Translations under genes and position numbers: made by a program
Assembly (NCBI GenBank): GCA_949130485.1
Contig: OX422184.1
Coordinates: 20,290,824 to 20,354,823, forward strand
DNA length: 64,000 bases
Direction of reading: 5' to 3'
From: Agelas oroides
Lineage: Eukaryota > Porifera > Demospongiae > Agelasida > Agelasidae
Shown here: positions 1 to 64,000 of the stretch, one piece after another
Numbering within the stretch: the first letter of the stretch is position 1
Layout of the letters: every line of letters begins with the position of its first letter
Notes under the pieces: generated by a model
Told to the model about the DNA's origin: nothing
Seen by the model: the letters and a program-made list of their open reading frames with translations, nothing else
Database searches by the model: none

Positions 1-294
1 TTACAAGCTTTCTTGATGTTGAACAGTTACCATTCATGTGTATTCATACGTTATTATTTTATTTGGTCATCATTGCATTATTTTTGGTCGTCGTCTGATT
101 TTTCTTGAATGTTCATTTAGATCAAGAAAAGAGTTTCAAAATTGGAGTGCATGCTTCTGAAGTTTTTTTTGTTGTAGTTCAATCTAGCGCAATCTGAGAA
201 AGGGCTCAATCATTTTTTGGCCCTTCAAGCTGGATAGGATGACTAGCAATGATCTTTCACTGGTCCTCTCTCAGAAACCCTCTCATTCTACTTC
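1..294 (+). mobile_element. BEL/Pao relic, 5' piece (block 1)
   Basis: This stretch is closely similar to 49909-50176, where the same sequence runs on without a break into BEL/Pao coding sequence. Here the match stops near 294 and resumes near 8054, so this is the 5' untranslated or LTR-side part of one BEL/Pao copy split by a large insertion. No reading frame is seen in it. Confidence 0.7.
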
Positions 295-1383
295 TCAGGT
301 TTTGCCAAAATACCATTTCTTATCCTTCAGCTATAATGTTGAAACTAGTTGAGGCAAAAGTAAAATTTAATGGTTGATATTACCAAGATCCTGTGTGGGA
401 AACAAAACCATGTACTACCAAAAAAATTATTGCCCAAAATGTCATTGTGATGGTGTGTACTAATTAGAAAGTCACCATTTTCATATTTTCCTATCCACAA
501 TTCTTAGTGAAGAGGATGTGCTTTATCACATAACCAGGAAAGAGTTTTCTAAGGTTCTACAAATGGTTTTAGGCTAAAATTGGCTTGGCCATCACTAGCT
601 CCATTATAAAAGTCAAGTGATCACCATAGTGCATGTGGTCTCATTACCGAACTTAGTGTGAGGCACATAATCGTGCAGGCACGGCGGGCGCTTATGGGGC
701 CTTATTCTGAGGTTGTGCTTGTATGTATGTCCGTAACGAGCCTACGACTGAAGTATACGAGTTTACGTATAGTTCACGTACCCTCCGGCACATGCCCCTC
801 TTGGTGCACTTGAGCTCACGATACGATGGAAGACTTAGAGGAGAGACGACGGCGCCAGGCCAGAGAACACGTCCAGAGGTACAGAAGACGTTTAAGTGAT
901 GAAAGACGACAGTACGACAGTGAAAGGAGAAGACTCACGAGCCAGCAACAAAGCAATTCACTTCGCTCGCTGACGGCCCGTGAACGGGATAGGCAGAGAA
1001 CAGCACGGCATCATAGTAGTGAGACTACACAACAAAGGTGAGCTTGCATACACAGGTTGGAACGATGCCAAGGGCAGTGAGAACCATGTAGCAGCTAGAG
1101 GTAATTTTGGCCATTAAAAACGCGGCTTAACTAGAATATACTCACATCCTCAAGATCGTCGACTTCGTCAAGACTATAATTTCTGTCCAGACATCCACTA
1201 CCAACTTTCCACATGCTCTGCGTGAGGCACATCATGCGCATGCATATACCTAGCAATTTCATTACTTCTAGTGCATTGTAAAGTTTGGTGCCCATTCTGA
1301 GTACACGTTTGGAGTTATTCAAGTTTTGCATTTAAGGCATTGTTAATGAGCTGTAATATTGTTAGCTATGACTCCTTTTGTAC

Positions 1384-1625
1384 CCGATGGCGGCAAAACT
1401 CTATCTCACTGCGCTACCACCATTTGACCCACTGAACGAACCAAGTTTGTTGAGCCAGAGGTGGAAGAGCTGGACAAAATGTTTTAAAATGTACATGGCA
1501 GCAATGAACATAGCCGACGATAAGCAAAGGAGAGCACTACTCCTCTACCGGGCTGGCCCGGAGACCCAGGAATATTTGAAACACTAAACGATACGGAAGA
1601 CAACTACAAAACTACACATGTCCAG
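1384..1625 (+). mobile_element. Ty3/gypsy gag fragment
   Basis: The open frame starting at 1384 begins with a LPPFDPL motif, then a W-W pair and a DDKQRRALLL stretch, as in the N-terminal gag of gypsy elements common in invertebrates. The frame stops at 1587, but a +1 shift continues the family pattern (FETLNDTEDNYKT) to about 1625. The frameshift and missing remainder mark it as dead. It may belong to the same element as the integrase at 6-7.8 kb, with the middle lost. Confidence 0.7.
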
Positions 1626-1699
1626 TGACGCCGTGCCATTTTTAAGATGTACATTGTGCAAACAGTTTTCATGGCAGCATTTTTACTGAAGATCACACC

Positions 1700-1880
1700 A
1701 ACCTTCCTTGTCAGAGTATCGCGAGATTCCAAGATACTCTGACCATCCCGGGACAGTACATGGATGGGCACAAGCACTCAGCACCCCCTTGTCAGAGTAT
1801 CCCTAAATCCCAAAATACTCTGACCATTCCGGGACAGTACATGAATAGGCACATGCACACTGCACCCCCTTGTCAGCCAG
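1700..1880 (-). repeat. CCCGGGA minisatellite, minus orientation
   Basis: About two units of roughly 80-110 bp share the phrase TCCCGGGACAGTACATG and a pair of arms reading CAGAGTATC and GATACTCTG that can form a hairpin. The same repeat is present in opposite orientation at 5530-5855. Confidence 0.75.
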
Positions 1881-2528
1881 TATACTTTGATCATCTTTGG
1901 ACACACACTCGCCACACCGGGATCACTCTGAAATCATTGATGCATTATTTTATTGACTTGGTATGTACCATGTGCTTGAATGAATTCTATAGAAGAAAAC
2001 TAAAGCCTCATACAGAATTCAGACTCTCAGGCATGCGCTTTTGGAACAATATCTTTGCTGACCCCAGGGCATGTACCTCCTCTGAGTGTGTGCCTTAAAT
2101 CCTTAAGGGCTATCGAGACAAAGGGAACAAAGCTGGACCTGTGAAGGATTATCAACTTCTTCAGCACAAGGGACTGGGAGGGCTTATCAAAATCAAGCCC
2201 CAACCTGGAGCAAACACAGTACAATATGTACTACTGTCAACTCTAATTTTAACAACACATCCAGTTTGCACAATCTCTGAAATGTCCATTTGCAAATTAC
2301 ATGGCTGTTCAACACATCAGGATTTTTTAAGACCTTTGCAATACAGACTTTCAACTTGTTTGATTACAGAAATAGGTGAATAGGGAATAGGCAATGGTGA
2401 AATGGCAGTGGCGTTAATACAAGCATATGCACTCAGGAAACCCCAATTTTTCCATAATCATGCTACTTTTTTGTCAAGCAACTTGCCAAGGTCTGTAGAA
2501 GGTGGGCATCGTTTGAGTGCCTAAAGCA
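1881..2528. other. Unassigned sequence
   Basis: Short open frames occur on both strands, but none shows a recognisable domain or clear splice signals. I see nothing supportable here. Confidence 0.4.
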
Positions 2529-4083
2529 TCAGAGAGTCGGTAGACTCTCTATGTAGGGATGGCGCCGATGCGCAATATATGCAATACTTAATTAAGCAAA
2601 AGCTGTATAATTTCACCACAAATACGCTAAAAGCTTATTTAAGCGCCCAGGCTTCCTCTTTGAGTGCCTTTGTGATCAGCAAGACTCATACAAGTGGCCA
2701 AAAGCCACGCGGAAGACAGCTAAATACAAAAGGGTGCGCTAGCAAAAGTGCCATTTTTCTTATTCTTTCTTTCTTTCTTTCTTCGTTACGACTTTTGTTC
2801 AAACAACAATAACTCAAAAACGGTTCAAGCACTCACCGTAATTTTAGCACGAAACTGATGCTTATCACAGCACGGAGCTCTACGACCACTCAGCGTCTTC
2901 ATCGCTTCAAATTCACCCTGGTCAACAAAAGCCATTCACAACACTCTGAGGCTGCTGTGCGTTGCTTAGGACGCCATTTTCTAATTGTGTACGCATGCGC
3001 ACACGAAGTCTCGTTCCCAGACCAAAGACCACGGTCATTGGTCTGGAAGCGAGACTAGTACACAAGCGAAATCGCCAGCGGGCAGTACGCGTGGCTCTTT
3101 TCCTCCTGCCGGGATTGTGAACACTACTTAGGTAAGGCACTGCATTCAGCTGCCTACTTGTAGCTACACTAAAAATAGCCTACTCACAGCTTTATTGAAC
3201 TGTAAAGCTAGGATGGTCAGTTGTCAGTACGATAGTAGTTTCTGTGCTGCAGCTGGTCAGTCGTCATGTGATTTGACAACTGAAATTGGTTTCACAAAGT
3301 TTGGTAGGAAGAGTGGTTGGCCCTTCATCAGGTTCTAGCTGGCTATATTACACATAATTATTTAATACGTGCCTGGAACCACTACTAAACTGTCAACGCC
3401 GTTTCAAGTTCTGGTGTTGTGATTACACTTGAAATAGGCTTAGGTCTAACTGTAACTGAGACTAACATCAAAAAAGTACAGAAACAAGACTTAAAAACAT
3501 TAAAAATGTAAAAAGATGTAGGGATGGCATGCCAAAAAGTAGGCAAACAAGGTAGGGATAACGCATGAAAGCAAAGGTCAACATATTGGCAAAGCCCCAT
3601 CCCTACATCTTTTTCACACTACAGCTGATGCAATGCTGCTAGATCATATTAGCCTTGTTCCTGAGCCAACATGTGGGAGAAGGAATGTGGCCTAGGGACG
3701 AGGTTAAAACCATGCAACGTACTTTAACGACACTATCATAAGTCTGCAGTCTACTCCAACTCACTGCTTAAGTTGTTGAAGAGGTTCCGTATAGCATAAT
3801 GCTACCAAGAGGGTCATACTAGCCTCATTACCAGGCCATGTGGGAGGAGGAGGTGGCCTGAGAACAAGGCTACAGCCATGAACTGCCAGTAATAAAGGTT
3901 GTGAAATTGTGATACATTTTAGGAAGACCCCCATGCACTAACTGTATAGTGTGAAAAAGATGTAGGGATGGGGCTTTGCCAATATGTTGACCTTTGCTTT
4001 CATGCGTTATCCCTATTTGTTTGCCTTCTTTTTGGCATGCCATCCCTACATCTTTTTACATTTTTAATGTTTTTAAGTCTTGT
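2529..4083. mobile_element. Repeat family X, copy 1
   Basis: It begins with the perfect palindrome AGAGAGTCGGTAGACTCTCT and ends in AAGTCTTGT. It is similar over most of its length to 47195-49495, and its head also matches 38507-38612. Inside, 3484-3617 and 3950-4083 are inverted repeats of about 134 bp. Between them lies a single MITE-like core at 3833-3885 with ends TAGCCTC and AGGCTA. A second hairpin near 3019-3060 surrounds a GTCTCGTTCCCAGACC arm. No transposase is seen, so the element is non-autonomous. Confidence 0.75.
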
Positions 4084-5529
4084 TATAAATTGAACTAACA
4101 GCTTGTACTCCAACTTTTAAATGGGTGTACCATCTAACCTGCCGTTTGATATTGTTTAGGAATCAACCTACTGTATTTATTCACATAAAATGCATGATCC
4201 AATCTAGCACAATACCAGGAATGAAGACACTCAGTTGTCCCACTCAGTTTATTTTGTGACAACAAAGGGCAGTCAAGAACAATTTTCAGGAGAAAGAGAC
4301 ATCGCATAAAATGTTCCATATTGGTTTTTCAAACATTTTGTTGCTGCAGCTGCTACAATCTATCAAGAACCGCACTTCTGGACAGGACTGAGAACTGAAG
4401 CCCAGAAACTCTCTGTATTTGAGTTTGACCAAACAATACTTTTTCATGTTGAATCCATTGCAATGCATGATCTACAAGAAATTCAATTTGTGGAACTTAT
4501 GGGTGATCTAACTTAACGCCTGCCCATTCCAATTACTTAATTTGCATGTGTTTCATTTGAATAAAAAGTTGTATATGCGGTTTCTATAAATTAACAATTT
4601 ACACTCACAAGCAGGGCCACTAGATGTTGACAATCACCTTCAAATTGAAGCTTCATTTAACTCTGTTTTAAGATGAGGGCACACCCAAAAATGGTCACGG
4701 TCCTTCACATTCAAGCTTCACTCTACTAATTTTATTAAGATATATCAGTTTAAGAAGGCTTCTGTTCAAGTGGACATTGAAAAGAAGGCAGCCTTTTGGT
4801 AGAAGCTGATTACATGTGGTGCTGCTGAAGCAGTGTGAGACTGCAGTGGCCCAAGATGATACGTATAACAATATAAGCTGATATGTCAAGTCAACTTTGC
4901 AAAAATTGTGCATGCTTTCATGACTGCATTTGAAGGTTAACACTTGAATCTCATAAGAGGTCTTCCCTACTGTGGAACCTCCACCTCCTAGGAAGGCATC
5001 CCCAGGAAGACGTTTATATTAGACCAAAACACTGCATGAGTATATACAAACCATTGTGATACATAGCATTTTCATACAATGTGACTGAGCCAGTGAGCGT
5101 GAACAAGGCCCACACTACTGAGTTGACTTGGCAATTTTTTAATAATATTACTATCTATTGTATGTCATTCCGTATGTGTTTGATGGTGTCATTTAATGCA
5201 ATAGCCGTAGGATGAATCCGGACTGTAACAAAGATTTTTGTACAACTTAGCAGCCAGCTAGCTTGAAGATAAGCTCAAAATATGATGCTTACGAAAGACA
5301 GGTAGGAACTACAGTCAGAGCATGCACACCTATTGTACAGGGGATAGTAGTTGTGTTGGCAGCGACATTGAAATAGGCAACTGGAATGGGAGTATATACT
5401 GTATGCTGGTATATATACGAGGAGTAACAGTGGTATAGACAGGCTAAAAGCAGAAGTAAGCAAGAATTCTGTGTCATGGTTAATGTGTGGCAACTCCCAT
5501 CTGCTATTTCCCTAAGATGCCTCAAGTAA
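4084..5529. other. Unassigned AT-rich sequence
   Basis: Only short open frames without domain signatures are present. No tandem repeat or paired inverted repeat stands out. Confidence 0.4.
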
Positions 5530-5855
5530 GGACATATACTTTCCCGGGATGATTAGAGTATCTTGGGATCTCGGGATCTCAGGATAACCTGACGGGGGTG
5601 CAGTGTGCTCGTGCCCATTCATGTACTGTCCCGGGATGGTGAGAGTATCTCGGGATCTCAGGATACTCTGAAAGGGAGGGGGCAGTGTGCATGTGCCCAT
5701 CCATGTACTGTCCCGGGACGGTCAGAGTATCTCGGGATCTTGGGATACTCTGATGGGGGGGAGGGGGGTGGGGGCAGTGTGCATGTGCCCATCCATGTAC
5801 TGTCCCGGGATGGTCAGAGTATCTCGGGATACTCTGATTGGGGGGGGGGGGGGCG
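5530..5855 (+). repeat. CCCGGGA hairpin minisatellite, plus orientation
   Basis: Three to four units of about 100 bp each carry CATGTACTGTCCCGGGA, then TCAGAGTATC and GATACTCTGA arms around a GGGATCTCGGGA centre, then a G-run and GTGCATGTGCCCATC. Long open frames over this stretch are by-products of the repeat. Confidence 0.85.
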
Positions 5856-5985
5856 AGGTGGAGAGATGCTCCCGATGCTAGTGGGAGGCTGGCAAGCTTC
5901 AGCGTCGAGGGGCGAGGAAGCAGGGCGCTTCCGTGAAGTAGCTGGCGTGTCCATCGTTGCTGCGGGCGGTCCGCGTTTGCGGTAG

Positions 5986-6577
5986 ACACTTTATCAGTAC
6001 TGTCTGCTGATCATGCAAAATTGAATCGGTTCAAACAAGTTCGACATGAGCTGACAGTAAATCATGAAACCAACTTCATCCTTCGAGACAGCTGTATAGA
6101 CGTACCCTGCAGCTTTTCGTGACAAAGCAGTATCGATTGCACATGAGGGTCACCAAGGTCTGGTAAAGACGAAACAACTTCTTTGTGAAAAGATTTGGTT
6201 TCCAGGAATAGACGACACTGTCCAGAGGATGATCAAGAAGTGCATTGCATGCCAAGCCAATGGCCCTAGCAACCATCCAGACCCCCTCCAGATGTCTCCC
6301 TTACCGCCCGACACTTGGCATACCATCCAAATGGACTTCTGTGGTCCATTTCCTTCATGAGAGTACGTATGTGTTGCCATCGACGCATACTCACGATTCC
6401 CTGAGGTTGTGATTGTTCGTTCAATGTCTGCTAACTACATCATTCCACAGTTTCGCAGAATCTTCTTAACTCATGGAATACCACAAGTGGTGAGAAGTGA
6501 CAATGGTCCCCCTTTCACAAGTAAAGGGATACAGGAGTGTATGCATGAGAATGGAATTGATCATCTCCACTATGGCC
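5986..6577 (+). mobile_element. Ty3/gypsy integrase, N-terminal half
   Basis: Conceptual translation gives the H2C2 zinc-binding region (HEGHQG, then CIACQ) and the catalytic core: an aspartate in MDFCGPF and a second in SDNGPPF. A frameshift lies near 6105, and an in-frame stop at 6358-6360 follows the first catalytic aspartate motif. The reading is cut at 6578 by an inserted MITE and resumes at 7133. The element is clearly inactive. Confidence 0.88.
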
Positions 6578-7132
6578 CAGGGCCGTAGGAGCAGGTCCGG
6601 CAGGTCCGGCGGCCGCCGGACCAATATTCGGCCAACTAACCCGCGCAAATATGCCCTATGAGCTTCGGCGGGTTGTTCAATTGTTGGTCTAAAAGTAGCT
6701 ACGCTAGAAGGGACCTCGGATGACAGCTGTCATCCACAAGATTTCTGTTGGGGCTGGAGGAAAGCACAACTTGGTCGCCTGAAGGAAGTCCCCGTCGAAG
6801 CGTAAGTTTTGGGAAATAGCGGCGTGCCATTACGGCGGCGAAGACAATAAAGCGGTAATGCCTCACTCTCAAGCGTAAGTGCTGCAACAAAATTGTTAGG
6901 ACCTGGCGACAACGGCTTCAAACGGCCTAAAAAAGCAATTTGAGAGCAGTAAGATTCCAGAGGTGGGATACTAGTCTCGCGGGCCAGAGTCTGACCTGGG
7001 ATACCGGGCGAGGGGTGGGGGGGGGGGGGGGGTGGGGGAGGGGATCGGAGGTGGGCGCGCCCCAGAACATTATGCGCGCGCTTTGCGCTGTAATACGGCC
7101 GGACGATTTCAAATTTGCTTCCTACAGGCCTG
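6578..7132. mobile_element. hAT-like MITE inside gypsy integrase
   Basis: The element begins CAGGGCCGTAGGAGCA and ends with the imperfect inverse, TGCTTCCTACAGGCCTG. It interrupts the integrase exactly between the HYGP and QANSEAERF coding segments. Flanking bases (TGGCC on both sides) suggest a partly decayed target duplication. It carries no transposase, and a G-run of about 13 bases lies near 7020. Confidence 0.75.
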
Positions 7133-7805
7133 TGGCCTCAAGCTAACTCAGAAGCAGAGAGATTCATGAAACCACTGACTAAAGCAATTCGCTCTGCTCA
7201 TGTGGAAGGCAAGGCATAGAGGAAACATCTCTACAAGTTTCTTCTGAACTATAGAATGATGCCACATAGCACAACAAGATTTGCACCAGCAGAATTGTTC
7301 TTCAATTGAAAAGTTTGAAACAAACTTCCACAACTTTCGTCTGGTCATACCAGCCAGTCTGACCTTGGTGCAAAGGCGAAGGAAAATGATGACGGCCAAA
7401 GTCAAGATGAAAACATATGCCAATGCAAAAGTGAGAGAAAAGACATCCACCATCAAGATTGGTGATAGGGTACTTGCTCGACAGAAAAAGCACAACAAGC
7501 TCTCAACATGTTTCGATCCCTTACCATTTAGAGTTGTGTGTAGAAACGGGACAATGATTACAGCACGTCGCAATGGCAAGTATATCACTCACAATGTGTC
7601 TCATTTCAAAGTAGTGGACCCAGTGTTCCAAGGAGAACAGTTGAATGATGAGGAAGAGGAAGATGATGATATAGTATCAATCCAAACTCCAACTCGACCA
7701 AATGCTTCAGATGCAAATGTGAAAGCTCCTCAAAGTGAATTCAGACCATACAACTGCAATCGTAGACATGTCGATCGTTTTGGACACTTTGTTTATGGAC
7801 AATGA
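7133..7805 (+). mobile_element. Ty3/gypsy integrase, C-terminal half
   Basis: The segment resumes with the catalytic glutamate region (NSEAERF) and RMMPHSTT. The C-terminal chromatin/DNA-binding region follows, with GDRVLARQ, FDPLPFRVV and ITHNVSHFK. An in-frame stop near 7218 and frame changes near 7300-7400 break it. The last 174 codons (7281-7805) remain open and end in an acidic tail. Confidence 0.85.
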
Positions 7806-7859
7806 TTTGTGTTGATTTTCTATTTGAACTACCGGTTTTCAGTTCAAGTAAAGAGGAGA

Positions 7860-8053
7860 TGTAATGTTGTTAGTCATTGTATCACTAGTAACACATTATT
7901 ATGTAATCACTTATTATCACGTGATCACCGGAATGAATAATGATGAATGCCATGTGCTAGATAATCAGTCAACATATCTACAAGATCGGTACAAATCTGG
8001 CCTACTATAGTCCCAGCTGGACACTACACTGCCCATGCCTTAATGTTGCTGAG
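7860..8053 (+). mobile_element. Probable 3' LTR of the gypsy element
   Basis: A purine tract (AAAGAGGAGA) directly precedes TGTAATGTTG, the expected polypurine-tract/LTR junction just after integrase. The 3' end is set only by where the BEL/Pao match resumes. No matching 5' LTR was found in the window. Confidence 0.5.
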
Positions 8054-9838
8054 TTGTGATTGATTGCTTGTCAATCCACCAGTTCATGATCACTACTCCC
8101 CTCAAGTCACCCGTTGACAATGAGCGAATTGAATGGATGCATTCGCTCCACCCTCAGAAAGAAGCGAGGTGTTGTGCGTGCCTCCATTTTCATCTTGCTA
8201 CTTGCCTCAAGGATCTAGAAAGCAAGGTCAATCAACTAATCACTTTTAACTTGTCCAACAAATGACGAACAAACTGGACCCTTTCGATTCTGAGTTTAAA
8301 ACTCACCACTATGCTGTTCTTGATTTCATTGATGATGAAGAGACCCTTCAAAATGAACAAGATGCGGAACATGATGATGATGTCACTGCCCTTGCTGTAC
8401 AACATACAGCAATTGATCACTAATTGCACCTCCTCCGATGACTCTAGTTCTCATAAGATTGCATCTCGAAGACTTGCTAACCTGCAGAAGAATGTATCTT
8501 CTGTTAGTACAGCAACTGCCTCCTTGTCTGGATACTCTGATGTCTGCCTTCTCTGCCAATATAAGGAACAACTCAGTGACTTCAAGAAAGAGCTTGGAGA
8601 TATTTGTAATGATGGCCTTATGTCGCCATTTGAAAGAATGTGATGGGCTTTGTACGTCACAGACAAACGTAGAGGAAGAAGTATTCAACTGCCCCATTGA
8701 AATCAAGAAATTGCTATGTACATCTGACCCCACTAAGCTGGATGTGTCAGCATTTGATGGGAATATCCTTAACTGGAGGTCCTTTTGGGAGCAGTTTTTT
8801 TGTATTCGTGCATAGTCATTCCAACCTCTTGGACTCGGAAAAACTAGTGTACCTCCAATATCCCTTGAAAGATGGATCTGCGAAGAATGTTACTGAGGGC
8901 CTGTCTCGCTCCGGCGATTACTACACCGAAGACACCGAGAATCTACAATCTAGTTACGATCATCCACGTCTCATTCATTAAACACATGTTTGCAAGTGCC
9001 AAGATTTCAGGTGTTGCTGTCTGTTACATAACTGTCCTCTCCCATCGATTGCCAACCTCAGCATATCTGCTGTACAATCCGATCACCAACCAAGAAGATC
9101 AAAGTGACAGCTGTTGCTGTTCCACGAGTGATGTGTGACTTAGCACTTCATTCCTGTTCCCTCGAACACGAGATGAGATCACTTAACGAACATCCAACTA
9201 GCTGATCCAGACTTTGGATGCCCTGGTAGGATCGACATCCTTCTTAGAGTGGATTTGTTTGTTGCAGTCTTGCTGCAGGGCCAGTGGATTGGACCACCTG
9301 GCTCTCCAACTAGATGCAATTTGGTTTGGTTCTTGCTGGTAAAACCAATTCTAGCACTCAAGGTCATCGTATTGTTTCTCATCATGCCTCTCTCTTGTCA
9401 CTGGAGATTACCTTTTGTGCAAGTTTTGGGAAATAGATGTATACCCTATAGGGGTGATTCAACCCTTTCTCCTGAGGAGCAATCTGTTATGTAAACTACG
9501 AGGATAATCACTCTCGTACCAAAAGTGAAAGATTCATTGTTCCCCTACCCAATGCCTTGGGTGAATCTCAAACTGTCAAAAGATTTCTCTCACTTGAGCA
9601 CTCACTGCGTTCAAAGGGCCAATTCAAACAATTTAGTGCCGTCATGGAAGAGTATCTTGAATTGGAACATGCTGAGCTCGTCCCTGTAGCTGACTTGCAA
9701 AAGCCGCAGCAAAATGTGTTCTATCGTCCGAAGCATGCAGTCAAAATCTACCAACATCAGAGTTGTTTTTGATGCCTCTGCGAAATCTCTAAATTACACA
9801 TTACTCATTGGACTGATCGTTCATCCTCCACATTACTG
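8054..9838 (+). mobile_element. BEL/Pao gag-protease-RT relic (block 1)
   Basis: After 8054 the sequence again parallels 50182-51100. The conserved segment [18 protein letters not shown] (8737-8800) is typical of BEL/Pao polyproteins. A protease-side stretch follows (LADPDFGCPGRIDILL, then GQWIGPPGSP, 9190-9300). From 9490 comes the lead-in to reverse transcriptase, ending with RVVFDASAKS near 9790. Stops and frameshifts are frequent, and the RT core is absent because the sequence changes into receptor intron at about 9840. Confidence 0.85.
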
Positions 9839-9929
9839 ATGTCAGTCAATTTTCATTTATGCGCAATCATATGTGATATAATTACACCTTTAAGTTAAGG
9901 TTACATATGTACAGTCAGGTTTGGCTCAC

Positions 9930-10106
9930 TGTTGCAGGTAGGCTCACTCCCAGACCACATTCCATCAGCTTGACATACATGAGTACTGTCTCCCACCAGG
10001 TTGTAGCCAGTATTACAACTGTAGGTTGCTGTCTGTCCAAATGTTGTTCCATTGGGATGACTAACTTGGCCATTGGTAGTGGTGTTCAAAGTTCCACAGT
10101 CTATAA
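9930..10106 (-). CDS. CCP (sushi) exon A, block 1
   Basis: This is a 177-bp exon with a phase 1 acceptor and a GTGAGC donor. It encodes one sushi module with all four cysteines and the conserved Trp. It ends TCN where most siblings end TCI. It is the most downstream CCP exon of block 1 seen here; the rest of its gene would lie left of the BEL/Pao relic and off the window. Confidence 0.8.
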
Positions 10107-10267
10107 CTGTTGACAGAAAGTATACATATATATGATAAGTTCAACAAAAGTTGCATGTGGGTTCAATTTGGTCATCTGTCAGTTCATTTTCATTTACATG
10201 CATGATTATGTGATAAAACTACACCTTTAAGTTGCAAGTTACATATGTACAGTCAGGTTTGGCTCAC

Positions 10268-10444
10268 TGATGCAGGTAGGTTCACTCCCAGACCACATTC
10301 CATCAACTTCACACATGCGAGCATTGTCTCCCACCAGGTTGTAGCCAGTATTACAACTATAGGTTGCTGTCTGTCTGAATGTTGTTCCATTGAAATGACT
10401 AACTTCGCCATTCATAGGGGTATTCAAAGTTCCACAGTCTACAA
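10268..10444 (-). CDS. CCP (sushi) exon B, block 1
   Basis: The exon has the same 177-bp layout. It differs in NGEVSHFNG and an acidic MCEVDGMW segment. By order it corresponds to exon Q of block 2. Confidence 0.82.
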
Positions 10445-10594
10445 CTGTTGAATGAAAGAAAGTATAATTATATAAGTTATACATTTGTGGGTTCAAGATG
10501 GTAGCTGAGGACCATCTGTCCACACACTTTGATTTACATATGCATGCATATAATGATTGTAAGCTACATATGCATACAGTCAGGTTTGGCTCAC

Positions 10595-10771
10595 TGATGC
10601 AGGTAGGTTCACTCCCAGACCACATTCCATCGAGTTGACACATGCGAGTACTATTTCCCATCAGGTTATACCCTGTGTCACAACTGTAAGTTGCTGTCTG
10701 TCCAAACGTTGTTCCAGCAGTGTAACTAAGTAGGCCATTGGTAGTGGTAATCAAAGTTCCACAGTCGACAA
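10595..10771 (-). CDS. CCP (sushi) exon C, block 1
   Basis: This is the first CCP exon of block 1 in transcription order. It is the most divergent module (LLSYTAGTTF, CDTGYNLMGN) and most like exon R and the broken copy at 62.3 kb. The sequence upstream of it (10772-11160) also matches 57111-57180 with 58375-58680, and 62467-62850. Confidence 0.82.
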
Positions 10772-11410
10772 CTGTTGAAGATCAAGAAAAGGGGTTTCAT
10801 GTAACATCTATATACCAGATAATATAATTTATAAAACTTGTGGGTGGGTGCTTCCCCAAATAAGTGCTTGAAAGGTTTAATCCACCCCTCATTTTTGGTT
10901 TCACTAGTACTAACCAATTCAAGCTAGCAAAAATTCAAGATGCCCAGGAGTGGTAACCTTGCATGCAGATTCACTACTGGGGCCAACTTGCACATCAAGC
11001 TTGGCAATAGTGGAAGCTGAGCCATGCAAGACAAATAACAAACTGGTGCAGATCAACTTGCATGCCAAATGTCACTGCACCATAATTGCGCCAGAGGGTT
11101 GCTTTTATGTTAGTAACCTTGGTGACAATACTAACTTGAATTGATGATTAAATAGTCTTCCCACTACATTTCTAGTCACCACACAATAAGACTTTGCAAT
11201 TTCGAGTAGTGTGCAGGTACAATGTAACTACACAGAGGACCTCACAAAACGACAGAACTGGGGGCTTGCTTGGAGCAATTAATATGATATGTACAGCCAG
11301 GTTTACATTTTCTCTGTATAGAGCTATGTTTGGGCACATCAACTGAATTGGTACTACTAACACTGTGTTGTTTTCAGGTTAAATAACAACTTCAAGTGCA
11401 CATACTTACA

Positions 11411-11706
11411 GTTCACTGTCAAGTTGAAGCTGACACTGGCAGAGATTATATTGTTGCTTGCACTGCACTTACTATTGTGCAGCATCATCTTGTTTCCAAG
11501 CTGCAGATCGCCAATATGAACTGGACAAAATTTACCCCACTCTCAACCACCTGCTTCTTGTAAATGGTGGACTGGGACTTGTTGCTTAGGGGGGTTCTAC
11601 CTCTGTTCCAGGTCAAGAAAGGCACAGGGTAGCCATATGCTACACACACAAACATCTCCATGAGTGATCTAGCACTCTCAAAGATGATCACAATGGATGT
11701 ATCCAT
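11411..11706 (-). pseudogene. Decayed Ig-like domain exon
   Basis: Conceptual translation shows an Ig-fold pattern: a cysteine in FVCVAYGYPVP, the tryptophan in LTWNRG, then SLETR. After a frameshift near 11490 it continues with KCSASNNI, the second-cysteine region, and ends SFNLTVN at a good donor (T|GTAAGT, phase 1). The end phase matches the following CCP exons, so it was probably the N-terminal Ig module of a CCP receptor. The frameshift and a stop make it non-coding as it stands. In block 2 only its edge survives (about 59880-59960). Confidence 0.6.
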
Positions 11707-12705
11707 AATTTAGAAACAGAATTACAGTGGGTCTGTTACAAATGCAGTATATTTGTGCAGTTGAGTTTGCTTACTCGTCAGGGTGAGAGCAAGGCCAGTC
11801 CTGAGTGCATGTTAGAAAACATTCCAGTAGCTACCAGAAAAGCAACCAGAGAATTCAGATTACAGAGAAACTAACGCACATGCATGCCCATGATGGTGTG
11901 TTTGTTGTAGCGAAGTATCCATAGGCAGATTGAAATTTGGTGACTAAATCTTGACAACGAAGAGGTTATCTGTTACCAACTTTAGCTTGGAAAATAATTT
12001 TGCCAACATTTCAACTGAATGTTCCAGTCGTCATGTTGTGGGTGGCTGCAACGTAATTGCTACTGAGCATGGCAAATATGGTCTGCCTTGTGTGCAGAAG
12101 CTGTGGAGTGCATGAGCAGTGCTGAGTCTATATGGCATGCTGGAGTGTAAGTTGTACAATATGTTGTGAACTTTTATTGCTACTGAACATGGCAGATGTG
12201 GGTTGTCTTATGCAGATGGCTGTGGAGTGAGCAGTGCTATGGGCCTTGTTCATTGAATTAGTGGGTGTGGATGGGCTATTGTGCATGTAGACAGTTTTGT
12301 GATGTGCATGGTTGGCAAAATGGCACAAGATGTAGGGATGGTGTGAAATTGTTGTGGTGTCATTCCCATCTAGTTTGGTTGGTTTTTGAGGGTTCCATCC
12401 CTAAATGCACTTGTTTTCATTCAGAAAGGTTGCTCATGAAAACACTCAATAATGACTGATGTAGCTCATAGAAGCCTTTGAATAATCTAATCAAGTGTGT
12501 CATTTGTGCACTTTTAATGTGGCTGCCATTATATTCTGGGTCCACCCTACATATGTAGTACTATATCGTACACCGTGATATACATAATACATAACGCTCT
12601 ATACTAGTTAATATTTTGATATTTCAAAAAGTAATTTGCAGGTCAGATAATCTATCAGCATTTAAATTACAGTTACTAAATCAAGTGTAAACAACATTTT
12701 TAATG
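11707..12705. other. Spacer between fibrinogen exon and Ig relic
   Basis: There is no coding signal. Parts resemble 59930-60110 of block 2. A short piece at 12328-12410 carries the GATGTAGGGATGG and CCATCCCTA phrases of repeat family X. Confidence 0.4.
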
Positions 12706-13346
12706 TTATCTCTTACTTCGTCTCAGTTTCATCTCAGAGAATTTGAGGGAGTAGTTGAATCCTCTCCATCTGATAAAGTTAGCATCGTTAGCAGAAGATG
12801 AGTGTGGTTCACCACGGTAGAGAGCATTGAGGTTCGAATGGTTGCATGCATGATACCACCAGGCGTCTTTGAACCACTGTGCACAATTGCCAGCTACTGC
12901 ATCATTGTCGTGATCCCATGTACTAAAGTTCTGTCCATTTTGGAATGCAAGTGAGTCCCCTGCAGTTCCATTGTATCCTGATACTGATAGAATGTACTTG
13001 GATGCTGAATCTCCTACACTAAAACTTGTGTACTGTGCATATGCTGAGTTTCCTTCAAAATCTTGCACATCAACTTGTAGCTCAGTAGCATTGGATGTCA
13101 GACGATGTATCTTGTCCAGCCCCAGCCAGAACTCTCCATTTAGACTTCCAAAGCCTTGCTGATAGTCAGTCCAGTTGCGATAAAAGTCAACAGATCCATC
13201 CATTCTGCGCTGGAATACTGTCCATCCACCACCATCGGTCACCAGGTCACAATTTGCTTGGAATGCTGGCTGATCATCTGGTTGGATGGTGTAGACCTCA
13301 CTGGTGGTTTGACCTTGAGTCAAGACATCCATGCAGTCTCTATAAA
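12706..13346 (-). CDS. Fibrinogen C-terminal domain exon 1 (terminal exon)
   Basis: This exon encodes about 213 aa of a fibrinogen-related domain. It opens YRDCMDV, followed by DGGGWTVFQRRMDGS, GEFWLGLDKIH, a calcium-site-like DHDNDA and the second cysteine pair around NCAQWF and WWYHAC, and ends KLRRSKR then a stop. The acceptor AG directly before TTTATAG gives phase 1, so an upstream exon must supply the start; I could not identify it. Such domains in secreted or membrane lectins bind acetylated sugars or other ligands. It is a close paralog of the exon at 61047-61687, including flanking intron. Confidence 0.9.
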
Positions 13347-14120
13347 CTTCTAAGGGATGTAAAAGTAATGATCAGTCCAACAGATTTCTTTCCTAGGTTG
13401 TATTACATACACAAAAGCTAGCAGCAGTTAAATAAGTGGGAAAATCCCTTCTGGAGTTGTAGTGAGGGTTTAGGGTGATGTGGGTAGCTTGTGAAGCAAA
13501 GCTTATTGGTGAATGAAAGCTTTTAAGTTCATAGGGGTAAGTGCACTATTGCAATAACATATATGCCTGAGACTGGATATCCATACGTCTAGAACTGGAA
13601 GAACCAAGGCAACACAACTTTACTTGCACTGTATGACTTTAAGTTGCTTCTGGCGACACATATGATTAGGTAAATTTACTCCTGACCAAGTGTAAACAAT
13701 AGTTTATAGCTAGACCCTTCTTTAACTCAAGCCCACTGTATATATACTGTCAGCTCTTAGCTAATTTTGTATATGGTTTCTTAGACCATTAACAGTTTTA
13801 CGGAGGTGTATGTATGCAGTAAGCCTCACGCAATGCAGAGCCACCATTTGTTTGAAGTAAACCAAGTGGTGCAGACACCCAGTGACTCACTGCAACACCT
13901 GACATTCCTTGAACAGCAGCTGCCGAAAGGTCTTCATGAGACACCAGTTTAGCTATAGCCGTAAGTACTGTCCAACAGGGCCTAAAATTTGGGGTTGCGT
14001 CATTCAGGTTAGTTTATTGAGGACAGCTTTAGGGCTAAGACTCTGGTTGTTCACTTCACTCAACACCACCAAAACAATCACCTCAACATAGGCATCGGAA
14101 CTGGGGGAGGTGGGGGGCAC
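13347..14120 (-). other. Conserved upstream intron of fibrinogen exon 1
   Basis: This non-coding stretch matches 61688-62335 over most of its length (for example around CTAGCAGCAGTTAAATAAG), showing that the fibrinogen paralogs were copied with their intron. No exon is evident. Confidence 0.6.
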
Positions 14121-16470
14121 TATAGGAGCATGCCACCCCATCATTTGATCTGCATGCCACACCCACATTGCCTACTGATAAACTTGGGCTTCAAGAAATT
14201 AAGTCTAAATTGATTACAGCCACACAGTCATGCAGTCACAGTCATCAATGCCAACTATGAGCCGTTTTACAGTCTTGTGCCTCCAAAGTGGGCCTGGGCA
14301 AGAGATTAATTTACTCAATGGTCCCTTCTTCCTTATTTTCATGTGCTCATATACCAAATCAGAGTCCTGCTTGCCGAAAAGGAAGAAATCTCCAGGGGCA
14401 TGCCACAGACCCCCTAGTTGCTGTTTGTGCTAATTTTAAGGCAGTCTAGGCTCAAAAACAGCCTCAGAAGTTACCTTCAAGCATCTCAATTTTACAAATT
14501 TACCTTGGGAGACATCTCCCCACACACCCATAGTTACCATTCTTGTGCACTTGCCTATATGGTCCTGCTTTGTTCCCCCCCAATCAAAAAATCATCCTAT
14601 GCTCAATAAGTCACAGTATTCAAACTGCGGCTTTTGCACAGCTCTCCATTACTTACTCCAGACACAAATTTTAACTAACAGCTGAACATTGGAAATTTGG
14701 GGCAGACAGACTGCAACGCAGTAAACAGAGTCCAGAAACTGCTGAGCAATGGGAGTTGAAGGTCATGCCAAACAATGGAGGGTGAGTAGACTGTCCATTT
14801 TGGGATGGCATGGGAAAGTTTAAGCTAAAGCTTAGAAACTTAAGCATGAATGTGTTACAAGTTTGAGACTAGTCTACCAAGCTAGACTGGACTAGTTTAT
14901 CAAAGCTAGACCAATTCTCTCCTTGCCAAGTCTCATTTCCGAATCACTGATCACTGGAAAGAAGACTGATGCACACCTTTTCTGAATAGCACCAGCATTA
15001 TGCAAGGCCTCTTGCTTGGAAAACAATAGAGGGATGGCATGCCAACAGGTATACAAACAAGGTATAGGAATGGTAAAAGGTTAAGGAAACACACAAAGCC
15101 CCACCCCTACATCCTTTTAGCATTAGAGGTGCTTTAGTAGGCAAAAAGATGTAGGCATGGATGGTGCTTTGTATATTCACCTTAGCTTTTATATATACAT
15201 TCAGAAAGCACCACCCTAAGTAAAGCCACTATTATTATATCAATTTTGTTGTGGTAGCTATTTGGTATGGTGGCTGATTGGGGCTATCCCACTTCATATT
15301 CCAGGCTATGATCTTCCCCATTTGTTCCCTTCCGACATCTCTCCCCCAAATCTCACATTTTCAAACAAAGGCAGTCTTGCACATTATTCACACGGGAATG
15401 ACATCGTATTTGAGAGCATCCAATTCTTGGGCAACCCACATCTAGTTTTCTGCTTAGGGATGAGAATTGGTTTGTAAGAGGCTAACATACAATTTTTTTT
15501 TGTACACAATCACTGCTCTGGTTTATCAATTTTTTGTTGTAAACAACACGACATTACACTGAATAATTTAATAATAATATACATATCTACATGGAAGCTT
15601 ATATTGGAGTTTCTGTCAATCACCATGATCCTACCAAATGAGCTTCAAATGGTTTATGGTGATGGTTCTCTTACACATTGCAAGTGAGTTAGAGAATGTT
15701 GGTTGGTTCAGTTTTTCCATTAGGGCTGTCAGTACTATCTCAACACCATTGCTGGTAGCCACAAAAGTTTGACATCATGGGTTGAAGTTGCAAGGCCTAT
15801 TAAAAAACCACATGAATCATTGTATCTCTGTTTTTGCTTTAAAATTATTACAGCCAATGCCCAGAACTTTGTGCCCTCATCCACTATGCATACCATTTAA
15901 TGTCTTGCCTCAACCTCCCACCAAATAAAAAAATAAAAAAAGACATGCAATCTGGATCTTTTCTACTACCAAAAACAGCTCTCAGGTCTGAAATGTGCTG
16001 CATTTGGTAGAAAGTTGAGTAGGTTGAGTTAACTCCTTGTGGGTCCGTTTCTCTGAGAGTTTCCAAGTTGCTGAAACATCATGCTGGCTAGAAAAGTCTA
16101 TATTTGCATCATCATTGTCCGTGGCAGATTGTGTAGTGGAGACAACAGAATCTTGCTCACCTGGGTACAGTTCACTGAAATCACGCTATTGGTTGATGTT
16201 AAAGATCACCTGAGGGATGGTGTCCTTTCCCAGCTTGAGTTGATCAAGCTCTCATAACTTAAGTATGCAGAGGTAACGTTGACAGAGGATGTTCCGTCCT
16301 ATTTAGTACAAATGTAATGATGATGTAATGATGACGTTGCTGTTTCACCCGGCACCTCACACGACCTTTGTAAAAGTTGATCAGTTAATGTATGAAAATC
16401 TGAAGCATTCGCAGCATTTTTCTTTGTGCAATTAAAATGTCCAGTCAGCTTATCTTTCTTGCAGCTTTCG
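14121..16470. other. Unassigned sequence with family X scraps
   Basis: No gene is recognised. At about 15025-15165 the phrases AGGGATGGCATGCC and CCCCTACATC recur in family X order, indicating a truncated copy. The remaining open frames lack domain features. Confidence 0.4.
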
Positions 16471-16803
16471 TATGGCATGCCACACATAACAAAATTGTAT
16501 GAAGTCGACTTTGGTAAGTACGTAAGTCGCATTACGTCACACTTACATCACATTGCCACAAGTGAGGAGGGTTGTTCGTCACTTTTAATCCATTTCCTGT
16601 CCCTAGCCCTAACCTTAACCCTAACCGGTACGCTAAGCCCTATAACAAGTTGGAAGTCGCAATATAACAACTTGGCAAGTCGCAACATAACGACTTGGCA
16701 AGTCGCAATATACCGACTTGAAAGTCGTAACATAATGACATACGTGCTAGCTTACTGCATGTTGAAGTCGACTTCATAATTTTGTTATGTGTGTCGTGCC
16801 ATA
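16471..16803. mobile_element. TIR element with CATAACAAAATT ends
   Basis: The left end carries ATGGCATGCCACACATAAC then AAAATTGTATGAAGTCGAC. The right end is the near-perfect inverse, giving arms of about 40 bp around a 330-bp element. The middle has three or four repeats of AAGTCGCAAYATAAC and a short telomere-like run (CCCTAACCTTAACCCTAACC, 16607-16626). No open frame fits a transposase. Confidence 0.8.
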
Positions 16804-17924
16804 CTTCTGAACGCGAAGAGGTTCACAAAACTTGAAAACTCTGTCAACCTCAGAGAGACCCTAAGACAATCTTACTTGACATTTGCAGCTCAGGAACTTC
16901 ACACTATCAGTTGGCAAGCTCGGAAACACACACTGCCCGTTCACAGAAGTCCTGGCATTTCTTCACTGGTCCATCCTCTGGCATTACGGGTTAGCAAGGC
17001 AGAAATTGTCAGCGTTGTCAAGTCTGAAGGTCAAAGTTGACAAGCGTGCTAGCAAGCCCTGGGCAGTGCCAGTGGGCTTGAATTGTTTACATACCTTGTA
17101 ACTAGGCTGGACTAGTTTATCTAAGTAGCTTATCACTGCCAAGTAAGCTAATTCTACTTGTTTGAAGCCATTCTCTGCTCGCTATACATAATAGCTGACT
17201 AGAAATTTAAAACAGCATGATTCTACCATTGGATACTTACAGGTCCGACTTATAAGCCGCTTTCCAAGTTATATGCACGTAGAAGTGTAAACTGGAGGCT
17301 GTTTGCTCACTGTGTTTGAGTAAAAGCTTCTGATAGACACGGCTAAACTAGCGATCACCCCCGACCTGGTACTGCCTCTTCCTGTCTATCCAGTGTGATG
17401 ATGTCAACCAAAAGGTGTGGTCCAGTCTCATTACTATTGAAGATAAAGGGGCCTACCCCTGAGTTTCGCTCAGCTTCCTAGTTTCGCGATAATGGGCAAG
17501 TTCTACTTTATGAGCCACTTTAATGGCTTTTCGCGCGAGCTAACTGACAATTTTTGAGCCACTAAAGTGGCTTACCGCGTGCAATGAGTTAGTCTTCTGC
17601 ATAGCATTTCAACCGCCAAGCCTTCTTTGGTCGCCATTAATTTTTATAGACGCATTCACAATTGAGGTGTGATGGAATTTTGATAAGATGCAAATTATAT
17701 TCAAAGAGATAACAGGAAGTTTCAGTAACGGCCCTTGGTTTGCAAAATTCCATCACACCTAAATGGTGAAAGCAGTACGCGACCTCACTCGCTCGCATGA
17801 TGCAACTTAATTGGAGCGCCACCATAATGTCGCTTGGAACGAAAACGGGATAGGCCGTTGACCATCCTGATTATTTTTTCTCCACGTGCAGGAAAATAGT
17901 CTGGGCACGAGACTAACTGTGTCA
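16804..17924. other. Unassigned sequence
   Basis: No domain or splice pattern is recognisable. A phrase GAGCCACTTTAATGGC / GAGCCACTAAAGTGGC occurs twice near 17510-17570. Confidence 0.35.
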
Positions 17925-18185
17925 TATGAAAATGGGACCCCCTAAATGGGAACCCCCAGGCCATGTATATTCTGGGGAAAATGGGAACACAGGTCCCAAC
18001 ATTTCCGGGAAAATGGGGACCTGGGTCTCCATATTACCGGGAAGATAGAGGGACCTGAGCTCCCCATTTTTCCGGAAATATGGGGTCCTTCTGATCGGGA
18101 ATCCCCTGTATGGCTGACCATTTTCTCAGGAGTATGGGGATCCTCCGTATGGCACACCATATCACAGGAATATGGGGATCCCTAG
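17925..18185. repeat. Degenerate GGGA/CCC-rich minisatellite
   Basis: About seven diverged units of roughly 35 bp combine AATGGGGACC or TATGGGGATCC with CCGGGAA-type phrases. Open frames across it are repeat artefacts. Confidence 0.7.
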
Positions 18186-19094
18186 CTACATAGCTATATA
18201 TTGGTTGAATATACCTACAGCCTACAAAACTGATCTAAGCACCCCCCTCTGTAGTTCGGTGGGAAGCGTCTTAGAGAGAAGAGAAGTATTGATGAATTTA
18301 CTAGCTACATGTGTACATAACAAGAGAGCTAAGAGTTTTACTTGATCAGCAACATAAAAGTGATCACCATCATTTGCACAGAAATATTTGCTTGCAGCTT
18401 TCAGAGAGCTATGCAGCTACCTAGTCCGACTTGATATTGCATAGCCATTGGAGTAGCAACTATAGCAAAGATAGTGATACGTTTCAACCGTCCGAAGTAT
18501 TGTTCTTCAGTCTGGATATGTTATGAAAGATATAGCTACTGGCGTTTTTCCATTCCATAGGACAGGTTCTATATAGATGGGTTGAGATTTTGGTATGGAA
18601 CAGTCACATGCGGCAAAAGAAACAAGGATTCCCATTTTTATAACACTTGACATCCAGTAACTTACAAGCTTATAGTCTACGCAGAGTGTCAATAAGTATT
18701 AGGTACGCTGTAATATCCTTAGAGGTACATTCTAATAGTCCCTTAGTCTTGGAACTAGCCTTGCAGTTTTGGGTGTTTGCTTTCTATCATGTTCTATGTG
18801 AGCATTAATTGGAGTTGTATGAGAAACAAATTAGTGCACTAATTTGTAACTGTACTTTGTTGCCATGGCTCATTAATATGATTGTGCAAGGTTTCTGCTC
18901 TATAGACTAGTCTCAGCTCACACTAGCTCACTTGGAGAGTAGGAAATTTATTGACATCATCTTTAACATACAACACATTCTCTTTTTTATCGTCCCATTC
19001 TTTCTTGCAGAAATTAGATCTTTTTGCTTAAAATTTGTAGAAGTTTTCTCCAAAAATGGCATGATTTGTTCAAAGTTTTAGTACATTAGGCTGC
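18186..19094. other. Unassigned sequence
   Basis: AT-rich DNA with no coding or repeat structure that I can support. Confidence 0.35.
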
Positions 19095-19285
19095 CTAACC
19101 CTAGGCAGACATAATCTATAAAGTCTTCAATTTGAGCTAATCTTTAGCAATGGCTACCTAAATTTAAGCAGACATAATCTATAAAGTCTTCAATTTGAGC
19201 TAATATTCAACAATGGCTGCCTAAATTTAAGAAGACATAATTTATAAAGTCTTCAAGTTGAGCTAATCATTAATTAGGCAGCCAT
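19095..19285. repeat. 63-bp tandem repeat, three units
   Basis: Three consecutive units share GACATAATCTATAAAGTC, TTGAGCTAAT and CTAAATTTAA. Extra copies of CCTAAATTTAGGCAG-like palindromic phrases continue to about 19500. Confidence 0.8.
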
Positions 19286-19998
19286 GCTATGGAAGTATAG
19301 TCTAAAATGTGTACCAAAATATGCTATGCCTAAATTTAGGCAGCCATGCTATGGAGGTACTCTAAAATGTGGCAACTGTTGTGTAATATGTGTATTGAAT
19401 GTCGACATATGCATCAATTTTGAAGCAAAGTAGTGCTAATTTACTAGCATTTGTTGCTAAAAGTTTGGAGAATGTGCTGCCTAAATTTAGGCAGTGGTCT
19501 AAATATTTACAAGATTTTACTCAACTTTTTGTACTTTGCTAGAGATTTTGCACAAAATATTCAAAATCATGCAAAAAAGAATGTGACAATAAAACTAATG
19601 TGCTAATTATACGTAGCTATCCCCTCTAGTATCTGCCCTCTTCTGCCAACTGTACTTATGTCAGATCTAGCCTTGTTCTGAGCTCTAATGTGCAGTTCTT
19701 GCTCACTTATTCTTATACTGTAAGCAATCAAAAGTGGGATGGTGGGGACACCTGGGTGCGTTTTTCTGAGAGTCGATATTAGTGTGTGCTCGCTCAAGGA
19801 CATTTGTGCAGGCATAAAATTGCTTGGATGGTGATTTGAGAAAAACTCAGCTTTTGGTAGCAAAATGGCCACTGTATAGTGCTTGCAAACAGTTTACAAA
19901 GTCTAAGTTTATGAGCCCTATGTTAACACTCATGCCATGGTCACATACAATTAAAAGCCACGATTGGCTTACTTTACCACTGGAAGAAATCATGATAT

Positions 19999-20275
<277 letters not shown>

Positions 20276-21300
20276 CAACCTGATAACATTGTTTTGTCTT
20301 GGAACTCTGGAAAATATTTTTGCATGACATGCAGAACATGTTTTTGACAAAGACTTTATTACTACAACTAATTAGACTGCTAAGCTTGCCCACTGCTGAA
20401 CCAGTCTTGTTCCCAGGCTCTCAGGACCAAGCAATGAGACTGGAAATCATTAGACCTTGGCAAATTATGCTCAAAACTTCCTGTATTATGCTATGCCAGC
20501 AATTCCTGCACTGAATGCAATTATTATGCCCTGGAATATGATGTATTATGCTGAACTTATGTAATGGTATGGAATTAACCTCTGTCCTCTGACCCAATGT
20601 TCATGTTTGACTATTAAACGGTATAGAGTGGTGAATTTGTAGATAGCAAACCAGCTAGGAAAACTGAAAAATGCTTTAACTGTGTCTAGACCTAGTCTTC
20701 TTGTGATATGGACATCGATAGGTACCAATAAAGAGTATAACATTATGCTTGCTTAAAGCACTGTATGCTGGAATATATTCTCTTATGCTGTACCATATGA
20801 GATGATGCTACTGCTAGGGAGTCTATGCTTACAGACATGTGCATTGCTCTTTTGACTATTGTAGATTGAAACATGAAACACATATACACACTTTTGTAAT
20901 TCCGGGAGAAATGACTTATCAAAAGAGGGCATTCCCAAACCTATTGTGGGTGTCCCAACTCGATTTGATAACCGGAAATGGGCATAAAACGAACGTTTAA
21001 GTTTTATAAAGCTGCTTTAACTCTTTAACAACTGTAGGCTATTTACTGGAAGTGTTTATTGGGCTATGGATACCTTCCATGGTCCGTATTTCACTTCTGC
21101 TTGGAGCTAGCACTGGAAACTTGACTCAAAGCTTCAACATGTTCTCTGTAGGTTCATGACCTTGGACACACCCACTCACTAGCGAGCGTTCAATAGTCAG
21201 GGCCCTCCAACCAGAGAACGCTCCTCCGGACTAAAAGCTGCCTAAAATGCCAGAAATGGAGTCCCTACAAGGTGAAAGGAGCGTTTTCTACACCCGTTTG
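20276..21300. other. Unassigned sequence with ATTATGC motifs
   Basis: Repeated TATTATGCT phrases at 20460-20830 also occur at 23660-23760 and 31200-31640. This suggests scattered pieces of one unclassified element. No gene is seen. Confidence 0.4.
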
Positions 21301-21490
21301 TGCAAGAAAGCAGACAAATGGCCCACCCGGCATTGACCAAGGCTTTTCTACAGGCAGCTGCAACCGCCGCCATGCACTGTCAGCCAGAGCGGTGCAAGAA
21401 AGCAGACAAATGGCCCACCCGGCATTGACCAAAGCTTTTCTACAGGCAGCTGCAACCGCCGCCATGCACTGTCAGCCAGAGCGGTGCACC
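21301..21490. repeat. 92-bp direct duplication
   Basis: Two nearly identical copies start at 21301 and 21393, each with TGCAAGAAAGCAGACAAATG and CCGCCATGCACTGTCAGCC. Confidence 0.9.
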
Positions 21491-22316
21491 CGCCCACTTC
21501 CCCCTGTCCCACCCTTTTTGCTAGCGTATCTTCAAAACGGATTGCGCCAACTGATAACATGCGGCCAAAATCTGACGACGCCATATGGCGTCATCGGTTG
21601 TTAAAGGGTTAACGCAAGAACGATTGGAAATCAGATGGTTCAGCACAATTTCTTGCCATTACCATTTTAAATGCATGTTCACGCAGACACGCAGTTCAAT
21701 ATAAAATTATGTATAATGAAGTTTTCGGCCGCACGGGGGTGTGGTCCGACACCGCTAACTCTGGCTCTGGCGATGATAGTACAGCTGAATATTCACGCCA
21801 GGTTCGCTAGCTTATCAACAACGCTTGATCACATATATCCCCCCCCCCCCCCGCATGGGCCGAGAATACCGTGACACAATAATCAAGCCACTCTACGCTT
21901 TAGTGCGCTTGACAAAATATATTTTCGAAGGTCAATGTGGTCACTATAGACAACTAATTATTCAAACGACATGTACGCACAGTTGTGTTAACACATTAAA
22001 ATGTATCTATACACAGGGTTTGAGACAAACACACACAGACGTACATAAACCCTCCTCCCCCCTCACCCCCCCACCCCCCCCACAAAATATATGTAATATA
22101 TATATATACATACACATGTACATACGGCGTTGAGAACACTAAGCGATTTACCGAACCACGTTATACGAAATATGTAAACAGCATTTAAATTTACATCTAA
22201 CCTTCTTTCGCCCATGCATGCACTGTATTACCCACTGTATTACCTTCAGAACTTCTTCTTAGTAGTTGCGGAGGTTTTTCTGCTAATTGTAGGAGGGGAG
22301 AAGCGAAGCATACACT

Positions 22317-22373
22317 CACCAGCAGAGCTTGGATGAACGAAATATAACGATTTAATCCATCAAACAGCTTTGC
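22317..22373 (-). CDS. Possible 5' exon, minus strand, unrecognised
   Basis: An ATG at 22373 opens 19 codons (MAKLFDGLNRYISF...) that end exactly at a CTG|GTGAGTG donor. The frame also stays open through that donor to 22197. I do not recognise the product and found no matching downstream exon, so it may be chance. Confidence 0.25.
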
Positions 22374-22748
22374 CATTTTACCGCCTAATTTTAGTATGCA
22401 AGTCGACACGCAGCCGTTCCCAATGTTTTGCTGAGTCAGAATTTTATAACCGGATAAGTTGACGTCGCTACGTGCCCACTTCCGGTGTATTAACCCTTTT
22501 AGCCCGACGCGCATGCGCAGAAATTGATCGCGTGGTTACGAGAGAAGCTAATAAAAAATGGCGATTTAGTGTAGTGTTGATTCATTGCGTTATATCTTTT
22601 AAAATAGCTGAGTTCAGGCAATGATAGTTAGGCTTAGCTTAGTTGAAAACAAACCTGCTTTACTCAGAATGTAGTCAGAAGACCTGCTAGTGAAGTCCGA
22701 AGAAGCTACAACGGTGGAAACGTAGGTACCCGCTGTGTACCTGAAAAT

Positions 22749-22794
22749 GACCGATAATACACGGCAAAAGTTGGCAGAGATTTCCAGCGAAGGT
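22749..22794 (+). CDS. Possible 5' exon, plus strand, unrecognised
   Basis: An ATG at 22749 is followed by codons for MTDNTRQKLAEISSE and then GTACGT, a plausible donor. It faces the candidate exon at 22317-22373 across about 375 bp with a GCGCATGCGCA motif (22509-22519). No continuation was found. Confidence 0.25.
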
Positions 22795-23033
22795 ACGTTT
22801 CAACTGTCGTTGACACGATTAGATAGTATATAGACGATAGAACATGTAGCGTGTGCATATAAGCTGTACTGTGGCCAACTACGATCGGCAGGCAAACTTC
22901 GAACGCGATTTTCAGAGGAAGTCCCTATAGGATGCGGCAGCAAATTATGCTTCGATTGACTTCCTGTTACACGTAATAACTAACTCCAAGTCCAAAAAGG
23001 CGCAGCGATCACGATAAATAGCGGAAGCGAAGT

Positions 23034-23112
23034 GCGGGCGCATTTGGCCGCTATCGGGTGTAATGGTCAAGAAATTTCGCGGGCGCATTTGGCCGCTATC
23101 GGGTGTAATGGG
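23034..23112. repeat. 45-bp direct repeat, two copies
   Basis: GCGGGCGCATTTGGCCGC and the following CTATCGGGTGTAATGG occur at 23034 and again at 23079. Confidence 0.85.
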
Positions 23113-23768
23113 TTAAATGACAAACTTCGTCAAATGGCGGTTGTACTCCTTTTAGCTGTCTGAGCCTGTCTCTTTTCATTTCCTCTCCCCCCTACCAAAA
23201 GGTGATAAACAATGTCACTTGTGTAGGTTGCTGGTTATTTGCAAGACATTTAACAGTCCATTGGCACCATGTGCCAAGCATAGTCCACTTTTTTTGGTAC
23301 CAAGATCGAAAGGATCAAGTACCTGATAGGTCTACATGTCCAACATGTGCACCTACGTCTTGTTTCCATATGATGTAGTCACTTAAAAGGGATTACATCA
23401 TGTGAAAACCCTCTATAGAGAAGACTAAAATTAATGAGGCAGAACCAGAGAATGGACAGTGAAGGAATGCCATGACTTCTGTAAATGGAGGGGGGGGGGG
23501 GGTGGTGAGTGTGAAGCACGAGGCACAGCCTCAGATTTTTAGACATACTCCAGACCTGACAGTCAGACCTTAGCCTAAGTCAAAGTCAGTGAGAAGGAAA
23601 GAAATAAAGAGTGAAAATAAAGAGGGAAAAGAAAGTGACAGTGACTCAGGGATTGGCCTTGGTGGATTATGCTCCTACTTCTACCCATTATTCTATTCCT
23701 ATGATTTTTACCTATTATTCTTTTCAGTGCACCTAGTATTCTCATTATGCTAACAGAATTTCACATAC

Positions 23769-24035
23769 TTATGTAAAAAATGACAGTAATTCAAAAGTGG
23801 TTACAACTTTCTTGACAGTTGTTCTTTGTAACATTACAGAAAGTTGAATGTAGTCCTCTAAGGAGGTTTGCTGCTGTGAAGAAAAGGAACTTGTTAATTT
23901 TGAGAAGACGCGTTCAGCTGCTGCTGACAAAGGCTGTACCAGTAAGACCAATCTGCAGGCTTGAGCCCAGTTGGGTAGATTATGTTCGTGTGATTTCCAC
24001 CATTCATTCAATGATTTCACTTTTAGTTGAAGCAC
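23769..24035 (-). mobile_element. hAT transposase C-terminal relic
   Basis: The 88-codon frame carries the hAT dimerisation signature: WWKSHE, LPNWAQACR, then PLSAAAERVFSKLTS and LEDYIQLSVMLQ. The N-terminal and catalytic portions are missing, so this is a fragment, possibly part of a longer decayed element. Confidence 0.85.
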
Positions 24036-24240
24036 CCTCCACAGCAGCTAAATACTCAGGTACTTCATATTTTTTTGTCTATCACTAATCATACGAACAG
24101 AATGTCGCAAAATTCACTTTTTCGAGTGTACATGCTTTTCATGATAATATATTAACACATCATGAATAATTAGCAGGAAAATTTATGTTTAGTACCTCTA
24201 TTAGCCACTCCCCTTGCAGAAATCCTGGATCAGCCCCTGT

Positions 24241-24312
24241 ACTCGGGGAGGGACTTGAACCCACGACCTGGCAAATGGCCTGCCATGCTCTAAACCAACT
24301 GAGTTACCGAGT
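24241..24312 (-). tRNA. tRNA-like sequence (pseudogene or SINE head)
   Basis: The minus strand folds as a 72-nt cloverleaf. Acceptor arms are ACTCGG/CCGAGT, the A box is AACTCAGTTGGTTTAGAGC and the anticodon stem is TGGCA/TGCCA around loop GGCCATT. The B box is GGTTCAAGTCC. Loop position 33 is G instead of T and one T-stem pair is broken, so a working tRNA is unlikely. Confidence 0.6.
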
Positions 24313-24559
24313 CACTCGGCAACTCAGTGGCTGAGTTTGAGTACTTAAGGCTGAGCTGCCAGGGATCCAGCCGAAGCGGAGACAAAGCTGGCATGTCCGA
24401 TGGGGAGGGTGTGGCGAGTCCAAAGCGTGAGGCACACACTCTTAGAAATAAAGTGGGCAGAACACATTTACAAGTGGCTGGTGCACACTAAATTCTTAGT
24501 ATGCCTGGCAGTGTTTTCATGGTTTGTGTGCACAGCACACCACTTGGTGTACTCTGCAC

Positions 24560-24835
24560 ACCAGCTTGAAGAAATACAGCACACCAGTTACAATCAGGTG
24601 TGCACCAACCACCATTCATCAAGTGGCTCTAGCACACTTTATAATGCGGTGTGCACCAACCACTATCCATGGTTCTAGCACACTAATGCAGGTGTGCACC
24701 AAACACTATCCATGAAATGGTTCTAGCACACTAATGCAGGTGTGCACCAACCACTATCCATGAAGTGACTCTAGCACACTTACTAATGCAGGTGTGTACC
24801 AACCACGTGCACTATCCATGAAGTGGCTCTAGCAG
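24560..24835. repeat. Minisatellite, about 46-bp units
   Basis: Five or six units carry GTGTGCACCAACCACTATCC, then ATGAAGTGGCTCTAGCACAC, with small indels. Confidence 0.85.
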
Positions 24836-25112
24836 ACATCAGACACAAGTTAACAGATACGAAGACACAAGTTAACAAGTTAACAAGTATGAAGACACAA
24901 GTTAACAGATACGAAGACACAAGTTAACAAGTATGAAGACACAAGTTAGCAGATACGAAGACACAAATTAACAAGTATGAAGACACAAGTTAGCAGATAC
25001 AAAGACACAAGTTAACAAGTTAACAAGTATGAAGACACAAGTTAACAAGTTAACAAGTTAACAAGTATGAAGACACAAGTTAACAGATACAAAGACACAA
25101 GTTGGACAACAG
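24836..25112. repeat. AGACACAAGTTAACA minisatellite
   Basis: About 12 short units read GAAGACACAAGTTAACA, ending in GATAC or AGTAT, with variable extra AAGTTAAC copies. It starts directly where the previous minisatellite ends. Confidence 0.9.
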
Positions 25113-25238
25113 TCAATCTCAAGTTGGATTCAAAATGATAGTAGCTACTTTCCAGAATTCCAACATGTCAATGCATAGTTACTTCAAATAGTCCACTTAG
25201 TTGCACTTCACACCACACTTGAACAAACGAACACTATC

Positions 25239-25375
25239 TGGTTGCACCGTAACACTGTTGCACCGTTGCACTGTATCATTGTTGCACCGTTGCACCGTAA
25301 CACTGTTGCACCGTTGCACTGTATCATTGTTGCACCGTTGCACTGTATCACCGTTGCACTGTATCACCGACGTTT
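25239..25375. repeat. TTGCACCGT minisatellite
   Basis: Alternating TTGCACCGTAACACTG and TTGCACTGTATCATTG phrases make up six to eight short units. Repetitive open frames on both strands result from it. Confidence 0.9.
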
Positions 25376-26021
25376 CATTGCAGTTAAGTACAACTGCTAA
25401 AAGAGTAAAACCATTCATCACTCACTCAGTCTCACCTTCCCTAAACTACTTTCCTACGTCATCCATTCAAATACTACACGTCAACCCTTCTACCTCACTG
25501 ATACCTTCACCTGTAAAAGTACCAGTCTTTTCTACTGCATCATCTGTTCTAAATGCGTGTAACCGAATACCATAAAATGTAGTCATTTGCCCATATTGGG
25601 GGTGCATACGTGTTCTCCCCACTGGAAAGTGTACTGAATGCGTGTTCTAAGTCTTGATCATGAATCCAGAGGAGGAAAGGGATGGTTCCCCCTGGCAAGT
25701 GTTCTGAATGCTTGTTCTAAGTCTTCATCATGAATGTAGAGGTGGAAATGGATGGTAAAACCAAGCTAAATAAAGACCATAAAATGTGTCTATTTGGCCG
25801 CGCTCACCCCTCTGGTAAGTGTACCGACAGGAGCAGACGTGGTGCCTCGTTCTCAAGCATAGCTGCTGCTACTGAATTTGGCGACAATGGAGCAGAACAG
25901 TTTATTAATATTTTCCAGGGGTTGGGCAGCATGTGGGGCAGCATGTGGGGGGTGCCCAAAAACAGTTATTATGCGCATGGTTCACGCAGCCGGGGTTCCC
26001 AAAAATGCCTCACCCACATGA
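25376..26021. other. Unassigned sequence
   Basis: A direct duplication of the GTTCTAAGTCTTSATCATGAAT phrase occurs at about 25644 and 25715. A plus-strand open frame continues from 25730, but its second half is antisense to gag, so I do not accept it. Confidence 0.35.
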
Positions 26022-27025
26022 GGACTGTCAAGCTGTACTTCGCCCACTTTTGCTACAGACTGACTGAAAGTGTCCACGTTTGGCACATCTATGACACATT
26101 GCATCCCGGGCAGGGCACAGCTGGCGATCATGAGAGGGTGACTTGCCACATCTGCTACACTTTGCACATAGAGATTGGCTCTCCACCACTCTTCTGGGAA
26201 GCCTCTGTCTTGGTCTTTGACCTTTTCCTCTGCCATAGCCACTCCTTCCTTTGAGGACTGCCCCCACAGGGGTGTCAGGTTTCTTCACACCCGTCGTGTG
26301 GTTTTGACCTCTAAGCAGAGGGGTGCTGTTGCTTGACCGCTTCTACCTGGCGTACCAGAGTCACTGCTTTGGTCAGCGTCAGCTCAGAATTCAGCTGTAA
26401 CTTCTCCGCAAGTGAAGAGTCACGAATCCCCACTACAATCCCGTCACGTATCATTTCGTCGTGCAGGTTTCCATACCCACAGTATTCGGCTAGTCCGTAG
26501 AGTGCAGTTATAAACGAATCCACCGACTCTCCGTCTCCCAGTCTACGCAGGTTAAATTTGACTCGCTCGTAGATCACATTTCGTCTCTTCACGAAGTGAG
26601 CGTCGAACCTGGCCTTTACTGTGTCTCTCAGCAGCGGATAGTCGAAACGAGCGGAGGAAATCGTCGGCATCGTCCCCATGGCGTAACTCAAAGTATGGAC
26701 TTGCACCTCCTCGTCCTTCTCTTCGAGGCCTGAGGCTTTCGGGGCCTCTCGAACCGTCGCGCCCATTTCGGCCACTCTTCTGGGCGACTGAAGTTGAACT
26801 GTTCCGGCGGGGTGACTTGGTAAGTGGCACTGGCTGCAGTGTGGTCGTTCGTTTCGCTCGATTCGGTTGCTCTCTCCACGTCTCTGGTGTTCTCAAAGAC
26901 TAAATAATAGTCTCGCCACCTCTCACACCATGTAGCGTTATGGTTCTGATTCGTGGAACACGAATCAGAATTGCATGGAGACTGCTTCCTCAGTGGCAAA
27001 AGGAAGGGAACTCTGAAACTCACTG
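26022..27025 (-). mobile_element. Ty3/gypsy gag relic with zinc knuckles
   Basis: Overlapping minus frames give FNFSRPEEWPKW near the start, then a capsid-like stretch (LGDGESVDSFITALYGLAEY). Two zinc knuckles follow, CSRCGKSPSHDRQLC and CHRCAKRGHFQSVC. The protease that should follow is reduced to a few codons. At least two frame changes (near 26290 and 26690) show that it is inactive. No flanking LTRs were identified. Confidence 0.85.
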
Positions 27026-27620
27026 TTATCTAGTCATGCACTTACTCAGCCATATTCACTTCAGTCTTTTATACTTAAGACCCTAAGACTAAAGTTAGCC
27101 CTAATCCTGGTTTGCCTTAACCCTAATCTCACTAACCCGAATCTCCCTAACCCTAATTGAGCCTATGAAGTCTGACAGCGCTGTAAAACCTGAAGTGTTT
27201 CTGTCCATGTCATGTATAGCAGGTGTTTTGCAACAGCTGCCCCCACTACGGAGGATAACCCTTCCAGTGGCAGAGCAAGATGGTTCTCAGGTAAGTTGAC
27301 TCATGCATAATGCTGTCCTTGGAAAATACATGCAGCTCCTTGATCTCTAGGAGTGAGCAATTTATTGACCATGGCCAATGGTCTGCATGGGAGTACCTGT
27401 AGAATGGATGTAAAACTGACATGCTCCATGTCTGTCAGTTGAAAAAAAGGAATCCAGGAGGAGTGATGGGTCAACACTGCATCCAGATAGATTCGGATCC
27501 AGATAGATTCGACAGGTGATAAAACTGATTCCAAACAGTTGATGCACAAGTGATGAGATTGTAACACATGAACAGTGGATCTAATATAATCATGCTAGTG
27601 ATTTCTGTTTTACAACTCAA
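27026..27620. other. Spacer with degenerate telomere-like repeats
   Basis: At 27080-27155 a run of CCCTAA-like phrases (TTAACCCTAATCTCACTAAC and similar) resembles an eroded interstitial telomeric repeat. Nothing coding is seen. Confidence 0.45.
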
Positions 27621-28015
27621 AATTTTACCACCTTGACCTTGAGTAAAACTGCCCTGCGGCATGATTTCTAATGGACAGATGTTGTTCGAGGGATTCAGCA
27701 GAGACGAACCACCCTGAACTCAAGTAAAACTCTCAGAGGGTTCTAATTCCTCGGAAATGGAACTGGTTCTAATGGACAGCAGTGGTTCGAGTGGGTTTGG
27801 TAGAGACGAACCACCCTGACATTGAGTAAAACTGCCCTGCAGGCATGATTTCTAAGTGGTTCAAGTGGGTTCGGCAGAGACGAAACACCCTGAACTCGAG
27901 TAAAACTCTCAGAGGGTGATGATTCCTCGTAAATGAAATGGACAGCAGTGGTTCGAGTGGGTTCGGCAAAGACGAACCAGCCTGAAATCGAGTAAAACTT
28001 TCAGGGGGTGATTAT
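27621..28015. repeat. Minisatellite with GAGTAAAACT units
   Basis: Four to five units of about 75-115 bp combine GAGACGAACCACCCTGA, GAGTAAAACTCTCAGAGGG or GAGTAAAACTGCCCTGC, and TGGTTCGAGTGGGTTCGG. It lies just beyond the 3' end of the receptor gene. Confidence 0.85.
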
Positions 28016-28082
28016 TAACACTTTGGCTGTCATCTTGGACTTGTATTTTATCCCACATTTTCGGTTGAACTCTTAATTGAAC

Positions 28083-28088
28083 TTTATT
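28083..28088 (-). promoter_or_regulatory. Putative polyadenylation signal of the receptor
   Basis: The minus strand reads AATAAA here, about 190 bases beyond the receptor stop codon. Position is the only support. Confidence 0.4.
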
Positions 28089-28275
28089 TGGCTGCAAAGC
28101 TACTGGACTACAAACAATTACTTGGTTGTATACAAATAAGTGCTACCCTTTATAGCTACATCTAGCTAATTATGCACTAAGAAATGTTGATGAAACTGTC
28201 TGGAGACTATCATACTAGACCGTGGTTCCACAATTCTGTGGATTAAAAATCAACTGTTGGTGATGTCCTTCTTCT

Positions 28276-28564
28276 TTACTTAGCACGCTCCTCCACTCCC
28301 TCATTCTTCAGCACATATCCACCTTGGAAATGTGTCTCAACTGTCTGGCATCCCCCTTGTCTGGCTTCTTCATTACATTTTTCATTCTTCCCAACCTGAG
28401 ATTTCATGACATTTGTCTCTATCTCTTGCTGTTCAGTGACAAAGGTGCTCACATCAAGGTAGTCTGCCAGGGGATTCAGGACAGATGTGATAGTTGTCAC
28501 CAGCTGAGAAAAGGTTGGTCTCTGCTGTGGATCTGCATCCCAGCAGCTCCGCATTACCTCATAC
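28276..28564 (-). CDS. Receptor kinase exon: C-lobe end and tail
   Basis: The exon begins in phase 2 and completes a [19 protein letters not shown] segment, the conserved kinase C-lobe end with its R near RPTF. An acidic tail of about 75 residues follows, containing YLDVST and GGYVL tyrosines, then a TGA-type stop region at 28276. It is the last exon. Confidence 0.93.
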
Positions 28565-31500
28565 CTGCATTATGGGAGTATATACTAAGTTGCTACCACT
28601 TGCTGACTTACCAGTGCATCTGCTAAATTGTGATGTATAACATTCACTAATTAAGGCACTGAAATGGTATTTGCATAAACAACAGCCTATCGGCAGTCTG
28701 TTGTTATCTGCACTCCTCTCTGATAGCAATAGCATGCTGTAAAGAATACCAACAAGCACTCTAGCATTATACAAATAGACATGTTACCTCCTAAGCTAAG
28801 CAATATTTATTGTCTGGAGGTCATATGATGTGTATACTTAAGTCGGTACAATCAGCTCACATACATTGAATCACAGCAAGCAGCATTATTTGGCTTTGAG
28901 GGCCTCTCTCCATTCTCCAACTGAGCAATCAGGGTTGTTGGGTGGATGCCAGGGTAGGGTGTCTTGGCAGTACTGAAGATCTCCCAGCATGTCACTCCAA
29001 ATGACCACTGCACAAGAAAGTCAGTTGCAACTAACAGCAACTTGTGAGTGCATACAACTTCGAAAAGGTATGATTGTTGCAGTCTACAGACTGTATCACT
29101 CTAAATTATTATGTAATAAGTATATAATTGCTCTAAGGTTTATGGATTATGTACAACACATGGTCTGCAGTCCAAAGTAATTACAGCTACAAAACATAGA
29201 GCACAAACAAAAGTATTTCATGCACCTTCCCACTCAGGGAGAACAGATACCAGGGCCATAGAGAACTTTTAATCTGGGGAGGGCAAATTTATTAGCTGAA
29301 GAAGAGAACATGGCCGCCCTGCAGCCACCACCGTGGATCTAGGTATAGCTTGGTCCCAGAACCTTCAGTGAAAAAAGCAGAGTAAACACGAGCACTAGAA
29401 GGGTCTGGAAACCTAACTACACTCCAGGGGAGTCTGGGGGCCTGCTCCACCAGGAAATTTTGGTAATTTTAGGTGTTCTGAGGCACATTCTGAGCCATAC
29501 AGGGAAACACACTGGGCTTCTTGGGAAAAAGGTCATTGAGCGGCTCATCATAATCATCATCACTTGCTGAGCTAATGGAACTGGAAACCATCTCCATTGG
29601 CTCCATGTCCTCTAGTGAACATACCGAGCAAATGCACAATGCATGCACATGCAGGTGACTGATCATGTGACAGTGTGCATTATTAGGGATTTGAAAGCCA
29701 CTGCCTAGTCAGCAACGAACTGTAACAGAGCAGACCAGTGGTAAGTCAGCAAGGTAATGCAAATAAGTCAAGTCCTCTGGTGCCCCCCCCCCCCCCCCCC
29801 CCCCCGCCCCTGTATGCTAGATATGGCCTTGGATACATTCATTCATGCATGCACCTTTTGTCCACACAACCTAGATGGACAATACTTAACATAATTGGTA
29901 GTGATGGAGAATTTTTCTTCATGATTTGCTTGTCGAGAAACAACCATTGTCTAGTAAAATTCTTTGTTTACTAGTCCTTCTTCTCACTTGTAATCAAAGC
30001 ACAACAGGGAAACAAACTGTCGCTCCCAAGGTAATCAACTCCTCACCTCTATAAATGTGCAACAACTGAAGATATCTAATAAGCTCTTGTCGGTCTCTAT
30101 AATTTAAAACTGCCCATTTGACAGTTGCTTTACAGCTAAGCTTCATCTATAATCCATAGATTTTGAATGTTAATTTCAGTTACATACTCAACAGTATGAT
30201 TTATATCCTGATATGTGTTGCAGTGCAAGGCAAACACTCACCACATCAGTTTTCTCAGAGAATATTCCATCAGTCAGACTTTCGTAGGCCATCCACTTTA
30301 TAGGTAGCTTAGCACCAGCTGTCTGCTCCTGTCGAAAGTAGTCCTTTGCATATGTGTTCTCTGATAGCCCAAAATCAGCCACTTTGATGACACAATTCTG
30401 ATCCAGCCTATAATCATGGACAATTGTAGAAAAATAGAAAGAAAAACAAAAAAAAAAGAAACTGATACACCACACATAGCCTGCACTTAATACAAGGGGC
30501 AAGGGCAAGGAGAGTGAGTAACCTACATGCAGTTTCTGGCTGCAAGGTCTCTGTGCACCAAATGGTGTCCAGTGAGGTACTGCATCCCTTTGGCTATCTG
30601 AAGGCACATGTCAAGCATTCTCTTCTGTGTTTTACAAATCTGCACATATGTGGATAGCAGGAGTTCATGATCATGTGACAATTTGCATATTGGGAGAATA
30701 AAACAAGTGAATGCAATACTATCATTTTCCATCCACCAAATAAATTATGGAAAAAAAGTGATTCATCCCTTAACAGGGCCGTCTCAAGCTGTTTAGAAAT
30801 GGTGTGGCTATAGTGACGCACGTTTACATAAGCACATAGCACAAAGGGGGGTCTTGGGGCATGCAGTCCCAGGACAATGTTTTTAAAAGTGCATGCTCGG
30901 AGATTGTTTCTGAAGCCATTTTAGGGCCAAAATGTCATATCTTCTGTAATTCTTAGCAAGCAGGATTTCAGGAGTTGCTACATGTCCACAATGAAGTAGC
31001 TAGTGATTGCAGATCCCACGTAACTTAGTGCATGCAGCAGCGCATTAAGCTCAGGGTTCACGGTCATATAAAATGCAGTGGTCAAAACTGCTGTGGCCAC
31101 TATATGTGCTACAGCCCTGCTTACCTAATCATAAAATGCTGTAAGTAGCCAAGCTTTTATTTATATCATGGCCAGAAAACTAAGAATCTGGGATAGGGAT
31201 GCGTCTATTATTCTTTCTTCCTTACCCATTATGTTTTTCTCAAAATCTGTACCCATTATGCTCGAGAAAGCGTCTATTATGCTCACAACAAGCTAGATAC
31301 AGCAACAAGGTTACTGTTGGAGAATGTGTCACCTTGAGCAGTTTGTTCGGGTCTCTTGTGTGCTTCTCGAGTCTAATTGTCTTCACGTTGGTGTCAATGG
31401 TCCAATAGCTTCTATGCTTTCCACATGGGGGTTAACCGTGACATTGTATGGATCCTTTTGTTCACTCTCAGTGTTTGAAAATACTGCTGAGCCACTACGC

Positions 31501-34500
31501 CCACCACTATATCCACCACCGCTTCATGGTTCCCGCTGTACATATGTACACAACTACCAATCCTATATTCCTATAAAGTACGTGATTATTCCCAAATTAT
31601 GCTCTATGCTTTTTACAGACCAAATATTCCAGAAATTATGCTGGCATAATACACACATCCAAAACCTGGTATAAAGGCTGTAATAAAACAATGTCCTATT
31701 GTATAGTGCAGTGCAATAAACTATACCAGATCAGTGTCTTCATCATCAGACATCAGTAGTTCCATTCTGTGTTTCCTGAGGTATGTGTGGAGGCTGCCAT
31801 TGGCCATGAAAGGCATCACTACATAAGGAACCTGGCCAGAAAGGCAGATACCAAGGATACCCATCACATGGGGATGCACAAATGCATTCATTTTTAGGCA
31901 TTCTTTCAGAAAAGCTGCAATATCACTTGGATCAAGGAAACCTAAACACAGAAAAGAGGGGGACAAGTAACAAATGTCATAGCTAGCAATGTATACTGCT
32001 ATCATTATTCAAACAGAATTAACAAAACAAGCGTGGTAAGTCACTGGCAGAGAGAGACTGTTCAGTCCACTAGGAACATTTCTTATCAAAACAACACTTG
32101 TGCATGAGGTCACTGGATGAGGTGTTGTAATGCAGTTTATTATTGGAACATGTTCGGGCGAGGCCTAGCAGACCGACAGAGATGATTACACAACAGAGAT
32201 GATCACAGGTCAAAGTTCCCTGCACCTGCACACTTCCAGGAAAGCCTTAATACTGCAAGCAAGTTGAAGCAACAAACCTTGGGATGAGAGGCTTCCACAC
32301 ATAGCTAGTGCTTTTCTTGGAAAATGTACTTCCATTACAATTATGATCTATAATCAAGTGGAAGAAATTGTTGTCAACCAACCAATGTCATACACATTGC
32401 TTTCATGATAACTATTTGAATGTTTGCTGTTTTTGCTGCTGTAGGTGATGCAACTGTGCTTACTTTCATTATTCTAATAGAACAGTAGGAAATGAAATGA
32501 TTTCAAATCTGGCTTCTGCTAGATTGGATTCATGAAAAAGTTCAGGGGTTATGTGTGCATTGTGCAACAAATGTGATAGTGCTTTGACCGGAAACTGGTA
32601 TATGAAAAACTATAAAACCTTGTCATGAAATTAATGATGGCTTGGAGGGACACTGCCATTCAGTTGCAGTCATGTACATGGAAGCATGGCTTTTTGTATC
32701 CTTACACTTGATAGTTTTCACAGCCACAATTTCACATTCTGTCTTTCTTAGAGTAGGTCTGGATAGACGAGCTCTGTACACAATGCCAGACTCCCCTGCA
32801 ATAATAATAGTTAAATCTCAGTACATAAAGCTTAGCAAGAACTTGAGAACACTGCCAGTATGTGGAAACATGCGCACACATTTTTTTTACCTTGTCCAAT
32901 TATGTCAAGCAAATGAAGATTACTTGTGTGAAAAATCATTTCTCCTGGAAAGTCCTGTAGATATCTAGTAGCTTCTTCATTTAGCTTCACTTTGGCCCTT
33001 AAAATAACAAGAAATCAATTTAAAACTAAACATACAAACAAAATGGTCTATTTTCACCTGGTATTATTTTTAATCCTTTTGCACAAAGTATTAAACTTCA
33101 AATGAAAAACTGATGATTACATTACCATAAACTCCTGATTTACCCTCCCAGCTCTAACATAGATAATTTTCACCCGTAGTGAGCATCTTCTGGGTGTACA
33201 TTTAGTCAACAAGTATTTTAGTAAACATATTACGCTGGCCGAGAAGGGTCAGGCAGCAGCTGCCTGAGGCTGCATGTGGCCGCCCCTTGGCCACGTTGGG
33301 CCGCGTGTGACCGCATCTTGGCCGCGTGAGGCTGCGCTAGGCTACATCTTGGCTAAGGCGTGGCCTGACATGCCCTAACACGGCATTTTTATTTGCCTAG
33401 TTCTTATGCGCGTGCGCAGTATGTTATCAATGACATTGCACAGGTTTTGTTATGTAGTTATTCTTGATGTAGATTAGCAAATGAAGATGTTGAACGACAT
33501 TCATCTGTTTCGTACATAAAGATGTAATCATACCATAAAGAAATGTTGATTGAATGTAACTTTTAGCTAGAAGGCTAAAGCAAATTTGTGAGGTCAAAGC
33601 CATGTTCTACATGGCAGTAACTCTCCTTTGATACCATGCATATGAAATGGTGCTGATCAAAGTTTTATAGGCCTGTCATTATTAGAGTGAAGTTTGTTGC
33701 AAATCCCTATTGCTTAGGTATGGTGTAAAATTTAGTACCAGGATATCCAACTGTAGTCTTTCAAAATATTTGTAAAATCTAACTTTAGTACTGAGGGTTA
33801 GATGTACACCACAGCTGGTATGAATATATACTCTCACCAAATTCCGTACTGATCACTCAGCTCTACTGCATAAAAATTATCAGAAACATTGACTGGTTTT
33901 AAACAAACTATCATACGGCGGTCTGTTAGCACCAGACAGCTTGCAATATAGGTGTACACTGTAGGTTTCTACATTCTAGAGAGATTTTGACAGTTATACA
34001 TAAATTATGGTATAGTTAGTCATCAAAATGTGAGGCCAGAAGTTAAGCTGTCCCAGAGCATTAAGCAGTAGTTTTGGTAAAAATTTAAGCAACTTCAAGA
34101 CTCAGGGGCGGTAAAAATCTAATTTTCTATACAACCGTTTACATTTTACTCCTGTACTTAAAGGATTTGTAACCAACTTCACTCCAATAATGACAGGCCT
34201 AAAACCTCAATCAGTACCATTTCATATGGTAATGTTTGATAACACTGTGCAAAACAGACAGAATTCCTCCAACATCTTTATATGTGCTAATATCATGGTC
34301 AGATGTTTTATTTCAATATGCTGTATCTGCATCATGACTAACTACATACCAAAACCTGTGCAAAGTTCCACAAGGACAATACTGTGCATACGCATAAGAA
34401 CTGAGTAAAAAAAAAATGCTGTAGGGTCTTGGGCGCATGTGGCCGCGCTCTGGCCACGTGGAGTCACTCGTAGCCGCGCTTTGGCTGTGTGGGGCAGCGC

Positions 34501-37500
34501 TATGGCCGCGTTAGGCTGCCTCAGACCACGTCTTAGCAAGACCTTTCTCGGCCACCGTAACATATACACATGGAACTAGTAGCATTGTTTGCAGGCCAAT
34601 GCTCAGTGGTATGAGCTTACCATGTCAAGCCCTATCAACACTGACAATGCAAGTTCCTTTGATGCCTTTCGGATTAGTATCAAGACCGATGCTGTTTTCC
34701 CATTGACAGCAGTCATCGTGAATGCATTGTTGACCTCACACTTAACTTTGTACTGGAAAGCGCATGGTCAAGACTACTCGAATATTGAAGTAAACACTCC
34801 CTCATTTGAGACTCCGAGTAGTGTTCAGAAAGTGGGGGTGTATTATTGCGAGCTTATGGTAATAAACTACTTATAAGATTAAAACTTGGTGCTGAATTAT
34901 TCAACCTGCTTACTTCATTGCAACAAATATCTTGGTTCTATGCAGTAACAAATTATTTACCGAAACAAATCTGTCTGATGTTTGAGTAATTAACCCTCGG
35001 CGCGCATGCACACCGAGGGTTACGGTAGTTGTCCTGTGTGTCTGTGTGTCTGTGTGTCCGTTTTCTCTATTCTGCCTTATCACGCTTTTAGGCGTTCAAC
35101 GAGAGGTATCAGCGGCTATAGCGCGGAAAATGCAGTAAAATTAAAAAGCTGTTTTCTCTGAAACTGCTTAGTTCAAAAGTTAGAAGCGTTAACTTACGGC
35201 GACTAAGTCAGCCATTTTCTTCACATGCAATGTTTCCGTATACCTCTCTGTAACACGTAGCGGTAATGTGTGATCACGTGACTTGGAGCACACGGTATAG
35301 TGTTTTCCGTCGAACGTTTGTGACTGTCTTTTACGAGAGGTTCAGAAAGGTATGCCCACAGTGGTAATACCGTAGTGCATGCAATGGAGTGCAATAGGTC
35401 TATGCGTCTGAGAAAGGTATGCGCACTAGGAGTGTAATACTGTGGTGCACGTGAAGAGATCAGTTTGTGACTGTGGCCATGCCTTCGCATCGAAGAAAGG
35501 AAAGCACAGTGTACTGCTGTTGGGGAGCCTGAGAACGCAGTGAAACATAGAAAAGCCTTACTGTCTGAGGAAGGGTTGTTAGTGGGGAAAGAGAGAGACA
35601 AAGTCCACAAAACGAGTAAGAGAGCTTCTGAAACATGTGAGCAGACTTTGCAAAGGTAAGAACAGAACCAAACACATCTGACAAGCATGACAGCTTCTAT
35701 TGTTCACGAGACAGTGATCAATTCTAGTCAACACACAAGTACAATCACATGCACTGCTGCGCCGAGGGTTTGGCACTTCAGTGCCTTTCATTTTGTTAAG
35801 CATAAGGTTAGATAGTTGCAGATAGTACACTATTAAACTCAATGAAACAAATTGTGTCACTGTCTTATGCCTATATTGGCATGTTGTAGAGTACACTTCT
35901 TGTACATGAAGTGCAGCCTGTTATGAAAATACAGTACCTATGTTTATCAAATTGCTGCATCTCCACCTTTACATCTTCCACATATGTATGAGTTGATAAT
36001 GGGAGAATTGGTCTGCATGTAAAAAGAATAGCAAAGATGATGAATACTACAGTATAAACTTCATACTTCACTAATTTTTGCTAGGCACTGACATAGATCA
36101 TCTAAAACTGTTGATGAGCCCCATGCTATGTATGGATATCTACAAAACCTGCAGCAAACGGTGTATATGGTAACATCAGTGCCTACAGGTGATTAGAGTC
36201 ACATGGACATTCATGTTCCATACTCATCATAAAAATGAACTACATGTAGTGTGTAAGTTAGCTGATCTTCTCTGCAAGCATTATTGTAAGGTGTAATAAG
36301 GCATCTAATACTCACCATGCATAGGTCATGAAACAAAAAAAATGTATATTGGTGATTACAACACACAGAACCACCAATAATTGACTTATAATTTTACACA
36401 CTTTATGAACTCCAAAATCATGCAGCTACATTTCGATGGTGGAAAATATTCAAGGGCAACTAGATTAATGCAAGTTGTACTAATGTATATATTGTGCTTG
36501 CACGAGTATATGTAAGACACTGCCATGAAAGACATACAGACAGTTCTAGCTCACTAGTCACTTCCCTAACTTATATTTATGGCTGAACTCATCTTCAGGA
36601 TCAGTGGAAGGGTCTTTATCATGATTTGAAGCTATACTGAAACAGGGTTGCTTCAGTATTGATTTGAAGTATCTCAGTAGCTAGGTCATTGTCCTTCTGC
36701 ACATGGAAACATCCCAAAAACCCAGGGTATGAAGTTTGCAACAATGCAACTCAAGGGCAAACAGCAGCTTTTTTTTAATGGGTCAGAGCTTGGTAGCTAC
36801 AGTAGCTCACCAAGTCACACTAGCCTCATACCCAGGCCACATCAGAGAGGATAAGTAGCCTGGTATCCACCATGCATGCATGCACAAGCTTCCTTGGTAA
36901 CCTGCATACTACTTTGATGAACTAAAATTACACTCAATTTCAGTTTACCTGCTAGAAGGCTGCAGTGCAGGGTTATACTTCCTGTGAGACATGTTTGGGG
37001 CGGTGGTTTGACATCAGAACTGCAATCACTTTGGCAGTAACAGTCTAATTGGTTCAGGTGATCAGTGAACTTCAATGGGGAAGATTGCATCATTCACATG
37101 CCCTAGTGTTTTGCAGCAAGAACGTTTCCTACTTCCCCATGAGGCTAAAGTCAACACATAAGGAGCTACAACCTAGCATTTAATTGTGGCCTAGGGTTTA
37201 CCCATGATTTGAAATATCAAATACCCATATTTGAGGAAATAAGGTATTAAATTCAGCCATGTAAGGTATTATTGCGACAGAAAGCTGGGCAGGGGGCTGG
37301 GGATGAGGCTAGTAATATTGAGAGTGAAAACAAAATGATTGCTACTTAGTGTGATATACATCTGTAGTTAATTGGGGCGAGCCTGAGCGAGCCCCACACT
37401 AGCGGGACTGCATTGCGGAAGTGTGTGTGTATACGTACGTACGTACGTACGTCCTTGCTTGCTTGCGGCCATATACCGTAAATTTTAAATGAGCGCATTC

Positions 37501-38783
37501 AAATATTTCACGAAGACTGATCTCGTGCACGAAGCATGTTACGTGGGCTACTGCCCGAGTGCAGCATCGGAGACCCGGAGCGAAGACAACTGAAGTTAAA
37601 GCTTACTTCTGGTTTGTACTTCTTCCAACCATCAACAGCAGGCCACTCACAGGCGGTAGAAATATGGACAGTGGTTGAGGTCACTTCAGGTAAGAGCCAG
37701 TCATGCATGGCATGAACAGCACTCACAAACGCCAGAAATTAGTCCATGCATGTATAGCTACATTAGCTGCCCTGGCTGGAGAAATACTGGCATACGTGAT
37801 ACTAAGCTATCTCGGGTGAGGACTTAGCTACTTATGCGTTTTGAAATGTACCACGACAAATTAGTAAACCAGCAGTGTGCTGCTCGTTCAGGCTCGCCCC
37901 AAGATGATGAATCATCCCACTAGTAGAAACTGATATTAATTAAGCCAGAGTATAATTGAACTAAGTACCTCATAAGCAATGCTGAAGGCTTTCTTCTCTT
38001 TCTTCTCTTGTAATAAATGAGGCAGCCAAAGAGGAGAATAAGCAACACCATAACACCCACAATAGTTCCACCAATGACAGCTCCAGTGTTAGAAGTGGCT
38101 TCAGAAGGAGCTGTTTAATGATCAGAATGCTAAATATAGCACACAACCTTCCTTGAATTCATGTGATAACAAAATACCAGTTTTCCAAATTGCACCCAAA
38201 GATGCGAATTAAAGGATTTACTAAATATTACACCCCAAAACGCGAAATAAATGTTCATGCAATATATATTACACAAGTTAGCGTGTAATAACCGCGACAT
38301 ACATGCTAATGAGTGTGGTAACATATTTATTATCCACTACCATAAACTCGCCGTTTGAACGCATCAATTCTAAAGCACATCAATGTTGCTAGGATATCGC
38401 ATCGCCCCAGGGCCGGTGCAGTAACACCTGTGCAATCTCGTGTGGTATTGCTCGGCTTGGGAAATGGAAAATACTGTTGTAGAAGTATCTAAATTAAAAT
38501 AATATGAGAGTCAGTAGACTCTCTATGTAGTGATGGCGCGGACGTGCAATATATGCAATACTTAAGAAAAAGCTGCATAACACCACAAATATGCTAAAAG
38601 CTTATCAGTTGTACTCTAGTGTGAAAAAGAAATGGTATGCCTAGGGGTATAGTCGGTTCCATAAGGCTGAGCAATGGCTAGGGTGGGACTGGGGCAGTTT
38701 GGTGTTATCTGTGAGGCATACTCATATTAACATTACGAGTGTGAGGCTCTCTCACATTTGACTAACCACTGTGAGGCTCTCTC

Positions 38784-38844
<61 letters not shown>

Positions 38845-41800
38845 CGAGGTGTGAAGTTTTAATTCAAGTGCTGGTTTTAGCTCTGACCTACTGTACCTGC
38901 AAACTGCTAGCTGTAACTAGTATAGTAGGTGTCTAAGCTGCTAGATCTGCTCTAGAAGTAGTGCTGCTGCCTGCAAGAAAGTCTGGAAACAGTTGCTTTG
39001 CTACATCTCAAGATATATCAGCTGGATGTTTTTTCACACCTGGAATGATGGCTACTCTCCCTGTTCAGAAGTCAAGTGTACTCCTGACAGCCTGCCCTTT
39101 CTGTGAGAAGAGCTTCAAAAGACATGGAAATCACCTGGCCTACTGCAAAGAGAGACAAGGTAGAGACTACTCAGCCTACCTATCAAAGAAGACCCTAGAC
39201 AAGAGATCTACCTCCAGCAAAAGATCATGCCCAAAGTGCCACAGAATGTTCCTCAGGCTAGATACTCACTTGAAGAACGGTGCAACCTGCAGGAATATCA
39301 CTCAGCCTCTTGAGTCTGGGTTAATGGCCAGTGTCCCGGATCCACCTACTTCACACCTTCCTTCTTCCCAGCATGCCCCCAGCATAGCTACCCCAGAGAC
39401 TCCTACCACTCCCACCCCCACCCAACAACAGTGTCTAAACACTATCGCTCCTGTTCATCCTGGTCCTCAGCCAAAACCCCTCCTGAAGCTCCCTTCCTCC
39501 CAGCAAGAGTGGACAGAGGCAAACACATTCTTCTCTGAAGTGCTTGTTCCTGAAGTTCTTAGAGAGAGCACCCCAGAGTCCAAGAACAGAGTTCTCTGTG
39601 AAGGCATCTATGGTTTATTTGCCCAGAAATACGGTACCAGGAACCCAGGAATACCTAAGCAGCAGAAGAAAAGAGAACGACATGAGAGAGCTCTGAAGAG
39701 GGTCAAGCAGCTGAAGAAGGAGGCCAGGAAGGATTTTAGGAGAGCCAAGGAGCAGGGACTCCCAACTGAGAGTATCCTGATGCTTGCACGCACATTTTTC
39801 AAGCTAGTACATGAGCACAGCCACCTGAAGTGAGCCTCCCAATCTCCCCAACAACGCAACCAGGCAAACAAAACCAGGCAGTATTGCCACCGCCACTTTT
39901 GGCAGTTTGCAAAGCAGCTACTGGATGGCAACTCCACCTCCCAGATTCCTCCACAGTTTTCTGAAAATGAAGCCTTCAGCTTCTTCATGGAGGTATACCA
40001 TGCTGATGCCCAGGACTTCTCTCAGCCAGAATGGATGCCATCACCATTACCCCCAGAGGAAGAATTCTGCTGTGAAGATATAACTGCAGTTGAAATCCAA
40101 GCAGCAGTCAAGAGGATGAAGTCCTCCTCATCACCATCACCATTCAACCGAATCACATACCTGATCTTTAAAAGATGTCCATCCCTATCCAAAGCCCTGT
40201 GTGACCTCTTCAACTCCTGCTGGACCCTATCAGCTGTTCCCTCCCAGTGGAAAGTAGTAGCCATTAAGCTGCTTGGAAAAGGTTCAGCAGAAGATGACCC
40301 TACAACCCCTGGCAACTTCCGGCCCATTGCTCTCACCCCATGCATTGGGAAGTTGTTCACCACCATTCTACACAATAGATGGCTCTCTTACTTGATCAAC
40401 AATCACTATCTAGACTCTTCCATTCAGAAGGCATTCTAGCCTCGTTCACAGGCCCGTTCGAAAAATCGGAGAAAAGGGCCTGGTATCCACTGTTCGCGCA
40501 TGCGCTTAATTAGTGCGTAAAGCTCACGTGAAATTCTGCAAGGGTGTGTCAAATGACAGCCAATATCATGTGGCTATGAACTATGACGTTCATATATCGG
40601 CTTTTATATTATATCGCCAAACAAGTGAGCGCTGCTCTCCTAGTCTTTTGCCCAGATCTTCTGACCCCAGCGCTTATCGTTGAACTGCGCTATCGACCCA
40701 GGACCATCTTCACACTACAAATGTAAGCTTATAACTTGCCAAAACCCATTAGCAGCCAGCATAAATGCTTCATACATGCTTTCTTCTCGTGTTTTAGCGC
40801 CGTCGCTTCGCCTCGAAGTCGCAGGAAGGCATACAGCACAGCAGAATCCAGGCCCGCTTTTCGTGTGAGAGTCTGGCTCCGCGAGACTAGCACACAAATA
40901 GCCATTGTCAGCAGTGTACGATTAAATATACGGCAAAATACACGTACCTGACGTCACGTCACACGGAGGTAACACGGTATTATCCGGAATTCCCGGAATG
41001 TCGGGAAATTAAGCGCATGCGCAAACAGAGGATACCAGGCCCTTTTCTCCGATTTTTCGAACGGGCTCCGATATTCGAACAGACCTGAACTGGGCCTGGG
41101 AACGAGGCTAAAGGCATTCATGCCAACCACCCCAGGCTGTGTAGAGCACCATCTGAAACTGGCAGCCATCCTTGCAGAAGCCAAGAAGAAGCGTAAGTCA
41201 CTTGCAGTGTGCTGGCTCGACTTGGCTAATGCTTACGGGAGTTTGCATCATTCACTCATCCAGTTGCTCTCAAACACTACCATGTTCCTCCTCAGTTCTG
41301 TCGAGTCCTTGAAGCTCTCTATTCTGGACTTTCTGCCCAAGTTATCACAACAGACTGGAGAACGCCTCTCATCCCCCTTCAGGTTGGTGTGTACCAGGGT
41401 GACCCACTGTCAGTAGTCATCTTCAATACAGTGATAAACACCTTGGTTGACACCCTTCGAACCCACCTAGATCTTGGCTGCACCATCGGCCCATCAGGTT
41501 AACTTTCTACAGTATGCAGATGATACTTGCCTGTTAGCCAACTCCCCAGCCTCCTGCCAGTATCTGCTCAACATGGTGGATGACTGGCTGCAATGGTCAG
41601 GAATGCGAGCCAAAGTGGCAAAATGCAACAGTATGGCCTTGCAAGGATCTACTGGCAGACCCATAGACCCTAAACTTCATCTTGCGGGTGACACCATCCC
41701 ATATGCTGCCAATGGTCCAGTCAAGTTCCTTGGCATGCAAATCCACACCCCCCATGACACCGCCAATGCCAAAGAGGGCCAGGTTAACCACCTAAAGCAG

Positions 41801-43231
41801 ATGCTGGACAGAGTTGATGCATGTCCAGTGACAAGACACCAGAAGCTCTGCTTATACAAGGCTGGTATCTGTCCCTGACTCTCATGGCTCCTCACCATTG
41901 AGGAATTCCCTATCACTTGGGTTGAGCGACAGTTAGAAGCAATGGCCACAAGATACTTGAAGAAGTGGGCAGGGCTGGCCAGGTCTGCAAACACTGTTCT
42001 GCTCTACCTCCCCCAAAGAAGGGTGGCATGAACCTTCCCTCTCTCACATCCCTTTACAAGCGCCTACAGGTGTCCCGTCAGAGCCAGTTTCTAATGTCCC
42101 GAGACCCTTGTGTACGGTACTTGGCAGAGAAAGGTTTGCAGCTTGATCTCATGCTTTCTAGGAAGAAGTTCAAAGCATCTGTGGTGGTCAGAGATGCCCT
42201 GGCAGAAGATCCAGGCCGAAACAGGAAGTTGTTGGTGTCTGCTGTCAAGAGAGCTACCCAGCAGGTGGACGATGTGAGAAGGGAGACTGAGCTGAAGAGC
42301 CTAGAGAAGCAGGGGCAGATGATGAGAACTGCTAGCCCAGATGGTGCCAGCCTGTGGTCAAAAGCTGTGCAGTCCCTTCCAGCAGAGAAGATGAGGTTCG
42401 CATTGAATGCTGCTGTTGACACACTGGCCCATAATGCAAATCTACATCTATGGAAAAAGAAGGAGAGTGACTGCTGTCCCCCTTGCGGAGAAAGACAGAC
42501 CTTGATCCACATGCTGAACAACTGTGAAGTAGCCCTGGGTCAGCGCAGGTATAATGAGTGCCATGATGAAGTCCTGCAAAGTATAGCCAATGCTGTGAAA
42601 AAGAAGCTGCCCCCCACCACCAACTTCACTGCTGACCTGGAGACCACCTACTGCTTCCCTCTTCATATTGCACCCACTGACTTACGTCCGGACATGGTCT
42701 GGTGGGATGACTCACAGAAGCAGTTATGGCTTGCAGAGCTAACTGTCTGCTTTGAGACATCGTTTGAGGAAGCAAGAGAGAGGAAGGAGGCAAAGTACAG
42801 TGAACTTGTATCAGCCACAGAGAGAGACGGGTACAATACCACCCTCATAACACTTGAGGTGGGCTCACGGGGAGTACTACACCTTCCAGGCTTCACCCAT
42901 CTAGCACATGCACTAGCCATCTCTCAGCAAGACCTTTCCAACCTCCTTCACCAATGTTGCCAGGCAACCATCACCGGCTCATACAAAATTTGGTGTACGA
43001 GGAACAATAGATAACAGAAATTATAGACGTGTAGTCTTACATGTACATAAATAGTTCATAAGTTCAATCATTATGGCTTGCAGAGCTAACTGTCTGCTTT
43101 GAGACATCGTTTGAGGAAGCAAGAGAGAGGAAGGAGGCAAAGTACAGTCGTCATGTACTTAGACATTTGCATTGGACTATGCCATCCCCTCATTGTACCA
43201 TGTATGTGGAATCCAATGAAGGTGTTAACAT

Positions 43232-43268
<37 letters not shown>

Positions 43269-46200
43269 GGAGGGAGAGGGAGGGAGAGATTTAGTCAGTC
43301 TTTGCCATAGAATCACCAAGCAGGGTGAAGCATTTGGTATTGCTAGAAAACCAGGGCCTTGGAAACATGCTGGTTGAAGAGATTGAATAAAAAAAAGGAT
43401 AAATTTCGCTACAGTATGGATCCATCTTTCACTATCTTGCTAGTCCCGCTCAAGTCAATACCACATACCAACTGTGCACCTCAGGTCAGTAGGGTTTGGA
43501 CTCAACCCATTCCCAGTGCAGCAAAGATTCAGAGGCATGCATTTCGATTCTGTGAGCACATTGGAGTGCAGATTCACTGCTACATAGTACTCAATCACTA
43601 TAACAACACACCCTGACAGGTAGGTTCACTCCCAGACCACATTCCATCAGCTTCACACATACGAGTACTGTCTCCCACCAGGTTGTAGCCAGTATTACAA
43701 CTGTAGGTTGCTGTCTGTCCGAATGTTGTTCCATTGGGATGACTAACTTGGCCATTGGTAGTGGTATTCAAAGTTCCACAGTCTACAACTGTTGAATGAA
43801 AGTATATATATTATTATATATATCAGTTAATTTCAACAAAATTTGTGGGTCTTTTAATTTCAACTCGGTAGCTGAGGACCATCTGTTCATTTTCAATTAC
43901 GAGCATGCATATGATATAATTACACATTTAACTTGCAGGTTACATATGTACAGTCAGGTTTGGCTCACTGATGCAGGTAGGTTCACTCCCAGACCACATT
44001 CCGTCAGCTTCACACATGCGAGTACTGTCTCCCACCAGGTTGTAACTAGTATTACAACTGTAGGTTGCTATCTGTCCAAATGTTGTTCGATTGGGATGAC
44101 TAACTTGGCCATTGGTAGTGGTATTCAAAGTTCCACAGTCTACAACTGTTCAATGAAAGAAAGTATATATATATTTTTATAAGTTTGTGGGTTCAAGTTG
44201 GTAGCCGAGGACCATGCGTCGGTTCATTTTCATTTACATGCATGCATATGTGATATAACTACACCTTTAAGTTACAGGCTACATATGTACAGTCAGGTTT
44301 GGCTCACTGATACAGGTAGGTTCACTCCCAGACCACATTCCATCAGCTTGACATATACGAGTACTGTCTCCCACCAGGTTGTAACCAGTATTACAACTGT
44401 AGGTTGCTGTCTGTCTGAATGTTGTTCCATTGAAATGACTAACAACGCCATTCGTAGGGGTATTCAAAGTTCCACAGTCTACAACTGTTGAATGAAAGTA
44501 AGTATACATTCCATATATGTTAAGTTCAACAAATTTTGTGGGTTGAAGTTGGTAGCCGAGGACCAACTGTCTATTTTCATTTACATGCATGCATATGTGT
44601 TGCAAGTTACATATGTACAGTCAGTTTTGGCTCACTGATACAGGTAGGTTCACTCCGTGACCACATTCCGTCAGCTTGACATATACGAGTACTGTCTCCC
44701 ACCAGGTTGTAGCCAGTATTACAACTGTAGGTTGCTGTCTGTCCAAATGTTGTTCCATTGGGATGACTAACTTGGCCATTGGTAGTGGTATTCAAAGTTC
44801 CACAGTCTACAACTGTTGAATGAAAGTATATATATTATTATATATATATCAGTTAATTTCAACAAAATTTGTGGGTCTTTTAATTTCAACTCGGTAGCTG
44901 AGGACCATCTGTTCATTTTCATTTACGAGCATGCATATGATGCAGGTTACATATGTACAGTCAGGTTTGGCTCACTGATGCAGGTAGGTTCACTCCCAGA
45001 CCACATTCCATCAGCTTCACACATGCGAATACTGTCTCCCACCAGGTTGTAACTAGTATTACAACTGTAGGTTGCTATCTGTCCAAATGTTGTTCGATTG
45101 GGATGACTAACTTGGCCATTGGTAGTAGTATTCAAAGTTCCACAGTCTACAACTGTTCAATGAAAGAAAGTATATTTTTATAAGTTTGTGGGTTCAAGTT
45201 GGTAGCCGAGGACCATGCGTCGGTTCATTTTCATTTACATGCATGCATATGTGATATAACTACACCTTTAAGTTGCAGGCTACATATGTACAGTCAGGTT
45301 TGGCTCACTGATACAGGTAGGTTCACTCCGTGACCACATTCCGTCAGCTTGACATATACGAGTACTGTCTCCCACCAGGTTGTAGCCAGTATTACAATTG
45401 TAGGTTGCTGTCTGTCCAAATGTTGTTCCATTGGGATGACTAACTTGGCCATTGGTAGTGGTATTCAAAGTTCCACAGTCTACAACTGTTGAATGAAAGT
45501 ATATATATTATTATATATATATCAGTTAATTTCAACAAAATTTGTGGGTCTTTTAATTTCAACTCGGTAGCTGAGGACCATCTGTTCATTTTCATTTACG
45601 AGCATGCATATGATGCAGGTTACATATGTACAGTCAGGTTTGGCTCACTGATGCAGGTAGGTTCACTCCCAGACCACATTCCATCAGCTTCACACATGCG
45701 AATACTGTCTCCCACCAGGTTGTAACTAGTATTACAACTGTAGGTTGCTATCTGTCCAAATGTTGTTCGATTGGGATGACTAACTTGGCCATTGGTAGTA
45801 GTATTCAAAGTTCCACAGTCTACAACTGTTCAATGAAAGAAAGTATATTTTTATAAGTTTGTGGGTTCAAGTTGGTAGCCGAGGACCATGCGTCGGTTCA
45901 TTTTCATTTACATGCATGCATATGTGATATAACTACACCTTTAAGTTGCAGGCTACATATGTACAGTCAGGTTTGGCTCACTGATACAGGTAGGTTCACT
46001 CCTAGACCACATTCCATCAGCTTGACATATACGAGTACTGTCTCCCACCAGGTTGTAACCAGTATTACAACTGTAGGTTGCTGTCTGTCTGAATGTTGTT
46101 CCATTGAAATGACTAACAACGCCATTCGTAGGGGTATTCAAAGTTCCACAGTCTACAACTGTTGAATGAAAGTAAGTATACATTCCATATATGTTAAGTT

Positions 46201-49200
46201 CAACAAATTTTGTGGGTTGAAGTCGGTAGCCGAGGACCAACTGTCTATTTTCATTTACATGCATGCATATGTGTTGCAAGTTACAAATGTACAGTCAGTT
46301 TTGGCTCACTGATACAGGTAGGTTCACTCCGTGACCACATTCCGTCAGCTTGACATGTACGAGTACTGTCTCCCACCAGGTTGTAGCCAGTATTACAACT
46401 GTAGGTTGCCATCTGTCTGAATGTTGTTCCATTGGGGTGACTAACTTGGCCATTCGTAGTGGTATTCAAAGCTCCACAGTCTACAACTGTTGAATGAAAG
46501 AAAGTATATATATATATAATCAGTTTAGTCATACGAAATTTGTGGGCTCAAGTTGGTAGCCAATGACCATCTGTCCATTTTCATTTATGTGCATCCATAT
46601 GTACACCTTTAAGTTGCAGGTTACATGTGTACAATCAGGTTTGGCTCACTGATACAGGTAGGTTCACTCCCTGACCAGATTCCATCAGCTTGACACATGT
46701 GGGTACTGTCTCCCACCAGGTTGTAGCCAGTATTACAACTGTAGGTTGCTGTCTGTCTGAATGTTGTTCCATCAGGATGACTAACTTGGCCATTGGTAGG
46801 GGTATTCAAAGTTCCACAGTCTACAACTGTTGAATGAAAGTAAGTATACATTACATATATGTTAAGTTCAACAAATTTTGTGGGTTGAAGTTGGTAGCCG
46901 AGGACCAACAGTCTATTTTCATTTACATGCATGCATATGTGATATAACTACATCTTTAAGTTGCAAGTTACATATGTACAGTCAGTTTTGGCTCACTGAT
47001 ACAGGTAGGTTCACTCCGTGACCACATTCCGTCAGCTTGACATGTACGAGTACTGTCTCCCACCAGGTTGTAGCCAGTATTACAACTGTAGGTTGCCATC
47101 TGTCTGAATGTTGTTCCATTGGGGTGACTAACTTGGCCATTCGTAGTGGTATTCAAAGCTCCACAGTCTACAACTGTTGAATGAAAGAAAGTATCAGAGA
47201 GTCGGTAGACTCTCTATGTAGGGATGGCGCCGACGCACAATATATGCAATACTTAAGCAAAAGCCGTATAACTTCACCACAAACACGCTAAAAGCTTATT
47301 TAAGCGCCCTGGCTTCCTCTTTGAGTGACTTTGTGATCAGCAAGACTCATATAAGTGGCCAAAAGCCACGAAGAAGACAGCTAAACGCAAGAGTGTGCGG
47401 TCATGAAAGTGCCATTTTTGTTATTCTTTCTTTCTTCGTTACGACTTTTGTTCAAACAACGATATCTCGCAAACGGCTCAAGTACTCACCTTGAATTTAG
47501 CACGAAACGGATGCTCATCACAGCGCGCAGCTTCCCAACCACTCAGCGTCTTCATAGCTTCAAATTCACCATGGTCAACAAAAGCCATTCACAACACTCT
47601 GAGGCTGCTGTCCGTTGCTTAGGACGCCATTTTATAATTTTGTACGCATGCGCACACGAAGTCTCGTTCCCAGACCAAAGACAACGGTCATTGGTCTGGA
47701 AGCAAGACTAGTGCACAGAAAAATGGACAACGGGCAGTACGCATGGTTGGCATGGTCTTCCCCCCCCCCCCCCCCCCCCCCCCCCGCGGCATTGGGCAAG
47801 GCTTATGAACACCACGTAGGTAAGGCGCTACCTACTTGTAGCAACACTAAAAATAGCCTACTCAGCTTTTGTGAACTGTAAAGCTAGGATGGTCAGTTGT
47901 CAGTATGATAGTTTTCTGTGCTGCAGCTGGTCAGTCGTCATGACAACTGAATCATGAAATTGGTTTCACAAAGTTTGGTAGGGAGAGTGGTTGGCCCTTC
48001 ATCAGGTTCTAGCTGGCTATATTACACATTATTATTACATGCCTGGAACTACTACTAAACTGTCAACACCATTTCAAGTTCTGGTGTTGTGATTACACTT
48101 GAAATAGGCTTAGGCCACTCCAAGTTGATTTGTTGTTTCCCATTACACTGGAAACTTGAGGACATGCGGGCGGGCGGTTCACTATTCATTATTCATTACC
48201 AGAGGCTCTGAGCAAAGAGGATGTAAAAAGTTCTGAAACATTGCTACATTGTATCACAACACTGTCAGTGCTATCACAACTGTCAGTCACAAATACAGAA
48301 TCAATAATAAATAAACGTATGCATAATGAACAAAATAATGCAGCTCATAAAATGGTGCGGGCGGGAAATGGGAAACAATGAATCAACTTGGAGTGGCCTT
48401 AGGTCTAACTGTAACTGAGATTAACATCAAAAAAGTACAGAAACAAGACTTTAAAAACATTAAAAATGTAAAACGATGTAGGGATGACATGCCAAAAAGT
48501 ATGCAAACAAGGTAGGGATAATGCATGAAAGCAAAGGTCAACATATTGGCAAAGCCCCATCCCTACATCTTTTTCACACTGCAGTTTGACAGCGTGCTTG
48601 AGAGCTGAATCTGTACCCATCCATGCAGTTAGCATGAGTACATGTGAGTACCTGAGTTTACACACTGATTACTATGACTAGTCTGCAGCCCACTCAAGCT
48701 CAGTGTCTAGGTTGTATCAGAAAGGGTGCCACTGTCACTACAAGTAGTATGATGGCAGTAAAGCTACATAGTAGCTATCTGATAGGTACCTACGATGTCT
48801 ACGACACGGATCATACTAGCCTCGTTCCCAGTCCATGTGGGAGGAGCTAGGAAGTGGTCTGAGAACGAGGAACTTGTAGCCTCGTTCCCAGTCCATGTGG
48901 GAGGAGCTAGGAAGTGGTCTGAGAACGAGGAACTTGTAGCCTCGTTCCCAGTCCATGTGGGAGGAGCTAGGAAGTGGTCTGAGAACGAGGAACTTGTAGC
49001 CTCGTTCCCAGTCCATGTGGGAGGAGCTAGGAAGTGGTCTGAGAACGAGGAACTTGTAGCCTCGTTCCCAGTCCATGTGGGAGGAGCTAGGAAGTGGTCT
49101 GAGAACGAGGAACTTGTAGCCTCGTTCCCAGGCCATGTGGGAGGAGCTAGGAAGTGGTCTGAGAACGAGGAACTTGTAGCCTCGTTCCCAGTCCATGTGG

Positions 49201-52200
49201 GAGGAGCTAGGAAGTGGTCTGAGAACGAGGAACTTGTAGCCTCGTTCCCAGGCCATGTGGGAGGAGCTAGGAAGTGGCCTGAGAACGAGGCTACAGCCAT
49301 AGGTCGGGGTGTTGCTTGTGGTACGTTTTAGGAAGACCCCATGCACTGTCTAACTGCAGTGTGAAAAAGATGTAGGGATGGGGCTTTGCCAATATGTTGA
49401 CCTTTGCTTTCATGCATTATCCCTACCTTGTTTGCATACTTTTTGGCATGTCATCCCTACATCTTTTTACATTTTTAATGTTTTTAAAGTCTTGTATATA
49501 TATATATCAGTTTAGTTATACGAAATTTGTGGGCTCAAGTCGGTAGCCAATGACCATCTGTCCATTTTCATTTATGTGCATGCATATGTACACCTTTAAG
49601 TTGCAGGTTACATGTGTACAATCAGGTTTGGCTCACTGATACAGGTAGGTTCACTCCCAGACCACATTCCATCAGCTTGACACATGTGGGTACTGTCTCC
49701 CACCAGGTTGTAGCCAGTATTACAACTGTAGGTTGCTGTCTGTCTGAATGTTGTTCCATCAGGATGACTAACTTGGCCATTGGTAGGGGTATTCAAAGTT
49801 CCACAGTCTACAACTGTTGAATGAAGGAAAGTATATATATATCAGTTTAGTTATACAAAATTTGTGGGCTCAAGTTGGTAGCCGATGACCATCTGTCCAT
49901 TTTCACTGCATCGTTGATGTTGAACACTTACACGTTCATGCAGACTCATGTTTGTTATTTAATTTGGTCATCATTGCCTCAGTTTTGGTTATTGTCTGAT
50001 TTTTCTTGAATGTTTATTTAGATCAATATACAAGTTTCAAAAATAGTGCATGCTTCTGATGTTTTAGTTGTAGTTTTAATCTAGCGCAATCAGAGAAAGG
50101 GCTGAAACATCTTTTGGTCCCTCAAGCCAGATTGGATGACTAGCAATGATCTTTCACTGGTTCTCTCTCGGAGAGCTCATTCTACCTGTGATGAATTGGT
50201 CATCAATCCACCTGTTCATGATCACCACTCCCCTCAAGTCGCCCGTTGACAGTGAGCAAATTGAATGGACATGTTTTCCCCAGCCTCAGAAAGAGGCAAG
50301 GCGTCATGTGTGCCTCCATTACTCACCTCGCTACTCACCTCAAGGATCTAGAAAGCAAGGTCAATCAACTAATCACTTTAACTTGCCCAATAAATGACAA
50401 AGAAACTGGAACCTCTTGATTAAGCATTTAAAACTCACCACTATGCTCATCTTGATGCCATTGATGATGAAGAGACCCTTCAGAAAGAACAAGATGCGCT
50501 CGATGAATGAACATGATGATCTCACTGCCCTTGCTGTACATATACAGCAACTGATCGCTAATTGCATCTCCTCCGACTCTAGTTCTTGTAAGAGTGCCTC
50601 TCGAAGACTTGCTAACCTGTAGAAGAATCTATCTTCTGTTAGCACAGCAACTGGCCCCTTGTCTGGAGAATCTGATGTCTGGCTTCTCTGCCAATATGTG
50701 GAACAGCTCAGTGACTTCAAGAAAGATATTTGTAATGGCCTTCTGTCTCTGGATTTGAAAGAATCTGATGAGTTTTGTACGTCACAAACCTAGAGAAAGG
50801 AATATTCGACTGCTCCCTTGAAATCATGAAATTGCTATGTGCATCAAGCCATCCCCCTGACCCCACTGCTACACTGCCAGACAGCATGGGAGTAAAGCTA
50901 CCTAAGCTGGATGTGTCAGCATTTGATGGGAATACCCTTAACTGGAGGTCCTTTTGGGAGTGGTTCTGTGTATCTGTGCACAGTCGTTCCAACCTCTCGG
51001 ACTCGGAGAAACTAGTGTACTTCCAACCTTCCTTGAAAGATGGATCCGTGAAGAATGTCATTGAGGGCCTGTCTCGCTTCGGTGTATACCGAAGCCATTG
51101 AGCATGTGCTCAAGCCTCGATCTGAGACATCTGTTTCTGATCACAGAAGATCGTCACAAAATGAAGCTCAGCCAGGTGAGGAAGAATCCTGCACTTAGCA
51201 AACCTGTGGCATCCTTCACTGCTATGGCGCCACTTATCTGAGTGCCAATTTTGTCCTCTTCAAAACGGACAAACATCCATTGTATGCCTGCACTTAGTTC
51301 AAGTCTCTACCACACGACAAGATGGTTTCTGTGTTCATAGCGAATGGTCTCTGCATGAATTGTTTGAGACCTGGTCATTTCATCAAGCAATGCAAATCTT
51401 TTAATCGTTGCAGGAAGTGTTGGACCCCCACCACACTTGGTTACATGCATGTGGAAACACAGGATGATTCTCCCACTACACCTCTCTTGTCCGAAGCCAA
51501 ACCCATCACATCCGAATTAGTTATGTCCGTCTATACGTGAAGCAACCTAGTGATACACTTTGGTTGAGTACATTACGAAGTTTATTTCCTCAAATAAGCG
51601 TAACGCTTGATGCTGTGCTCCTCCAACTCCACAAGTGCACTCTATTAATCACATGAAGCTCGCTCCTGGGTGGGGCACTCATTTGAATAAACTTTGAGCC
51701 ATAGAGGAAATTGGGCTAAAAAGTAGGGGGTGGGTGCTCTTTTGAGGGTGCGCGCTCTTTCGCAAGACTATACGGTAATTATACCTCTAAGTTAAGGTTA
51801 CATATGTACAGTCAGGTTTGGCTCACTGATGCAGGTAGGTTCACTTCCAGACCGCATTCCATCAGCTTGACACATGTGAGTACTGTCTCCCACCAGGTTG
51901 TAGCCAGTATTACAACTGTAGGTTGCTGTCTGTCTGAATGTTGTTCCATTGGGATGACTAACTTGGCCATTGGTAGTGGTATTCAAAGTTCCACAGCCTA
52001 CAACTGTTGAATGAAAGAAAGGATATATATAAGTTAAGTTTGTGGATTCAAGTTGGTAGCCAAGGACCACCTGTCCACTTTCATTTACATGCATACATAT
52101 GTGATATAATTAAGTTGCAGGTTACATATGTACAGTCAGGTTTGGCTCACTGATGCAGGTAGGTTCACTCCCAGACCACATTCCATCAGCTTGACACATG

Positions 52201-55200
52201 CGAGTATTGTCTCCCACCAGATTGTAGCCAATATTACAACTGTAGGTTGCTATCTGTCTGAATGTTGTTCCATTGGGATGACTAACTTGCCCATTGGTAG
52301 TGGTATTCAAAGTTCTACAGTCTACAACTGTTGAATGAAAGAAAGTATATACATATATATATATTTGGTAGTGGCTAGAGAGCCGGTGGTGGAAATTAAA
52401 TTCTAGGGTCAATAACTTCTGATAGCAAACTCCAATTTTAATGAAACTGGTATCAGTAGATAGAGCTTTAAAAGAGCTACAGGCGTTTGGCTGTGCTTTA
52501 TATTGTCATAAATACAAATACAAACGCTTAAAGTACCGGTACCAGTACTTTAAGATTATGCGAAGTGAATTTTACTAGGTACGGCGCCTGTACTAAACAG
52601 CTTGCTGGAATAAAGGATATCATTTTGTAGCTCTTTTAAAGCTCTATCTACTGATACTAGTTTCATTCAAATTGCAGTTTGCTATCAGCAGTTATCGACC
52701 CTAGAATTTAAATTCCACTACCGGCGGTCTAGCCATTGTGTATATATTTATTATCCAGTTGATATCATGGCCGTCGGAAGCGGGGCGGCTGGGGCGGCCT
52801 TGGCCGCGCCACTTTTTCCGTAAGCCTGAACCTTGAATAATTTCAACAGGGAATGGCTGATCGCAGACAACACCACAAACTGGTGAAAGTCCACACCAGC
52901 CTTCTTCTTTAAAACGAGAATTTGAAAATTCGATCAAGCGCTCGTTTCAGTGGAATTGGTTTGATAGATGGTCGGCGGGACCAAGACCTTTCGGTGTGTA
53001 GTTACTGGCTGCAGTCCGCTCGTTGCTTGGAGCAGACATTTGGAACAAACTGCTCGTGATGCCGGCTACCAATATCACGAGTGTGAGTTCGTTCAGTGCT
53101 GCCCAACATATCAAGACGCTCAACGATGTCTCGGCAGTGTCTGAACCATTTGATGCTCTTGCACCTCGATAAAGGCGCACCGACGGCCTCGATTAACATT
53201 GTAGATGTTGCCAACAATTTCATTGCTAGTAATAATCACATGAAGCATATGTTTGGCACCGAGTTCAAGCCATCTGATCAACTATGAGTTATTATGTACT
53301 AATATTGTATGGTTTCTGGAATAACACTACGCAGTTCATTTCCATGTTTGTTTTTTTTCCTATCACGCAATTGCAAATTCATGCTATCATTATAGTATAG
53401 ACAATTACTGAGCGAACTAGCTTTGTGTTCCATCTTGGTCTGAACCGAGTTAGAGATATTCCATGAATTTCAATTCACCGAGATGCTGTGAGAGCTTCTT
53501 GATAGCCAAAAAAAGGATAAATAAAATTGTGACAAACCACCCTGAAAAAGCCTCCGACGGCCCTGGATATTCTTACAACAGTATTTTCCTATTTCCGTGC
53601 CGTGCAATATCGGTGTTATTGCACGGGTGTTATTGCACAAGGGGTCTCATTACTTTCACGTCGTTTCATGTCCCCTGTCACATGACCCACGAGGGGGTGG
53701 GGTCAGGACACGAGCGCACTTGTGTCTACTGGGGGTATTAAAACCTGCCACGAAACAGAAATGAAGATGCAGCCAACGTGAAACTTTGCCTGCTAAAACC
53801 AGTAATGTCTAATTTCCGGCCACGGACAACCTACAGGACGGTGAAATTCATCTTTGCGCTGGAGGATTGAGGCACTGTGGGATCAGCACTGAACTAAAAT
53901 TTATGCAACAAAACCTGATGGAGCTGCCTTGATGCCAACCAGCTATGGCTGTGAAGATGATGAATGTGTAGATGGAAGCACAATAAGTCCTGCAACAGTA
54001 TATGTGCATGTTTTTAGGACTTAGAAAAATGGAACAATTGTATTTGAGGACGAACACTGGTTGGAACTTGCAGTAATATACATGTACAGTTACTTCAGAG
54101 TTCACTGCAGTATCATTGGTACACATGGAACCAGAGCGTCCTTAGCGTTATTCCCTGGCTCCTCTAGGCCCAGCTTTTGTCAGCTGAGTGCAGCCTTGGG
54201 AATGAGGCTATAAACAGATTATCACCTGTCAGTGTGCAGTCCAGAGATTACATATGAAACTCTGTGGTGTATAGCCTGCTAGAGGCTACCAGTGATTGCA
54301 ACAGTGAAAGTGCATGTTGATATATATTCATTATCAGAGACTGTACTGCACTGCATACTATAACAGAAGACATACAAAAAGATATAGAGGTTTCAACAAG
54401 TTTAATCAGTCAAAGGTCAAATAATCACATCTCCCCTCACTTAGATCAACACAGTCATTGTGGGATAGTCTCGTCCCCAGACCTTGAAAACCGGAAAGAG
54501 AGTCTGCTGTTCTGAGCAACATTTCTTGTCACATGGGGTGGGGTCTATGGCATAAAGAATGTCATAGGCCTAATGACATTTTACATCCGGGACTCCAGTT
54601 TTCTGACGACTTAGACTTCTGCATGATATGGTTTACTAAAGCTTGATAAGACCGCAATGTTTCTTGGGAAAAGCTGTGAGGTAAGTTTTTTCAGTTTGGT
54701 TCAAAATACGATCGCTAATGTCATGCACATATAATTGTGCATTCTAGAATCTGATTCAAGCTCTCAGATCGGGGAGCTACCCTGCCCCATGCGACAAGAA
54801 AAGTCATTCAGAACACTAGACCCTCGCATGTGCAAGAGGGTCTGGGCATGAGACTAATTCACGGGGTTGACTTGACTGACACTTGGTATAGGTTCACACT
54901 TGGCTTCCAGGTTTGCATCCAGGCTCGCCCACCACACACGGCTTCTTGCCAAGCTTTTCATCCTTGCAATGCCTTGGTGTACATATATCTCACACAGTTC
55001 CTGGATTATTCGCTCTCTTCCTGATGGTCGAACAACCACTTGTGCATTCCAAAGTACACAACCATCCAGCACACTCAACTCTTGCCTCCTCTAATTCTGC
55101 TACACTCCTCCCTTTGGCTCTTGAGAAGGCCAACCATAGACCACAAACCTTGGTCCAAGTCTTGATCTGCTTGGCTGTCTAAGGTGATACAGTGTCCAAA

Positions 55201-57110
55201 TTCTCTACAAGCAAGAGGACGTTACTAGGGATTGGATGGAATGACTGTAGGACTCTGAGGAAGTGGCAAACGGCATAGTCTTGGCAACAGGCTGGGTTGG
55301 AAGCAAACAAAATGCACAGCCTGGTTTCCAGGCCTTCTCCGGCTTGATCACTTGAGTGCACCAAATCCTGAGCTCTACTGACACTGCCACACTGTCACAG
55401 TCCACACAATTTTACAACAGTTATCATAACTGACTTATACCTCTAGACAGAGCTTCCATCTGCCTCCTTTGAACCATCAACAGACCAAGAGTGCGTGAAT
55501 AGACTCGAACTGCGTAGACTATAATTTACATGTCGAATAACCTACATATGCATGCTAGCTCCACCCACACATATCACGTGAGGGGGCATGCAACGACGTG
55601 AAAGTATTGAGACCCATTGCACAAGGGGTAGCTAGAAGGTATAAAACCTGGAATGGAACGGAACGGAACGCGCGATGGAAAATATGTCAGCTCATCAATG
55701 TACGGAGAGCTCATCTCGCGTCCTGTATATACCAGCCACGAAGACTGGACAAGCATACAGCAGACAGTATAGAGCCACACCAAGCGTATGAAACATTCTA
55801 GCCGTCTACCTGGTATCTTCGTCTGGCGTCGCCGACCCTTCGCTTGCAAGGGAGGGGTCGGCGATGTCACTACCGTCTCTGGGCTCAGCCGTGGGGAGTG
55901 GAGTTACCTGTGGCTCACCCTGGAACAGGAAGGGAATGGTATCGCGTTCTGTACTCTCCACAAATACGAAACAAGCATCACCAGAGAGCGTCCGCTGGCA
56001 CGTCAACATCCAGCGGGCTAGGACAGTTGTTGGCTCAGCCATGAGATGTATTACCAGTATATCTATAGCTCAGTTTACTACGATGTTTCATTAGCTTACT
56101 TAGCTTTGTGCTAGAGCTTGTTTCAATAGTACAGGCCCGTTTCCTGTTCCACTGAGCAACTCGTAAGCTAACATGACCTATTACTGAGCCCATAGCTGGC
56201 TGTATCCTATGTCCACGTCGTATTGTGCGTCAATTACTTCCGGTTCCGTTCCGTTCCGGGTCCCATGTAGAAGCGTTTGCGACCGGGATCAAAATTCAAT
56301 CAAGCGATCAAAGCCCTTTTGGGGGGCCGATCAAGGGATCAAGGTGGCCTCCGAACTAATCAACGGATCAAGAACGCGCGGCTATAACTTGACCTTTGAC
56401 CCTGAAAATCAAGCGATCAAGAGCTTCAGAAGGGAACGATCAAGCGATCAAGCACACTTTTTGCCGATCAAACATTTTGATCGCGGTCGCCAGCGCTTCA
56501 ACAGGCGACATATAAGTGACTACCCCTTGTTGGACGGACCACAGAGCTACGCGAAATCCTAGCAACCACGATAATATATGCGTTCTAACGGCGAGTTACT
56601 CGGTACTTTGTGTGAGAAGAGACACGACGCGACTGTGGTAATGGATAATAAACATTTTATTACACTCGTTAGCGTGCATATCACGATTATTGCACTCGTG
56701 GGCTGCATTTTCACTCGCCTTCGGATATCCGGCGCCAACTCATGCAATAACTCGCGATATTGCACGCTAACTCGTGTAATAAGTTATATATATCAGTTAA
56801 GTTCGACAAAATTTGTGGGTTCAAGTTGGTAGCCAAGGACCATCTGTCCATTTTCATTTTGACATGCATATGTGATATCATGAATTACACCTTTAAGTTA
56901 CAGGCTACATACATACAGTCAAGTTTGGCTCACTGATGCAGGTAGGTTCACTCCCAGACCACATTCCATCAGCTTGACACATGCGAGTACTATTTCCCAC
57001 CAGGTTATACTCTGTGTCACAACTGTAAGTGGCTGTCTGTCCAAATGTTGTTCCATTGGGATGACTAACTTGGCCGTTGGTGGCGGTATTCAAAGTTCCA
57101 CAGTCCACAA
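28276..57110 (-). CDS. CCP-repeat receptor tyrosine kinase (gene model)
   Basis: Proposed single-pass membrane receptor. In transcription order there are 15 CCP exons (R to D, 59 codons each), a transmembrane exon, two juxtamembrane exons and six exons completing a tyrosine kinase. CCP exons are phase 1-1. The last one ends phase 1, the transmembrane exon starts phase 1, and the nine exons from there sum to 1340 nt, giving with one base from exon D exactly 447 codons including the stop. Sushi modules usually bind proteins outside the cell and the kinase would phosphorylate tyrosines at the inner membrane face. The first exon and signal peptide were not found and should lie above 57110. The link across the 5.5-kb intron is inferred from phase, strand and order. 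Alternatively, some CCP exons belong to a separate transcript. Confidence 0.72.
28865..29007 (-). CDS. Receptor kinase exon: subdomain IX-X
   Basis: It starts in phase 0 with [12 protein letters not shown] and continues [11 protein letters not shown] and NGERPSKP, all standard in receptor tyrosine kinases. The donor is AT|GTATGT, phase 2. Confidence 0.93.
29469..29609 (-). CDS. Candidate alternative terminal exon
   Basis: This 47-codon frame follows a CACTAGAG acceptor in phase 0, the phase in which the upstream kinase exon (30242-30407) ends. It encodes [19 protein letters not shown] and then DEPLNDLF, and stops at 29469. Used instead of exon 28865-29007 it would end the protein after the SEKTDV segment with an acidic YDEP-bearing tail and no kinase C-lobe. 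It could also be a relic of a paralog's tail. Confidence 0.4.
   Translation of the reverse strand, partial: DMEPMEMVSSSISSASDDDYDEPLNDLFPKKPSVFPCMAQNVPQNT
29783..29805. repeat. Poly-C tract
   Basis: A 23-base C homopolymer lies in a receptor intron. Similar tracts occur at 21840 and 47761. Confidence 0.95.
30242..30407 (-). CDS. Receptor kinase exon: DFG and activation loop
   Basis: It encodes [20 protein letters not shown], the metal-binding DFG and an activation loop with two tyrosines. [20 protein letters not shown] follows. The usual A-P-E is A-Y-E here. It starts in phase 2 (after an ATAG acceptor) and ends in phase 0 before GTGAGT. Confidence 0.94.
30527..30639 (-). CDS. Receptor kinase exon: catalytic loop
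   Basis: It encodes [20 protein letters not shown], then [26 protein letters not shown] is the tyrosine-kinase catalytic loop with the base aspartate intact. It begins in phase 0 and ends in phase 2 at a GTAGGT donor. Confidence 0.94.
30775..31119. mobile_element. Possible hAT-like MITE in kinase intron
   Basis: The left end is CAGGGCCGTCTCAAGC and the right end is the loose inverse GCTACAGCCCTG. The arms agree only over about 8-10 bases and no clean target duplication is seen. Confidence 0.35.
31727..31941 (-). CDS. Receptor kinase exon: alpha-C to hinge
   Basis: It encodes [17 protein letters not shown], in which the glutamate should pair with the ATP-site lysine. [12 protein letters not shown], the hinge [17 protein letters not shown] and an acidic MSDDEDTD insert follow. 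It begins in phase 1 and ends in phase 0. Confidence 0.93.
32706..32795 (-). CDS. Receptor kinase exon: glycine loop and lysine
   Basis: Together with the preceding exon it makes [11 protein letters not shown], the ATP-binding loop. It continues to EIVAVKTIK with the catalytic lysine. It is exactly 90 bp, phase 1-1. Confidence 0.93.
32891..32997 (-). CDS. Receptor juxtamembrane exon 2
   Basis: It encodes [20 protein letters not shown], then [15 protein letters not shown] leading into the kinase. The acceptor is TTTTAAG, entering in phase 2, and the donor gives phase 1. Confidence 0.88.
33231..34559. mobile_element. Foldback element in receptor intron
   Basis: The ends are TACGCTGGCCGAGAA and the inverse TTCTCGGCCACCGTA, with ACATAT repeated directly on both sides (33225-33230 and 34560-34565). 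Inverted similarity extends deep inside: the stretch near 33633-33715, with ATATGAAATGGT and AGGCCTGTCATTATT, recurs inverted at 34145-34240. Subterminal zones are rich in TGGCCGCGT phrases. It contains no transposase. Confidence 0.82.
34991..35771. mobile_element. TIR element with AACCCTCGGCGC ends
   Basis: The left end reads TAACCCTCGGCGCGCATGC and the right end is the inverse of AAACCCTCGGCGCAGCAG. Near the left end there is a second inverted CCGAGGGTTA and a TGTGTGTC repeat. It lies in the intron between the two juxtamembrane exons. Confidence 0.7.
35938..36012 (-). CDS. Receptor juxtamembrane exon 1
   Basis: A 75-bp exon encoding [20 protein letters not shown] and FDKH. The tyrosine in THTYVED is a candidate docking site. 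It is bordered by ATGCAG and GTACTG, phases 2-2. Confidence 0.85.
36013..37371 (-). other. Receptor intron, no feature resolved
   Basis: No exon is seen. A TAGCCTCATACCCAGGCCA phrase at 36824 and a partial inverse at 36857 suggest a small copy of the CTCGTTCCCAGG-type MITE. Confidence 0.4.
37372..37902. mobile_element. TIR element with TTGGGGCGAGCCTGA ends
   Basis: The left end is TTGGGGCGAGCCTGAGCGAG and the right end the inverse (CTCGTTCAGGCTCGCCCCAA). A short ACGT run and a CTTG run occur near 37430-37465. It is a 531-bp non-autonomous element in the receptor intron. Confidence 0.82.
37969..38110 (-). CDS. Receptor transmembrane exon
   Basis: It encodes a short Ser/Thr-rich stem, then [20 protein letters not shown], then a CLIYY and a basic KRRKRRK stop-transfer stretch, the expected type I topology. 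The acceptor after TTAAACAG gives phase 1, matching the phase 1 end of CCP exon D. The donor AG|GTACTT gives phase 2. Confidence 0.9.
38507..38612. mobile_element. Repeat family X, head fragment
   Basis: The GAGAGTCAGTAGACTCTCT palindrome and following sequence match the starts of the copies at 2529 and 47195. The match fades after about 100 bases. Confidence 0.7.
38782..38846. repeat. (GA)n microsatellite, 5' flank of the LINE
   Basis: A GA tract of about 65 bp with two small interruptions lies immediately before the non-LTR element. Confidence 0.95.
40437..41110. mobile_element. 674-bp TIR element in the LINE
   Basis: It cuts the RT frame and is flanked by a 9-bp direct repeat AAGGCATTC (40428-40436 and 41111-41119). 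The ends are TAGCCTCGTTCACAGG and the inverse of TAGCCTCGTTCCCAGG. A longer inverted arm includes GTTCGAAAAATCGGAGAAAA and GGGCCTGGTATCC. A 9-bp duplication is typical of Mutator-like elements. No transposase is present. Confidence 0.88.
43071..43148 (+). repeat. 78-bp copy of LINE coding sequence
   Basis: These bases repeat 42724-42801 (the [10 protein letters not shown] coding stretch) within what should be the 3' untranslated region of the LINE. Confidence 0.9.
43231..43288. repeat. (GA)n microsatellite, 3' flank of the LINE
   Basis: A GA tract grading into GAGG repeats directly follows the non-LTR element. Confidence 0.93.
43612..43788 (-). CDS. CCP exon D (last, membrane-proximal)
   Basis: It has the same module and 177-bp length, but the usual GTGAGC donor is gone. 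The exon instead ends CAG G|GTGTGT, still phase 1, with TCQ in place of TCI. Joined to the transmembrane exon this reads TCQ-APSEATS. Confidence 0.85.
43969..44145 (-). CDS. CCP exon E
   Basis: Variant with [13 protein letters not shown] and NTSYNL. It shares these with exons H and J. Confidence 0.88.
44308..44484 (-). CDS. CCP exon F
   Basis: Variant with [12 protein letters not shown] and TRICQADG. Its closest sibling is exon K. Confidence 0.88.
44636..44812 (-). CDS. CCP exon G
   Basis: Variant with WSRSEPTC. It is paired with exon I 673 bp away; the intron carries the same ATTATATATATATCAG run. Confidence 0.88.
44976..45152 (-). CDS. CCP exon H
   Basis: Predicted protein is identical to that of exon J, and surrounding intron bases also match by eye. 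Confidence 0.88.
45309..45485 (-). CDS. CCP exon I
   Basis: Second copy of exon G, with one change seen (TYNCNTG for TYSCNTG). Confidence 0.88.
45649..45825 (-). CDS. CCP exon J
   Basis: Second copy of exon H in the 673-bp tandem duplication. Confidence 0.88.
45982..46158 (-). CDS. CCP exon K
   Basis: Like exon F but with WSRSEPTC. Confidence 0.88.
46310..46486 (-). CDS. CCP exon L
   Basis: Variant with DCGALNT and FRQMATYSC. Exon N, 687 bp upstream, encodes the same module. Confidence 0.88.
46650..46826 (-). CDS. CCP exon M
   Basis: Variant with SHPDGTTF and DGIWSG. Exon O is its duplicate. Confidence 0.88.
46997..47173 (-). CDS. CCP exon N
   Basis: Duplicate of exon L. Repeat family X is inserted 21 bases above its 5' (high-coordinate) end, in the intron. 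Confidence 0.88.
48113..48398. mobile_element. 286-bp PIF/Harbinger-like MITE
   Basis: The ends are GGCCACTCCAAGTTGATT and its perfect inverse, flanked by TTA on both sides. The matching place in family X copy 1 (about 3430-3440, AGGCTTAGGTCTAAC) has a single TTA and no insertion. A TTA duplication fits the PIF/Harbinger group. There is no transposase. Confidence 0.93.
48817..49293. repeat. 60-bp satellite, eight units
   Basis: Seven full 60-bp units and a final 57-bp unit begin TAGCCTCGTTCCCAGTCCAT and contain GTGGGAGGAGCTAGGAAGTG, then GTCTGAGAACGAGG. They differ at only a few sites (AGTCC or AGGCC). Each unit is itself a small inverted-end element. Period 60 keeps long open frames in several phases, which are not genes. 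Confidence 0.97.
49637..49813 (-). CDS. CCP exon O
   Basis: Duplicate of exon M (GMW rather than GIW), now 2.5 kb from exon N because of the family X insertion. Confidence 0.88.
49908..51775 (+). mobile_element. BEL/Pao relic, block 2
   Basis: It includes the same leader as 1-294, then gag-like sequence. [13 protein letters not shown] and NWRSFWEWF lie at 50900-50970. A knuckle [14 protein letters not shown] followed by CRKC lies at 51352-51420. Stops and frameshifts are frequent, and RT is missing. Its last 150 bases before the CCP intron look like a different short repeat (GGGTGGGTGCTCTTTTGAGG). Confidence 0.85.
51827..52003 (-). CDS. CCP exon P, lacking the conserved Trp
   Basis: All four cysteines are present but the motif reads DGMRSG, so the invariant Trp is Arg. 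It starts VGCG, not VDCG. It corresponds to exon A of block 1. Confidence 0.82.
52151..52327 (-). CDS. CCP exon Q
   Basis: Variant VDCRTLNT with SCNIGYNL. It corresponds to exon B of block 1. Confidence 0.85.
52368..52738. mobile_element. MITE with about 110-bp inverted arms
   Basis: The left arm (GGCTAGAGAGCCGGTGGTGG, then AATTCTAGGGTC, ATAGAGCTTTAAAAGAGCTAC) is repeated inverted at 52625-52738 with few changes. The non-repeated middle is only about 150 bp. Confidence 0.9.
52767..53564 (+). mobile_element. hAT element relic with dimerisation domain
   Basis: The ends are CATGGCCGTCGGAAGC and the inverse of CAGGGCCGTCGGAGGC. GATAT occurs on both outer sides. Plus-strand translation gives [20 protein letters not shown], then after a frameshift [19 protein letters not shown] and IVDVANNFI...MFGTEF, the hAT C-terminal pattern. 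The upstream transposase is mostly lost. Confidence 0.78.
53565..54467. other. Unassigned receptor intron sequence
   Basis: The phrase ATTGCACAAGGGGT with nearby TATTAAAACCTG (53630-53745) recurs at 55615-55650. Neighbouring CACGTCGTT-type sequence is inverted between the two sites. No gene is seen. Confidence 0.4.
54468..54857. mobile_element. MITE with TAGTCTCGTCCCCAGACC ends
   Basis: The left end TAGTCTCGTCCCCAGACC and a right end inverse to TTAGTCTCATGCCCAGACC bound about 390 bp without a coding frame. Confidence 0.7.
54858..55078 (-). mobile_element. Ty3/gypsy integrase zinc-domain scrap
   Basis: The minus frame shows [34 protein letters not shown] and DANLEAKCE. This is the integrase N-terminal zinc-binding region of gypsy elements. 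The second half of the pattern and the catalytic core are absent. Confidence 0.8.
55079..56272. other. Unassigned sequence, possible inverted pair
   Basis: GGAACGGAACGGAACG at 55660 and CGTTCCGTTCC-type sequence at 56245 are inverted. A minus-strand open frame (56042-55806, acidic, 78 codons) lies between them. I do not recognise it. Confidence 0.35.
56273..56496. mobile_element. GATCAAG-rich inverted element
   Basis: The ends read GCGTTTGCGACCGGGATCAA and the inverse of GCGCTGGCGACCGCGATC. In about 220 bp the motif GATCAA occurs about 12 times, often as TCAAGCGATCAAG. Confidence 0.8.
56655..56785. repeat. Short foldback sequence
   Basis: The arm ATTACACTCGTTAGCGTGCA with ATTGCACTCGTG is repeated inverted in the second half around a GGATATCCGGCGCC centre. 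Confidence 0.8.
56934..57110 (-). CDS. CCP exon R (first recognised CCP)
   Basis: It reads [11 protein letters not shown] with [10 protein letters not shown] and resembles block 1 exon C. It would be the N-terminal CCP of the receptor unless further exons lie between here and the fibrinogen exon at 61 kb. Confidence 0.83.
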
Positions 57111-57191
57111 CTGTTCAAGATCAGGAAAAAGGGTTTGATCTAACATCTATATACCTATCTCAAAAACTTGCGGGTAGATATCCCCTAAATA

Positions 57192-58374
57192 GCGTACGGT
57201 CCCCTATTATGGCTATGATTTTGCTATTTTCTGTCATTATGCACAAACCCATTTACGTTTTATACATATATTCTTGCAACTAACCTTTGTCTATCTACAG
57301 GTGGCATTCTTGTCTTTTAGCTTGGTCTGATCGAACAAAGCAGGGTCATTCAATACCCACGTTTCACGTGGCCATAAGGCCAGACCAAATTGATTTTCTG
57401 TTTCACGGATTTTTTTCCTTCAAGTAGTGACCCGGCAGGTAGGTGAAAAAAAAATAAAAAATTAATTTTCCAACCTTTCACCTCACATCAATGCACACGT
57501 ATCAAATATTATAATATAGAGGTATGACAAAAGCAACGTTCAAAATCTTTCGAGGAACAACGGTGGTGGCGCCTCGCTTAACGACCACGGATAAGACGTG
57601 GATGCCAAGGAGTTAGAGTGCACAGGTGCGTTCTCTTTGACAGGAGACTAGCGAGGCCACGTGGTTATTCTAATTAGTGCACGCTTAATTAGCTTGTCCG
57701 CACTATATCCGCGTGCGCCTCCATCGCCCACGCAATTAGTATTTTTTCACGGCGCATTCAGAATGCTGACCCGCCGGATCCGTGAAACAGAAAATCAATT
57801 TGGTCTGGCCTAATAGGTAGACCGTCGCTTATTATGGCCACAGCGTGCTAACTGAGGAATAAAAGAGTTAAATTTACAAGCAATTTAACCCTCAATAGAC
57901 TTTGGCTACTGAATACGTCGTGCAAATTTATCGGTTCAGTACAATGTTCTGAGCAAGCACAGGAGCCCCTTCTGTCTAATGAAATTCATAACACATTTAT
58001 ATACATTTTATATGTACATGGAACAGAAGTGTTTACAATTCGATGCTCTATCCTTTCTCAGCTTCGTTCCAGTGACAGCAGAGCATGCAAAAGTGCTCTA
58101 CAAACTGAGATTTGTACTTGTTAATGCAAAAGGAAACAACATTACCTCTCTAGAGTTACCAGGATGCTGTCGAGCGAATATCATCGGTGACATGTTTGCC
58201 GCCAACAACTTTAAGCGATATTTCTCCGAAACCAGAAAATGCAGACGCCCCATTTTTTCATCCACTATGTTACCTTAGCATTACTACACATATGCAGGAA
58301 AAGTGGAATTGCTGAGTATTCAGAAAGTGCTAAATACAGTAAGTGGCCATAATAGGGGCCCGGCCATAATAGGG
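57192..58374. mobile_element. TIR element GTACGGTCCCCTATTATGGC
   Basis: The block 1 counterpart (CCCCAAATAAGTGCTTG at 10855) is uninterrupted. Here the same spot is split by 1.2 kb with inverted ends GTACGGTCCCCTATTATGGC and GCCATAATAGGGGACCGTAC. A 99-codon plus frame inside (57979-58278) has no recognised domain. Confidence 0.85.
57367..57813. mobile_element. Nested MITE with GGCCAGACCAAATTG ends
   Basis: Perfect inverted ends of more than 30 bases (GGCCAGACCAAATTGATTTT, then CTGTTTCACGGAT) are flanked by TAA, suggesting a 3-bp target duplication of PIF/Harbinger type. It lies inside the larger TIR element. Confidence 0.85.
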
Positions 58375-58683
58375 GACCGTACGCTAAGTGCTTGAAAGGT
58401 TTAATCCACCCCTCAATTTAGGTTTCACAAAGTGCTAGTAGCTACTAACCATATCACCAGTTCGGCTAGCAAGAGAACCCCAGGAGTGGTAGACTTCCAT
58501 GCAGATTAACTACTGGGGCCAACTTGCACATCAAGCTTGGCATATAGTGAAAGCTGGACCATGCAAGACAAATAACAAACAAACTGGTGCGGGGTCAACT
58601 TGCAAGCCAAACATCATTGTATGCACCTGAATTGCACCAGAGGGTTGCTTCTACGTTAGTAACCTTAGTGACAATACTAAAAC

Positions 58684-59770
58684 AGTGGCGGATGTAGAAA
58701 TTTAGAAAGGGGGGTTCAGTCACCGGCGAGCTTCGCGCGCCGGAAATTTTTGGGGTTGCCACGCCCACTTTCGGTCACGTGAACGCATTCATACAAAATA
58801 GCAGGAAGGCCGAACCGAGGGTCCGTCACAAGAGAAATCTCATACACTGTCCGACAGTGTTGTTTTAGTTAACTATAACTTTAACTAAATACATTTTAGT
58901 ATGGCCTTTTAAAATTTAGTTTAAGGCCACTGTTAATGAAATTCATGTTTCTGGTCACCCGCCCGCGCGTAATTTTAATGGCCGGTCGTAGATCGTTATT
59001 GGTGACGTTACGTCATTATTGGTCACGTGATCTAGATTCAGCACCTCATGCAGCTGTTCTGCCCGTTTGTGTTTCGAGCTTTCTCGCCTTTTACTGTTGA
59101 TAAAGTATGGGTCTGCTCAATTTCTGTGTGTATTGCACTTCAGCAAGAAGAACTCTTTTGCCATGGAAGATAGCAGAATGTCCACTTCCTACTTTTACCT
59201 TCAAGCAGTTCTATGAAGAGAAAGTAGGCTCCGAATTCTAAGAGGAAATGTAATTTTACAGGCAGTGACGTCGTCATAATGAATAATGAATACCTCTCGC
59301 CCACACTAGTTGTAGGGTAATTCCCTGACCAGAAACATGAAAAACCAACTAAACCTTTTTGCTAAGCTGGGAACTATAACTAAAATATCCAAGAACATAC
59401 AAGAAGAAACCTGTCGGCAGAAATCCAAACTGAAATCCAGAAATCTACTGTGAAATCCAGAAATCCACTCTGAAATCCGAAATCCACGTGAAATCCAGTG
59501 GATTTCAAAATCTCGTACGCCGAGGCGCGCCGTGGCGGACCCCTCGGGCCGAACTGAATATCTCGAAGCAACTCTAGGCCTAGTCAAACGTCTGGAGATC
59601 AGTAAGGAACTGATACGTGAGTGTGTAACTGTGCCTGGTTGTTGTTGCTGCATGCCACTGCTGCATAATTATTTGATGGACTCGTGCAGTTATGTACGCA
59701 AAATACATTACTAGCCGCCAAAGGGGGGTGCATTTGCACCCCCCTTACCCCCCCCCTAAATCCGCCACTG
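58684..59770. mobile_element. hAT-like element CAGTGGCGGATGTAG
   Basis: The left end is CAGTGGCGGATGTAGAAATT and the right end the inverse (CTAAATCCGCCACTG), with TAAAA outside both. Block 1 has no insertion at the matching place. No complete transposase frame is seen. Repeated GAAATCCAGAAATCCAC phrases occur near 59415-59500. Confidence 0.82.
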
Positions 59771-60942
59771 TAAAAGATGATTAAATAGTCTTCCCACTAT
59801 ATATATATATGTTTCTAGTCACCACACAGTGAGACTTTGCAATTTCGAGTGGTGGGCAGGTATACACACAAACATGGCCGTGGTAGTAGCAGTGATTGTA
59901 GCACTCTCAAGGATGATCACAATGGATGTATCCGTAGGATTATGAATTTAGAAACAGGATCACAGTGGCTCTGTTACAAATGCAGTATATTTATACAGCT
60001 AAGTTTAGAGCTTGCTTACTAGTCTGGGTGGTGTTTCTGAAGTGTGAATGACTTCCTAGGTTGTCAAGATTGACTCACCGACTTTCAATCAGCCTCATGT
60101 AGTTTCTACGTAAATAATATGAATTCTCCGGTTGCTTTTCTATAGTAGCTACTGGAATGATTCTAACATACACTCAGGACCTGCCTTGCTCTCAGCCATG
60201 GGGTGCATGCAGAGTAGCTGTAGGGCTATTAAACTGTGATTTAAACATGGCATGAAGAAACGTAAGCCCTTATAGCTAGCTGAACTGCTATAGGCTGCAA
60301 TAAAGCAGATAAAAGAAGCTCCAGCTTTGATAGATTCATGATCATTAGCTTAGCTGCAGTGCCAGTGCTTTGTCATGTGAGCTACTGAAACAGCACAGCT
60401 GATTGGATCTAAACTACCAATTTCATTGTTTATCTTGTGTTTAGACATTAATCAAATCATGCTCTTCACACATTTAAACTGCAGCTCAACAGATCCTATA
60501 AAGTTTAGTGCTGCAAATTTGCCTTGGCTAGTATGCTTTAGAGGCATTTAGCTGCAAAGCTTTATGAGAAGGCTTTCTCAACAAATTTTGTCTAAATACA
60601 GGCTTTGATCTCAAGGGATGGTGGAAAGATACACCTTCACCCTATCACATCATCAGCTGGAAGCACTTTAGCAAGTTCAATACATGTAGCAATGATTCTT
60701 ATCTGTAATCATACAGAACACATAAGTGGAGTAAGTTCACCATGGCTTTAACAAATACATGTATGCACTCAGATTGGATATCTATCACTTCCATTGATCT
60801 GTGTATTACATGTTGTTGTGTAACATATTTACATAATTATACATCAAACTAGCAACCTGAACAGACAGTGGTTTTGCATAAGCAACCTCAGAGAAAAATA
60901 ATGGCAAGGAAAACTAAGAGTGCTAAGTCACTACATCTGCAC
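59771..60942. other. Spacer of block 2
   Basis: 59830-59960 preserves the outer edges of the Ig relic region of block 1 with the Ig core deleted. 60180-60560 is nearly the same as 63025-63380. No coding exon is seen. Confidence 0.5.
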
Positions 60943-60948
60943 TTTATT
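60943..60948 (-). promoter_or_regulatory. Putative polyadenylation signal
   Basis: The minus strand reads AATAAA about 100 bases beyond the stop of the fibrinogen exon at 61047. Confidence 0.45.
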
Positions 60949-61046
60949 ATGCATGTGTATATGACATTTCACAAAACAATTTGCAGGTCAGATAATCTAA
61001 CAGCACTTAAATGTCAGTGAATAAAGTGCAAACAACATTTTTTATG

Positions 61047-61687
61047 TTATCTCTTACTTCGTCTCAGTTTCATCTCAGAGAATTTGAGAGAGTAGTTGAA
61101 TCCTCTCCATGTCCTCCAGTTCACACCATCAGCATAAGATGAGTGTGGTCCACCATGGTAGAGACCATTGAGGTTTGAGGTGTGGCAATTCCTATACCAC
61201 CAGGCACCTTTGAACCGCTGTGCACAATTGTAACTTGATGTATCATTGTCTTGATCTCTTGTAGTAAAGCGCTGTCCATTATGGACTCCAAGTGAGTCCC
61301 CTGCAGTTCCATTGTATCCTGATACTGATAGAATGTACTTGGATGATGAATCACCTACACTGAAACTTGTGTACTGAGCATACGCTGAGTTTCCTTCAAA
61401 ATCTCGCATATCAACTCGTAGCTCAGTAGCACTGGATGTCAGATGATGTATCTTGTCCAGCCCTAGCCAGAATTCTCCACTTAGATTTCCAAAACCTTGC
61501 TGATAGTCAGTCCAGTTGAGATAGAAGTTAACAGATCCATCCATTCTGCGCTGGAATACTGTCCATCCACCACCATCTGTCTCCATGTCACAGTATGCTC
61601 GGAATGCTGGCTGATCATCTGGTTGGATGGTGTAGACTTCACTGGTGGTTTGACCATGAATCAAGACATCCTTGCAGTCTCTATAAA
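61047..61687 (-). CDS. Fibrinogen C-terminal domain exon 2 (terminal exon)
   Basis: Complete fibrinogen-related domain of about 213 aa: YRDCKDVLIHG, CDMETDGGGWTVFQRRMDGS, GEFWLGLDKIHHL, a calcium-site-like DQDNDTSSYNC and FKGAWWYRNCHTSNLNGLYH. It ends KLRRSKR and a stop. The acceptor GGAAG|TTTATAG gives phase 1, compatible with a preceding CCP or Ig exon. The broken CCP copy lies 650 bp upstream. The start exon and signal peptide are not in view. Confidence 0.92.
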
Positions 61688-62338
61688 CTTCCAAGGGATG
61701 TAAAAATAATAATCAGTCCAAAAGATTTCTTTTCTAGGTTCTATTACATACATAAAAGCTAGCAGCAGTTAAATAAGTGGGATAATCCCTTCTGGAGTTG
61801 TAGTGAGGGTTTAGGGTGGTGTGGGTAGCTTGTGAAGCAAAGCTTGTTGGTGAATGAAAGCTTTAAGTTCCTAGGGGTAAGTGCACCATGGCAATAACAA
61901 ATATACACTGAGACTAGATATCCACACATATGATAAGAGAACTGTAGTAAATTTACTCCTGACCAAATGTAAACAATAGTTTATAGCGAGTATCTTCTTT
62001 AACTCGAGCCCACTGTATATATACAGTCAGTTCTTAGCTAATTTTTTATGGTTTCTGAGACCAAGTTACTTAATTGTTAGAAGTAAACCAAGTGGTGTGA
62101 CACCCAGTGACACACTGCAACAGCTGACATTCCTTGAACAGCAGCTGCTGAAAGGCCTTCATGAGACACCAGTTTAGCTATCCGTAAGTACTGTCAAACA
62201 GGGCCTAAAATTTTGGGTTGTATCAATCAGGTTAGTTTTTTTCAGGATAGCTTTAGGGTTAGACTCTGGTTGTTTACTTCACTCAACACCACCGAAACAA
62301 CCACCTTAACATAGGCATTAGAACCAGAGGGCACTGGC
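61688..62338 (-). other. Conserved intron upstream of fibrinogen exon 2
   Basis: It aligns by eye with 13347-14120, including AGTTAAATAAGTGGG and GGGTTTAGGGTG phrases, and has no exon signal. Confidence 0.6.
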
Positions 62339-62466
62339 ATATACGAGAACTATTTCCCAACAAGTTATACCCAGTGTCACAACTGTAAGTGGCTGTCCAA
62401 ATATTGCTCCAGCAGTGTGATTAACTAGGTCATTGGTAATGGTATTCAAAGTTCCACAGTCCACAA
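62339..62466 (-). pseudogene. Broken CCP exon (copy S)
   Basis: The acceptor side is kept (CCACAACTG, then GTTCCACAG on the plus strand). A 4-base deletion lies in the middle, and the last third of the module, with the fourth cysteine and donor, is missing. It is most like exons C and R and marks the start of block 3. Confidence 0.75.
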
Positions 62467-63418
62467 CTGTTCAAGATCAAGAAAGGGGTTTCATGTAACA
62501 TCTTATATACCTATCTATATAATATAAAAAAAACTTGCTGGTGGGTGCTTTCCCAAATAAGTGCTTGAAAGTTTTAATCCACCCCTCATTTTTGGTTTCA
62601 CTAGTACTAACCATACTATCAATTCAGGCTAGCAAAAATTCAAGAAACCAAGAAGCGGTAAACTTCCATGCAGATTAACTACTGGGGCCAACTTGCACAG
62701 CAAGCTAATTGGCAATAGTGAAAGCTGAGCCATGCAAGACAAATAACAAGCAAACTGGTGCACATGAACTTGCATGCCAAATATCACTGCACCTGAATTG
62801 CACCAGAGGGTTGCTTCTACATTGGTAACCTTAATGATAATACTACTAGAAAAGCAACCGTAGAATTGAGATTATCTACGTAGAAACTACAGCACATGCA
62901 TGGCTTTGATGGTTTGTTTGTTGTAGCAAAGTGGATAGATAGTTTTAATATTAGACATTATTTATCGGCTGATTGAAAGTCGTTGACTCAATCTTGACAA
63001 CCTAGGAAGTCATTCACACTTCAGAAACACCAGCCATGGGGTGCATGCAGAGTAGCTGTAGGGCTATTGAACTGTGATTTAAACATGGGATGAAGAAAAC
63101 TAAGCCCTTATAGCTACCTGAACTGCTATAGGCTGCAATAAAGTAGATAAAAGAAGCTCCAGCTTTGATAGATTCATGATCATTAGCTTAGCTGCAGTGC
63201 CAGTGCTTTGTCATGTGAGCTACTGAAACAGCACAGCTGATTGGATCTAAACTACCAATTTCATTGTTTATCTTGTGTTTAAACATATCAAATCATGCTC
63301 TTCACACATTTAAACTGCACCCCAACAGATCCTATAAAGTTTAGTGCTGCAAATTTGCCTTGGCTAGTATGCTTTAGTGGCTTTATGAGAAGGCTTTGTC
63401 AAAACAAAATAAATTTTG
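62467..63418. other. Block 3 spacer
   Basis: It parallels 10772-11160 and 58375-58680, then 60110-60560. It lacks the transposons inserted in block 2. No coding sequence is seen. Confidence 0.55.
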
Positions 63419-63622
63419 GCGAAAAAAGGCATTGAGATCCAGCCAGAATTCGAACCTGGGTCTTCTGAACGCCGGTCAGATGCTCTTACCAACTGAGCCA
63501 CTGGAGCTCTGGCATTGGAGCAGAGGATAGATGGTATTTACATAAATATATCATTCGATGGTATATATCCATAGACACAGCTCAATTCTCAGGCTGGATC
63601 TCTTTGGTGTATGCATCTTCTC
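63419..63622 (-). mobile_element. SINE-like insertion with tRNA-like part
   Basis: It is flanked by AAATAAATTTTG at 63407-63418 and 63623-63634, and absent from the matching place near 60590. It contains GAGATCCAGCC near one end and its inverse near the other. It includes the tRNA-like 63436-63507, then a TTTTTT run on the minus strand. Confidence 0.7.
63436..63507 (-). tRNA. tRNA-like sequence, Ala(GGC)-like loop
   Basis: A 72-nt cloverleaf on the minus strand: acceptor GCTCCAG/CTGGATC, A box TGGCTCAGTTGGTAAGAGC, anticodon stem TCTGA/TCAGA with loop CCGGCGT, and B box GGTTCGAAT. Loop position 33 is C, not T, and one acceptor pair fails. TTTTTT follows 6 bases later, a possible Pol III terminator. 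It is more likely a SINE part than a working tRNA. Confidence 0.6.
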
Positions 63623-63634
63623 AAATAAATTTTG

Positions 63635-64000
63635 CCTAAAACCAGGCTAAGGGAGGATAAAAGCCACACCTTCACCCAAACACATCATTAGCTTGAAGCA
63701 CTTTAGCATGTTCAATACATGTAGCAATGATTCTTTTCTGTAATCGTACAGAACATGTAAGTGGGAAAACCTCTTATTCAGTTGCGTTGAAGGTGGTATA
63801 AGTAGCTGGTGAAGGGAGGCGTGTTGGTGAATGAAAGTCTTATTCCTGGGGTAAGTGTACGGCATTAACAAATGGACACTCAGATTGCATATCCATCACT
63901 TCCACTGATCTGTGTATAACATGTTGTTGTGTAACATATTTAATTCTTCAGACAAGTTACCTGAACAGACAGTGGTTTCCATAAGCAGCCTCAGACGAAA
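63635..64000. other. Block 3 spacer running off the window
   Basis: It matches 60620-60900, the sequence that leads to the 3' end of fibrinogen exon 2. No exon is reached before the edge. Confidence 0.5.

Follow-up and report, generated by a model that had tools for sequence, protein, structure and literature searches.

A demosponge gene that joins fifteen near-identical sushi modules to a tyrosine kinase, with a probable fibrinogen-related head

In a stretch of 64,000 nucleotides of the Agelas oroides genome (hereafter the window; C2:20290824-20354823 in an assembly of 259 Mb and 141 contigs), an array of 15 sushi (CCP) exons is followed on the minus strand by a transmembrane (TM) exon and a complete tyrosine kinase, and the observation of this array together with the kinase was confirmed as real. 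From exon order, splice phases and comparison with a neighbouring paralogue, we consider it quite likely that this gene, referred to as gene A, belongs to a small tandem family of demosponge receptor tyrosine kinases (RTKs) composed of a signal peptide, one or two fibrinogen-related domains (FReDs), a run of CCP modules (15 in gene A), a TM exon and seven juxtamembrane, kinase and tail exons. Across the copies, the likely architecture is signal peptide, one or two FReDs, 8 to 15 CCPs, TM segment and tyrosine kinase. The new features are an array of such length and near-identity and, if it is included in the receptor, the FReD.

Gene A consists of 15 CCP exons, the TM exon and seven kinase exons with GT-AG borders, all on the minus strand and forming a single frame of 1306 aa between 57110, where CCP exon 1 begins, and a TAA stop that ends at 28276. 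CCP exons 1 to 4 are located at 56934..57110 (177 nt, phase 1-1), 52151..52327, 51827..52003 and 49637..49813, exons 5 to 9 at 46997..47173, 46650..46826, 46310..46486, 45982..46158 and 45649..45825, exons 10 to 14 at 45309..45485, 44976..45152, 44636..44812, 44308..44484 and 43969..44145, and the last, exon 15, at 43612..43788. The TM exon (37969..38110, phase 1-2) has a homologous exon in the paralogue and holds the one TM segment between ectodomain and kinase, which was assigned by eye and fits the phase on both sides; the TM_ErbB1 profile scored 0.0034 on this region, short of its cut-off. Downstream are juxtamembrane/kinase exon 1 (32891..32997, to GQG), exon 2 (32706..32795, ESGIVY and VAVK), exon 3 (31727..31941, alpha-C and hinge), exon 4 (30527..30639, HRDLAARN), exon 5 (30242..30407, DFG and the activation loop YAKDY), exon 6 (28865..29007, WSFG) and exon 7 (28276..28564, C-tail and stop), with an AATAAA at 28088. 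An ORF at 29472-29615 was rejected as an additional exon, since the 240 proteins compared gave it no more than one match, a weak one (E 1.2). Phases agree over the 23 exons from CCP exon 1 to the stop, being 1-1 for the CCPs and 1-2 for the TM exon, then 2-1, 1-1, 1-0, 0-2, 2-0, 0-2 and 2-stop. When the joined 1306 aa were scanned with Pfam, Sushi (PF00084) was found in 15 stretches (2e-172) and PK_Tyr_Ser-Thr (PF07714) over profile positions 2-257 of 258 (4.3e-83), and catalytic motifs including HRDLAARN, DFG and WSFG could be read, which together make a complete tyrosine-kinase domain. The preliminary description of this locus had placed CCP exons, a TM exon and a full kinase in order on one strand, with consistent phases from the last CCP to the stop, and both statements were borne out by the GT-AG exons and the phase count. 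It had also put nine exons with all catalytic motifs in one open frame after the last CCP; the frame held, but there are eight exons and APE is replaced by AYE. The limits that it gave, 28276 and 57110, coincide with those of the frame described above. Its reading of the locus as one RTK gene with a 15-module sushi ectodomain agrees with the Pfam result and with the paralogue, which repeats the plan.

The 5' half of this paralogue, B, is inside the window, and five of its CCPs, its TM exon and its seven kinase exons lie to the left of it. B has 8 CCPs of 177 nt, a TM exon and 7 kinase exons ordered as in A; the three CCP exons within the window are at 10595..10771, 10268..10444 and 9930..10106 on the minus strand. 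Protein identity to A is 79-94% for the kinase pieces and 73% for the TM piece. From the TM exon to the last exon, AG acceptors are present in 8/8 and GT donors in 7/7 cases, and six of the eight exons have the same length as in A, the other two differing by multiples of three (TM exon +3 nt, last exon -6 nt). The donor of the last CCP in B (TGTCAGG/gtgtgt, slash at the exon border) is of the same odd kind as that of CCP15 in A (TGCCAGG/gtgtgt), and dN/dS between the two kinases is 0.42. Against the intactness of B, one CCP is without its fourth Cys and the tail stops earlier. Two further units on the same contig are less complete. Unit C (20.19-20.21 Mb) has FReD and CCP exons, and the 44 kb below it gave no match to a TM or kinase exon. 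For unit D (19.97-19.99 Mb), the stretch searched below it, which ends at 19930824, matched four of the eight TM-kinase pieces, including one that is short and not in sequence with the others.

The domain-architecture search proposed earlier, for CCP repeats with a TM segment and a tyrosine kinase, did yield such receptors: sushi and tyrosine kinase occur together in 8 proteins among the best 120 of 2995 kinase relatives, all from Halichondria or Dysidea. Like gene A, the Halichondria panicea (P0009, P0012, P0018, P0025, P0029, P0040) and Dysidea avara (P0088, P0110) proteins contain sushi modules together with a TM-like segment and a related kinase, in the order sushi, short linker, TM, kinase in P0009, P0012 and P0018. 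They differ in having 1-4 Sushi stretches (E<=1e-5; six sushi were counted by eye in P0088) instead of 15 near-identical ones, and in being without a FReD. The Dysidea proteins and P0012 show Sushi and kinase only in Pfam, whereas IgGFc-binding, SRCR, TIG or fn3 domains are added in the other Halichondria proteins. Kinase identity to the five Halichondria sushi RTKs listed is 48-51%. The nearest kinase relatives are SRCR RTKs of Amphimedon, Geodia and a metagenome (best kinase-domain identity 53%, metagenome protein P0004), in which precomputed Pfam annotation shows SRCR modules as the ectodomain and, in some of them, a Frizzled-type domain as well. In a quick tree of 51 rows made without bootstrap, the gene A kinase falls within a set of 31 rows, either demosponge or unnamed metagenome (SH-aLRT 100), close to the SRCR RTKs though at no settled position among them, and apart from the Met, Mer and JAK/Shark rows; sushi RTKs appear at several places in the tree, those of Dysidea outside the 31-row set. 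Among solved structures, the Met/HGF receptor family gave the best single-stretch kinase matches, and by summed score a chain that contains two EGFR kinases comes first. The Pfam scan of the joined 1306 aa contained no Sema, PSI or TIG domain, so the Sema-PSI-IPT ectodomain of the Met/RON family was not found, and an ordinary Met receptor was rejected because the kinase lies outside the Met group in the tree.

The preliminary description had further suggested that the architecture could be new, which was not sustained. Sushi RTKs of demosponges are already deposited, and the excerpted text of a study of H. panicea mentions LPS-regulated kinase-activity genes with 'sushi, DEATH or LRR domains' (PMC8242945), therefore gene A is not a new kind of receptor. 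Other excerpted sources describe sushi and EGF-like motifs within the cysteine-rich region of Eph receptors (PMC6485061) and ectodomain shuffling in holozoan tyrosine kinases (PMC8662651, in the excerpt of which the word 'sushi' is absent), and the excerpt of PMC6374515 has plexins and Met as its subject. A literature search on the FReD-sushi RTK architecture and its domains found no paper on such a receptor within the collection searched. Proteins with FReD, Sushi and tyrosine kinase together numbered none among the best 120 of 797 and none among the best 120 of 1319 database matches. A nematode model with a kinase followed by FReDs (P0267) was set aside, as its order is different and it may be a fused gene model. 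Sushi and FReD do share one protein, as here, in Amphimedon P0284, Mercenaria P0149 and Oculina P0285, but in these the FReD comes last and no kinase was found, whereas the FReD exon of gene A is located 5' of the sushi exons.

Upstream of CCP1, both A and B carry a Fibrinogen_C exon. In gene A it spans 61058..61687 on the minus strand (630 nt; phase 1-1, or terminal, reading SKR-stop; PF00147, 6.2e-83) between an acceptor GAAG/TT and a donor A/GTAAGA, and a second FReD is found just beyond the window at C2:20356042-20355401; in B it spans 12717..13346, also on the minus strand (Pfam 8.2e-71). Still further upstream, each of the units A, B, C and D has a first exon, MAKLF...LLRRSSE, whose core is hydrophobic. 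It was found by a hydrophobicity scan, and its designation as a signal peptide rests on hydrophobicity. This exon is outside the window in A (C2:20370673-20370811, 139 nt) and at 22244..22376 on the minus strand in B, where an in-frame 6-nt deletion shortens it to 133 nt; it ends in a phase-1 donor, GAAG/GTAAT, and a TATAAA precedes its ATG by 63-74 nt in 4/4 units. At least 15 genome matches to its DNA were found, and all of them are on contig C2: one per unit A-D, a group of three at 23.99-24.04 Mb and, in a sushi-rich region at 24.59-24.90 Mb, a group of eight. These and the other genome-wide match counts are lower bounds because only the best candidates were scored. The phases of signal exon (1), FReD (1-1) and CCP (1-1) read through, and by arithmetic on exon lengths the product with one FReD would have 1562 aa. 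With a FReD and a first exon upstream, the gene probably does not start at CCP1 and its ectodomain is probably not composed of sushi modules only; of the ectodomain as originally described, the 15 modules stand and the restriction to sushi does not. Other conserved stretches were tried as coding exons and rejected. In a segment common to the region upstream of CCP1-type exons the frames break between three copies; two short shared blocks, and a block that lies between the first exon and the FReD and is 88% alike in A and B, were rejected likewise. A truncated and frameshifted CCP copy at 62334-62470 (-), just upstream of the FReD, is not a real exon.

The best solved relatives of the gene A FReD are FIBCD1 (4m7f, 278 bits) and ficolin-1. 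Ficolins are secreted proteins. FIBCD1, a type II membrane protein according to partial source text, is without a kinase, unlike gene A. The excerpt of PMC3908420 places Tyr405, His415, Tyr431 and Trp443 in the acetyl pocket, with Ala432 at its base and main-chain contributions of Cys414/His415. Mapping of these positions by eye gave F, H, Y and F at 405, 415, 431 and 443 for the in-window FReD of gene A, in which C414, H415, Y431 and A432 of the domain shared with FIBCD1 and the ficolins are kept. The outer FReD of gene A has S at 405. In B the four residues are F, N, S and F, so that two pocket positions are changed (N for His415, S for Tyr431). Between the FReDs of A and B, dN and dS are 0.28 and 0.23 over codons 141-200 and 0.06 and 0.14 over codons 1-140; the two parts, at a cut chosen after seeing the alignment, differ in non-synonymous counts (Fisher, 2e-7) and not in synonymous ones (0.40). 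The faster change in codons 141-200 suggests that the ligand-binding end diverged more than the scaffold, and the pocket residues kept in gene A make acetylated glycans, microbial or host, the best guess for its ligand.

On this arrangement, the FReD head and the sushi stalk would bind the ligand; clustering of receptors would then allow the kinases to phosphorylate tyrosines of the activation loop (YAKDY) and of the tail (DYLDV, GYVLK), and the phosphorylated tail could recruit SH2 proteins. With a sugar-sensing FReD as a probable part of the gene, the product of gene A may act as an immune sensor coupled directly to a kinase. We tentatively propose, as a possibility that we would not yet favour as a whole, a pattern-recognition RTK with one or more ficolin-like FReD heads, a recombining sushi stalk and a kinase, in which the FReD would have two fates from the same promoter (receptor when A/GTAAGA is spliced, secreted lectin when SKR-stop is read) and a portable TM-kinase cassette would receive exchanged phase-1 ectodomain exons. 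RTKs are mostly known as receptors of growth and development, and, if true, a lectin-like head and a long, recombining sushi array on a kinase would illustrate how recognition may be coupled to phosphotyrosine signalling in an early-branching animal; the probable head, if included, adds interest beyond a sushi-only receptor. Whether repertoires for recognition evolve in sponges through the shuffling of phase-1 modules onto a single kinase cassette becomes a testable question, for which two tandem paralogues of different module number (15 and 8), together with cassette copies below other ectodomain exons, constitute a natural experiment.

Gene A could alternatively encode an adhesion or self-recognition receptor of development, the long sushi stalk serving cell-cell contact, and we regard this as a serious possibility, though short of an even chance. 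Sushi arrays occur in adhesion and complement proteins alike, a point in its favour. The H. panicea data cut both ways, as sushi-domain kinase genes were regulated after LPS, against an adhesion role, while no pattern-recognition receptor was differentially expressed, in its favour (both from the excerpted part of PMC8242945). The ficolin/FIBCD1-like pocket residues and the fast-changing codons 141-200, as in recognition genes, also speak against adhesion, both counting only if the FReD is part of the receptor. All of these arguments against adhesion are indirect.

Inclusion of the FReD in the receptor is probable, not proven, as judged from its splice signals and position. Its donor A/GTAAGA is found at the same place in 8/8 copies of the RTK cluster. 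The same bases also read SKR-stop, three codons past the domain, and an ATTAAA or AATAAA lies within ~110 nt of the FReD end in 7/7 copies examined. Hence the FReD could instead be the 3'-terminal exon of a secreted lectin (signal peptide and FReD, or signal peptide, CCP and FReD, ending at SKR-stop), located beside a sushi-only RTK or sharing its first exon, a reading that we find rather unlikely. The stop and the poly(A)-like hexamers are what such a lectin would show, and in other animals the FReD follows the sushi modules in 6/6 sushi and FReD proteins scanned, as a single C-terminal domain in five. Moreover, of 16 distant FReD copies (15 on C2 clusters and 1 on C6, our choice from 80 FReD matches), 13 stop there and have no donor at that position, leaving the donor in 3/16; the contrast with 8/8 in the RTK cluster, against the lectin, has a hypergeometric value of 2.2e-4, which is not a fair probability because the copies are related. 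In units C and D a CCP is present ~0.55 kb upstream of a FReD, as a signal-CCP-FReD lectin would require, and a signal-like ORF (MFHTL...) occurs ~0.3 kb upstream of that CCP in three near-identical copies. This ORF was rejected as an alternative first exon; with at least 23 matches on 9 contigs and both strands (for example C2:20207907, 20202950 and 19982701), it is probably a dispersed repeat, which removes it as support for the lectin, and the sequence is also seen in the window at 55704-55796 (-). Each unit has a single first exon, located 5' of the FReD, no common signal-like exon was found between FReD and CCP1 in A and B, and the phases suit the order signal peptide-FReD-CCP, all of which favour splicing of the FReD into the receptor. 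Conservation past the FReD was uninformative in deciding between donor and stop, since AGTAAGAGATAA is found in 8/8 cluster copies. Receptor and secreted lectin may possibly both come from one gene. Large clusters of FReD exons are present at C2:22.33-22.61 Mb and 20.61-20.63 Mb, and no kinase near the cluster at 22.3-22.6 Mb was among the matches listed.

The 15 CCP exons are strikingly uniform: all are 177 nt long, of phase 1-1, stop-free and bordered by an AG acceptor and a GT donor (gtgagc in 14/15; gtgtgt, likewise phase 1, in CCP15 only). Four Cys are present in 15/15 modules and the Trp in 14/15, the Trp of GMWSG being Arg in CCP3. Protein identity among the modules is 81-100% (mean 88%), 13 are distinct, and 34 of 58 columns are invariant. 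The intervening 14 introns measure anything between 147 and 4606 nt, which suggests that exon length is held while introns drift, and the intron between CCP4 and CCP5 contains a 60-bp tandem repeat (48817-49290; 7.9 copies, 99% matches). Mean dN/dS over 105 CCP pairs is 0.31, a rough figure in view of the non-independent pairs and the presence of identical units, exon plus intron of CCP11 being 100% identical to unit 9. Tandem Repeats Finder reported a 340-bp unit in 9.7 copies. In the identity matrix of units 5-14, values of 98.8-100% link unit 5 to 7, 8 to 13, and 9 to both 11 and 14, a pattern that shows multi-unit duplication. Since FReD and CCP exons are of phase 1-1, module number could change by unequal crossing-over or exon skipping with the frame intact, and the 15 and 8 modules of A and B fit such gain or loss. 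Human complement receptor 1 likewise has near-identical tandem CCP blocks from unequal crossing-over, without a kinase. Other tandem arrays of closely related sushi exons are seen at C2:5.540-5.555 Mb, C4:9.995-10.000 Mb and C12:6.53 Mb.

Near-identity of this degree also raises the question of a pseudogene or an assembly artefact, the array being a decayed or mis-assembled repeat. Units that reach 100% identity, the CCP3 module without Trp, the truncated CCP copy and the incomplete kinase below unit D would all agree with it, but we consider it very improbable: length, splice sites and four Cys are kept in every one of the 15 exons despite the variable introns, dN/dS is below 1 both for the CCPs and for the kinases of A and B, and the paralogue has its own spacing. 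The exact CCP copy number in the assembly could nevertheless be off.

The intron between CCP15 and the TM exon contains a degenerate reverse-transcriptase element at 38937..43011 on the plus strand, which is not part of the gene product (RVT_1, 1e-9, on 41471-41875); of five ORFs scanned in it, the four others matched no family. In the part of this gap between 43615 and 43000, 3' of CCP15, the gene strand contains no AATAAA or ATTAAA. The strongest evidence that the CCP array and the kinase form one gene comes from paralogue B, because it keeps the order, phases, splice sites and last-CCP donor. That there are instead two genes, the array ending at the in-frame stop 5 codons past CCP15 and the kinase having its own 5' end in the 5.5-kb gap, where the retroelement and signal-like ORFs (2 with the usual donor, 6 by a looser rule) are found, is hardly credible, given the same order, last-CCP donor and phase-1 TM exon in B, the sushi-TM-kinase proteins already deposited, and the stops that other CCP exons also soon reach when read into their introns. 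As a 5' exon of the kinase, these signal-like ORFs were rejected, none being found common to A and B.

Parts of the TM-kinase cassette recur elsewhere in the genome. For the third kinase exon, counting those of A and B themselves, at least 16 matches reach 69% identity or higher; they lie on C2, C5, C9 and C13, and the TM exon family recurs as well. Upstream of a TM-exon copy at C5:4.83 Mb, we found two SRCR halves (2e-16, 6e-14) and a Calx-beta domain (2e-7), and upstream of another at C2 ~20.67 Mb (20.665) an IgGFc-binding domain (3e-56) and one Sushi (2e-9), the Sushi 3.2 kb from the TM exon; among the ORFs scanned upstream of these two copies, 3/8 had no family. The kinase cassette thus appears to occur with different ectodomain exons, their joins into single transcripts being putative, which would make the sushi array one of several ectodomains. 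Clusters of more distant kinase matches (~36-45% identical) are located at C15:1.23-1.49, C8:4.86-5.94 and C10:7.50-7.55 Mb and are apparently intronless, because many are single open frames of several hundred aa. In addition, the window contains an ORF for a hAT transposase dimerisation domain at 23772-24047 (-; 2e-8) and a tRNA-Ala gene with anticodon ggc at 63434-63507 (-).
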